Source: Mya arenaria (taxonomy: Eukaryota; Mollusca; Bivalvia; Myida; Myidae). Taken from it: 64,000 nt of DNA. The stretch spans positions 20,329,045 through 20,393,044 of the forward strand of contig NC_069127.1 in the NCBI RefSeq assembly GCF_026914265.1, read 5' to 3'. Below are positions 1 to 64,000 of this stretch, one piece after another. A program made the translations under genes and the position numbers. The notes under the pieces are model-generated. The model was not told the DNA's origin, ran no database searches, and saw only the letters and a program-made list of their open reading frames with translations. How positions within the stretch are numbered: the first letter of the stretch is position 1; each line of letters begins with the position of its first letter.

Positions 1-279
1 CTCATTGGTATCATTTACCAACAAACAAGTACTATAAAGTTAACGTCTTCATTCTGAAATATAAGATTCAGAGCTGCATCTCCTGGATCTAGATTGCAGG
101 ACCACTGCCATGGGCGAAAAGCCGCAGCAAGCTGAAGCTTATTGGCACATCATATTCTGCAAGCAAGACACAAAATCAATGTTTGACACAGAATAAGACT
201 AATCTTCTTCTACTGTAAAAGTATGAAAAATGCATGTAAACACTCATTTGAGACATACAAAACCTTTTATGTAGGAATT

Positions 280-790
280 ATGCTCCAGTCAATTGTAAAC
301 ACCCCGAAGCCCGGAAAAAAGCGGGGACTTTGACTTTCAGTTCAGCCAACCCAGGGTAAAATCCCCGCCCTACAGGGAAGAAATGATGTTAAAATACCCG
401 CCAAATGCCCCCGCACTGCTATATTTTGCACCAAGACAAAACCTGAATGGTAAAAAACTTTGACTTTCAGTCCAGCCAACCCAGGGTAAAATCCCCGCCC
501 TGCAGGGAAGAAATGATGTTAAAATACCCGCCAAATGCCCCCGCACTGCTATATTTTGCGCCAAGACAAAACCTGAATGGTAAAAAAACTTTGACTTTCA
601 GTCCAGCCAACCCAGGGTAAAATCCCCGCCCTGCAGGGAAGAAATGCTGTTAAAATACCCGCCAAATGCCCCTACACTGCTATATTTTGCGCCAAGACAA
701 AACCTGAATGGTAAAAAGAGCCCTTTTCCCCGGCTATCCCCGGTTTACCACTGGACCTGGTGGGTCCAAGGTTACAATTGACTGGTGCAT
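280..790. mobile_element. MITE-like DNA element with terminal inverted repeats, copy 1
   Basis: The left end reads TGCTCCAGTCAATTGTAAAC and the right end reads GGTTACAATTGACTGGTGCAT in inverted orientation, so about 20 bp of terminal inverted repeat is visible. Flanking TA-rich bases are compatible with a TA or TAA target duplication. The inside is mostly three direct copies of a ~130 bp unit starting near 329, 459 and 590 (each with 'TGACTTTCAG' and 'CCAACCCAGGGTAAAATCCC'). No transposase is encoded, so it is non-autonomous. The copy at 11984-12410 has the same ends and shares interior sequence in opposite orientation. The superfamily is not certain; the TA-type flank hints at Tc1/mariner. 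Confidence 0.7.
329..718. repeat. Three tandem copies of a ~130 bp unit inside the MITE
   Basis: The word TGACTTTCAG recurs at 331, 461 and 592, spacing 130 and 131 bp. The units are almost identical over their full length and differ by a few substitutions. The array lies wholly within the terminal inverted repeats of the 280-790 element, so the expansion happened inside the element. The copy at 11984-12410 has only one such unit. Confidence 0.85.
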
Positions 791-2207
791 TAATGCGATA
801 AATGTGCAGAAAAGTTCATTATTTTCAAAAAATGTTAGATATATAGTCTTTTGGACGATTTGCAATAACTTTTTTAAAAACTCAAAGGTTAATCTTTACT
901 AAATGATTACCCAGAAGCATTTTGAAAGCCTTTAAACCAGACTTTCTTAGAAATCTTTCTTACTTTCAGACAATATCCCTTTCTAAAAAAACCTTGCCAA
1001 GAACGGGTATGGAATTCTATCACTAGACCATGTTTTGATCAGGATTGGTTCTTGTCCTTGAAAATACCTCTGTGGCTTCAGCAACCACGCTGGCTATATT
1101 AAAAAAACCAGTAAATAAGTGTTTTTAATTTATTAAAGCTGCACTCTCACAGATTGAACGTTTTGATCAAATTTTATTAAACAATTGTCCCGAGATTCGC
1201 TACAGAAATAAATCGTTTTGGTGCCAATCTGGTGTACCCTTTAAGGCATTTTGAGTGTATTTATGTTTTTCTTTAATGCATAAAGGGAAAAGGTTCTTAC
1301 CTCAATCCCTCTGCTCCCTTTTTATTGCTTTTGTCATCAGAGATGTAAATTTTTTCAATGTATTAACTTCAAGTAAATGAATATATTCATGGATAATTGA
1401 CAGTATGAATGAATAAAAACTAGCAATATTTCTTTAGGGATACCATTTTGTTGCTGTGATTGTTTAAGTAAATGTTTTTCAAGATAAAAATCATATGCAC
1501 ACTAAATCAAACATAATTCTGCATCATGTGTAGTAAGTTGTGATACTGGTTTGCAATGAATGCAATGTTTGCTTAAAAGAGTAAACAAAATGTGCGAATA
1601 GATGTACAATACAGTCCAAAGACCAATGAAGGTCAGCAGTTTTATTAGAAAATGACATTATCTGAAAGCCGCAACAAAAACGGCATGAAAGGAATTCAAT
1701 TCGGAAAGAAACAGTTCATCAATAAGCTATTGAAATAAACACTGATCATGATGTCATAACAAGCGAATGTTAATATCAAAGAGCAAGAAACATACTGGCA
1801 ATTTATTTCAGGGAAACCTTAACAAAAGTCTGGTTTATTTCCAAACTTGTTGCCTCCAGTAATACATAACATGGCAATACCTGCAATGCTGAAAATCTGT
1901 CCACAGCAGTAATGTAAAAAACAGGTGGCATGGATGCATTCTGAAATACAAAAAAGTCTGTAATTTGTGCTAATCTTACATACCCCATTTACAATTGATT
2001 TACACTGAAATCTAAATCTTGTTCTAAACTATAGTAACACAACTTCTTTATGACCAAACATATTGATATTGAGCACTAGTACACTGTATGTACATGACTT
2101 TTTTATTTTGTATGTCATGTTTCTTTGCCCCAATTTATGGAAATATTTTATAACATGTTCAAGCCCGTAAGTCCGTTACGCTTAAGATTTATCGAGAAGC
2201 TGGGGTC
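791..2207. other. Intergenic stretch, no gene recognised
   Basis: AT-rich sequence with no open frame that looks conserved and no splice-bounded coding block that I can support. No repeat copy recognised elsewhere in the window. Confidence 0.5.
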
Positions 2208-2418
2208 TTATGCACCAGTCATTTGTAACAACGGCTAGCCCCCCCCCCCCCAAGTCTGGGGGTATACAGGGGATAGACGGGAAATGGGCCGTGTGTTTAC
2301 CTTTCAGGTGGCCCGCAGTGCCGGGTGAATGCGGTTATTTTGTCTTCGCTTTAAATATAGCGGGGAATGGTCCTTACCTAGGGTGCAGGGGCATTTAGCG
2401 GGGATTTTACCATCTGTA
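2208..2418. mobile_element. Truncated MITE copy (one end only)
   Basis: Starts with TGCACCAGTCATTTGTAAC, matching the left terminus of the 11984-12410 element. It then runs parallel to that copy ('GGGAAATGGGCCGTGTG', 'GTGCCGGGTGAATGCGG', 'CCTTACCTAGG'). The match fades near 2418 and no opposite terminal repeat follows, so this is a partial copy. A poly-C run lies at about 2229-2241. Confidence 0.65.
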
Positions 2419-2639
2419 CGTCTCCACATGTCAAATGTCGCAGGTGTTTACACTGTAACAGTATTTACTGTCAACAACACAAACTTCTTTAGGCAACTCA
2501 TTTAGACTTTTTTACTAATTAGCAAGCAGAAATGTTGACACAATGGCAATTTTATAACAAACTTGACCATGAGATTGAATGTGAGCAAGCCATTACAGTT
2601 TGACTTACCATTTGGGTGAAAAATTACTAAACGGCGATG

Positions 2640-2900
2640 TAAATTGAAAAAATGGAGCTGCACCTAATTTTTTAAGGTGCAGGTCTAAGAAAAGGCATGG
2701 CGGTCTAAATATAGAGGTGCAGTTGTGTATTAAAGATGTGCACCTACATCTTAAATATAGAGATGCAGTTGTATTTATGTAAGAGGTGCACCTCCATTTT
2801 AAAGTTTTAAAATATATATAGAACAGAACGTATGAATAAAGAATTGTACAGCTTAATAGCATACAGGTGCACCTGTAAAGTAAGTGTATTTTAGTAACAT
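2640..2900. repeat. Region of scattered AGGTGCACCT-type motifs
   Basis: The self-complementary word GGTGCACCT and close variants (GGTGCAG, TGCACCT) recur about eight times with irregular spacing, separated by phrases like 'TAAATATAGAGATGCAGTTG'. It looks like a decayed local duplication. I cannot assign it to a family. Confidence 0.35.
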
Positions 2901-3200
2901 TGATGATTCTCTCACAAAGCCATGTTGTTTCATGGAAAGGGTACAGCAACTCTCAATCAGTCATGAGGGTTGGCAGGATGGTTCGCCTTCTCCACACTCT
3001 AGGCTGACTATTTAGTTACACTATTTCATACGATCTGTGGCCCACAGCAAAACCATCAACCCGCACTTGTCGATTTGTCTTTCAATCAATGTGTTGCTTG
3101 ACACAAGGGGTCACTCGGCACTATTTATTTACAATCTTTCACACAATCTGCGAATCAAAGCAAAACCATTCATCTTTACAATCACAATAGCTCACAAAGC

Positions 3201-3320
3201 CATGGTGTTGGACCGCAATCGTCGCTTTATCTTTTCAGTCATAATCTTGCGCTCCGCCATGGTTTTTTTGGCAGGAGGGGAAACCACTCCCGCAACCTCC
3301 CCTTCCAACTTCTTAATTTA
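3201..3320. repeat. Local direct duplication, copy A
   Basis: A block from CATGGTGTTGGACCGCAA to TTCTTAATTTA recurs at 3561-3671, with the shared core 'CTTTTCAGTCATAATCTTGC' then 'GCTCCGCCATGG'. A weaker third match lies near 3840-3886. The region 3037-3200 has smaller tandem similarity of its own. No coding function is evident. Confidence 0.7.
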
Positions 3321-3560
3321 ATAACATCTGTCACAAAACAATGGTGTTGCATTTCAGTTACCTGTTATTTGAACTGCAGTTGTGGCCAGTCGAGCTATCT
3401 GATTGGGAAGATTTGGTCCCTTGGGTGATCTCTTGGTCTGAGAATTATAAAAAATGTGCTTGTGTACTCTATGATACATATAATAAACAAATAATCCACT
3501 TTTGGTCGTATATTTTTACATATTAAATATTTTAATATTACATACAATCTTTATCATTCA

Positions 3561-3671
3561 CATGGTGTCGGACCGCAACCGTCCATTGATCTTTTCAGTC
3601 ATAATCTTGCGCTCCGCCATGGTTTCACCTGGCAGGAGGGGATACCCCTCCCCGCCCAACTTCTTAATTTA
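3561..3671. repeat. Local direct duplication, copy B
   Basis: Second copy of the 3201-3320 block, same orientation, about 360 bp away, with scattered substitutions and small gaps. Confidence 0.7.
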
Positions 3672-4614
3672 CACAAAAGTCGTGTTGAATGACACAAGAT
3701 TTCACCGATCACACAATTCCTGTATATCTTTTTAGTTTCAATCTCTCAACCAGCGTGTTGGTAATTGAAAGGTGTTCCCATCATTTGATCTCAGTCAAAA
3801 CTCCTCACATATCCATTGTTGAGGCTCACAGACGGTATACCCCATCCATCTTTTCAGTGACAATATCTCGCTCAGCCATAGCGATATCTGAACTGGTCAA
3901 CCGCATGTCATAAGTTTATGAAATTGATACCTTCATTGTATGATTAACTGAAAATACAAAATAATCATACTGTACCTGGCTGACGTGACAAGCTCTGCTA
4001 TGTGTACCGGTATAATCCATGGTCGTAATTAAATCGGTAATCCAACAGGAATTAATTCTTCGCAATTTCTATCCGATCAACAACTGTCAATTATCTAAAT
4101 AGTATCGATATTGTAAAGCCTAAAATGACAACTACTAACTGTCAAGTGTGACCTTCGTATAGAATGGTAAACAATGCGTATGAATATTTTTGATAAACAA
4201 GTGAAAACAAAGTATATATCTCAGACAATCTATAGAAATATGTTTTATTTGTCTTTGTGACTTTACCAAAAGTATTCATAGTAATTGTTTATAAGCATAT
4301 TTTGAATTATGTTAATAACTAGTGGGGCGCTATTTCGAATCTAATTGTTTAAAATTTCACGAGGAGTTGATGTCTAGGCAAACATCTCTGACATATGACA
4401 AAGTTTTAGGCTTATCTGCGTTATAAGTACATGTTTTATAAAGCGACATGGACATTCGAAAATCGGACCTAAATAAACCATTTAAGATAATAACACGATA
4501 GGAGCACATGACGAGATATGAAGTGCATGTTTGTGAATATTAGTTATTTAGTATCATTTTAAATGTGACATGAGTTATGTACAGACTTATGCTTATATAT
4601 AGGTAAACACAGAA
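3672..4614. other. Intergenic / upstream of the P450 gene
   Basis: AT-rich and without a convincing gene. It should hold the promoter of the downstream P450, but no motif decides it. A TATATAT run at about 4594-4600 is only ~15 bp before the ATG, too close to act as a normal TATA box for that start. Confidence 0.4.
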
Positions 4615-7600
4615 ATGGATTTAACTTTTAATTCTACATTAATAACATCGTTAATTGGCATTTTAGTATTAGTTGGTTATGGAGCCATTTCGTTCTACCT
4701 CTATATTCGAAGGGTAGAGAAAGTATTTGAAGGGTTCAGAACACCCCCGTACCACTGGCTCCTCGGATCTTTGGCGAAGGTTAGGCTTCAAAATACATTT
4801 AAAGTGTTTAAGGTTGTATTTGTGTACTATATTTTGCTTAATCGTATTTAACTACTTTAACGTATATCGCTACCCACACCCTTAAATCGTTCAATGTTAC
4901 TTTTTATCTCAATATAGGAAAAGAAAGGCAATAACCTACACCATAAACACCATTTCGGACAAGTAATTTTTTAAATTTTGCGAGTACACACAAACCCTCT
5001 GCCAACACTTTAAACTAAATACATTTCGGTTTTGAAGGAGGGGGCGCAAGTCTCAAGGTAACGTCGAATCCTTGAGCCGCCTTTGGTATATTGACTCTTT
5101 CCTTTCAAGCCAATGTTTGAGAAGACAGCATATGTATATGTTATAGGTGTTATTTTATTTAAAAACTGAATTTTTATGCCATTGTAAGGCGAAGCTGAGA
5201 GCAAAAGCTGTGAATAGAGAGCGGGTCGAGGTGTATGAAACCATGTCACTGTGTACCTTCGAAATTATTCTGAAATGCGCATTTTCATGCGATAGGGACA
5301 TCCAGAAATCGGGGTAAAAGAAAATTGGTCAAAGTTATTATAAATCTATAATTTACTCGTGATTTCCTTGGCACTGCTTATAGAATTGCATTTCCGTAAT
5401 CGATAAAAATAACAGGGACAAGCCCGGTATGGACTTTTTGTAAATGAATGAATATCTTTGAACTTTGTATTTGTCACGTGTTGTTTGAATTCCATATTTA
5501 GTATATTTAAGCATCGGGATAGTTTTGTTTGTTTGTCAAAGTGATAAAAAATAAATTTGTCAGCACGTTTTTTTCACGCATTGCTGTTTTTTGCTTTATA
5601 GAGATCCATATGCGGAAACAGTCGAGCGAATGACGGCTTCTATTTTCTACAGAATCATGTACGAACATATGTAATAAATATGTCGTTTATGTTTCTTTTT
5701 CTTCGCTGCGTTGTTATTTAGTAGGTCTTAATAGTCGAATACTTTGCAATTTATATATCAACTTTGTTCTTTTTTATATTAAACATTAGAATACATTAGC
5801 ATAATAATATATGTCAAGCTAAACTGAATAGATATATGGATAAGTGTCTGCTGTTTGGAGCATGAACATTTCTAAAATCCGTGATACATACAAAATGCAA
5901 TTACCACTATTTCTTTTGTTTTTATACTGCATGTAAAAACATATTTAAAATAAAAAGTTTCAAAACACAAGTGTGTGTATAACAGCATGCCCTTGAACAA
6001 CCTGCAATAGAGAGTAAACCTCGTTTGCATTGACTCACACACAATTTGTACTTTTTCAGTCATCCGTACTTGCTTTTCGACTTCTTGTACCGCATCAGCC
6101 CAGCTGGCAGACAATTTAAAAAGGACTGCGACTTTGTCCACAGCTACGCCGAGGAAATCATTAACAACCGACGGAAGGCTCTGGTACTCTTATATGCTTG
6201 ATGCAGCTTAAGAATTCGTAATTAATAATGCTTTGACAACTATATCGACGAAACCATCAGTAGGAAAACAATCAATTTTTTTAAAAATTGCCTAGCTCTT
6301 TGTATAGATAGAAATTAACGTCCATATTGTATAACACGCAAAGAGTTATAACGTCATGGTTTATTTTAATTTGGCGCTCCGATTGGAAAAGGAAGACGTC
6401 ATCAGCTTTCCTTTGTTACAAACGTATGTCGTCGTTTATATTTCTTTAAGAACAAACACTCAATCACAGTAGATGCTGCTAATTTTTAATCGTAATCAAA
6501 TTTGCTTGCGTGGCGTGCCCTTCTACGTTTATACAGCAAAAAACGCGATCAATCCTTAAATAAACATTGTAAAGCATTGACAAAAATGTCAACCTTGCCT
6601 TTTTTCGTCAACATTCTAAGAGTAAAAACATATAGCTGTTTGAAGTCCTACTGTTTATTTTAGGATGATGGCGAGAAGGTGGGTGGCAAGCGGTATGTAG
6701 ATTTCCTGGACGTTCTACTTACGGCCCGGGACGAGGAGGGCGTAGGACTCTCTCGTCTTGAGATTAGAAACGAAGTCGACTCATTCCTGTCTGCGGGTAA
6801 CTTTCCGGTCTACATAATGCTATGTAAAGACGTGAAGTACATAAAGGATTTCTTTTCATATACAATGCATAGTACATTCAGTATCTCTAAAGCAAAACCA
6901 GTATATTTTCATAAGTTAATATACATTTATTTTGCTCGAGCCAAAGTAAATCGTTACAAAGTATCTAAATGATGTGAGTTAATATTTCATTTCCCGACCC
7001 AGGCCACGAGACGACAGCGTCGACGGCCTTGTGGGTCCTGTATTCGTTGGCGAAGAACCCAGATTATCAGCTTAAATGTCAACAGGAAGTGGATCAAGTG
7101 CTCGAGGGGAGGGACTCCGACGTAATAAAATGGTTAACATAACAATTATAATATATGTTTGTAATTAATGTTTAATGCATTCATATAAGCATGCGCAGCA
7201 CTGTATGTTAGTTTTCAAAGTAGATTATTTTTTCCAATTATAGCTAGGTTCCATTGTCAAATTGATTTCGGGCGTTTAAAGTGCTTTTGAGTTGTTTTGC
7301 CTCCCCATATCTGATTGTTAGGTTATCCCATCTTCGTGTGATTTATAAGGTTAAAATGTTACATGAAAACCTGTGATCAGATAGTGAGAAACTCCTTATA
7401 ACCTATCGTACCAAAGGAGCCATGCTCAACTTACAGTCCGGTAAACCAGAACGATTAACAGTTATTGCTGTGTTTCGGTACATAGCCCGCCTGTATACCT
7501 CCATTAATCTGATTATCTTCTGAACCAACGTTCTAGCACGATGAAGAGTATAACCTAGGTATTTATATATATCTTTACATCTGCGTTACAACGTCCTCGT

Positions 7601-9833
7601 TCTCCCGTTGGACTACACTCTTGTGATCAACGCCAAACGGCATTCAAATTTGTAAATACCAGTTTTGAGCTTAAATGTTAATGTGACGCTAAAGTGATCA
7701 ATTTACATTGATAACCTTACATTGTGTTTGAAGTAAGATATCTATGTGTTATTAGAATAATAATGTTTAACAAAAAAGCTTGGAATGTCAATCATTAAGC
7801 ACATTAATCACCAGAAGTTTTAGTAAAAGTTTGAAGAAAAATAGAATACCAGAAACTCAAAAATCAGAACATATACTTAACATTCATAATTCCATCAAAA
7901 CTAGGCCATGCTTTAAGATTGATACCCCCATTTCATCTGAGTTATTGACGTACATAATGCGAACATTTTTGATTTGAGTCTAAACCATTGGTAATTGTGC
8001 ATTAAAGTGATGAATGAAAAAAGTAAACACTATTTTTCTTTAATCTTTATTTTGCAGATTTAAACACATCTAAAGCCCTTTCCTAGCTTTGTTTCTCTAA
8101 TTTTATGTGAAAATTATAAATGCACTTTCTTTTATCATAAAATATCATAAAAAGATTAAATCGCTAAAATTAAGGAATCCAAAAAAAGGCAGAAATCAGT
8201 TTGTTTTTACGCATTTTCAATAACTCTTTTGACGACCAGAAGTTAATAGACCCATGGGTTACCCATAAGCCCATCATTTTTCTATACAAGTTATTGTATG
8301 GTCAAAAGAGAATATTGGTTGAAGCAAGCAAAGCGAGCGAGAAAATAAATAGCTTTGATGTTGACATAAAGTTTGAGCTTTGTAAACCTGTTTTTATTAT
8401 TTCAATACATGTATCATTGAAAATCGACCATGAAAAGTGAAACAAGCAACATTTTGTTTAGGCCTTATTGTAATATGATTTTCTATGAAGGTCTGACCTG
8501 CCCAAGTTTGAGTTCCTGACTCAATGTATCAAGGAGGCCATGCGGCTCCACGGACCGATCCCTATAGCATCTCGTGATGTTGAAGCGGGCTTTGAGCTTG
8601 GAGGCCGAAAACTTCCAGAAGGAACCGTAGTACAGCTCAACATGGTGGCGCTCCACCACAAAGAGAGTGTTTGGGGCCTTGACCACATGGAGTTCAAACC
8701 AGAACGATTCTCTCCGGAGAACGTCAGCAAGATGTCTCCATTTCAATTCGTCCCTTTCTCGGCGGGCCAGAGGTATGAACACTTTCCAATGTCAAATCAT
8801 TTCTGTTTTATTTTATGTATTGAATTAAGTTAATTCTCTAATACGATCCGTTAACCATGATGTTAGATTTTGATGCCTAGTGACCCTTTGGTTTCAATTG
8901 ATAGCGTATTGCTTGCTGAATACATATAACCCATGAAAATGTCCGATAAAACAGATAAGATAACATGCTATAGTTGTTTTACTTTTTTCTTTATTTTAAC
9001 TGAAGTCGTCTTGAAATGTCATATTTTGCAATCATTCAAGAACAAAAAAACTATATCTAAACTTAAACCCTTTCAAATGATACCGATACCATAAAGCAAA
9101 ATTACTAGATATACTGATTCCCCTTTTCAGAAACTGCATCGGCCAGCATTTTGCAATGAATGAAGAAAAGGTTCTTTTAGCAAAAATGTTACGAAAGTAA
9201 GCTTTAAAATTGCTTTATTTTCTAGAAGTAAAATTTGTTTACATGTATAATAATGAATAATATGTGTATATAATAAATGATAGTTAATAGATTTACTTAA
9301 ATAAACACACACTCTTAATACAATGATTTTTATTGTTAGTTAAATAAATTGTGTTAAAGAATCTCTGAATGTATTGCTTTTATTGTTTGTTAAAGTGATA
9401 TTCGTTTTTAAAATCAATATAACAAACATAACTTTTGACTAATAAACCTTTAACTACTTGCTTATAAATGCTTTAAATGAAAATAAGAACTACCGATAAC
9501 AAGATTGTAAGCATGTATTCAACAGCTAAACACTCACAAAACTCAAATGACTGGTTGGTCCTAAAAGATGAACAGCGATCAACTATCGTATAAGAATGTA
9601 GAAATACCGTGTTTTCTGCGTCTTTCTTTCAAATTAAACACTGAATCGTTTTCTGTTTTAAATTAAATCTTTCGTATACTATCTAATTTTCTTATCAAAT
9701 TATACTATCCAGTTTTACGTTCCGCCTGGACCCAACTCACGTTGTGAAACAGACATACTCTGGGGTGATGAGGACAGTTGATGGGATGTATGTGTATGTG
9801 GAGGAGCGGAATGTGCGGACCGCAGAGGAGTAA
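4615..9833 (+). pseudogene. CYP4-family cytochrome P450, internal exons missing
   Basis: Haem monooxygenase of the CYP4 clan, expected to sit in the ER membrane and hydroxylate fatty acids or xenobiotics. Exons read from splice sites and family match: 4615-4779 (membrane anchor, then PPYHWLLGSL), 5602-5670 (DPYAETVERM), 6060-6183 (FDFLYRISPAGRQF), 6664-6796 (DFLDVLL), 7003-7132 (I-helix AGHETT formed across the junction), 8491-8772 (K-helix ExxR as EAMR, PERF), 9131-9196 (haem loop completing FSAGQRNCIG, Cys ligand present) and 9713-9833 (C-terminus, stop TAA). From exon 5602 on, every junction keeps frame. Between 4780 and 5601 I find no exon for the ~125-145 residues that should carry the helix-C WxxxR region. 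Exon 1 ends in phase 0 while the next exon needs an incoming partial codon, so they do not join in frame. It is either a gene broken by deletion or an assembly collapse; the remaining exons show no stops. A candidate polyadenylation signal AATAAA lies at 10145. Confidence 0.8.
9391..9655 (+). repeat. ~280 bp dispersed repeat, copy 1 (in P450 last intron)
   Basis: Begins TTAAAGTGATATTCG and shares with three other places (10284, 26012, 43268) an ordered series of words: 'AACAAACATAA', 'AAACCTTTAACTAC', 'GATAACAAG', 'GCGATC..CTATCGT', 'GTGTTTTCTGC', 'TTTCTTTCAAATTAAAC'. No coding capacity and no obvious terminal inverted repeat. It may be a SINE-like or MITE-like family of this genome. Confidence 0.6.
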
Positions 9834-10283
9834 ATTGGTGAACCGAGGAAGAGCAAACCTGGTGAACCGGGGATGAGGAAACAGAATGGAAGATAATATA
9901 TTTTCTATCCACAGTTATTGTTAAATTGTACAATGCGTAATGAATAATTCAGAAATTCGTGTTAATTGGCATTTTTTTGTAAACAATCATGTTTGCTCAT
10001 GTTAAATAAGAACAGTATCATTTAAAACTCATTCATTTTATTGCATCACTCTATGATTTGTTTATATTAAGTTTATACTTTACACTGTAATATATACCAG
10101 AAAAGCAATTATAAAAATCCTTAAATGTATAAGAAACTGAAGACAATAAAGAATAACACCCATTTATGAATATCTCCAAAACAAATCAGAGGTCACCTAT
10201 ATATAAAACAATAATCATTCGTATAATTAGTATCAAATGTGTCTAGTTTTTGTGTGTCTGTTCATTATCTTTAAATGAGCATC

Positions 10284-10581
10284 TTTAAAGTGAAACTCTT
10301 ATTTGAAATCAATACATATAATTGTATATATAACACACATCAAATTGAATGAAAAAACAATAACTACTTACTAAATAATGCATTTACTGAAATATCGTTT
10401 ACTGATAACAAGCTTGTCACCATGTTTATAATAGCAGAATGCATGACAAATATTAAATGATCAATTGGTGATTGCTAAAAGATTTACTGTGGTCTACTAT
10501 AGTATCACAAGGCAGAAATACCATGTTTTAAGTTCATTCTTATTAGGAAATTAAACTCAAGATCCTTCATTAGAAACATTG
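10284..10581 (+). repeat. ~280 bp dispersed repeat, copy 2
   Basis: Same order of sequence words as the copies at 9391, 26012 and 43268 ('TTAAAGTGAAACTCTTATT', 'AATCAATACATA', 'AATAATGCATTTA', 'GATAACAAGCTTGT', 'AGATTTACTG', 'AAATTAAACTC', 'ATCCTTCATTAGAAAC'). More diverged than the 26012 copy. Confidence 0.6.
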
Positions 10582-11351
10582 TTGTTGTTGAAATCATTTA
10601 AATATTTTCTATGATGTCTAATTAACAATTCAAAAGACAATTTATGATAGTTTACCGTTCAGTTTTGAAGAAAATATACATAATGTCATGTAACTATACA
10701 TTTTTATAACTAATAAAATGCTTAAAAATCAACCTTTTTCTTGTAAAAAGCTCAATTGGACTTATTCATAAAATGTAATCATTCAAATAAATGAATTTTA
10801 CTTATGATACTAACTCAGAATTCAGATTTAAAAACAATGAATGTACTTTTAAATTAAAATATGTAAAGAAACAAGAACACTAAGTAGGCGGTAATGCCCC
10901 TCCAAAAATGTCAGAGTGAAAGTTCTCAACTAATGTCTTTTGAATATTATAACATGTAAACAGTCTCTGTTGGTAATCGATGTCTATTTGTTTTATTTAG
11001 TCAATGGTATTCTAACATTTAGAACTTTTCACAATAATTCTTCACTCTTCAACATTTGAAGTTTGGTTTGTTCCCATGCGTTTGTACTTGTAGTGTCTGT
11101 ACAGATGAAAATTACTCAATGCTGAGTCAATGCTGATTTAACAGGTCTTTACCCATCTAGAATGTTTAGTGCTGTAAAAGAAAAAAAAAGTTCTTTCTAA
11201 CTAATTTGTATAGGTAATAATACTGCCATACATATACAAAATAAAATATAAACAGTTTAATATTTCTCAACATTATTTAAAAACAACAACAATAAGTTGA
11301 TACATACATGTATATAATATAAAGAAAATTACTAAATTTATCAATAAAATT

Positions 11352-11390
11352 CATCATCACCACCACCATCACCACCACCACAACCACTGG
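11352..11390. repeat. (CAC/CAT)n simple repeat
   Basis: Imperfect trinucleotide run of CAC, CAT and CAA. No gene context; not within a supported exon. Confidence 0.7.
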
Positions 11391-11983
11391 ATTATTGAAA
11401 ACAGTGAGTTTATAAAACAACAAACACCAACTCAAATATGTTTTATATGAAATACTCACATCATCTCTATCAAATGTGGATAGACATGGATGTCAAATCT
11501 GTCTCAATGATCCAACAAAGTATTTAATGCAGGCTGGAATTCTTCATATAATAGTAATATTCAGTCCTTTTCCTGCCTGAAAGAAATTAGACTTCTGATT
11601 ATCAACCAACAGAAACTACAACCGTAAAATACAAATGCACATGTATTAATTATACATTCTGCACTAATATCCGTTCAGAGTAAGGGTTGGCACAAATGTG
11701 TAGATGTTGTGCATATGGTTGATAATGATTCACAACAGTATGGCGTTCAACGAGACCTACACCAAGCAAATGAATGTCGTTTGTGTCCAAGCTGTTGTGG
11801 CTTCCAGCCCGAAACCATGTACATCTTTTAATACAGGTTTATTTTGAAAATATGCAGTTTGTAAGCAAATAATGGGTATTTTTAAGTCTAATATTTTTCT
11901 AAGATAAAACAAAGATTACATACTCATATCATATACATAAATGATGTACATAAGTACATTTAAAAATATGTAACATGTACATA

Positions 11984-12410
11984 ATGCACCAGTCAATTGT
12001 AACCATCGCGCTCCAGGTCTGGGGATATGCCGGGGAAATGGGCTGTGTTTTTAACTTTCAGGTGGCCTCACAGTGCCGGGTGAATACGGTGGTTTTGTCT
12101 TTGAGCCAGATATAGCTGGGAATATGCCTTACCTAGGCTCCCTGGGGTACTAGTCTAAAATAATAGACGTGTTATACGGGATTCTTCCAATCCCTAACGT
12201 CGTGAAGGATTTGCCATATCAAAAATCTAAAAAAAATCCGTTAACGTACAATTATTTGGACTACCTGGGGTACGGGGCATATGGCGAGGATTTGACCATC
12301 AGTTCGTCCCCGCAGGACGAGGATTTTACCCGGGGTTGGCTGGACAGAAAGTCAAAGTCCCAGCTATTCCTCGGACCTGGTGGGGCTTTGGTTACAATTG
12401 ACTGGTGCAT
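11984..12410. mobile_element. MITE-like DNA element, copy 2 (both ends present)
   Basis: Left end ATGCACCAGTCAATTGTAAC and right end GTTACAATTGACTGGTGCAT are inverted copies of each other, followed by TA-rich flanks (ATA... and ...TATA) consistent with a TA target duplication. The right half carries one unit of the same sequence that is tandemly tripled in the 280-790 copy, in reverse orientation. The left half matches the partial copy at 2208-2418. No transposase ORF. Confidence 0.75.
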
Positions 12411-15129
12411 TATAAGTAGATGTAAAGTATTTAACATGTATATTTATAGTACATGTATAAATATTAAAACGCTGTCTTAACGTTTAGCAAATAAAAATGA
12501 TTTAAGAATTCCAAAGAAATTAAAAAACAAACATTTTTGAACACATAAACTTACACAACTACTCAAGGATACTTACATGAATAGCCCTTTGATACGAATA
12601 TCCCAATTCCATGCTGATTGTTGACATTAGTTTTTTCGACAGAAAATCTTCTCTTACGCGTATAATTCACTTATAATCCATGTTTTACTGTAATAACTCA
12701 AATTGTTAGATGTATCGTAATCAACTGTCAGTGTGCACTTTTAGTGTTTACTTATATTAAACTTATATTCATGACAAAAAACGGGTTTCCAACTATTAAT
12801 CGAGGATGTAGAAATTCCATTATTGACCTATGAATAGCGGGGAAATACCTTCTGGTTCTAAAAATAGCAACATCCGGATATGTGTTGTGTTCTAAAAATA
12901 AAACAACTCGGGGGCAATCGTAATAAAATTTATGTCACCTTCAACACATTAACAAATAAAGTTAGGTGAACATTTAATCCAATATCGATTAAATTAAAGA
13001 AAACAGCTTAACTCATTGTTTATTAATGCAGTAAACATAACAAAACAACATAAAACATAATTATTCCAATTCACATAATTACCGGTCCACACATTTTACA
13101 TTTCATTCGGAACTCCTCCGAATATTTACATTTCCGGCACATGATATTACAGTTAACCAATCGGAAAACGTAAACGAAACGGGAACAGTTATTAAACTTA
13201 TTTGTCGTTCTTCAAATATAATGTTTTGAAGATAAATTGAAGACAATCTATTCAACCACAAATAGCATTTTTAACACTCATGCAATCGCAATCCATTTGC
13301 ATTTTTTAATCATAATAAAATAACAGTAAAATCCAACTGTCAATCAACTTAAAAACCGCTCCTACCACTAACTAAAATAAATTCCCATTCCATAATAGGC
13401 GCGCTCTCCAGAGCGGCGCCAATAAATCAATATTCATTTACCATGACCAATACTTCTACGAATTGTGTTATAATAAGCAATCAGATAGTATATATCACCC
13501 CAGATAATGGATGTTTCCCACCATATGACAGTTACAACCTTATACTACGATAGTAAACCTGTAGTAAACAGGAATTTGTAGTGAAATTCAGTTGGCTGTT
13601 AGAGGGGTCATGAACTTTCAAGATCTGTCAATCTTGCTAGGAAATTTGATTTTGTTTGACAGTTATGAAAAAAATATTTCAAAGTAGTAATTATAACTGT
13701 TTGAGAGACTTGAAATTCACAAAATATGTTTTTGATACATTTAATGAACCATCTTGCAAGTTTTAGCATTTTTTGTTTGTTAATTATTTTTATATTTGAA
13801 AAAATGTACTGGCAGTCTGTACTAGCAGACAGCTCTGTGAGGTCAAGTGAAATGGCCATTTTTCTGACTATCTGCCTTTTATACTATTAGCCCGGCCTTT
13901 AAATGGATTGAAATATGTTCGTTTTTGTTTTTAAGTGAAACCATTAAAATCGGTTGATAATTGAGACATAAATTATGTTTTTCTTATTGTAAATAAAATG
14001 TTTTATGTCGTAATATATTCTTTCCTGCGGATGAGACATCCTAATAACACTCAATGTAAATTATTCGCTCTAGGACACGAGAATGTGTATTGAAGAAACG
14101 TTGAGCTAGATTTCGACCGTAATTGTGTTATGCTATAAATAGAATCTCAAATTTGTGATTATTTTGTATCAAATTTAATGAACTCGGCAAAGCCTCGTTT
14201 TTATCGTTTTAAAATGAACTCGTTAAATAAAATTGATACAAATTAAACACTTATTTGAGTCCTCTCTCTCTATATATATACATATATGGCAGAGGATATT
14301 TATAAATAGGATGATGAAACAATTATTCCGCAAGTCACAGACTAAAGTACACAGGTCTTGATTCAAGATCACTAGTGTTTACAAACAATCGTCACATGTT
14401 AAATGGATTTAATAAATGTTGAATTCAAAGTATAAAGTTTTGGATGTTCAAAATTTCACAGGCAAAGGGATAAATCACTTTTGTTTTAAGCGAGGTTTGG
14501 TTATTCACCACAAATGAAATTAATTATCGTTGAATGCTGCACAGTTTTAAGCATTTGCGGGTGGGGTAAGTACACACGTTGATTTTCTGGCCTACTTTTG
14601 CCAGAGTCATTATTATGCAGCGTGATGGGATTTAATGGGCGCGTGATCGTTTAGGTCGGTTTATGGCGGACTTTTTAACAGATACTGAAACATTATTTGT
14701 GATTTTTCTCTGACATTTCAGATTAGAAAATAATCCGTTTTCGCGGTCACATGACCAACTGATTGTAGATAAAACATCGCGTTGCCTACTATCCTTTTAA
14801 ACAAAGATTTCACGACACCTTGTTATTTGCCCGATGCAAGTAATAGGATAAATTGTCTTTTTTCAGTGTGTTTTATACGCCATATATCAATTAAATTATA
14901 AGTTTCATTCACATTTTTTATGCAAGTCCGACATCGGTTATAGCTGTTTTGGTTGCCGTTCTTCTTTTATTATATTGATAGTTTCTTCCGAATGCAATTT
15001 GAGGGGGGGGGGAAGCTTTTACTTTTATAAAAGCCATCGAAAAACTTGGCCATTTTCTATGGAAAACAACCCCGGGTGTATACGGACGGTTTACAATGTC
15101 AGAATTCTTTACACTTAACCACACTGCAA
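12411..15129. other. Intergenic, no gene recognised
   Basis: AT-rich, with short simple-sequence runs (TA-rich near 14270, G-run near 15003). Open frames here are short and lack conserved motifs or exon signals. Confidence 0.5.
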
Positions 15130-15547
15130 GGAGTATTGCAAACAGGTTGCTGGACTGTGTTCTTGTCTTACAAATCTAGTAGTGCATACAGGTTGCTGGA
15201 CTGTAATCTTGTCTTACAAATCTAGTATTGCACACAGGTTGCCGGAATGTAATCTTGTCTTACAAATCTAGTAGTTCAAACAGGTTGCTGGACTGTAATC
15301 TTGTCTTGCTAATCTAGTATTGCATACAGGTTGCTGGACTGTAATCTTGTCTTACAAATTTAGTATTGCAAACAGGTTGCTGGACTGTAATCTTGTCTTA
15401 CAAATCTAGTATTGCATACAGGTTGCTGGACTGTAATCTTGTCTTACAAATCTAGTATTGCATACAGGTTGCTGAGTGGTGATCTTGTCTTACAAATCTA
15501 GTATTGCATACAGGTTGCTGGGTTGTGATCTGGCCTTGCAAATCATG
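15130..15547. repeat. 46-bp minisatellite, about nine units
   Basis: The word CAGGTTGC occurs at 15143, 15189, 15235, 15281, 15327, 15373, 15419, 15465 and 15511, exactly 46 bp apart each time. The unit reads roughly CAGGTTGCTGGACTGTAATC, then TTGTCTTACAAATCTAGTAT, then TGCATA. Units differ only by point changes, with no length change. The array sits about 260 bp left of the start of the duplicated gene units. Confidence 0.9.
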
Positions 15548-15859
15548 GGGAAAATCAATTTACTTAGAAACCTCAACTATTCATGAGCAAGTTTGAGTTT
15601 TCTTTTATGTTTGCTGATAAAGATCCCCCATACCCCTTTATATTTCCATGAGTATAATTGATAACAAATAAACTGATACGAACACATGATTGAACACGTT
15701 TACTTATGACCAGGTGGAATGACCAGATTTCATTGTTATGAATTTGTAATGACTCTAAACAACATTAAGCCGTTCGTTATACACGTCGTTGACTCACATT
15801 CATATCTGAAAAAGATTGTATAGGAGAATGTCTCAGAGACAGAATGTCTGAGAGATGCC

Positions 15860-15865
15860 TTTATT
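15860..15865 (-). terminator. Candidate polyadenylation signal AATAAA for ORF232 copy 1
   Basis: AATAAA on the minus strand about 120 nt after the stop of the 15984-16682 ORF. The same hexamer is at the same place in the other two units (31375-31380 and 48889-48894), which argues that it is functional. Confidence 0.5.
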
Positions 15866-15983
15866 AATAACGGAAACAATATGCTACAATAAAAAGTCTG
15901 CTCAAGAAGTAAGCGAAATGTAAGCAAACACCTGTTATGTCATTTCAAACAGCAATATTTAAGGACTGCTCTACAGATTTATT

Positions 15984-16682
15984 TCAATGACAGAAAATGG
16001 GTCTAATTTGGGCAAAGCAGTCCAGAATATCTCTCTCCGAGCAACAAAACCCTCTCATGATCACAGTGTACCCCACCATGTTCGCTGCTATAAATAGCCG
16101 TCTTCCATGTTTCATTTCGTCGGATTTAAAAATACCACTCGTGCTGTTATTTTCACTATTACTTCTCTCAATTTTATCCGACAACTTGTTTGCACTATCC
16201 TGTGGTAACATTTCTAACGACGTTTGATTATTTTTACCATTTAATGAGCCACAATTATTATGGAGTTTTTCCAAAGCTTCGCAAGTCTCGTGTTCATCAA
16301 CGTCCCTCTTTCCTCCTATTTTAGTGTGTTCCAGTGTCTCTTCTGTGTGACCTATTTTTATAATCGGAACCGGAAGTTGTACACGTCTGGCTCCCAGATC
16401 ACTATCCAGTCCCCGGCCAATCAATAGACCTCCAGGGGAGAGAACCGTTTCATATTTACTGCCAAATATTTTTATCTGAAATGATTGACCACGCCGTTCC
16501 CCCAAAAGAGCTTTCAAAACACACATCTCTGTATCAGAAATTGCCTCGTTTCCAATACTGTAGTTGAGAACAACATTTCCGAATGGTTCGTAAATAAGAA
16601 ATGACACTTCCTTGTGCAAATATGACCGCAAAATCTCCAATATCGATTTACGTTTAAGTCTGAAAGTTTCATCTGTTTCCAT
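15984..16682 (-). CDS. Unrecognised 232-residue protein, copy 1 (ORF232)
   Basis: Single-exon open frame starting METDETFRLKRKSILEILRS and ending at TGA (15984-15986). I do not recognise a family. No signal peptide or membrane segment is visible. The N-terminal ~110 residues look folded (FLIYEPFGNVVLNYS, ISDTEMCVLKALLG), residues ~140-185 are rich in Asn, Ser and Lys and look flexible, and the C-terminus is hydrophobic and Cys-bearing (LFIAANMVGYTVIM, FCCSERDILDC). Copies at 31496 and 49015 have exactly the same length with no indels, although around 40 residues differ between copies 1 and 2 by my count. That points to protein-level constraint. It lies ~840 bp downstream of the NT5E stop on the same strand and is followed by AATAAA. 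A start at the first Met is supported by conservation of the Met-Glu start in all copies. It could be an independent gene, or a retrogene of a spliced parent elsewhere. Confidence 0.65.
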   Translation of the reverse strand: METDETFRLKRKSILEILRSYLHKEVSFLIYEPFGNVVLNYSIGNEAISDTEMCVLKALLGERRGQSFQIKIFGSKYETVLSPGGLLIGRGLDSDLGARRVQLPVPIIKIGHTEETLEHTKIGGKRDVDEHETCEALEKLHNNCGSLNGKNNQTSLEMLPQDSANKLSDKIERSNSENNSTSGIFKSDEMKHGRRLFIAANMVGYTVIMRGFCCSERDILDCFAQIRPIFCH

Positions 16683-16860
16683 GATTTAAGCAATTCAAAC
16701 TGTTCGTGCACATTTATAATATTTCTTTACTATTTCCAATCTACCATGTATGGTAAAACACTATAAGAGTTGCTTTATTAAGGAATTAGCATAACTTGAA
16801 CGTATATTTTCTCATCCTTTGTTCTGTATATCAGGCTAATGGATCATATATGTCTATATA

Positions 16861-17268
16861 TCAATACTCGGAATGCCTCAGGCACTTGCATGTCCAATAT
16901 GCCTTGTTAATGTCCCTGGTAACATCTGGATCGGCATTAAGTAAAATGCGAACATACGATAGCAATATTATAAATATGATTGTAATTCTTTCTTTAAGTT
17001 AATTATATTCATGGTAATTAAATATTAAACACATAACAGAGAGAGGAAAAACCTCGGAAAGCCAATATTGAAACTAAAACGTATTGACGTGATATTTAAA
17101 TGTGTCGCATGCTTAACCTGACAGTTTTGCTGCGCTATGTATTGACCTTCTGGTGACTCAAACTCTGAAATCAATGCAACCGTAGTCCCCATGAGCTTCG
17201 GGTATAAATAACACTCATCTGTACCATCTGGCTTGCACTGTTCAAGATCAATCGGGCCATACATGTGC
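16861..17268 (-). pseudogene. Two exon-like blocks between NT5E and ORF232, unit 1
   Basis: Block 17118-17268 is flanked by an AG acceptor and a GT donor and reads MYGPIDLEQCKPDGTDECYL then YPKLMGTTVALISEFESPEG. Block 16861-16925 follows an AG and reads VTRDINKAYWTCKCLRHSEY then a stop. The blocks do not join in one frame with these splice sites. In unit 2 the first block (32615-32752) lacks 13 nt relative to unit 1, which shifts its frame. In unit 3 about 100 bp covering its start are gone, while the second block stays open in all units. I do not recognise the protein. Most likely this is a decayed small host gene or an unused exon pair; coding status is weak. Confidence 0.3.
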
Positions 17269-17525
17269 CTATATATTATATATTTTCATTTTACTGCCAA
17301 GGGACAATCTATCTGATTTTATTTTATTGCTAGTTATAATGAAATGTTTTCACAAATACATTAAATGGCATAAACATGCTTGATATTTTATATCACATTA
17401 GCAAATTTGGTGATGAGATATTATGTAAGATTGGCATTTTTTGTATTTTACAAATCCATGAATGTTAAAATACAGTGTCCATTTACATTGAGTCTGTACT
17501 TAACTTAAGATCATGATTGTGAATT

Positions 17526-20500
17526 CTAGAAGATACTCTCAGCAAGACTTAATAACAATCCGCTTAAAAATACAAAGGTCAGTGAGCTCCTATCATGCTG
17601 CCCCTGTGCCCCTCCCACTTGGTCTGCATCAGTATTCTTGGTAACGAATGTAATTCGGCCTTCCTCGGCTGGATAGACAGGACCATGCTTACCCAGATAT
17701 TTGAACGTCACTTCGACGTCAAGCGTATCTGCAAAATAGAGAGTTTAATGTATGAGTGTGTGATTAAGTGTATGATCTCAGTATAATTCACCGAACGAGC
17801 ACCTATTATTCACGAGTGGTATATTGCGTCAAATTGTTTGCAGACGTAGCGTTAATTTAACGCAGCCTTGTGCGCACTGGCGTCTTATTAAGGCGTCGGA
17901 AATATCTATGATAAATAGAGGATATGTGTTTGTTTTAGTGTAAGATTACATTATATCTCACCGAGTAGCATCAAAAGCTATATTTCGCGAGTTGCAAAGC
18001 CAGGCGTGAAATATATAGTGGATATTATGATAGGACGCTTTTCTGGTGACCTGTAGCACGTCGAGTTCGACGGTCTCGACGGATACGTGTTTACACACCG
18101 AACGAGACGGGATGCAGGTCACCAGAAAATCGTGTTATCGTAGTATTCCATTTATTATATACCTGCCTATTTATTTATTCCTTTTAATTTTTTAGTTTCA
18201 ATTTGATTTAATTTTACCGCCATTTGCCAAATGCGCGTTTGAATTCGAATGTGTTAACGTAGTTTGTGTAATTAAGTCAAGGGAGGCTACTACAGCCAAA
18301 CGAAGTAAGAAGTTACAGAATTCAATTTATTGAGCAAAATAAGAACAAAATATTTTATATTTTAGCAAAATTAACAAATTGCTAATACGAAAACAATTAT
18401 TTAATGTCACAGCACCAAAAAAACAACATCAAAAACGGTACTTATTTTACGAGTATACACTAATCGTCATTTCATGTAGGGGTAACGCGGCCATTTTTAA
18501 AAATGTAAATATACGTGGGATTTTTTTTACGATAATGATATGGAGAATTAAGGGAAGTTCGTGAGTCAAACGCTATTTGTATCAATGACGCGAATTCGCC
18601 TTCTTCTTTATATTGGCGAGCTGCTCACATTTATGATAATAAACATGGATAATCATTAATGCAACAATTTATGAACTTAGAAATGGACAACAACTAGTTC
18701 ACTGAAGTAGCTATCTAGATAGACTGAAAGTGTTCTCTGCTTCATGCTTGTTCTCATGGTTCTTTGAAGAACATGAGAACCATGTTCCTGAATATTTACA
18801 TGCTTCTGGAGCGTGAGTAAAGTTAGATAGTTTAATGTATTTAAAAGTTGACAGGTTTTACCAGTTGTTTGTCATGCTTTTTTTAGCAACGCGAAAGTAG
18901 TTCCGAGATTACACACGGTAATCGCATGATACGGAATCAGAAAACGACAGTATCATGATACGGATTTTTCAATACGCCATGCTGTATTTTCACTGTTGGA
19001 TATGGAAAAGGAATTTGATTGGCATATAATAAATACTTTTACTGTTCACGTTTGCATGAAAATAATGACATCGTTAAAATGGAAATTAAGTCATATACGT
19101 GCTTACATTTGATTTGGACCAGAGAGGCTTAAGGTTTGACAACAGTTAAGTAAGTGGTAGGCATCAAAAATATGTGCAGAACCCGTGCTTTATGCTCATA
19201 AACCTGCAGAAATGTGATATGTGTTTAAACTTATTTTAAAACATTGACTTATTGTCAAGCGTCCACGAATGTGGTCACACTGTATCACACATGTGCATTT
19301 GTACTACCAATGTTCTGTTCAACGTCAAATACGCGTTTTTATTGAAGTTATTATTTTTCTCCAAAAAAGTACTTGAAAGAATTAATTTTGCTCATAAGTT
19401 TTATAAGAAAATCGGACAATGCATTTTAAAGTGGTCGAGTGGTGCTGTCTTCCAAGTTTTAGAATTTTTTTTTTATTTCCATTGTCCACTCTACTGTTCA
19501 GCTGTTTATGCATCTGTGTTTATATCTAACGATTCGTTCATAATCAAAATTGTGAAGACAAGATTTGTTCGTATCTTGTTTCGGTCCTGTAATACTGTAC
19601 GAGGTCCTATAACAGGACCATACCATATATTTTGCTTTTTGTTTGGTATACACGTTTTTGACCGCGGGCGTCTTGAAAGACATTTTTGTCGTACATCCAA
19701 AACATACCATGTTCTTATATAAGCTTATAAACGCAAAAACGAATATGTCTGCATTGAAAATAAAACATCAAATAACGCAACACAAACGTTTTTGTCACAG
19801 GCTTTCGGTTCTTTGTGTACTCCAAATTGTAAACTTATATCATTTTGGGGACAAATAGTGATGTTGATTCTGTTCCAAAATAACCATTATTTTACATTAA
19901 TAAGTTATTAACACATAAAATAAGGCGATTGTCTAAGCTTTCTTCTCTCAATTGAACACCAAAGATTAACCCAACAATCAGATTTTCCGGCCTCTATCTA
20001 AACTTTGTGTTCGGAAAACCATCTAAATATCTTACTGAAGAGAAGATGTTCGATCGGCTCAAACTGGTATCCGTCGCCTCCCTCGATGAGAAAGGTCGGG
20101 AGTAGAACGTTGTAAATGACGTCATCCTGCAATGGGGAGTAACTGGGCACAGCGCAAGTGAGACAGCGCACCTGTACGTCATGGACGCGCCGCATGGCCG
20201 GCTGCCTGAGGTCGTAAGTCACTTTTAACCCTAAAATATACATATGTATTTAATTAAGGTTGATGAGGTTTGGTAGGCTCAAAATACTATTATTCTAAAC
20301 GGTATCCTAAGTCTGATATGGTGATTTCTTTACTTCCTTCTAATGCATCTTGGCACCAAAGGGACATATTGTATTTCCTTTAAATGTCGTTCTGATATAT
20401 AATGAGTGCGCAAATGCAACGTTTCATACGCATTAGAATGTCAATAATACACTTAAAGTTGTTGTTCTGGCGCCCCATAACAGCTTAATGACTCGCTTGT

Positions 20501-23500
20501 TATGTCATTCTTGTGTGTATTTTGAAAGACACATATGGGGGGGGGGGGAAACACGACAAATACAGTGGCGTTCTTGTGTGTTTGTATGTTGACGGGACGC
20601 CAAAACACCAACATGGCAAAAAATACATCAATAAATTCAAGAATCGTTTTAGTTTCTTTTAACAACATTTGCAGTCCTTACAAGATAGATAGTCGTATGC
20701 CTACAAATAATACATCAATTAATCCAATAATCTTTTCTGCTTCGTTTCGATAACTACTGTGGTCGTTACTAGATAGACAAGCGTTGCATTTATTTAACCT
20801 GAAAACTGCAGAAATCGTCCATGCTTGTCTGTGACGTCATATTCGCTAACGCTGATCTCGAGCTGGTGACGTAGGTTACTTCCGTTTATTCGAATCATGT
20901 CCACTTCGTTCCTAAACGGTTGTACGGTGTTAACGTCCCCAGCAGTGATCGTACCTTATGAGTAACAACAATACCATTGTTATCATCGTTGTCACCATCA
21001 TTATCAACAACAAAAATAAAATAAAAATTCCTTCTTCTGAACTAGCCTATTCATGCTGCGTCAAAACCAGAAACAAACATTTGTTTTGCCTAATGGACAA
21101 TTTCTCGACAGATGTTAAGTAAATGACGCAGAAAAATGACAGCTTATGATAACACACGTCTTCATTTCATCTATATACATTTACCACCTTTGCCTACCTG
21201 AAAAATATTAATGGCCAAATGTCATTTTACATTTTTATATGGTTCATAAGACTTCAGTGATAATGTTTTATATTTAATGCGTTTCGCTGACAGTTAAATT
21301 GCTTGGTTCTTAATGAATTGAAACGATTTCAAATGATTCATACATTTAATATGCTTACATGGGTTAAAATAAAATAAGTCTTGTTTTATATGATAACAGT
21401 CAATTCCTAAGGCATGAGAAACCCGATATGTAAATTGAGGAGCCTGGTGAACCATAGTATGTGGTATCATTTAATCAAGTTTTATTCATTTATTTGTTCT
21501 CAATTCATTAACGAATTGTTTGCACATCTCTAAAGAAAGGTCATACTTTGATATGGATTTACTATGTTTTGATTTTGATGACATTTCTAGTTTATATACC
21601 TTTCTGGATGGAGCTTCTTATACTGCCTGAATTGAGGAGAGCAATAGCCGCTGGCGCCCAGGCCTCGTTTGACAAGTTGTAACCGGAAGTGACGTAATAG
21701 TCGATCATGGCGTCAGCGAGCATGTTACCTGAAATGATACAGTTGTCATTAGTAGTTTTATGTGGAATATCCACATATTTTCATTAATAATCATACTTAA
21801 ACATGTTCGCAAGTTCAGAAGAGTAAGTAACCTTATTTTCTGTCCTTGCAGTTTATTAAACCACCTTCATGAGTCAGAATGTGTGTATGAATATCGTCTT
21901 TTGTATAAACACAGTTCTATCAAGCTCTCCAACATTCTGGTATACTAATAAAACGCATGTGTAGTCATAATACCTATACATTTGTAAGACTTAATACAGT
22001 TTTCTATCACGCAATTCACTTTATTTTCAAAAGAGTACGTACCCAGGTTGCATTCTCGGAGGCGGCAATGCTCCCGCAGACCGTCTAACTCCACCAGCGA
22101 CAGGCCGACCTTCTCCAGCTTTACAGAATCCACCGGAAGTCGCCATGTCCCCAGCTCCCGAAGAATGCCCGCGTCTGCAAAAAATAGCTATGGTCGATAA
22201 ATCTTATACAATCTTGTATCTAATATGAACGAAGTGTAGTTAGTTCTTCATCTTGGGATGCCATGGTTTGCACGTGTTAATTAATTAGACATAATTTAGT
22301 AATAATTAGTAATAATTTATTACACCACCTTGTTCAATAGAGGAGTCAAGAAGTATGGGGTTTCCGCTCCAGGAAGTTACGTCACCATTTGTGTTGAATG
22401 TGACGTTGAGGAAACCGAGGTATTTTCCATACGTAAAATCTTGAACGACGAGAGCTCTGCCACCACCTGGCTGGCTGACGACGACCGGATATAGACCCTC
22501 GGGCGTTTCGTCGGATGGCGGCTGTCCTGTATGTACAATGTGGAATCAATGACATGACTCGCAAGGAGCATTTCAATTACTATTAGCACTATTGAAAAAA
22601 AACGGTAATACAAAAAGTGTTTGTACCTGCCTAGTATAACACTGCTAAAAGCATTACCGGTATCCAGGAACAACAGCTAAGTTCCGTACCCGCGTTGGAA
22701 ACACTTTCTTTTGTCAATTCCCGTACCATAGCGTACACTTCAGCAATTCTCTATACACATATTGAGACAAGTTATAAGAAAGTACCTTATCGCCGTAAAG
22801 TACAGGTAAATCTATACAGCTCATGTTCCTACCGGTGTAAAGGAATGTGTCCGTGTGTCCGCCTACGACAACGTCCACTCCGTCTATAGCGGCCACCTGC
22901 TGATCCATCCGAAAGCCTGCGTGACCCAAAGCCAAGATCTTGGTCACACCTTGAGATTGCAGTACCGCCACCTCCGCGGAAACGCTGCTGATGACGTCTT
23001 TAAACGTCACCGTCGGTCCTGATATAAAAGCATATTCAGTTCGATATTTTTCAACATGTAATCTTATGAATTGCAATAACATATTTGAATAAAAATAGGT
23101 GAAAGGAAAGAAAACGAGAATAATAGAACAACAGCAGGCCATCAGTTATGTTGCTAGAGACAATAGATTTTCGATTGCCTAAGGTTAAAATGCTAAATTG
23201 GCCAACACAAAGGAGAAAGTAAAAACTATAATAAAGTGTGTATTGAAAATATCTTCACCTGGTTTGGATATAATTTGGGTTTCTGGTGTTATGTAACCTA
23301 TAACCCCAATATGTTCTCCCCCAACGTTCTTAATGACGCTTTTTGACAAAAGTCTGCTGAGCTTTGGTTCATTCGTGACGTCAACGGAAGAACTGACGAC
23401 GTCAAAACTGACGTTACCCAAGAAGGAAGCCAATGGGTCCACTCCAAGATCGAATTCGTGATTTCCCAGACACTGTACATGTTGAAATAGATTGAATATA

Positions 23501-24040
23501 AAGCAGTGTCAATGTTGAAGCATTTTATAAAGAACCTGAATATAATTTATAACATTAAAATAAACTGTTCGTTTACTAGAAACTACTTTGAAAATTTGGT
23601 AGCTAAATCAGTCCTATGATTTCCTAAAATATCTAATATACACATGAAAGAAAGTAATATATAAACTATACACGAAAATTGTATGGTCTACGAGCGAAAC
23701 CCACCATGACGTCATATCCGAGCTGATTCATAAAGTATGACGTGGCTTTGCCTCTGTGAACGAAAAACCAGAGTGTCCCCATGAACTGATCACCTGCGTC
23801 TAAAAGTAGCACATTGTCATGGCCACTCCGAATGTCCTTGATCTTCGTGTTTCGCCTAGCAACGCCACCAAAGCACTTTCCAGCTGCGGCGTCATCGACG
23901 CTGCAGTCCGCACCGTACTTGTTGATCTGTTCAAACCGAGCGTGCACGTCGTTGGTGTGCAGAATGGTCAACTCGTAGCTGGCCACTCTGGCCGAAATGG
24001 CGAGCACAAGACTCGTGTAGCAATACATCTTGTATAACAT
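17526..24040 (-). CDS. NT5E: Ecto-5'-nucleotidase (CD73-like), copy 1
   Basis: Zinc-dependent ectoenzyme that hydrolyses extracellular AMP to adenosine, expected on the outer cell surface. Nine exons, all phases consistent, 582 codons plus stop: 23705-24040, 23259-23472, 22833-23018, 22329-22526, 22043-22174, 21600-21728, 20799-20954, 20036-20230, 17526-17728. Signal peptide at residues 1-21, then ELTILHTNDVHARFEQ (metal Asp and His), LLLDAGDQFMGT, GNHEFD at the exon 1/2 boundary, LGHAGFRMD and GGHTDTFLYTG (metal His residues). The C-terminal substrate domain shows LRECNLGNMLADAM, LLNSGSIRSSI, VPSYSPL and GGDGYQF (Tyr where human CD73 has Phe500). The last exon has VYPAEEGRITF, then a Ser/Gly-rich stretch and a hydrophobic tail LTFVFLSGLLLSL, a GPI-anchor signal. 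Length is close to human CD73 (574). The start Met is directly before the signal peptide. AATAAA hexamers lie on the minus strand near 17318-17328. Nearly identical to copy 2. Confidence 0.92.
18010..18160. mobile_element. Long-hairpin MITE in NT5E intron 8, unit 1
   Basis: The left arm (ATATATAGTGGATATTATGA, then TTTTCTGGTGACCTG) and the right arm (CAGGTCACCAGAAAA, then TATTCCATTTATTATAT) are inverted copies, so the ~150 bp folds on itself. In unit 2 (33472-33650) the hairpin is longer and its arms continue toward the centre. Unit 3 has no copy. Palindromic non-autonomous elements are common in mollusc introns; superfamily not determined. Confidence 0.6.
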
Positions 24041-25460
24041 ATTTCCTTCTGTTTGATATATTTCCGCTTTATTTAGAGGAAAACAAATTAGAATGTATTT
24101 ACAGCATCAAACATATATGAAATTAATGAGAGTCTGAGCATCTACCATAGGAACACATAGGAACACACATTGTTTATATTTTAGACGAATTTTATCATAG
24201 ATATATTGTCCCAACAAATTAATTCGAGCTGGTCCTGACCTTTATATTTGCTTACATCTTACGCTGAATACAGCCAGTATACGTTTACATAAACCATTCA
24301 TGCATTCTCTATAAATTTAGTGGCAAGATAAATGCGTACAATATGTTTGCGCAGATGAAACAAATCCTAAATAAAACCACATGTTTTTTGCTTTGTATAA
24401 CCTGACGATGCCTGTTTCAGGTAATACAATCCTTACAATGTACGTATGTTCTTCAACTATTTGTCGGTTGTTTATTGAAGGGTAAAGATGGCTTATACTT
24501 AGAGATATTTGAGACCGTTTCGCTGTCAAAACAAATACGAATGAAATACGTCATGTGATAAAAAAAACAAAACAGTTTCCATTTAACATACAACATGTTA
24601 TAAAACTCAGTACACACGCACTCGGCCCACTTAATAACCTTTCCCAAACATATTTTATTTTTATTAAATGATAACTCATTTAAGATTCTCTATACTATAA
24701 TATAATATTTATCCACTAGCAATATGAGTTTGGGCTCTCGTTATACCCTTATTACTATAATTATTATGATTATATAAACACATTGGGAGAGGGTCGTAAC
24801 TTATGTTGGCAACAACTCGTGGCCAATTCCCTTTGAATATATAATATGTGTTTCAATTATTGTGTAGATTTTGCGTATATATTCGGAATGTAATATTTAT
24901 TTTCATGCAAAAAACTATTATGAAAAATTACTCTTTAGCTTTAAATATGACAATATTTAGGCAGTAATAACTTAAACGATTATTTTTAATTTATTGTTTT
25001 GATACAATTATTTATCCTACCGTTTTATATATTTTTTATACATCCACAAGAATGTTATCGCGAGTCAGTAATCCAATATTTGTAATAATTAGGTACCTCG
25101 AAGTAAATGTTACAAACAGAAAATATTAACAGTCAACTTTTAAATTATTTACCTAACCCGTATCCTTTCACGAAGATGTCACAATTTAATTTAAGTCATC
25201 CTAGCGTGACCACAGGTAATTTGCATAAAACAAGATTTCTATCACCGAAGTATTGTTAAGTATTTACGCCAAGGATAGTATCGATTGCACCCCGACTATG
25301 ACGCAATTTCAATAGACATCGTAATTCTAAAGATTGCTGACAGTTCGCAGGTTTAAATGATGTAATAATTACTTGTAAGATATTTATAAGCGATAGGAAA
25401 TACGTTCAAATAACATTCATACCAAGTATAAGTATATTTATCTCTGTTCGGTCAGACTAG
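24041..25460. promoter_or_regulatory. NT5E: Conserved upstream flank of NT5E, unit 1
   Basis: About 1.4 kb before the NT5E start stays alignable in all three units (39527-40757 continuing after the inserted element, and 56003-57060), including 'CAAATTAATTCGAGCTGGTC', 'TCTATAAATTTAGTGGCAA' and 'CACATGTTTTTTGCTTTGTA' (units 1 and 2). It must contain the promoter and 5' UTR. I cannot place a TATA box or start site with confidence; conservation here may simply reflect shared ancestry. Confidence 0.4.
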
Positions 25461-26011
25461 ACCATGACAATAATCGTATTAGAATATTTTTCGTTTTCAG
25501 TATGTCATTTAGCTTGTGCAATTATATTTTTTAATTTATAATTGATATTAAACAAACTATATTTCCTTTAAAAATGTGATAAATTTTATTATCTAAAAGT
25601 GTCTTCTTATGTCAAGCTATTTTTTTACCACAAGGACCACAATGGAAATAAGGGATTTACAATTCCTTTATTGTGATATCCTTTATGAACAATGTATTGG
25701 ACATGGATTATTTTACTTATGCTTAATGTTTTAATCATGTAAAATGTGACCCTGTTTTATACATTTTATACTGAACTAGATAGATTTATCTATCTAATCA
25801 CGTTTTAGTTCAATATAAACTGTTTTAGTAGTCTTAGCATAATAAACTAGCAACAATAAAGACATTGCAAAAAAAAATAAAACTTGGTGAGTAAGAAGGT
25901 CGAAACTCAAAATTTGATTTTGAGTTTTAATTATTTGTATTTTTATTTCCTTATTATTGAAGCAAAGATCAAACTACTGGACTTACCGTCTGTTGCTTAT
26001 TACAATTTTAT

Positions 26012-26308
26012 TTTAAAGTGACATTCTTATTCAAAATCAATACATACACATGTATAACAAACATAAACTTTGAGTCATAAACCTTTAACTACGTTTACTT
26101 GCTTAATAATGCATTTATGGAAAATCATAATTATTGATAACAAGGTGGTAACCATATATTTAATAGCTGAATACGCAAGAATATTAAATGATTGGTGAGT
26201 GCTCAAAGATTTACAGCGATCTACTATCGTCCCATAAGGTAGAAGTACCGTGTTTTCTGCACATTTCTTTCAAATTAAACTCGGTATCCTTCATAGAAAC
26301 CATTGGTT
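26012..26308 (+). repeat. ~280 bp dispersed repeat, copy 3
   Basis: Best-preserved copy: TTTTAAAGTGACATTCTTAT, 'AATCAATACATACACATG', 'AAACCTTTAACTACG', 'GATAACAAGGTGGTAACC', 'GCGATCTACTATCGTCCC', 'TACCGTGTTTTCTGCACA', 'ATCCTTCATAGAAACCATTG'. The same site in unit 2 (43268-44195) is split by a LINE fragment. Confidence 0.65.
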
Positions 26309-27529
26309 TCGACATTTATTCATCGTATTTGGTATATTAAAACAATTGTATAAATTGTGACAAATCTTATTTGGGAGTAAGAGTGTATCTTTCATAGATT
26401 GACACGAACGTCACAACATCGCGGAATTGAGCAAGTTTCTCCTATCGCGGTTTATTATAGCGATTGTTCATCATACACGAATACTGTTTTTAGTCCCATT
26501 TACTAAACATTTTGGACCCACGTGTGAAGTATATTCAGCGTAAAATTAACATATATCTCTTTCGTTTTATTTAGCCGTCCATCTCATTAAATATATGAAC
26601 TCATACACATGGCATTAATAACACAATGTCGAGTTCATGACGGAATTAATTAAGTTCGTGTTAGATAGAAGATATATGTAACCATTTACCCTTAAGCCTA
26701 TTCTTTATTATTATGGAAACTTAAATATAACTTAGGCTGAGTACAATGCAGAAACATATCATTAAATAATTTTATTTTAAAGTTATTGCATCATATATGT
26801 GTGATAATTTACTCAAACTATTAATACCGTATAGATAAAAATAAAAACTAAAATTACACCACACGTTTTTGTTTGGTGTTTGTTGAAACCTGTAGGCATT
26901 TAAATAAAACAAATACCCATGTTACTAGTATATTGTTCGTGCCATGTTTGAGATTGTTTTTCTTTGTGCACACACTCACTTCCATATCGGAACACTAACA
27001 AGCAGAATGGGCGTAACCGTTCTATAACTACTGTGCGGATAAATTACAATGTTATCTGCTTTAACCGCATGCTTTTTATTGAATGGTTTGCTTTACAACG
27101 TGGTACCAACCAGTCACGTATCCCACGACCTTCATGTATGAAAGGGACTTTTTAAGTCACTTATTAAGTAGATAACCTGTTAAATAACTATATTTATATT
27201 ATATTCACATATATTATTTTATATTTAAAATGCATCTATAGTTAAGTGGTAAAACGAATCTCATCTAGTTAAACAGTTATTATGTTACTTACTCAGTAGA
27301 ATTCGCAAACTTAATTATATAACCTGTAAGTTTCTGCATCTGGAATGCATTTAAAGATGAAACTAGAACTCCGCGAGTCGGATGTGTCTCCTGATGAATT
27401 ATTTACTGTCGACATTATAGCTGTAAGATTGGCATTTTATACATTTATAAACATTGATGTTGCCATTTAACTTTCAAGTGTGGGTGGCATTTGAACTGAA
27501 GGTAACAGCGTTAAGCCGGACAAAAATAT
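26309..27529. other. Spacer of unit 1, no gene recognised
   Basis: Matches unit 2 (about 44196-45428) closely and parts of unit 3 (57130-57340). Only short open frames. It contains degenerate words such as 'GTTATTATGTTACTTACT' that also recur, doubled, in unit 3. Confidence 0.45.
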
Positions 27530-27780
27530 ACAATGGGCAATAACTCTAAAATATGGAAGCAAGAGTTACGGTTCTTGTGCACTGCACTTGCCCTCAATGA
27601 GATTTATCTAACTATTAAGTTTCAATATATATGCAAAAAGCTACAGAAACATGCTCAGTAGCAAAAAGTTTAAACATAAACCCGGTTTAGTGGCAATGGG
27701 CAACGCCAAAGACATAGAACACAAAATTCACAAACAAGAAACATAGAACAGCACACAACTCTACAAGCACAGTGCATAAA

Positions 27781-27784
<4 letters not shown>

Positions 27785-27865
<81 letters not shown>
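27785..27865. repeat. (AT)n microsatellite, spacer 1
   Basis: About 40 uninterrupted AT dinucleotides. The equivalent tract in spacer 2 is at 45688-45763. Length here is likely to be unreliable in any assembly. Confidence 0.95.
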
Positions 27866-27867
<2 letters not shown>

Positions 27868-28497
27868 TAATTGGTATTTTTATGAAGAATTGTTAGGTAC
27901 CGCCTTGGAACGGTCAGTACAATGTAAATTTACTGGGGGTTTAAACCAGTTTATGTGCACAAACCTCACTCTTATCCCAACAATTCTTAATAAAGATAAA
28001 ACGCAAAAGATAAATCTTATCAAAGTATGCATTAACTTGAGGAAACTTATCAATAAAACAAATAATAATAAAAAGCGAAAAGGTAAACCCCAAGTACTTC
28101 AATGATTAGAGATCCCAACTCTATCTGCAGACGGAGGGAAACAATTCAGAGCACCTAATGCTAATACTTTTCAAAGATACGATGCAGTCATCGTTAGAAA
28201 CCAAAAGCTTCACTTACAGTCTGCCTTAAAAGGTTTAAAACTGTGTGATCATAGAGTTTCTTTATAAAAAGCATCATTGTACTAAAACTGGGAACAAATG
28301 AAGAAAAACATTATCTAAAATAAAAGCGACTAGTATATGCTATTCTCTCCTTCCAAATGATTAGAAAACGTAAAATATTTGAAGAAATTAAGGTCACGGC
28401 CAAAACACTCGGAGTAAGTCAACACGTGTCCGCCAAAAACGGTTTTAAAGATAACATGAATTAGCAAATTCTTCATAAAAATCAAAGTACTGAAAGT

Positions 28498-29110
28498 TTA
28501 GTTATGAAAGGATGCTATATTCAACCCAATATTTTGCTTCAGGTATTCATCTTCAAATACAAGAAGGCAAGTGCTCTTCAAAATATTGCCTTTATATCCA
28601 CGGTTGAAATAAAATCCAAATAATTCATTAAGTCTATCTGCCCAACTGCCTGCTGGAAACATTTTAATTTTACGAATTTTCTTTAAAACATCACCATAAA
28701 AATCGGGATGAGCAATACTATCAGCAATGAGCGATTTAAGACTACTATTGTACTTTGATATGAGATTATAATGACCATTAACAAATTTAGAGAAAGTTTT
28801 CCTTAATTTAAAATATCGGAAACCCTGTTTTAGAAGTTTTTGCGTCATAAGTTTACTGCGAGAGCTGATTTTTTTTTTACATCTGTACATATTTTAGCAA
28901 ATCGTATTAAGTGTGCAATAAAACACCATACGATGGTGAAATAGGAACATCACCATCTAAAGAAGGGTAATTAATTATTTTAAAATTAAAATCATCACGT
29001 TTATCATAAAGATTGATGCTCAATATATCTTCCTTTACTTCTAGTTGCAAAACTAAATAGGATCCTTTTAAAACGGATGTATTATCAAGTTGATAACTCT
29101 TATATTCTTC
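28498..29110 (-). mobile_element. LINE relic: C-terminal reverse-transcriptase region, spacer 1
   Basis: Minus-strand protein fragments contain YDKRDDFNFKIINYPSLDGD with VPISPSYGV, and RSKLMTQKLLKQGFRYFKLR with SIAHPDFYGDVLKKIRKI. These phrases are typical of the C-terminal part of reverse-transcriptase polyproteins in mollusc and coral retroelements. The fragment is broken and inactive. The matching relic in spacer 2 is 46230-46880. Together with the endonuclease-like and ORF1-like blocks at 30060-31022, in the same orientation, this is likely one old LINE whose middle has been lost. Confidence 0.6.
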
Positions 29111-29149
29111 AAGATATGCCCCGGACAAAACTTTAAGCATGAAAATTAA

Positions 29150-29965
29150 CAAAGGGCAATTACTCTAAAAATATGGAAGCAAGAGTAACAGTTCTTGTGC
29201 ACTGCACTTGCCCTCAATGAGATCTATCTACATATAAAATTTTAAGTTGATACCACTAATAATTTACCAGATATACGCCGGACAAGTGAAAACGGGACGC
29301 GGACGCCAACAAAGGGCAATTACTATAAAAAATATGAACGCAAGAGTTGCGGTTCTTATGCATTGTACTTGCCCTCAATGAGATCTATCTACGTATGAAG
29401 TTTCAAGTTGATAGCTCTTATATTCTTTAAGATATGCCCCTGACAAAATCTAAGCTTGAAAATAAACAAAGGCCAATAAACATATAGATGCAAGAGTTAC
29501 GGTTCTTATGCGCTGCAGTTGGCCTCCATGAGATCTATCTACATATGAAGTTTCAAGTTGGTAACTCTTATATTCTACATGATATGCCCCGGACACAATT
29601 TTAAGCATGAAAATGAACAAACGGCAATTACTCTTAACATATGGAAGCAAGAGTAACAGTTCTTATGCACTGCACTTGTTCTCAATAAGATCTATCTACA
29701 TATAAAATTTCAAGTTGATACCACTAATAGTTTACGAGATATGCCCCGGACAAGTGAAAACAGGACGCGGACGCCAACAATGGGCACAAACTGTAAAATA
29801 TGGAAGCAAGAGTTACGGTTCTAATGCACTGCACTTGCCGTCAATGAGATCTATCGAGCTATGAAGTTTCAAGTTGATACCTCTTATATTCTTTAAGATA
29901 TGCCCCTGACAAAACTTTGAGTGCGACGTCATATACCAAATGGAAAATTTCGAACATAATTTTTT
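29150..29965 (-). repeat. ~155 bp tandem repeats of mollusc type, spacer 1
   Basis: About five units start at 29154, 29315, 29465, 29622 and 29780, each with 'GGAAGCAAGAGTTACGGTTC', 'TGCACTGCACTTGCC', 'TCAATGAGATCTATC', 'AAGTTTCAAGTTGATA', 'AAGATATGCCCC' and sometimes 'GGACGCGGACGCC'. A lone unit lies near 27530. Unit 2 has only about three in tandem (46895-47350), so copy number changed after duplication. The family is familiar from bivalve intergenic DNA; it encodes nothing I can support. Confidence 0.7.
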
Positions 29966-30059
29966 TCCAATATCTGTAGCTTAAAAAATGTGAACACTTT
30001 TGACCAGTGAATTAAACAGGAAACAATACGTATACATGATGATTAACAAAGATCTAATA

Positions 30060-31022
30060 ACAATACCGTGGCTATAATGATATTTGTCGACAGAGGCCCT
30101 AAAGCACATTGTCTGGGTCATAATCTATATCATGAAAAAGGTCCTTGCATTTATAAAAACACCTAACCATTGCTAGTATACGCATACATATCATGTTCCA
30201 GCGTATCAAATGCATCTTTATCGTTGAATGTATTTTAACCTTTGGGTCTTCACCCTAAAAATAGGATCCACACAAATAAATGACTTCACATAATTATATT
30301 AAAAGAAATATGATTTAATTTCAAACATATTATGGTATCATGGCGGTTTTTAACAATATGTATTTCATCTTGTAAATTATCTTTGTATAGTAAAACTATT
30401 CCCCCCGCTACAAGTGCATTATGGTTTTGAAACTTTCTGTATACATTATAAGTTATATATCCATTCAGATTTAATTTGTTAGACGAATTTGTCCAAGATT
30501 TGTAAAAGAAAAAAATATCATGCTTAGTATTTTCTCGCTTGTAAGTCCATGCACATTCTATGCCATCACGGAGAGGTCATCCTCAACGTGTCCCTAATCT
30601 CGGACTGGGCGGCCGTCGACGTATAACGTGTCGTAGGCAATCCACGAACGTTTACAACTTTCCCTGGCGGCTTTCATTTTTGGTACGAGCTTCCCCTGCT
30701 TCGCAATCACTTCCGGTGGGTACTGTTCAGACACGTGCAAAGCGGTTCCACGTAATTCTTCCATTGCCGGCGCACGGTCTTTCGATCATTTAATATCGTA
30801 AATGTGGCTATGATTGACCTAACTTTGCCCGGCACCGAATGCCATGGAGACCTGAGCGCGCTCGAAGCGTATGCTGTCCGCGGTCTCATTGGCAAATTTG
30901 AGCGCTTCATGTATGTGCTGGCGCAGCTTCCGCTCCGTTACCTCCGCGGTCTCGTTACCTCTGATGTTGTCTTTCAGAACATTGTTGAAGACATCATGTG
31001 GCCTTGGCCTTTGACCAAGTGA
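30060..31022 (-). mobile_element. LINE relic: ORF1-like and endonuclease-like blocks, spacer 1
   Basis: On the minus strand, 30560-31022 reads pieces such as RKLRQHIHEALKFANETAD and WIAYDTLYVDGRPVRD, which fit the ORF1 protein of L1/Tx1-type LINEs. Positions 30060-30540 read LNGYITYNVYRKFQNHNALV, GGIVLLYKDNLQDEI, DAFDTLEHDMYAYTSNG and DIDYDPDNV, which fit the AP-endonuclease domain of LINE ORF2. The element is decayed with several breaks. The GC-richer ORF1 block keeps long open stretches on the opposite strand, which are not genes. The same relic lies at 47530-48465 in unit 2. Confidence 0.6.
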
Positions 31023-31341
31023 CCCCTTAAAGTAACATGGAACTTCTACTTTACATTTGAAGTGTCAGTATCGAAAGGTAAAATAAAAAATAAAACGTTT
31101 TGTACACGTTGCTCAGAAAGTTCCATAAGTTCTTTCTAACTGACAAGCCATAACGAATTTAAACGATTAACGGAGAACAGTAAAAAAAACAACGTGCATT
31201 TGTCTGGATTGATAGTTGCACACAGCGGGTCGGAAGTATAATTCGGTTTTAAAAGTGAAACCAAAAGTAGACACTTTTAAAACGACGAGTTGCATTGTTC
31301 ATTGACTCGATGTCATGTCGAATAGTGTTCAATTTCTTATT
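31023..31341. other. Short spacer between LINE relic and unit 2, nothing seen
   Basis: Shared with the end of spacer 2 (48466-48855), which has an extra stretch of about 60 bp. No gene or repeat recognised. Confidence 0.4.
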
Positions 31342-31495
31342 AAGATTGTATAAGAGAATTTCTGAGATATGACCTTTATTAAATAGGGACAAATTATGCT
31401 ACAATAGAAAGTCTGCTCAACAGGTAAGCAAAATGTAAGTAAAAATCTACAATGTCAAACAACCTGATTTTTAAGCTCTGCTTATCAGATTTAGT

Positions 31496-32194
31496 TCATC
31501 GACAGAGAATGGGTTTAATTTGAGCAAGGCAGTCCAGAATTTCTCTCTCCGCGCAACTTAACCCTCTCATGATCACAGTGTACCCCACCATGTTCGCTGC
31601 TATAAATAGCCGTATTCCATGTTTCATTTCTTCGGATTTATAAATACCACTAGTTTTGAACTTTTCACTCTTACTTCTCTCAATTTTATCCGACAACTTG
31701 TTTGCACTATCCTGTGGTAACATTTCTAACGACGTTTGATTATTGTTACCATTTAATGAGTCACAAGTATCGAAGATTTTTTCCAAACCTTCGCAAGCCT
31801 CGTGTTCACCAACGTTTCTCTTTCCTCCTATCTTATTGCGTTCCAGTGTGTCTTCTGTGTGACCTATTTTTATAATCGGAACCGGAAGTTGTACACGTCT
31901 GGTTCCCATATCACTATCCGGTCCCCGGCCAATCAACAGACCTCCAGGGGAAAGAACCATTTCATATTTACTGCCGAATATATTTATCTGAAATGTTTGA
32001 CCACACCGTTCCCCCAAAAGAGCTTTCAAAACACACATTTCTGTATCAGAAATTGCCTCGTGCCCTATACTGTAGTTGAGAACAACATTTCCGAATGGTT
32101 CGTAAATAAGAAATGACACTTCCTGGTGCAAATATGATCGCAAAATCTCCAATACCGATTTACGTTTAAGTCGGAAAGTATCATCTTTTTCCAT
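31496..32194 (-). CDS. Unrecognised 232-residue protein, copy 2 (ORF232)
   Basis: Same intronless frame and length as copies 1 and 3, starting MEKDDTFRLKRKSVLEILRS and ending ...CLAQIKPILCR. By eye about 14 residues differ from copy 3 and about 40 from copy 1. Changes cluster in the polar middle (residues ~127-180), while the N-terminal block (EVSFLIYEPFGNVVLNYSIG) and the C-terminal block (RLFIAANMVGYTVIMRG) are almost unchanged. That is the pattern expected of folded ends and a flexible linker under selection. It sits ~790 bp downstream of NT5E copy 2 on the same strand. A conserved AATAAA lies at 31375-31380. No function assigned. Confidence 0.65.
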   Translation of the reverse strand: MEKDDTFRLKRKSVLEILRSYLHQEVSFLIYEPFGNVVLNYSIGHEAISDTEMCVLKALLGERCGQTFQINIFGSKYEMVLSPGGLLIGRGPDSDMGTRRVQLPVPIIKIGHTEDTLERNKIGGKRNVGEHEACEGLEKIFDTCDSLNGNNNQTSLEMLPQDSANKLSDKIERSKSEKFKTSGIYKSEEMKHGIRLFIAANMVGYTVIMRGLSCAEREILDCLAQIKPILCR

Positions 32195-32614
32195 GATTTA
32201 AGCAATTCAAACTGTTCGTAGACATTTATAATATTTCAATACTATTTTCAATCTACCTTGTATGGTACTAACACTAGTAGAATTGCATTATTAAGGAATC
32301 TACTTAACGCGAACGCACTTTTTTCTTTTCATGCTGTATATCAGGCTAATTGATCATATATATCAATACTCGGAATGCTTTAGGCACTTGCATGCCCAAT
32401 AAGCCGTGTTAAAGTCGCTGGTAACATCTGGATCGGCAATAAATAAAATGCGAACATACGATAACAATATTATAAATATGGCTGTATTTCTTTCTTTAAT
32501 TAAATTCATGGTATTTAAGTATTAAACACATAACTGAGAGAGGAAAAACCTCGGGAAGCCAATATTGAAACTAAAACGTATTGATGTGATATTTAAATAT
32601 GTTTCATGCTTAAC

Positions 32615-32752
32615 CTGACAGTTTTGCTGCCTTCTAGTGACTCAAACTCCGATATCAATGCAACCGTAGTCCCCAAGAGTTTCGTGTATAAATAACACTC
32701 ATCTGTGTCATCTGGCTTGCACTGTTTAAGATCAATCGGGCCATACATGTGC
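32615..32752 (-). pseudogene. Exon-like block, unit 2 (decayed)
   Basis: Counterpart of the unit 1 block 17118-17268, starting HMYGPIDLKQCKPDDTDECY. It lacks 13 nt relative to unit 1, which shifts its frame near the end. Its partner block with CKCLKHSEY before a stop lies about 32365-32430. Evidence of non-function, at least in this unit. Confidence 0.3.
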
Positions 32753-32986
32753 CTATATATTATATATTTTCGTTTTACTGCCAAGGGACAATCTATCTAA
32801 TATTATTTTATTGCTAGTTATAATGAAATGTTTTCACAAATACATTAAATGGCATAAACATGTTTATTTGGTGATGAGATATTATGTAAGATTGGCATTT
32901 TTTGTATTTTACAAATCCATGAATGTTAAAATACAGTGTCCATTTACATTGAGTCTGTACTTAACTTAAGATCATGATTGTGAATT

Positions 32987-35900
32987 CTAGAAGATCCTCT
33001 TAAGAAGACTTAATAACAATCCGCTTAAAAATACAAAGGTCAGTGAGCTTCTATCATGCTGCCCCTGTGCCCCTCCCACTTGGTCTGCATCCGTATCCTT
33101 GGAAACGAATGTAATTCGGCCTTCCTCGGCTGGATAGACAGGACCATGCTTACCCAGATATTTAAACGTCACTTCGACGTCAAGCGTATCTGCAAAATAG
33201 AGAGTTTAATATACGAGTGTGTGATTAAGTGTATGATCTCAGTATAATTCACCGAGCGAGCACCTGTTATTCACGAGTGGTATAATGCGTTAAATTGTTT
33301 GCAGACGTAGCGTTTATTTAACGCAGCCTTGTGCGCACTGGCGTCTTATTAAGGCGTCGGAAATATCTATGATAAATAGAGGATACTTGTTTGTTTTAGT
33401 GTAAGATTACATTATATCTCACCGAGTAGCACCGAAAGCTATATTTCGCGAGTTGCAAAGCCAGGAGTGAAATATATAGTGGATATTATGATAGGACGCT
33501 TTTCTGGTGACCTGTATCACGTCGAGTTCGGTGTGTAAACACGTATCCGCCGAGAACGCAGGTCGAGACGGATACATGTTTACTCAACGAACGAGACGTG
33601 ATGCAGGTCACCAGAAAATCGTGTTATCGTAATATTCCATTTATTATATACCTGCCTATTTTATTATTCCTTTTACTTTTTTTGGTTTCAATTTGATTTA
33701 ATTTTACCACCATCTGCCAAATGCGCGTATGAATTCGAATGTGTTAACGTAGTTTGTGTAATGAAGTCAAGGGAGGCTACTACAGCCAAACGAAGTAAGA
33801 AATTCACTTTATTGAGCATAATAAGAACAAAATATTTTATATTTTAGCAAAATTAACAAATTGCTAATACGAAAACAATTATTTAATGTCACAGCACAAA
33901 AAATAACATCAAAAACGGTACTTATTTTACGTGTATACACTAATCGTCATTTCCTGTAGGCGTAACGCGGCCATTTTTAAAAAAAGGTAAATATACGTGG
34001 GATTTTTTTACGATAATAATATGCAGAATTGAGGGAAGTTTGTGAGTCAAACGCTATTTCTATCGATGACGCGAAATCGCCTTCTTCTTTATATTGGCGA
34101 GCTGCTCCCATTTATGATAATAAATATGGATAATCATTAATGCAACAATTTATGAACTTCGAAATGGACAAAAACTAGTTCACTGAAGTAGCTATCTAGA
34201 TAGACTGGAAGTGTTCTCTGCTTCATGCTTATCCTCATGGTTCTTTGAAGAACATGAAAACCATGTTCCTGAATAGTTACATGCTTTTGGAGCGTAAGTA
34301 AAGTTAGATAGTTTAATGTATTTAAAAGTTGACAGGTTTTACCAGTTGTTTTGTCATGCTATTTTTAGCAACACGAAAGTAGTTCCGAGATTGCACACGG
34401 TACTCCAATGATACGGAATCAGTAAACGACAGTATCATGATACGGATTTTTCAATACGCCGTGCTGTATTTTCACTGTTGGATATGGAAAAGGAATTTGA
34501 TAGGCATATGATAAATACTTTTACTGCTCACGTTTGCATGAAAATAATGACATCGTTAAAATTGAAATTAAATCTTATACGTGCTTACATTTGATTTGGA
34601 CCAGATAGTGGGCTTAAGGTTTGACAACAGTTAAGTAAGTGGTAGGCATCAACAATATGTGCAGAACCCGTGCTTTATGCTCATAAACCTGCAGAAATGT
34701 GATATGTGTTTAAACTTATTTTAAAACATTGACTTATTGTCAAGCGTCCACGAATGTGGTCACACTGTATCACACATGGGCATTTGTACTACCAATGTTC
34801 TGTTCAACGTCAAATACGCGTTTTTATTGAAGTTATTATTTTTCTCCAAAAAGTACTTGAAAAATTTAATTTTGCTCATAAGTTTTATAAGAAAATCGGA
34901 CAATGCATTTTAAACTTGTCGAGTGGTGCTGTCTTCCAAGTTTTAGAAAAAATATATTATTATTTCCATTGTCTAGTCTACTGTTCAGCTGTTTATGCAT
35001 CCGTGTTTATATCTAGCGATTCATTCATAATCAAAATTGTGAAGATAAGATTTGCTCGTATCTTGTTTTGGTCCTGTAATACTGTACGAGGTCCTGTAAC
35101 AGGACCATACCATATATTTTGCTTTTTGTTTGGTATACACGTTTTTGACCGCGGGCGTCTTGAAAGACATTTTTGTCGTACATCCAAAACATACCATGTT
35201 CTTATATAAGCTTATAAACGCAAAAACGAATATGTCTGCATTGAAAATAAAACATCAAATAACGCAACACAAACGTTTTTGTCACAGGCTTTCGGTTCTT
35301 TGTGTACTCCAAATTGTAAACTTATATCATTTTGGGGACAAATAGTGATGTTGATTCTGTTCCAAAATAACCATTATTTTACATTAATAACACATACAAT
35401 AAGGCGATTGTCTAAGCTTTCTTTTCTCAAATGAACACTTAGATTAACCCAACAGTCAGATTTTCGGGCCTCTATCTAAACTTTGTGTTGGGAAAAAGAT
35501 CTAAATATCTTACTGAAGAGAAGATGTTCGATCGGCTCAAACTGGTATCCGTCGCCTCCCTCGATGAGAAAGGTCGGGAGTAGAACGTTGTAAATGACGT
35601 CATCCTGCAATGGGGAGTAACTGGGCACAGCGCAATTGAGACAGCGCACTTGCACGTCATGCACGCGCCGCATGGCCGGCTGCCTGAGGTCGTAAGTCAC
35701 TTTTAACCCTAAAAATATACATATGTATTTAATTAAGGTTGATGAGGTTTGGTAGGCTCAAAATACTATTATTCTAAACGGTATCTTAAGTCTGATATGG
35801 TGATTTCTTTACTTCCTTCTAATGCATCTTGGCACCAAAGGGACATATTGTATTTCCTTTAAATGTCGTTCTGATATATAATGAGTGCGCAAATGCAACG

Positions 35901-38900
35901 TTTCATACGCATTAGAATGTCAATAATACACTTAAAGTTGTTGTTCTGGCGCCCCATAACAGCTTAATGACTCGCTTGTTATGTCATTCTTGTGTGTATT
36001 TTGAAAGACACATATAGGGGGGGGGGGGGGGGGGAACACGACAAATACAGTGGCGTTCTTGTGTGTTTGTATGTTGACGGGACGCCAAAACACCAACATG
36101 GCAAAAAATACATCAATAAATTCAAGAATCGTTTTAGTTTCTTTTTAACAACATTTGCAGTCCTTACAAGATAGATAGTCGTATGCCTACAAATAATACA
36201 TCAATTAATCCAGTAATCTTTTCTGCTTCGTTTCGATAACTACTGTGGTCGTTACTAGATAGACAAGCGTTGCATTTATTTAACCTGAAAACTGCAGAAA
36301 TCGTCCATGCTTGTCTGTGACGTCATATTCGCTAACGCTGATCTCGAGCTGGTGACGTAGGTTACTTCCGTTTATTCGAATCATGTCCACTTCGTTCCTA
36401 AACGGTTGTACGGTGTTAACGTCCCCAGCAGTGATCGTACCTTAGGAGTAACAACAATACCATTGTTATCATCGTTGTCACCATCATTATCAACAACAAA
36501 AATAAAATAACAATTCCTTCTACTGAACTAGCCTATTCATGCTGCGTCAAAACCAGAAACAAACATTTGTTTTGCCTAATGGACAATTTCTCGACAGATG
36601 TTAAGTAAATGACGCAGAAAAATGACAGCTTATGATAACACACGTCTTCATTTCATCTATATACATTTACCACCTTTGCCTACCTGAAAAATATTAATGG
36701 CCAAATGTCATTTTACATTTTTATATGGTTCATAAGACTTTAGTGATTATGTTTTATATTTAATGCGTTTCGCTGACAGTTAAATTGCTTGGTTCTTAAT
36801 GAATTGAAACGATTTCAAATGATTCATACATTTAATATGCTTACATGGGTCAAAATAAAATAAATCTTGTTTTATATGATAACAGTCAATTCCTAAGGCA
36901 TGAGAAACCCGATATGTAAATTGAGGAGCCTGGTGAACCATAGTATGTGGTATCATTTAATCAAGTTTTATTCATTTATTTGTTCTCAATTCATTAACGA
37001 ATTGTTTGCACATCTCTAAAGAAAGGTCATACTTTGATATGGATTTACTATGTTTTGATTTTGATGACATTTCTAGTTTATATACCTTTCTGGATGGAGC
37101 TTCTTATACTGCCTGAATTGAGGAGAGCAATAGCCGCTGGCGCCCAGGCCTCGTTTGACAAGTTGTAACCGGAAGTGACGTAATAGTCGATCATGGCGTC
37201 AGCGAGCATGTTACCTGAAATGATACAGTTGTCATTAGTAGTTTTATGTGGAATATCCACATATTTTCATTAATAATCATACTTAAACATGTTCGCAAGT
37301 TCAGAAAAGTAAGTAACCTTATTTTCTGTCCTTGCAGTTAATTAAACCACCTTCATGAGTCAGAATGTGTGTATGAATATCGTCTTTTGTATAAACACAG
37401 TTCTATCAAGCTCTCCAACATTCTGGTATACTAATAAAACGCATGTGCAGTCATAATACCTATACATTTGTAAGACTTAATACAGTTTTCTATCACGCAA
37501 TTCACTTTATTTTCAAAAGAGTACGTACCCAGGTTGCATTCTCGGAGGCGGCAATGCTCCCGCAGACCGTCTAACTCCACCAGCGACAGGCCGACCTTCT
37601 CCAGCTTTACAGAATCCACCGGAAGTCGCCATGTCCCCAGCTCCCGAAGAATGCCCGCGTCTGCAAAAAATAGCTATGGTCGATAAATCTTATACAATCT
37701 TGTATCTAATATGAACGAAGTGTAGTTAGTTCTTCATCTTGGGATGCCATGGTTTGCACGTGTTAATTAATTAGACATAATTTAGTAATAATTAGTAATA
37801 ATTTATTACACCACCTTGTTCAATAGAGGAGTCAAGAAGTATGGGGTTTCCGCTCCAGGAAGTTACGTCACCATTTGTGTTGAATGTGACGTTGAGGAAA
37901 CCGAGGTATTTTCCATACGTAAAATCTTGAACGACGAGAGCTCTGCCACCACCTGGCTGGCTGACGACGACCGGATATAGACCCTCGGGCGTTTCGTCGG
38001 ATGGCGGCTGTCCTGTATGTACAATGTGGAATCAATGACATGACTCGCAAGGAGCATTTCAATTACTATTAGCACTATTGAAAAAAAACGGTAATACAAA
38101 AAGTGTTTGTACCTGCCTAGTATAACACTGCTAAAAGCATTACCGGTATCCAGGAACAACAGCTAAGTTCCGTACCCGCGTTGGAAACACTTTCTTTTGT
38201 CAATTCCCGTACCATAGCGTACACTTCAGCAATTCTCTATACACATATTGAGACAAGTTATAAGAAAGTACCTTATCGCCGTAAAGTACAGGTAAATCTA
38301 TACAGCTCATGTTCCTACCGGTGTAAAGGAATGTGTCCGTGTGTCCGCCTACGACAACGTCCACTCCGTCTATAGCGGCCACCTGCTGATCCATCCGAAA
38401 GCCTGCGTGACCCAAAGCCAAGATCTTGGTCACACCTTGAGATTGCAGTACCGCCACCTCCGCGGAAACGCTGCTGATGACGTCTTTAAACGTCACCGTC
38501 GGTCCTGATATAAAAGTTTATTCAGTTCGATATTTTTCAACATGTAATCTTATGAATTGCAATAACATATTTGAATAAAAATAGGTGAAAGGAAAGAAAA
38601 CGAGAACAATAGAACAACAGCAGGCCATCAGTGATGTTGCTACAGAAAATAGATTTTCGATTGCCTAAGGCTAAAATGGTAAATTGGCCATCACAAAGGA
38701 GAAAGTAAAAACTATAATAAAGTGTGTATTGAAAATATCTTCACCTGGTTTGGATATAATTTGGGTTTCTGGTGTTATGTAACCTATAACCCCAATATTT
38801 TCTCCCCCAACGTTTTTAATGACGCTTTTTGACAAAAGTCCGCTGAGCTTCGGTTCATTCGTGACGTCAACGGAAGAACTGACGACGTCAAAACTGACGT

Positions 38901-39526
38901 TACCCAAGAAGGAAGCCAATGGGTCCACTCCAAGATCGAATTCGTGATTTCCCAGACACTGTACATGTTGAAATAGATTGAATATAAAGCAGTGTCAATG
39001 TTGAAGCATTTTATAAAGAACCTGAATATAATTTATAACATTAAAATGAACTGTTCGTTTACTAGAAACTACTTTGAAAATTTGGTAGCTAAATCAGTCC
39101 TATGATTTTCTCAAATATCTAATATACACATGAAAGAAAGTAATATATAAACTATACACGAAAATTGTATGGTCTACGAGCGAAACCCACCATGACGTCA
39201 TATCCGAGCTGATTCATAAAGTATGACGTGGCTTTGCCTCTGTGAACGAAAAACCAGAGTGTCCCCATGAACTGATCACCTGCGTCTAAAAGTAGCACGT
39301 TGTCATGGCCACTCCGAATGTCCTTGGTCTTCGTGTGTCGCCTAGCAACGCCACCAAAGCACTTTCCAGCTGCGGCGTCATCGACGCTGCAGTCCGCACC
39401 GTACTTGTTGATCTGGTCAAACCGAGCGTGCACGTCGTTGGTGTGCAGAATGGTCAACTCGTAGCTGGCCACTCTGGCCGAAATGGCGAGCACAAGACTC
39501 GTGTAGCAATACATCTTGTATAACAT
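32987..39526 (-). CDS. NT5E: Ecto-5'-nucleotidase (CD73-like), copy 2
   Basis: Same reaction and location as copy 1. Nine exons in frame: 39191-39526, 38745-38958, 38319-38504, 37815-38012, 37529-37660, 37086-37214, 36285-36440, 35514-35708, 32987-33189; 582 codons plus stop. Signal peptide, metal-site motifs (TNDVHARF, DAGDQFMGT, GNHEFD, GHAGFRMD, GGHTDTFLYTG) and substrate motifs (RECNLGN, LLNSGSIRSSI, GGDGYQF) are all intact. Exons 3 to 7 and their introns are almost base-for-base identical to copy 1. Differences sit in exon 1 (ARFDQ, RRHTKTKDI), exon 2, exon 8 and the last exon, whose tail ends SLLKRIF instead of SLAESIF. The GPI-type hydrophobic tail is kept. Near-identity suggests very recent duplication or gene conversion. 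Short reads would not separate expression of copies 1 and 2 well. Confidence 0.92.
33472..33650. mobile_element. Long-hairpin MITE in NT5E intron 8, unit 2
   Basis: Nearly perfect palindrome. The left arm (TTTTCTGGTGACCTGTATCA, then GGTGTGTAAACACGTATCCG) pairs with the right arm (CGGATACATGTTTACTCAAC, then GATGCAGGTCACCAGAAAA) around a centre near 33556. Unit 1's copy lacks most of the inner left arm, so the two units show a fuller and a reduced form of one element. Confidence 0.65.
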
Positions 39527-40757
39527 ATTTCCTTCTGTTTGATATATTTCCGCTTTATTTAGAGGAAAACAAATTAGAATGTATTTACAGCATCAAACAT
39601 ATATGAAATTAATGAGAGTCTGAGCATCTACCATAGGAACACATAGGAACACACATTGTTTATATTTTAGACGAATTTTATCATAGATATATTGTCCCAA
39701 CAAATTAATTCGAGCTGGTCCTGACCTTTATATTTGCTTACATCTTACGCTGAATACAGCCAGTATACGTTTACATAAACCATTCATGCATTCTCTATAA
39801 ATTTAGTGGCAATATAAATGCGTACAATATGTTTGCTCAGATGAAACAAATCCTAAATAAAACCACATGTTTTTTGCTTTGTATAACCTGACGATGCCTG
39901 TTTCAGGTAATACAATCCTTACAATGTACGTATGTTCTTCAACTATTTGTCGGTTGTTTATTGAAGGGTAAAGATGGCTTATACTTAGAGATATTTGAGA
40001 CCGTTTCGCTGTAAAAACAAATATGAATGAAATACGTCATGTGATAAAAAAACAAAAACAGTTTCCATTTAATATACAACATGTTATAAAACTCAGTACA
40101 CACGCACTCGGCCCACTTAATAACCTTTCCCAAACATATTTTATTTTTATTAACTGACAACTCACTTAAGATTCTCTATACTATAATATAATATTTATCC
40201 ACTAGATGTATGAGTTTGGGCTCTCGTTATACCCTTATTACTATAATTATTATGATTATATAAACACATTGAGAGAGGGTCGTAACTTATGTTGACGACA
40301 ACTCGGGGCCAATTCCCTTTGAATATATAATGTGTGTTTTAATTATTGTGTAGATTTTGCATAGATATTTGGAATGTAATATTTATTTTCATGCAAAAAC
40401 TATTATGAAAAATTACACTTTAGCTTTAAATATGACAATATTTAGGCAGTTATAACTTAAACGATTATTTTTAATTTATTGTTTTGATACAATTATTTAT
40501 CCTACCGTTTTATATATTTTTATACATCCACAAGAATGTTATCGCGAGTCAGTATTCCAATATTTGTAATAATTAGGTACCTCGAAGTAAATGTTACAAA
40601 CAGTCAACTTTTAAATTATTTACCTAGACCCGTATCCTTTCACGAAGATATCACAGTTTAATTTAAGTCTGAAGTCGTCCTACCTTGACCACAGGTAATT
40701 TGCATAAAGCAAAATTTCTATCACCGAAGTATTGTTAAGTATTTAGGCCAAGGATAG
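39527..40757. promoter_or_regulatory. NT5E: Conserved upstream flank of NT5E, unit 2
   Basis: Aligns with 24041-25270 of unit 1 with few differences, then is interrupted by an inserted element at 40758. The promoter of copy 2 should lie here. The insertion is ~1.23 kb from the start codon and could alter upstream control. Confidence 0.4.
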
Positions 40758-42523
40758 GAATTACGGACACTACGGACCATGGACATTACGGACCAGATTT
40801 AGGGACACTACGGACCAGATTTAGGGACATTACGGACCATCTTCGGAATCTTACGGACCATGATTTAAACATATTTTTTTTTTAAATTAATCACTCATTA
40901 GTTTATAATTTGTTAATAAATACTTGAATATGAGTGCTCAGTATGACGTTATATCTTCCATAAAACTGTGAAAAATCCCGTGAAGTTCGAACAGATCTCA
41001 ATATAAAATCTTGTGAAATTACAAAAGGTGTTAAAGACCTATGCATTTATAACAATTATGTGAACAATAATGAGCGAAATTTGAAAGATCGGCAGTTAAA
41101 TCAGTTAAAAGCAACAGAAGATATATTTTCCAAAACAGTTTATTTCCCAAAATAAATCGAGCAGAAATATTTTCCAAAACAGTTTATTTACCAAAATAAA
41201 TCGAGCATATATTAAATAAACGATGTGTGTTTGTTGCAATTCTTGCAAACTGATGTTAAAAACCGGCAATTTCTGTTGTCTTAATTAGTGTTTATTCGTT
41301 ATAATTGTACCCGTAATTATCGGCGGTATATAACAAAAGAAACAAACAGTATACTGACAACCTTTAATTGGCAATCATAAAAGTGTGAAAACCCATTGTA
41401 ACGGCGCACTTTCACTGAACCCACGGCTCAATACACAATCCGACTGGTAGGTTACATTGCCATTTATCATTTTGGCTCAGATTTAGCGAAAAATGAGATT
41501 ATGGCATGTTGACATTAAAAACCAGTCGAGTGTAATTCGTTGATCTTGTTCAAACGTAAGTAAAAAAGTTAAAGGTTATACTTTTGGCTTGGACACTAAA
41601 ACTAAGTCAAAGAATTCGCAGTCAAGACGGACGCCTATATATGCAACTGCAACCTATCTTTGTAAAAATCGGAGCTGCAACCTATCATTTTCTTTTCGTT
41701 CTCATATCTTTTAAAATTATTAATATATTTGTTCACAAATACCCGTACCTGTTATATTTAAACAAAACTTAAGTGTTTTATGCGGTTTTCCCGAACTTTT
41801 ATCTCATTTTCTACTAAATCTGAGCCAAAATGATAAATGGAACTGTAACCTACCAGTCGGATTGTGTACATGTTGGAAACATTGCAGAAGTGTTCTCGAA
41901 AACGGTAACAGTTTCAAGGAAAACATGGATATGTAAATACACACTAGGTAGGTAGGCATATGATAGGCTATGTTTAAATTCCAAGAAACTATCATAATTA
42001 TAGGTATTACGTTGATTTTCGGCTCGAGTCGAGCGTTTTGGTGACGCCATCTTGCACTGAAACCAACCATTTGGTCACGTGGATTCCCCGCCGTGACTGA
42101 ACCTTTCAATTAAAACAGTTGAAACGGAAAACAAACAAATATGACGATTCAAAGTTTATTTCAGATAGCAATCGATCACATATGAAAACATTAATATTCA
42201 CATTTACAATTATAGGATAAACACATATTTCGCTCATTATTATTCAAATTATTATAATATTTTATTAAAAATACATTGATGTTTAACATTGGAATTTCCT
42301 GGATTTTCAGTTACATTAAAGATAATTTTCATACTGAGCACTAATATTAGAGTATTTATTAACAAATTTAAGACCAATGAGTGAATAAATTAAAAAAAAA
42401 TGTTTAAAAATATTATAAATGATGGTCCGTAAGTTTCTGAAGATGGTCCGTAATGTCCCTAAATCTGGTCCGTAGTGTCCCTAAATCTGGTCCGTAATGT
42501 CCATGGTCCGTAGTGTCCGTGAC
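40758..42523. mobile_element. 1.77 kb palindromic non-autonomous DNA transposon
   Basis: The ends are long inverted repeats. From each end one reads ACGGACACTACGGACCATGG, then repeated phrases TACGGACCAGATTTAGGGAC, for about 110 bp with few mismatches. Weaker inverted similarity continues inward (CACTCATT..TTTGTTAATAAATACT, AATAATGAGCGAAAT), and an inner inverted pair (CCGACTGGTAGGTTAC at 41439-41454, mirrored near 41852-41867) flanks the centre. The host word CCAAGGATAG is present on both sides (40748-40757 and 42524-42533) but only once at the unit 1 site near 25272, giving a 9-10 bp target duplication. No transposase is evident. Target size and long ends suggest a Mutator-like or foldback element. 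Confidence 0.8.
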
Positions 42524-43267
42524 CCAAGGATAGTATCGATTGAACCCCGATTATGACGCAATTTCAATAGACATCGGAATTCGTAATTATAAAGATTGTT
42601 GACAGTTCGCATTTGAATGATGTAATAATTACTTGTGAGATATTTATAAGCGATAGGAAGTACGTTCAAATAACATTCATACCAAGTATAAGGACATTAA
42701 TCTCTGTTCGGTCAGACTAGACCATGACAATAATCCCATTAGAATATTTTCGTTTTCAGTATGTCATTAAGCTTGTGCAATTATATTTTTTAATTTATAA
42801 TTGCTATTTAACAAACTATCTTTCCTTTAAAAAATGTGATACATTTTATTATCTAAAAGTGTCTTCTTATGTCAAGCTATTTTTCACCACAAGGACCACA
42901 ATGAAAATAAGGGATTTACAATTTCTTTTTGTGATATCCTTTGTGTGCAATGTAGTGGACATGGATTATTTTACTTATGCTTAATGTTTTAATCATGTAT
43001 AATGTTACCATGTTTTATACATTTTATACTGAAATAAATCTATCTATCTATCTAATCACGTCTTAGTTCAATATAAACTGTTTTAGTAGTCTTAGCATAA
43101 TAAACTAGCAACAATAAAGAAATAGCAAACAAATAAAACTTGGTGAGTAAGAAGGTGGAAACTCAAAATTTAAATTTAAGTTTTAATTATTTGTCATTTT
43201 TATTTCCTTATTATTTAAGCAAAGATTAAACTACTGGACTAACCGTCTGTTGCTTATTACAATTTTG

Positions 43268-44195
43268 GTTTAAAGTGACATTCTTATTCAAAATCAATAC
43301 TTACACATGTATAACAAACATAAACTTTGAGTATTAAACCTTTAACTACGTTTACTTGCTAAATAATGCATTTATGGAAAATCATAATTATTGACAAGGT
43401 GGTAACCGTATAAGTAAGTAAGTAAGTAAATTGTTTATTACCGTGACATGTGTATAAACATAATTTACAAATTCAATAGTTAAGTATCAAACAGATAACA
43501 CCCGGCCCAATGGGCCTATAGGTCACCAATTAGAAAAAGTTACAATAATTCAGAGAATGCATACTAATACAAAACAGACATATATGAATATTAAACATTT
43601 AGATATCATGAGTATATGATGTGCACTATTATAACAATAGCAAATATTGGAATTTCAGTATAGTTTAGCCGTGGAAATTAGCTAATTGAAAATAAAATAA
43701 TTATGATGCTAGAGATAAATAAAAAAGACATCAATGCGATAACGCTAGTACTTATCATGGAGATGTATTATAAAATATATAGCAACATTCTACGTCATGC
43801 ATTATATAAGTCTATCTATCCAAAGTATTTCTTCTGATCAAAAAGGCATGTACCAGGAATTTGGCAAGCCTACGTGGATAATTTGACATCACATGAACTA
43901 GTTTTTCATTCACATTTAGGTTGATGTCTTGGTTAAAAATATCGCTGTAGTGCGTATTTCTCAAGTCACTATAAAGACTGCAGTCAAACAGAAAATGCTT
44001 TTCGTCTTCAATGGACGAAAGTTCACAGTGCCTACAGTGCGTATATTTAATAGCTGAATACGCAAGAATATTAAATGATTGGTGAGTGCTTAAAGATTTA
44101 CAGCGATCTACTATCGTCCCATAAGGTAGAAGTACAGTGTTTTCTGCACATTTCTTTCAGAGTAAACTCGGTATCCTTCATAGAAACCATTGATT
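43268..44195 (+). repeat. ~280 bp dispersed repeat, copy 4, split by a LINE fragment
   Basis: Left part 43268-43411 and right part 44041-44195 together match the 26012-26308 copy of unit 1. The middle is the LINE fragment at 43412-44040. Confidence 0.65.
43412..44040 (-). mobile_element. 5'-truncated LINE fragment inserted in unit 2
   Basis: Read on the minus strand it starts inside the ORF2 C-terminus (CRHCELSSIEDEKHFLFDCS, a CxxC...H....C zinc-knuckle typical of LINE ORF2 ends, then LYSDLR). It reaches a stop at 43812-43814, has a ~380 bp 3' UTR and ends in a (TTAC)n tail (plus-strand AAGTAAGTAAGTAAG at 43412). CGTATA flanks both sides, a possible short target duplication. Unit 1 lacks it. 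A different element from the decayed LINE in the spacers. Confidence 0.75.
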
Positions 44196-45430
44196 TCGAC
44201 ATTTATTTATCGTTTTTGGTATATTAAAACAATTGTATAAATTGTGGCAAATCTTATTTGGGAGTAAGAGTGTATCTTTCATAGAATGACACGAACGTCA
44301 CAACATCGCGGAATTGAGCAAGTTTCTCCAATCGCGGTTTATTATAGCGATTGTTCATCATCCACGAATGCTGTTTTTAGTCCCATTTACTAAACATTTT
44401 GGACCCACGTGTGAAGTATATTCAGCGTAAAATTAACATATATCTCTTTCGTTTTATTTAGCCGTCCATCTCATTAAATATATGAACTCATACAAATGGC
44501 AATAATAACACAATGTCGAGTTCATGACGGAATTAATTAAGTTCGCGTTAGATAGAAGATATATGTAACCATTTACCCTTAAGCCTATTCTTTATTATTA
44601 TGGATACTTAAATATAACTTAGGCTGAGTACAATGCAGAAATGTATCTATCATTAAATAATTTTATTTTAAAGTTATTGCATCATATATGTGTGATAATT
44701 TACTCAAACTATTAATACCGTATAGATAAAAATCAAAACTAAAATTACACCACACGTTTTTGTTTGGTATTTGTTGAAACCTGTTGGCATTTAAATAAAT
44801 CAAATACCCATGTTACTAGTATATTATTCGTGCCATGTTGAGATTGTTTTTCTTTGTGTACACACTCACTTCCATATCGGAACACTAACAAGCAGAATGT
44901 GCGTAACCGTTCTATAACTACTGTGCGGATAAATTACAATGTTATCTGCTTTAACCGCATGCTTTTTATTGAATGGTTTGCTTTACAACGTGGTACCAAA
45001 CAGTCACGTATCCCACGACCTTCATGTATGAAAGGGACTTATTATATAAGTGAAATTCGCAACTCATAAGTAGATAACCTGTTGAATAACTATATTTATA
45101 TTACATTCACATATTCTATTTTATATTTAAAATGCATCTATAGTTAAGTGGTAATACGAATCTCATCTAGTTAAACAGTTATTATGTTACTTACTAAGTA
45201 GAATTCGCAAACTTTATTAGAAAACCTGTAAGTTCCTGCATCTGGAATGCATTTATAGATGAAACTAGAACTCCGCGAGTCGGATGTGTTGCCTGATGAA
45301 TTATTTACTGTCGACATTATAACTGTAAGATTGGCATTTTATACATTTATAGACATTGATGTTGCCATTTAACTTTCAAGTGTGGGTGGCATTTGAACTG
45401 AAGGTAACAGCGTTAAGCCGGACAAAAATA
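44196..45430. other. Spacer of unit 2, no gene recognised
   Basis: Close match to 26309-27530 of unit 1. Contains a small local change near 45040 (extra 'ATATAAGTGAAATTCGCAAC'), a phrase also seen in unit 3 near 57160. Confidence 0.4.
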
Positions 45431-45684
45431 TACAATGGGCAATAACTCTAAAATATGGAAGCAAGAGTTACGGTTCTTGTGCACTGCACTTGCCCTCAAT
45501 GAGATTTATCTAACTATTAAGTTTCAATATATATGCAAAAAGCTACAGAAACATGCTCAGTAGCAAATTTTTTTAACATAAACCCGGTTTAGTGGCAATG
45601 GGCAACGCCAAAGACATAGAACACATATTCACAAACAAGAAACATAGAACAGCACACAACTCTACAAACAGCACAGTGCATACA

Positions 45685-45687
<3 letters not shown>

Positions 45688-45763
<76 letters not shown>
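45688..45763. repeat. (AT)n microsatellite, spacer 2
   Basis: Uninterrupted AT run, the orthologue by position of 27785-27865. Poly-Ile/Tyr open frames across it are artefacts. Confidence 0.95.
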
Positions 45764-45766
<3 letters not shown>

Positions 45767-46229
45767 GGTATGTTTATCAAGAATTGTTAGGTACCGCCTT
45801 GGAACTGTCAGTAAAATGTAAATTTACTGGGGGTTTAAACCAGTTTATGTGCACAAACCTCACTCTTATCTCAACAATTCTTAATAAAGATAAAACGCAA
45901 AAGATAAATCTTATCAAAGTATGCATTAACTTGAGGAAACTTATCAATAAAACAAATAATAATAAAAAACGAAAAGGTAAACCCCAAGTACTTCAATGAT
46001 TAGAGATCCCAACTCTATCTGCAGACGGAGGGAAACAATTCAGAGCACCTAATGCATATACTTTTCAAAGATACGATGCAGTCATCGTTAGAAACCAAAA
46101 GCTTCACTCACAGTCTGCCTTAAAAGGTTTAAAACTGTGTGATCATAGAGTCAAAACACTCGGAGTCAGTCAACACGTGTCCGCCAAAAACGGTTTTAAA
46201 GATAACATGAATTAGCAAATTCTTCATAA

Positions 46230-46880
46230 AAATCAAAGCACTGAAAGTTTAGTTATGAAAGGATGCTATATTCAACCCAATATTTTGTTTCAGGTATTCA
46301 GGTATCTTCAAATACAAGAAGGCAAGTGCTCTTCAAAATATTTCCTTTATGTCCACGGTTGAAATAAAATCCAAGTAATTCATTAAGTCTATCTGCCCAA
46401 CTGCCTGCTGGAAACATTTTAATTTTACGAGTTTTCTTTAAAACATCACCATAAAAATCGGGATGAGCAATACTATCAGCAATGAGCGATTTAAGACTAC
46501 TATTGTACTTTGATATGAGCTTATAATGACCATTAACAAATTTAGAGAAAGTTTTCCTTAATTTAAAATATGGAAACCCTGTTTTAGAAGTTTTGCGTCA
46601 TAAGTTTACTGCGAGAGCTGATTTTTTTTACATCTGTACATATTCTAGCAAATCGTATTAACTGTGCAATAAAAACACCATACGATGGTGAAATAGGAAC
46701 ATCACCACCTAAAGAAGGGTAATTAATTATTTTAAAATTAAAATCATCACGTTTATCATAAAGATTGATGCTCAATATATCTTCCTTTACTTCTAGTTGC
46801 AAATCTAAATAGGATGCTTTTAAAACGGATGTATTATCAAGTTGATACCTCTTATATTCTACAAGATATGCCCCGGCCAA
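46230..46880 (-). mobile_element. LINE relic: C-terminal reverse-transcriptase region, spacer 2
   Basis: Copy of the 28498-29110 relic by duplication. Phrases YDKRDDFNFKIINYPSLGGD and YGVFIAQLIRFARICTDV are readable. Broken; its breaks differ partly from those in unit 1, so decay continued after duplication. Confidence 0.55.
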
Positions 46881-46894
46881 AATTTAAGCATGAA

Positions 46895-47350
46895 AATTAA
46901 CAAAGTGCAATTACTCTAAAACTAAGAAGGCAAGACTTACTGTTATTGTGCACTGCATTTGCCCTCCATAAGATCTATCTACATATGAAGTTTCAAGTTG
47001 ATAACTCTTATATTCTTCAAGATATGCCCCGGACAAAACTTTAAGCATGAAAATTAACAAACGGCAATTACTCTTAACATATGGAAGCAAGAGTAACAGT
47101 TCTTATGCACTGCACTTGTTCTTAATAAGATCTATCTACATATAAAATTTCAAGTTCATACCACTAATAGTTTACGAGATATGCCCCGGACAAGTGAAAA
47201 CAGGACGCGGACGCCAACAATGGGCACAAACTCTAAAATATGGAAGCAAGAGTTACGGTTCTAATGCACTGCACTTGCCGTCAATGAGATCTATCGAGCT
47301 ATGAAGTTTCAAGTTGATACCTCTTATATTCTTTAAGACATGCCCCTGAC
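46895..47350 (-). repeat. ~155 bp tandem repeats of mollusc type, spacer 2
   Basis: About three units (starting near 46905, 47060 and 47220) of the family described for 29150-29965. At least two units fewer than in spacer 1. Confidence 0.65.
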
Positions 47351-47529
47351 AAAACTTTGAGTGCGACGTCATATACCAAATGGAAAATTTCGAACATAAT
47401 TTTTTTCCAATATCTGTAGCTTAAAAAATGTGAACACTTTTGACCAGTGAATTAAACAGGAAACAATACGTATACATAATGATTAACAAAGATCTAATAA
47501 CAATACCGTGGCTATTATGATATTTGTCG

Positions 47530-48465
47530 ACAGAGGCCCTAAGGCACATTGTCTGGGTTATAATCTATATCATGAAAAAGGTCCTTGCATTTATAAAAAC
47601 ACCTAACCATTGCTAGTATACGCATACATATCATGTTCCAGCGTATCAAATGCATCTTTATCGTTGAATGTATTTTAAGCTTTTGGGTCTTCACCCTAAA
47701 AATAGGATCCACACAAATAAATGACTTCACATAATTATATTAAAAGAAATATGATCTAATTTCAACCATATTATGGTATCATGGCGGTTTTTAACAAGAT
47801 GTATTTCATCTTGTAAATTATCTTTGTATAGTAAAACTATTCCCCCCGCTACAAGTGCATTATGGTTTTGAAAATTTCTGTATACATTATAAGTTATATA
47901 TCCATTCAGATTTAATTTGTTAGACGAATTTGTCCAAGATTTGTAAAAGAAAAAAAATATCATGCTTAGTATTTTCTCGCTTGTAAGTCCATGCACATTC
48001 TATGCCATCACGGACAGGTCATCCTCAACGTGTCCCTAATCTCGGACTGGGCGGCCGTCGACGTATAACGTGTCGTAGGCAATCCACGAACGTTTACCAC
48101 TTTCCCTGGCGGCTTTCATTTTTGGTACGAGCTTCCCCCGCTTCGCAATCACTTCCGGTGGGTACTGTTCAGACACGTGCAAAGCGGTTCCACGTAATTC
48201 CTTCTATTGCCGGCGCACGGTCTTTCGATCATTAACTATCGTAAATGTGGCTATGATTGACCTAACTTTGCCCGGCACCGAATGCCCTGGAGACCTGAGC
48301 ACGCTCGAAGCGTATGCTGTCCGCGGTCTCATTGGCAAATTTGAGCGCTTCATGTATGTGCTGGCGCAGCTTCCGCTCCGTTACCTCCGCGGTCTCGTTA
48401 CCTCTGATGTTGTCTTCCAGAACATTGTTGAAGACCTCATGTGGCCTTGGCCTTTGACCAAGTGA
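47530..48465 (-). mobile_element. LINE relic: ORF1-like and endonuclease-like blocks, spacer 2
   Basis: Duplicate of the 30060-31022 relic, with the same order on the minus strand: ORF1-like block 48002-48465, then endonuclease-like block 47530-48000 (KLNLNGYITYNVYRNFQNHN, GGIVLLYKDNL, DTIIWLKLDHISFN). Decayed, inactive. Confidence 0.6.
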
Positions 48466-49014
48466 CCCCTTAAAGTAACATGGAACTTCTACTTTACATT
48501 TGAAGTGTTAGTGTCGAAAGGTAAAATAAAAAAGAAAACGTTTTGTACACGTTGCTCAGAAAGTTCCATAAGTTCTTTCTAACTGACAAGCCATAACGAA
48601 TTTAAACGATTAACGGAAAACAGTAAAAAAAACAACGTGTATTTGTCTGGATTGATAGTTGCACACAGCGGGTCGGAAGTATAATTCGGTTTTAAAAGTG
48701 AAACCAAAAGTAGACATTTTAAAACGACGAGTTGCATTGTTCATTGGCTCGATGCCATGTCGAATAGTCTACTTTAGGCAATGTCTACTTTGATAAACCG
48801 ATTTAGAACACTTATACTATTCGAACTTATTTATGGTTTTGTTCAATTTCTAAATAAGATTGTATAAGAGAATTTCTGAGATATGACCTTTATTAAATAG
48901 GGACAAATTATGATACAATAGAAAGTTTGCTCAACAGGTAAACAAAATGTAAGTAAAAATCTACAATGTCATTTCAAACAACTTTATTTTTAAGCTCTGC
49001 TTATCAGATTTACT

Positions 49015-49713
49015 TCATCGACAGAGAATGGTTTTAATTTGAGCAAGGCAGTCCAGAATTTCTCTCTCCGCGCAACAAAACCCTCTCATGATCACAGTGT
49101 ACCCCACCATGTTCGCTGCTATAAATAGCCGTCTTCCATGTTTCATTTCTTCGGATTTATAAATACCACTAGTTTTGTACTTTTCACTGTTACTTCTCTG
49201 AATTTTATCCGACAACTTGTTTGCACTATCCTGTGGAAACATTTCTAACGACGTTTGATTATTGTTACCATTTAATGAGTCACAAGTATCGAAGATTTTT
49301 TCCAAACCTTCGCAAGCCTCGTGTTCACCAACGTTTCTCTTTCCTCCTATCTTATTGTGTTCCAGTGTGTCTTCTGTGTGACCTATTTTTATAATCGGAA
49401 CCGGAAGTTGTACACGACTGGTTCCCATATCACTATCCGGTCCCCGGCCAATCAACAGACCTCCAGGGGAAAGAACCGTTTCATATTTACTACCGAATAT
49501 ATTTATCTGAAATGTTTGACCACACCGTTCTCCCAAAAGAGCTTTCAAAACACACATTTCTGTATCAGAAATTGCCTCGTGCCCTATTCTGTAGTTGATA
49601 ACAACATTTCCGAATGGTTCGTAAATAAGAAATGACACTTCCTGGTGCAAATATGATCGCAAAATCTCCAATACCGATTTACGTTTAAGTCGGAAAGTAT
49701 CACCTTTTTCCAT
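49015..49713 (-). CDS. Unrecognised 232-residue protein, copy 3 (ORF232)
   Basis: Third copy of the intronless ORF, MEKGDTFRLKRKSVLEILRS to ...CLAQIKTILCR, exactly 232 residues. It keeps residues that copy 2 changed (FCC near residue 211, Arg 193), so copy 2 is not simply its daughter by one step. AATAAA at 48889-48894 lies about 120 nt after the stop. The NT5E copy 3 stop is ~735 bp upstream on the same strand. The three-copy comparison (same length, no indels, no stops, conserved ends) is the evidence that this is a gene and not a chance frame. Function unknown. Confidence 0.65.
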   Translation of the reverse strand: MEKGDTFRLKRKSVLEILRSYLHQEVSFLIYEPFGNVVINYRIGHEAISDTEMCVLKALLGERCGQTFQINIFGSKYETVLSPGGLLIGRGPDSDMGTSRVQLPVPIIKIGHTEDTLEHNKIGGKRNVGEHEACEGLEKIFDTCDSLNGNNNQTSLEMFPQDSANKLSDKIQRSNSEKYKTSGIYKSEEMKHGRRLFIAANMVGYTVIMRGFCCAEREILDCLAQIKTILCR

Positions 49714-50447
49714 GATTTAAGCAATCCAAACTGTTCGTACACATTTATAATATTTCAATACTATTTCCAATCTACCTTGTATAGTATAACACTGGTAGAA
49801 TTGCATTATTAAGGAATCCACTTTACGTGAACGCACCTTTTTCTTTTCATGCTGTATATCAGGTTAATTGACCATATATATCAATACTCGGAATGCTTTA
49901 GGCACTTGCATATCCAATAAGCCGTGTTAAAGTCGCTGGTAACATCTGGATCGGCATTAAGTAAAATGCGAACATACGATAACAATATTATAAAAATGGT
50001 TGTATTTCTTTCTTTAAGTTAATTATATTCATGGTAATTAAGTATTAACCACATAACTGAGAGAGGAAAAACCTCGGAAATCCAATATTGAAACTAAAAC
50101 GTATTGACGTGATATTTAAATGTGTCGCATGCTTAACCTGACAGTTTTGCTGCGCTCTGTATTGACCTTCTGGTGACTCAAACTCTGAAATCAATGCAAC
50201 CGTAGTCCCCAAGAGTTTCGAGTATAAATAACACTCTATCTGATTTTATTTCATTTCTAGTTATAAAGATATGTTCAATACATTAAATGGCATAAACATT
50301 TTGGATATATTATATCACATTAGCAAATTTGGTGATGAGATATTATGTAAGATCGGCAGTTTTTGTATTGAACAAATCCATGAATGTTGAAATACAGTAT
50401 CCATTTACAATGAGTCTGTGCTTGACTTAAGATCATGCTTGTGAATT

Positions 50448-53400
50448 CTAGAAGATCCTCTCAGCGAGACTTAATAACAATCCGCTTAACAACACAAAGG
50501 CCAGTGAGCTTCTATCATGCTGCCCCTGTGCCCCTCCCACTTGGTCTGCATCCGTATCCTTGGTAACGAATGTAATTCGGCCTTCCTCGGCTGGATAGAC
50601 AGGACCATGCTTACCCAGATATTTAAACGTCACTTCGACGTCAAGCGTATCTGCAAAATAGAGAGTTTAATGTACGAGTGTGTGATATAGTGTATGATCT
50701 CAGTATAATTCACCGAGTGAGCACCTATTTTTCACGAGTGGTATAATGCGTTAAATTGTTTGCAGACATAGCGTCAATTTGTCCTAGCCTTGTGGGCACT
50801 GACGTCTGATTAAGGCGACGGAAATATCTATAATAAATAGACGATAATTGTTTGTTTAAGTGTAAGATTGCATTATATCTCGAGTAGCACCGAAAGCTAT
50901 ATTTCGCGAGTTGAAAAGCCAGGGGTGAAATATATACTTTTACTGTTCACGTTTGCATACAAATAATGTAAACTGGCAGTTAATTGTAGTTTGTAAGCGT
51001 GCTAAACTGTATGCGAACGTAACGTCTATTCGGAAATGACGCCGTTGAAATTTAAATTAAGCCTTATACGTGCTTACAACTGATTCGGACCAGAGAGATG
51101 GCTTCAGGTTTGACAATAGTGAAGAATGTGGTAGACATCAAAATTATGTGTAGAAACCCGTGCTTTATGCTTATAAACCTGCAGCTATGTGATATGTGTT
51201 TAAACTTATTTTAAAACATTGATGTATATACGTAGTTTCCGTTATTTAAGGTTCTTTAAAACTTATTGTCAAGCGCCCCCGGATGCGGTCGCACTGTATC
51301 ACACATGCGCATTTGTAAAACCGATGTTTCCGGTATTGATTCCTTTTTTTGGTAAGAAACGCTACGTCAAAATACGCGTTTTCATTTCTTTTTCTCCAAA
51401 AAATTACTTGAAAGATTTAATTTTGTTCATACGTTTTATAAAGAAAATCGAACATTATATATAATTTGAAACTGGTCGAGTGGTGCTGTCTTCCATGTTT
51501 TAGAAACGAATATTTTATTATCAACATTATCAAGTATACTGTTCAGCAGTTTATGCATCCATGTTTATATCTAGTGAGATGCTTAATACCTTATATTCAT
51601 GATCAAAGTTGTGAAGTTTTTTCGTATCTTGTTTCGGTCTTGTAATACTGTAGGACCAGGACCATACCAAAATTATGCTTTTTGTTTGGTATACAAGCTT
51701 TTAACGACGGGCGTCTTGAAAGACATTTTTGTCGTACATCTAGAACATAGCATGTTCTTAAATAAGAATATAAACGCAAAAACGAATATGTCTGCATTGA
51801 AAATAAAACATCAACCAACGCAACACAAACGTTGTTTTTGTCACAGGCGTTCGGCTCGTTGTGTACTCAAGTTTGCGAGCATGTTTAAATGTGTAAACTT
51901 ATATCATTTTGGGACAATTGGTGTTGTTGTTTTTGCTCCAAAATAACCATATTTTTACATTTTCAACACATACGATAAGGCATTAACCTAAGCTTTTTTT
52001 GTCAATTGAACATGAAGATTAACCCAACAGTCAGATTTATGGGCCTCTATCTAAAGTTTGTGTTCGGAAATTATCTAAATAAAAATTATCTTACTGAAGC
52101 GAAGATGTTCGATCGGCTCAAACTGGTATCCGTCGCCTCCCTTGATGAGGTAGGTCGGGAGTAGAACGTTGTAAATGACTTCATCCTGCAATGGGGAGTA
52201 ACTGGGCACAGCGCAAGTGAGACAGCGCACCTGCACGTCATGGACGCGCCGCATGGCCGGCTGTTGGAGGTCGTACGTCACCTTTAACCCTAAAAATATA
52301 CATATGTATTTAAATAAGGTTGATGAGGTTTGGTAGTCTCAAAATACTATAATTCTAAGCGGTAACCTAATTCAGATAGTGTGGCTAATTCCTTCTAGAC
52401 AGATATTGTATTCCCTTTAAATGTCGTTCTGATATATACTGAAAGGACAAGTGCGCAAATACAACGTTTTATACGCATTAGAATGTCAACAATACACTTA
52501 AACTTGTTGTTCTGGCGCCTCATATATAGCTTAATGACTTGCTTATTACGTCATTCTTGTGTGTATTTTGAAAGACACATTTAGGGGAAAATACGACAAA
52601 AACAGTGGCGTCCTTGTGTGTTTTCATGTTGACGGGACGCCAAAACACAACATAGCAAATGCTACATCAATATATTCAAGAATCGTTTTTGTTTTGCATT
52701 GCCAACAACTGCAGTCCTTAAAAGATATATAGTCGTATGCCTACACATAATACATCAATTTATCCAAGATTTTCTACTTCGTTTTGATTGCTACTGTAGT
52801 CCTTACTAGATAGAAACGCGTTGCATTAATTTAACCTGAAAACTGCAGAAATCGCCCATGCTTTTCTGTGACGTCATATTCGCTAACGCTGATCTCGAGC
52901 TGGTGACGTAGGTTACTTCCGTTAATTCGAATCATGTCCACTTCGTTCCTAAACGGCTGTACGTTATTGACGTCTCCAGCCGTTATCATACCTTAGGAGA
53001 AACAACAATGTCATAGTCATCATCAATGTCACAATCAGCATCAACAACAAAAATAAAATAATGATGCCTTTATCCAACGCCCCTAAATTTTCAGCGTCAA
53101 ATCCAGAAACAAACACATGTTTTGCCTGAAGGAAAATTTCTCGACAGACGTAAGTTTATGACGCAGAAAAAATGACAGCTGATGATAACACAAGTCTTGA
53201 TTTCATAAATATATAATAATACATTTACCACCTTTGCCTACCTGAAAAATATTAATGACCAAAGATCATTTGAATATTTATATGGTTCATCAGACTTCAG
53301 TAATAATATTTTATATATAATGTGTTTCGCTGACAGTTAAATTACTTGGTTCTATATGAATTGAAACGATTTCGAATGATTTATACTGCACATTTAAAAT

Positions 53401-54014
53401 GCTTACATGAGATCATATTTAGTAAGTCTTGTTTTAGATCATAACATTCCTATATGTAACTCGATATGTAAATTGAGGAGGCTTGTTATCCCATGTTATT
53501 ATGTATCATTTTGTCAAGTTTCACTCAACTATTGGTTCTTAATTCATCAACCAATTGTTTGCATATCTCTAAAGAAAGGCCGTACTTTGATATGGATATA
53601 CTATGTTTTGACTTTGAAGACATTTCTAGTTTATATACCTTTCTGGATGGAGCTTCTTATACTGCCTGAATCTTGGAGAGCAATAGCCGCGGGCGCCCAG
53701 GCTTCGTTAGAAAAGTTGTAACCGGAAGTGACGTAATAGTCGATCATGGCGTCGGCAAGCATGTTACCTGAAATAGTACATTTGCCATTAGTAGTTTTGT
53801 TTGGAATATCCTCATTTATACGACGAAAATAAGACTTAAAACATGGTCGCAAATTTGACCCAGTTCAGAAGAGAAAGTAACCTATTTTCTGTCTTTGCAG
53901 TTTATCAAACCAACTTTACGCGTATGATTGGATGTATGAATATCGTATTTTGTATAAACACATTCTATTAAGCTCTGTTTCATTCTGGTTATACTTTTCA
54001 AACGCGGATGTAGT

Positions 54015-54069
<55 letters not shown>

Positions 54070-56002
54070 CAAGACTAAATACAGTTTTCAATTACGCATA
54101 CAAGTTATTCTTTCAAAAGAGTACATACCCAGGTTGCATTCTCGGAGGCGGCAGTGCTCCCGCCGACCGTCTAACTCAACCAGCGACAGGCCAACCTTCT
54201 CCAGCTTAATCTCATCCACCGGAAGTCGCCAGGTCGCCAGCTCCCGGAGCGTATCCGCGTCTGCAAATAAATGTATGGCTATGGTCGGTCAATCTTATAC
54301 AATACTATCTCGTATCTCATCCACATTAAATGAAAGCAGACTAGTTATTTCTTTATATGGGGATGCCATGGTTTGAACTTGTTCATAAATTAGTTCAAAG
54401 GCTCATCTGTTAAAATGAACAAATTGAATACACCACCTTGTTCAATAGAAGAGTCAAGTAGTATGGGGTTTCCGCTCCAGGAAGTTACGTCACCATTTGC
54501 ATTGAATGTGACGTTGAGGTAACCAAGGTATTTTCCATACGTAAAATCTTGAACAACGAGAGCTCGGCCACCACGTGGCTGGCTGACGACGACCGGATAT
54601 AGACCCTCGGGCGTCTCGTCGGATGGGGGCTCTCCTGTGTATACAATGTGGAATCAATGGCATGACCCGCAGGGAGCATTTTAATTACTATTTACACTAT
54701 TGTGTGAACCACCTTAGAGGAACATGGCTATTAGCTTAACATGTATTCAGAAACCGCAGTTAAATTCTGTACCTGCGATGGAAACACTGAGGGTTTATTT
54801 TGTTGATTCCCGTACAATATCGTACACTTTAGCAATTCTCTATTATACACATATTGAGACAAGTTCTAGGACAGTATTTTATCGCCGAAGTGTACATGTA
54901 AATATATACAGCTCATGTTCCTACCGGTGTAAAGGAATGTGTCCGTGTGTCCACCGACGACAACGTCCACTCCGTCTATTGCTGCCACCTGCTGATCCAT
55001 CCGAAAGCCTGCGTGACCCAAAGCCAAGATCTTGGTCACGCTTTGAGATTGTAGGACCGCCACCTCCGCGGAAACGCTGCTAATGACGTCTTCAAACGTC
55101 ACCGTCGGTCCTGATACAAAAGCATATTCAGTTCGATATTTTTTATCATGTAATCTTTAACTGGCCATCACAAAGGAACAGTAAAAACTATAATAACATG
55201 TGTATGGAAAATCTCCTCACCTGGTTCGGATATAATTTTGGTTTCTGGTGTTATGTAACCTATAACCCCAATATTTTCTCCCCCAACGTTCTTAATGACG
55301 CTTTTTGTCAAAAGTCCGCTAAGCTTCGGTTCATTCGTGACGTCAACGGAAGAACTGACGACGTCAAAACTGACGTTACCCAAAAAGGAAGCCAATGGGT
55401 CCACTCCAAGATCGAATTCGTGATTTCCCAGACACTGTACATATTGAAATAGATTGAACATAAAGCAGTGTCAATGTTGAAACATTTTATATAGAACCTG
55501 AATAGAATTAATTTAATTAAAATGAACTGTTCATTTACTAGAAACTACTTTGAAAATTTGGTAGCTAAATCAATCCTATGATTTCCTCAAATATCTTATA
55601 TACACATGAAAGAAAGTAATATATAAACTATACACGAAAACTGAATCGTATTTGAGCGAAACCCACCATGACGTCATATCCGAGCTGATTCATAAAGTAT
55701 GACGTAGCATTGCCTCTGTGAACGAAAAACCAGAGTGTTCCCATGAACTGATCACCTGCGTCTAAAAGTAGCACATTGTCATGGCCATTCCGAATGTCCT
55801 TGATCTTCGTGTGTCGCCTAGCAACGCCACCAAAGCACTTTCCAGCTGCGGCGTCATCGACGCTGCAGTCCGCACCGTACTTGTTGATTTGTTCAAACCG
55901 AGCGTGCACGTCGTTGGTGTGCAGGATGGTCAACTCGTAGCTGGCCACTCTGGCCGAAATGACCAGCACAAGACTCGTGTAGCAATACATCTTGTATAAC
56001 AT
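50448..56002 (-). CDS. NT5E: Ecto-5'-nucleotidase (CD73-like), copy 3
   Basis: Nine exons in frame, 582 codons plus stop: 55667-56002, 55221-55434, 54925-55110, 54437-54634, 54129-54260, 53639-53767, 52836-52991, 52095-52289, 50448-50650. Same architecture as copies 1 and 2: signal peptide, TNDVHARFEQ, DAGDQFMGT, GNHEFD, GHAGFRMD, GGHTDTFLYTG, RECNLGN, GGDGYQF, and a GPI-type tail LAFVLLSGLLLSLAERIF. The most diverged copy. In exon 6 it reads ALQDSGSIRSSI where copies 1 and 2 read ALLNSGSIRSSI, so the Asn that aligns with human CD73 Asn390 in the nucleotide pocket is Asp here. Intron 5 has an (AT)n tract (54017-54066), and intron 8 is ~1 kb shorter than in the other copies. Probably functional, possibly with altered substrate preference. 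Confidence 0.9.
54017..54066. repeat. (AT)n microsatellite in NT5E copy 3 intron 5
   Basis: About 25 AT dinucleotides. At the matching place copies 1 and 2 have no such run ('ATGTGTAGTCATAATACC' in copy 1). Confidence 0.9.
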
Positions 56003-57129
56003 ATTGCCTTCTGTTTTATATATTTCCGCTTTATTTCGAGGAAAACAAATAAAATGTATTTACAACATCAAACATATATAAAATTAATGAGAGTCTGAGC
56101 ATCTACCATAGGATCACACACTGTTTATATTTTAGACTTATGTTATCATAGATATATTGTCCCAACAAATTAATTCGAGCTGGTCCTGACCTTAATATTT
56201 GCGTATATCATACGGTGAATACAGCCAGTATACGTTTACATGAACAATTCATGCATTCTCTATAAATTTAGTGGCAAAATAAGTGCGTACAATATGTTTG
56301 CGCAGATGAAACAAATCCTAAATAAAACCACATGGTACTTATTGTATGCTCTTTACTTTATATCGCATGACGATGCTTGTAACGGGTAACACAATCCTTA
56401 CAATGCACGAATTTTCTTCAACTTTACTTTTTCCGGTTGTTTATTGAAAAACAATGGTGGCTTATCTTCGGACATATTTGAGACATATTTGAGACCATTT
56501 CGCTGTAAAAACGATTATGAATAAAATACGTCATGTGATTAAGAACAGTTTTCCAGTTAATATATAAAACGTTATAAAACCCGGTACGCACGCAGCTGGC
56601 TCTCTTAATAACCTTTCCTAAACCGTTTTATATCAAATGATTTATTTAAGATTTAAGAACCAATATTTGTAATAATCAAGTTTCTCGAAGTAAATGTTTC
56701 AAACAGAAAAAAATAACAAACAATTTTTCAAATCATATATTTATATCCTGTATCATTTCACGAAGATGTCCGTCACATGCTAAATTAATATCTGAAGTCA
56801 TGCTACTATGACCACAGTTAATTTACACAAAGCAAGATTTCAACCACCGAAGTGTTGTTAAGTATTTGAACCAAGGATAGATAGCATCAATTGGCCCCCG
56901 ATTTCAATAGCCATCGTTCTTCGTTATTATTAAGATCGGTGACAGTTTGGATGATGTGAGATGTGTATTTGCGATATAAAATAAGTTTAAATTAACATTC
57001 AGAACAAATATAAGGATAACTATCCCTGTTTAGTCTGACTTGGCCATCACTGAATTTGTATATAGTGTCTGAAACAAAATTTCAGTCATTAATTTTAAAT
57101 ATGATACTTTCTTTCAAAGTCCTTATTTC

Positions 57130-57430
57130 TTTTAAGGGGCTCATTTCGTCACTTATTAAGTGAAATTCGCAAATCATCAGTAGATAACCTTAAATATGTT
57201 AAAAACTTTATTGATAAGTAGTAACACGAATCATGTTGTTATCCAGTTATATGTTACTTACTTGGTGGAGTTCGCAGACCATAACTAGATTAACACGGCT
57301 GAAAATGTAATATATTTATAAATAAATTGTTACTCGAATCTTATCTAGTTAACCAGTTATTATGTAACTTATTAAGTTGAACCCTCAAACCATAACTTAA
57401 TAACGTGTTAGTGTTGTACAGCTAAACATC
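57130..57430. repeat. Doubled ~130 bp spacer fragment
   Basis: Two successive blocks share 'CGAATC', 'CAGTTAT', 'ATGT.ACTTA' and 'CATAACTA/CATAACTT'. They resemble 27140-27330 of spacer 1. This is the last stretch that I can relate to the gene array. Confidence 0.4.
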
Positions 57431-58079
57431 TAACAGGTTGCAGTTCTGGGATCTTTCAAGCCTGCTTTAGTCAAATGATATTTATCTTATCGAAAATGTT
57501 TCGTGAATAATTTCTAGAAAGTAATATAATTATCGCGAAACATAAGTGGTCAACACGAAACTATTCGTAAACGTTATCAGGTAATTTTACGTCAGTAATT
57601 TGCCAACAGGTATACCCCCAATAACTTATTATTACTCTAAGAAATTTAAAGAAACATGCAATCAAAACACAATCTTGTTTGTCTGCACCGATTAGTGTGC
57701 GTCAACATTTTAATTATTGTGAGTTAAAGAACAGTTTGCATAATCGTTTTTGTCTCTTTTTTCAAGTATTACAGCTTTAAAGGAAATATTGGACAATATA
57801 AAAAAATCAATTACATTTTTAATTGTTATTGATCGCTTTTTTAAATCTTGGTATGCGAGTTCAGGAATGGGCGCATCAGATAGAAAATTATCTGTCATAA
57901 TCTACTTCTATATTTATTATTTACAGAAGGAGTAATACACACAAAAAAGTAGTATTTCATTTTCCGTCTTCAAAGTACATTTCATGTTTTGTTAACATTT
58001 TTTTACTGTTACTTTGATTTTCTGTCAACATGTTGACGAGGCCGAATTCCGATTTAATCGTTATAGATATACCTGAGAC
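57431..58079. other. Intergenic, no gene recognised
   Basis: AT-rich with only short open frames. No repeat family identified. Confidence 0.45.
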
Positions 58080-58650
58080 GAGAATGAGTGAGATATCGCA
58101 AAGAGCCAGCAGAGAACGATCTAGATATCCGTACAGGGCCGGCCGAGAACGAGCGAGACATCGTACAGGGCCGACCGAGAACGAGCGAGACATCGTACAG
58201 GGTCGACCGAGAACAAACGAGACATCGTACAGGGCCGACCGAGAACGAGCGAGACATCGTACAGGGCCGACCGAGGAAGAGCGAGATTTCGTACAGGGCC
58301 GGCCGAGAATGAGCGAGATATCGTACAGGGCCGGCCGAGAACGAGTGAGATATCGTACAGGGCCGGACAAGAACGAGCGATATATCGTATAGGGCCAACC
58401 GAGAACGAGCGAGATATCGTACAGTGCCTGCCGAGAACGACCGAGATAACGTAGAGGGCCGACCGAGAACGTGCGAGATATCTTACAGGGACAGCCGAGA
58501 ACGAACGAACAAACGTACAGGGCCGGACGAGAACCAACGAGATATCGTACAAGGCCGACCGATATGTTGAACAGGATCGGCCGAGAACGAGTGGAAGCCT
58601 CTACATGCCAGCCGAGAATAAGCATTATATTGTACAGAGCAAGCCGAGAA
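58080..58650. repeat. 32-bp GC-rich minisatellite, about 17 units
   Basis: GTACAG recurs at 58131, 58163 and 58195 and onward every 32 bp. Unit roughly CGAGCGAGACATCGTACAGG then GCCGACCGAGAA. It contrasts with its AT-rich surroundings. Because 32 is not a multiple of 3 and the unit has no stops in most phases, several frames on both strands stay open (up to 222 codons on the minus strand, 57957-58625). I treat these as by-products. Confidence 0.85.
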
Positions 58651-59699
58651 TGAAAATCTGAAGGAATAAATCCGGTCTTAAGTAAACGTTTTTCTTACAT
58701 GTAAAAGCGTATATTTTGAACGAATAATCTTATGTACATTTTAAATCCAATCATCAATACTTTTGACCGGTAAACTAGCGGATCCATTGTTGGGAACAAA
58801 CCTTCACCTATGTTTCAAATGTAAAGTTTTGTGTTAAACCCGAATTGAACCCATTTCTTTTAATGAACCGAAACTTCAAAATGTCTGACAGATACAATTG
58901 CATTATTAGTTTAATTCGATCCCATGTTTTGCACGTTATTATAAGTCATCATTATGTAAAGTATTTGCTTTGTTTTTGGTTTGAGTCCGTTTTCCCGTCC
59001 AGGAGCGAGCGCAAATATATGCAGTTCTTTGAACTACATGACATAATGGGCAAAAGTATACAAATTCGGAAGTGACAACTCTATTTTACATTTTTTTTCT
59101 ATTTTTTATGAACAGGTGACCGTATAGCACATCATTGTTATGCAATATCAGACCATGTGCCACTTCTCTTCTTGTAGATTTTGAATCTCTGTGCTTTGTG
59201 GTTGAACTGTATCTTCGAGATCTACTTTTTACTGTTTACATTTTCACCACATTGTTTGAACTCGGAACTGCACAGCTTTAAACAAATACATCGAAGCCAC
59301 GTTCAACCAATGTCAGTTTTTGTTATTACAAACGTTATTTTTTTCTTATATCATTTAATGTTTCATTCATACCGTACGGCAGACAAATTAGAGAGTTGAC
59401 TTAAGCTTGCAACGGAGGGTATGGAAAATGTTTTAAGCTTGATAAGTTGTTTAGACGCCCTAGTAAAGGAATCCGTTTGATTACCTCCTGCCGTCGACGT
59501 ATAAACACGCATGACTCAATTTTAGGACAAAATATGCCAAAACTACTAAAAATAAAATGTCATTACAATTTCAGGTAACTTAATTCAGGTATCGTGAAAT
59601 AACCATACCAAAATGTCGTTCAAAATGGCCGTTGGATATGAAAAATTTCAAGTTTAAAATCAAATATGCTATTGTTTAGTTTAATTTGTTCGAACAAAC
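58651..59699. other. Intergenic between two satellites, no gene recognised
   Basis: AT-rich; short frames on the plus strand (58845-59075, 59181-59399) have no recognisable motif or splice structure. Nothing else supported. Confidence 0.45.
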
Positions 59700-62600
59700 G
59701 AGGCTAGGGTTAGTGATATTGTGTCTGGTGTTTAAAAACACGAGTCTTGGGTAAGTGCCATTATGTGTCATGTTAGAACTCACCAGGACAGGGTTAATGA
59801 CATTTTTGTATTAGAACTCACCAGGCTTGGTTAGTGCAATCGTATGTGATATAAGAACTCACCAGACTATGGTAAGTGCCATCGGGTGTGGTGTAAAACC
59901 ACACCATGCCTTGGTTAGTGCTATTGGGTGTGGTGTGAGAACACATCAGGCCGGTGTAAGTGACATTGGTCGTGGTGTTAGAACACACCAGACCTGGGTA
60001 AGGGCCATTGGGTGTGGTTTTAGTTCCCACTAGGCCTCGATAAGTGCCATTATGTCTGGTGTTTGAATTCACCAGGCCTGGGTTTGTGTCAATGTCAATG
60101 GTGTTAGAACTCACCAGGCCTTGGTTAGTGTCAATGTCAGTGGTGTGAGAACTCACCAGGCCTGGATAAGTGTCAATGTCAGTGGTGTTTGAACTCACCA
60201 GGCCTGGGTAAGTGTCAATGTCAGTGGTGTTTGAATTCACCAGGCCTGGGTAAGTGTCAATGTCAGTGGTGTTAGAACTCACCAGGCCTTGGTTAGTGTC
60301 AATGTCAGTGGTGAGAGAACTCACCAGGCCTGGATAAGTGTCAATGTCAGTGGTGTGAGAACTCACCAGGCCTTGGTAAGTGTCAATGTCAGTGGTGTTT
60401 CAATTCACCAGGCCTGGGTAAGTGTCAATGTCAGTGGTGTTAGAACTCACCAGGCCTTGGTTAGTGTCAATGTCAGTGGTGTGAGAACTCACCAGGCCTG
60501 GATAAGTGCCATTATGTCTGGTGTTTGAACTCACCAGGCCTTGGTTAGTGTCAATGTCAGTGGTGTTAGAACTCACCAGGCCTTGGTAAGTGTCAATGTC
60601 AGTGGTGTAAGAACTCACCAGGCCGGGGTAAGTGTCAATGTCAGTGGTGTGAGAACTCACCAGGCCTGGATAAGTGCCATTATGTCTGGTGTAAGAACTC
60701 ACCAGGCCTGGGTTAGCGTCAATGTCAGTGGTGTTAGAACTCACCAGGCCTTGGTAAGTGTCAATGTCAGTGGTGTGAGAACTCATCAGGCCTGGATAAG
60801 TGCTATTATGTCTGGTGTAAGAACTCATCAGGCCTTGGTTAGTGTCAATGTCAGTGGTGTTTGAACTCACCAGGCCTTGGTCAGTGTCAATGTCAGTGGT
60901 GTAAGAACTCACCAGGCCTGGATAAGTGCCATTATGTCTGGTGTAAGAACTCACCAGGCCTGGGTTAGTGTCAATGTCAGTGGTGTTAGAACTCACCAAG
61001 CCTTGGTAAGTGTCAATGTCAGTGGTGTGAGAACTCACCAGGCCTGGATAAGTGCCATTATGTCTGGTGTAAGAACTCACCAGGCCTTGGTTAGTGTCAA
61101 TGTCAGTGGTGTTAGAACTCACCAGGCCTGGGTAAGTGTCAATGTCAGTGGTGTGAGAACTCACCAGGCCTGGATAAGTGCCATTATGTCTGGTGTAAGA
61201 ACTCACCAGGCCTCGGTTAGTGTCAATGTCATTGGTGTTAGAACTCACCAGGCCTTGGTAAGTGTCAATGTCAGTGGTGTTTGAACTCACCAGGCCTGGA
61301 TAAGTGCCATTATGTCTGGTGTAAGAACTCACCAGGCCTGGGTTAGTGTCAATGTCAGTGGTGTTAGAACTCACCAGGCCTTGGTGAGTGTCAAAGTCAG
61401 TGGTGTAAGAACTCACCAGGCCGGGGTAAGTGTCAATGTCAGTGGTGTGAGAACTCACCAGGCCTGGATAAGTGCCATTATGTCTGGTGTTAGAACTCAC
61501 CAGGCGTGGGTTAGTGTCAATGTCAGTGGTGTTAGAACTCACCAGGCCTTAGTAAGTGTCAATGTCAGTGGTGTGAGAACTCACCAGGCCTGGATAAGTG
61601 CCATTATGTCTGGTGTAAGAACTCACCAGGCCTTGGTTAGTGTCAATGTCAGTGGTATTTGAACTCACCAGGCCTTGGTTAGTGTCAATGTCAGTGGTGT
61701 GAGAACTCACCAGGCCTGGATAAGTGCCATTATGTCTGGTGTATGAACTCACCAGGCCTGGGTTAGTGTCAATGTCAGTGGTGTTAGAACTCACCAGGCC
61801 TGGGTAAGTGTCAATGTCAGTGGTGTGAGAACTCACCAGGCCTGGATAAGTGCCATTATGTCTGGTGTAAGAACTCACCAGGCCTGGGTTAGTGTCAATG
61901 TCATTGGTGTTAGAACTCACCAGGCCTTGGTTAGTGTCAATGTCAGTGGTGTAAGAACTCACCAGGCCTGGGTAAGTGTCAATGTCAGTGGTGTGAGAAC
62001 TCACCAGGCCTGGATAAGTGCCATTATGTCTGGTGTAAGAACTCACCAGGCCTGGGTTAGTGTCAATGTCAGTGGTGTTAGAACTCACCAGGCCTTGGTA
62101 AGTGTCAATGTCAGTGGTGTGAGATCCCACCAGGCCTGGATAAGTGCCTTTATGTCTGGTGTAAGAACTCACCAGGCCTTGGTAAGTGTCAATGTCAGTG
62201 GTGTTTGAACTCACCAGGCCTTGGTTAGTGTCAATGTCAGTGGTGTTAGAACTCACCAGGCCTGGATAAGTGCCATTATGTCTGGCGATGGCACTTATCC
62301 AGGCCTGGGTTAGTGTCAATGTCAGTGGTGTTAGAACTCACCAGGCCTTGGTTAGTGTCAATGTAAGTGGTGTGAGAACTCACCAGGCCTGGATAAGTGC
62401 CATTATGTCTGGTGTTTGAACTCACCAGGCCGGGGTAAGTGTCAATGTCAGTGGTGTTAGAACTCACCAGGCCTGGGTAAGTGTCATTGTCAGTGGTGTG
62501 AGAACTCACCAGGCCTTGGTTAGTGTCAATGCCAGTGGTGTTAGAACTCACCAGGCCTTGGTTAGTGTCAATGTCAGTGGTGTGAGAACTCACCAGGCCT

Positions 62601-64000
62601 GGATAAGTGCCATTATGTCTGGTGTAAGAACTCACCAGGTCTCGGTAAGTGCCATTATCTCTGGTGTTATAACTCACCAGGCCTGGGTTAGTGTCAATGC
62701 CAGTGGTGTTATAACTCACCAGGCCTGGGTTAGTGTCAATGCCAGTGGTGTTATAACTCACCAGGCCTGGGATAGTGTCAATGTCAGTGGTGTTAGAACT
62801 CACCAGGCCTGGATAAGTGCCATTATGTCTGGTGTTAGAACTCACCAGGCCTCGGTAAGTGCCATTATGTTTGGTTTTAGAACTCACCAGGCCTCGGTTA
62901 GTGCTATTATGTCAGGTGTTAGAACTCACCAGGCCTGGGTTAGTGTCAATGTCAGTGGTGTTAGAACCCACCAGGCCTGGGTAATTGTCAATGTCAGTGG
63001 TGTAAGAACTCACCAGGCCTTGGTAAGTGTCCGTGTCAGTGGTGTTAAAACTCACAAGGTCTGGGTAAGTGTCAATGTCAGTGGTGTAAGAACTCACCAG
63101 GCCTCGGTAAGTGACATTATGTGTGTTGTTTGAAATCACCAGGCCTGGGTAATGGTCAATGCCAGTGGTGTAAGAACTCACCAGGCCTTGGTTAGTGTCA
63201 ATGCCAGTGGTGTTTAAACTCACAAGGTCTGGGTAAGTGTCATTGCGTGTGGTATAAGAACTCACAAGGCCTGGGTATGTGCTGATATGTGTGGATTTAG
63301 AACTCACCAGTCCTGGCTAAGTGCTAATTTGTGTGGTGTTAGAACTAACCAGGCTGGGTAAGTGCCATTGCGTGTGGTGTTAGAACTCATCAGTCCTGGG
63401 TATGTGCTAATGTGTGTGGTGTAAGAACTTATCAGTCCTGGGTAAGGGCCATTTCGTGTGGTGTTAGAACTCACCAGGCCTGGGAATGTGCTAATGTGTG
63501 TGGTGTTAGAACTCACCAGTCATGAGTAAGTGCCATTGCGTGTGGTGTTAGAACTCATAAGGCCTGGTAATGTGGTAATTTGTGTGGTGTTAGAACTAAC
63601 CAGGCTGGGTAAGTGCCATTGTGTGTGGTGTTAGAACTCACCAGGCCTGGGTATATGCTAATGTGTGTGGTGTTAGAACTTACAAGTCCTGGGTAAGTGC
63701 CATTGTGTGTGGTGTTAGAACACACCAGGCCTTGATAACGGCCATTGTGAGTGATGTTAGAACTCCCCAAGCCTGGGTAAGTGCCATTGTGAGTGGTGTT
63801 AGAACACACCAGGCCTGGGTAAGGGTCATTGTGAGTAGTGTTAGAAATCACTAGGCCTGGGTAAGTGCCGTTCGATGTAGAGTTAGAACTTACCAGGCCT
63901 GGGTAAGTTACTTTGTGTGTGGTGCTAGAGCATCCCAGGCCTGGGTTATTGCCATAGTAAGTCGTGTTAGAACTAACCAGGCTGGGTAAGTGCCATTGTG
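59700..64000. repeat. 42-bp satellite with 126-bp higher-order period, runs off the window
   Basis: About 100 units, roughly AGTGTCAATGTCAGTGGTGT then GAGAACTCACCAGGCCTGGATA. A variant unit carrying 'TGCCATTATGTCTGG' recurs at 60511, 60679, 60805, 60931, 61057, 61183, 61309, 61477, 61603, 61729, 61855, 62023, 62149 and 62275. The spacing is 126 bp (three units) or 168 bp (four units). Units are most uniform between 60060 and 62880 and more varied at both flanks, as expected when turnover is highest in the centre. Since 42 is divisible by 3, long frames appear on both strands as 14-residue repeats (VSVNVSGVRTHQAL on plus, SSNTTDIDTNPGLV on minus). No start context or exon signal supports them as genes. 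The array is not finished at the right edge. Confidence 0.9.

Follow-up and report, generated by a model that had tools for sequence, protein, structure and literature searches.

A 232-codon orphan reading frame beside three tandem NT5E copies in Mya arenaria is probably a coding gene under weak constraint

Introduction

A 64,000-nt stretch of DNA from Mya arenaria (GCF_026914265.1, NC_069127.1, positions 20,329,045–20,393,044), hereafter the window, contains three copies of NT5E, each followed on the same strand by an open reading frame (ORF) of 232 codons. This arrangement raises the questions of whether the ORF is a gene, what its product might be and why it is found beside each NT5E copy. 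The initial annotation called the ORF conserved, recognized no family and suggested that its pairing with NT5E might be chance linkage or a hint of shared regulation. We call the ORF an orphan in the sense that no family was reported from the libraries named below. Among the papers listed by our literature searches, no title or opening of an abstract dealt with the ORF or with tandem NT5E copies, which does not show that neither has been described.

Results

Layout of the three units

The ORF copies occupy positions 15984–16682 (copy 1), 31496–32194 (copy 2) and 49015–49713 (copy 3) of the minus strand, exactly as annotated. Each runs from ATG to stop over 232 codons, and the earlier claim that the three are equal in length and free of indels and internal stops was borne out. 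The products differ at 40 (copies 1 and 2), 41 (copies 1 and 3) and 14 residues (copies 2 and 3), in agreement with the earlier figure of up to about 40, and the corresponding nucleotide differences number 57, 60 and 16. In local alignments the divergence between copies 1 and 2 was 8.2% in the ORF, 11.0% upstream and 20.1% downstream; the values were 8.6, 9.5 and 21.6% for copies 1 and 3, and 2.3, 5.9 and 4.1% for copies 2 and 3. A tblastn search of the window gave no fourth copy, its other matches all having E-values of 0.32 or worse.

Each ORF is accompanied by motifs at nearly constant distances. In each copy the sequence TATAAA stands 36 nt ahead of the start codon (minus strand, 16713–16718, 32225–32230 and 49744–49749) and may be a promoter element. 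Every copy also has an in-frame TAA two codons ahead of its start. Downstream, the sequence motif AATAAA (minus strand, 15860–15865, 31375–31380 and 48889–48894) begins 119, 116 and 121 nt past the stops of copies 1, 2 and 3, confirming the distance of about 120 nt noted previously, and would serve as a polyadenylation signal. Immediately downstream of ORF copy 1 there is an array of 46-nt tandem repeats (15086–15591).

NT5E is represented on the minus strand by nine exon cores in each unit, at 17529–24040 (copy 1), 32990–39526 (copy 2) and 50451–56002 (copy 3). Metallophos and 5_nucleotid_C are both matched when the exon cores of copy 1 are joined. The cores of all three copies are open once exon 3 has been trimmed as described below, and a TAG follows exon 9 directly in every unit. 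The ORF lies 843, 792 and 734 nt downstream of this stop in units 1, 2 and 3. An AATAAA is found 198, 119 and 198 nt after the NT5E stop in the three copies (17323–17328 in copy 1). An apparent stop in exon 3 of NT5E copy 2 was rejected as a disruption: it precedes the start of similarity to human NT5E and is therefore probably intronic. Exon 3 was trimmed before substitutions were counted, by 13 codons in copy 2 and 12 in copy 3.

Elsewhere in the window, a plus-strand segment at 8489–8833 matches the Pfam family p450 (4.7e-25), with Cytochrome P450 4B1 as its best PDB match. The plus-strand segments 4603–4848 and 6664–6972 have no Pfam match; joined to it by reading alone, they look like parts of one cytochrome P450 gene (4603–8833). 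A minus-strand ORF of 130 aa at 28498–28890, without a significant Pfam match (best E 0.14), lies in an internally repetitive part of the unit. Long minisatellite-like stretches at 59818–63307 leave several frames open, with repeating peptides such as SSHTTDIDTYPGLV, and contain doubtful tRNA calls. No Rfam family and no convincing tRNA was found in the window.

The reading frame has been kept open

Forty first-order Markov sequences, each of 57 kb, had a longest ATG-initiated ORF of 118 aa on average and of 169 aa at most. The absence of indels was also compared with the flanks of the ORF, where the alignments show 9 indels over 641 sites for pair 1–2, 6 over 664 for pair 1–3 and 6 over 653 for pair 2–3. 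At these rates 9.8, 6.3 and 6.4 indels would be expected in the 699 nt of the ORF and none is present (Poisson P = 0.0001, 0.0018 and 0.0016), bearing in mind that the pairs are not independent and that the flanks amount to just 641–664 sites. In a selection-free simulation, with copy 3 as the ancestor and branch lengths set by hand, all three frames stayed open in 2.4% of runs with roughly the observed number of changes and in 0.4% at roughly the flank rate.

The gap-free blocks of the unit alignments give a similar picture. Units 1 and 3 share 96 such blocks with a median of 33.5 nt; the one containing the ORF (857 nt) is the second longest, between blocks that cover NT5E exons 1–2 (875 nt) and exon 9 (604 nt). 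Of the eight longest, seven cover at least part of the ORF or of an NT5E exon. The exception, at 16855–17216, is a block of 362 nt between NT5E and the ORF that has no coding overlap and in which units 1 and 3 diverge by 5.2%; copy 2 carries a 13-nt gap within its counterpart, and the block is possibly promoter or 5′ UTR sequence. In units 2 and 3, the ORF block (813 nt) is again second, among 92, and all eight of the longest overlap coding parts. From the lengths and overlaps of its gap-free blocks, the ORF thus resembles known exons.

When codon usage was scored with NT5E as the training set, the ORF frames ranked within the top 1.5–1.8% of intergenic frames. This support is weak, since frame 1 of copy 1 is slightly outscored by one of the other frames. 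As judged by the indels, the Markov ORF lengths and the gap-free blocks, the frame has been kept beyond chance, and the ORF is probably a real, maintained coding gene of no family found here.

Selection on the ORF is weak overall

Nei–Gojobori (NG86) estimates of dN/dS for the whole ORF were 0.86 for copies 1 and 2 (bootstrap limits 0.48–1.83), 0.69 for copies 1 and 3 (0.42–1.30) and 1.9 for copies 2 and 3 (0.52 to infinite). These values cannot be told from 1, and the ORF is not conserved in the strong sense that the initial annotation implied. That annotation had taken a ratio near 1 together with a lack of transcripts to refute its claim; a range of 0.69–1.9, not clearly below 1, corresponds to the first half of this. 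Replacements were then counted against a neutral simulation that used the substitution spectrum of the flanks, its P values being uncorrected and the pairs sharing branches. Their numbers were as expected without selection (40 against 40.4, 41 against 42.4 and 14 against 11.8 for pairs 1–2, 1–3 and 2–3). In two of the three pairs the replacements were nonetheless more conservative than neutral ones: the mean BLOSUM62 score was 0.20 where −0.38 was expected (P = 0.019) and 0.34 where −0.39 was expected (P = 0.0025), the remaining pair giving P = 0.33.

The differences had been described as sparing both ends of the protein, which holds for one of them. The N-terminal 112 residues carry fewer replacements than the neutral expectation (12 against 19.4 in pair 1–2, P = 0.020; 15 against 20.2 in pair 1–3, P = 0.078; 5 against 5.7 in pair 2–3, P = 0.47), whereas no such deficit is seen in the C-terminal 37 residues (8 against 6.4, 7 against 6.7 and 3 against 1.9). 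The dN/dS of residues 1–112 was 0.43, 0.43 and 0.73, with wide limits. Selection on the ORF therefore looks weak, with constraint seen in the N-terminal half only; our reading is of an old constraint, strongest N-terminally, that is now relaxed among the copies.

These results bear on the possibility that the ORF is non-functional and decaying: a sequence once under selection, for instance an intronless retrocopy, that now drifts in all copies and is open mainly because the duplications are young. Ratios indistinguishable from 1 and neutral numbers of replacements are what such decay would leave, as is the pair of copies 2 and 3, in which 16 nucleotide changes have replaced 14 residues. It does not sit easily with the conservative replacements in two pairs, with the lack of indels where the flanks predict 6–10 per pair, or with the rarity of simulated runs, at the hand-set branch lengths, in which all frames stayed open; moreover, there is no poly(A) tract in the 134–146 aligned nt beyond the 3′ end. 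We regard decay as unlikely, if less so than any of the other alternatives.

The linker between the two ends evolves with a dN/dS of 1.36, 0.96 and infinite, which would also fit an ORF of two exons in which part of the linker is an in-frame intron. At least 14 frame-keeping GT..AG pairs are common to the three copies, and some would remove most of the linker. Such pairs are frequent by chance, however, and the linker, free of stops in every copy, is situated inside the long gap-free block. A two-exon structure is accordingly quite improbable in our view.

Relationship between the ORF and NT5E

NT5E offers an internal yardstick at this locus, as a known enzyme gene and an orphan gene have been copied together; because both were duplicated together, their rates are comparable. 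For NT5E exon cores 1–8, dN/dS was 0.19 (copies 1 and 3) and 0.18 (copies 2 and 3), with upper limits of 0.27, and 0.30 (0.06–1.04) for the recent pair of copies 1 and 2. At the older split, dN was 0.084 in the ORF against 0.030 in NT5E exons 1–8, about three times as high. The short exon 9 of NT5E gave ratios of 0.60 (copies 1 and 2), 0.23 (copies 1 and 3) and 0.92 (copies 2 and 3), so it is not tightly constrained either.

Identity between the units forms a mosaic. Units 1 and 2 are 90.1% identical over 15841–18069 and 97.0% identical over 18072–25278, and this step, at 18069–18072 between NT5E exon cores 9 and 8, may be the edge of a duplication or conversion tract. Further along, up to 33478, units 1 and 2 compared with the next unit show 92.3, 95.9, 88.7, 96.3, 94.4 and 92.7% identity in successive pieces. 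The closest ORF pair is copies 2 and 3, while the closest NT5E pair is copies 1 and 2, with similar dS values (0.014 and 0.017). At the older splits dS is 0.10–0.12 for ORF copy 1 and 0.16 for NT5E copy 3. Exon 9 of NT5E differs at 9 (copies 1 and 2), 9 (copies 1 and 3) and 8 (copies 2 and 3) of 198 nt, which gives no clear grouping of copies 2 and 3.

In the account that we infer, a block of about 15 kb with both genes would have been duplicated in tandem twice, carrying the ORF along. The older duplication would have set ORF copy 1 and NT5E copy 3 apart from the remaining copies. The later one would have involved some 15.5 kb (18072 to about 33530), with one edge inside NT5E between exons 8 and 9. 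A single late event is the simplest account; gene conversion may also have contributed, given the uneven identity and the undecided grouping of exon 9.

Of the two readings of the pairing offered initially, linkage is the better. Shared regulation is needless, as an edge of relatedness that cuts through NT5E is expected from duplication of a whole block, and it was dropped as the cause of the pairing in favour of block duplication. With or without gene conversion, linkage suffices.

Regulation would be shared if the ORF belonged to the NT5E transcript, as part of a long 3′ UTR or as an alternative last exon. The common strand and the position 734–843 nt downstream in all three units are compatible with this. 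Against it, every NT5E copy has its own stop with an AATAAA 119–198 nt beyond, and the ORF has a start, a TATA-like box and an AATAAA of its own. We consider a common transcript a shade less probable again than the in-frame intron.

The product has no recognized family and an uncertain fold

The predicted product has a mass of 26.1 kDa and a pI of 6.4–7.0, and contains no strongly hydrophobic 19-residue stretch (top mean hydropathy 1.49). Polar and charged residues make up 62–65% of the linker (residues 113–194) against 40–43% of residues 1–92. In line with the initial annotation, searches of Pfam, NCBIfam and PHROGs reported no family. Pfam searches with or without the linker reported none, Profilin (PF00235), Roadblock/LC7 and longin included, the HMMER filters dropping most matches above E 0.1. 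PDB sequences gave nothing of weight (best E 1.2 in one search, none in another). Scans of viral and prokaryotic contigs for relatives returned 83 and 50 matches to the pattern, and no relative was encoded by any of them; this says little, since these collections are viral and prokaryotic.

Encoding by a transposon is the least probable of the readings considered: sequence is repeated in the remainder of the unit, and insertions distinguish the units, but no match to a transposon-encoded protein family, which the initial annotation held would refute its own claim, was found in Pfam, neither Pfam nor PHROGs reported any family, the inverted repeats within the regions inspected around copies 1 and 3 are all short and imperfect, and within the window the copies are confined to the tandem units.

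Two memberships were tried and rejected. Hydrophobic patterns noticed by eye suggested Profilin, but against a profile built from nine profilins the score of the ORF did not exceed those of shuffles; two profilins matched Profilin in Pfam at 1.5e-37 and 4e-42. With a profile of three roadblock-type proteins the ORF again did no better than shuffles, and longins were compared via Pfam.

AlphaFold2, given the three window copies as its only input, returned a mean pLDDT of 30 for the full length and 52 for N-terminal residues 1–105, and matches to either model carry little weight because both values are low. The full-length model, itself of low confidence, has the element order H-E-E-H-E ... E-E-H; helix–strand–strand–helix–strand ... 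strand–strand–helix is the order of SNARE-like and profilin-like folds. At E 0.001, Foldseek found no match for the full-length or the N-terminal model. Among the best 50 of 314 full-length matches (E up to 10), 18 have titles of complexes that contain longin, roadblock or related domains (Mon1–Ccz1, KICSTOR, outer-arm dynein, roadblock, Ragulator, AP-complex, TRAPP and BLOC-3), none of them significant (best E 0.18, probability at most 0.35). For most of these rows the chain matched is presumed to be the one of longin or roadblock type, and the nature of one ‘heteroheptameric complex’ is likewise presumed. Glutamine synthetases account for 11 of the same best 50, including the top row, and no longin or roadblock titles were present among the 50 matches listed for the N-terminal model.

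Discussion

The analysis favours a small protein-coding gene without introns. It would follow NT5E on the same strand at a distance of 0.73–0.84 kb and have a TATA-like box and an AATAAA to itself. We think it likely that this gene was co-duplicated with NT5E by linkage, a judgement that leaves the fold aside. The standing given to the alternatives need not be balanced exactly against this one, as the readings overlap; a drifting retrocopy shares most of the evidence. By appearance the ORF is a fairly ordinary fast-evolving orphan gene, and its co-duplication with NT5E looks ordinary too. If expressed, it would be a clean case for how loosely constrained orphan genes persist.

The product would be a soluble 26-kDa protein with a folded α/β domain formed by residues of about 8–92 and 195–232, interrupted by a polar, probably disordered linker at about 113–194. 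That this domain is SNARE-like or profilin-like (longin, roadblock, profilin), and acts as a protein–protein adaptor whose copies are under relaxed constraint, is a tentative guess that we ourselves find doubtful, in view of the glutamine synthetase matches, the lack of the theme in the N-terminal model and the failed profile tests. Distinctly unlikely, on this predicted architecture, is the bolder proposal that the ORF represents an undescribed animal family of intronless, fast-evolving adaptors in which a SNARE-like domain is split by a long, variable, disordered linker, the gene being retained in several copies while the linkers diversify under relaxed or positive selection.

The ORF product resembles longin, roadblock/LC7 and profilin proteins in the order of helices and strands predicted by its model, which is of low confidence. 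It differs from them in having no profile or sequence match and in the linker of some 80–100 residues that would split the domain. Another comparison is with the lineage-specific orphan genes of animals, of which tandemly duplicated examples are a known kind. Unlike those genes, the ORF is known here from the sequence of one window, and restriction to a lineage is not implied. What it has in common with them is the lack of a family, fast amino-acid change and intact frames linked in tandem.
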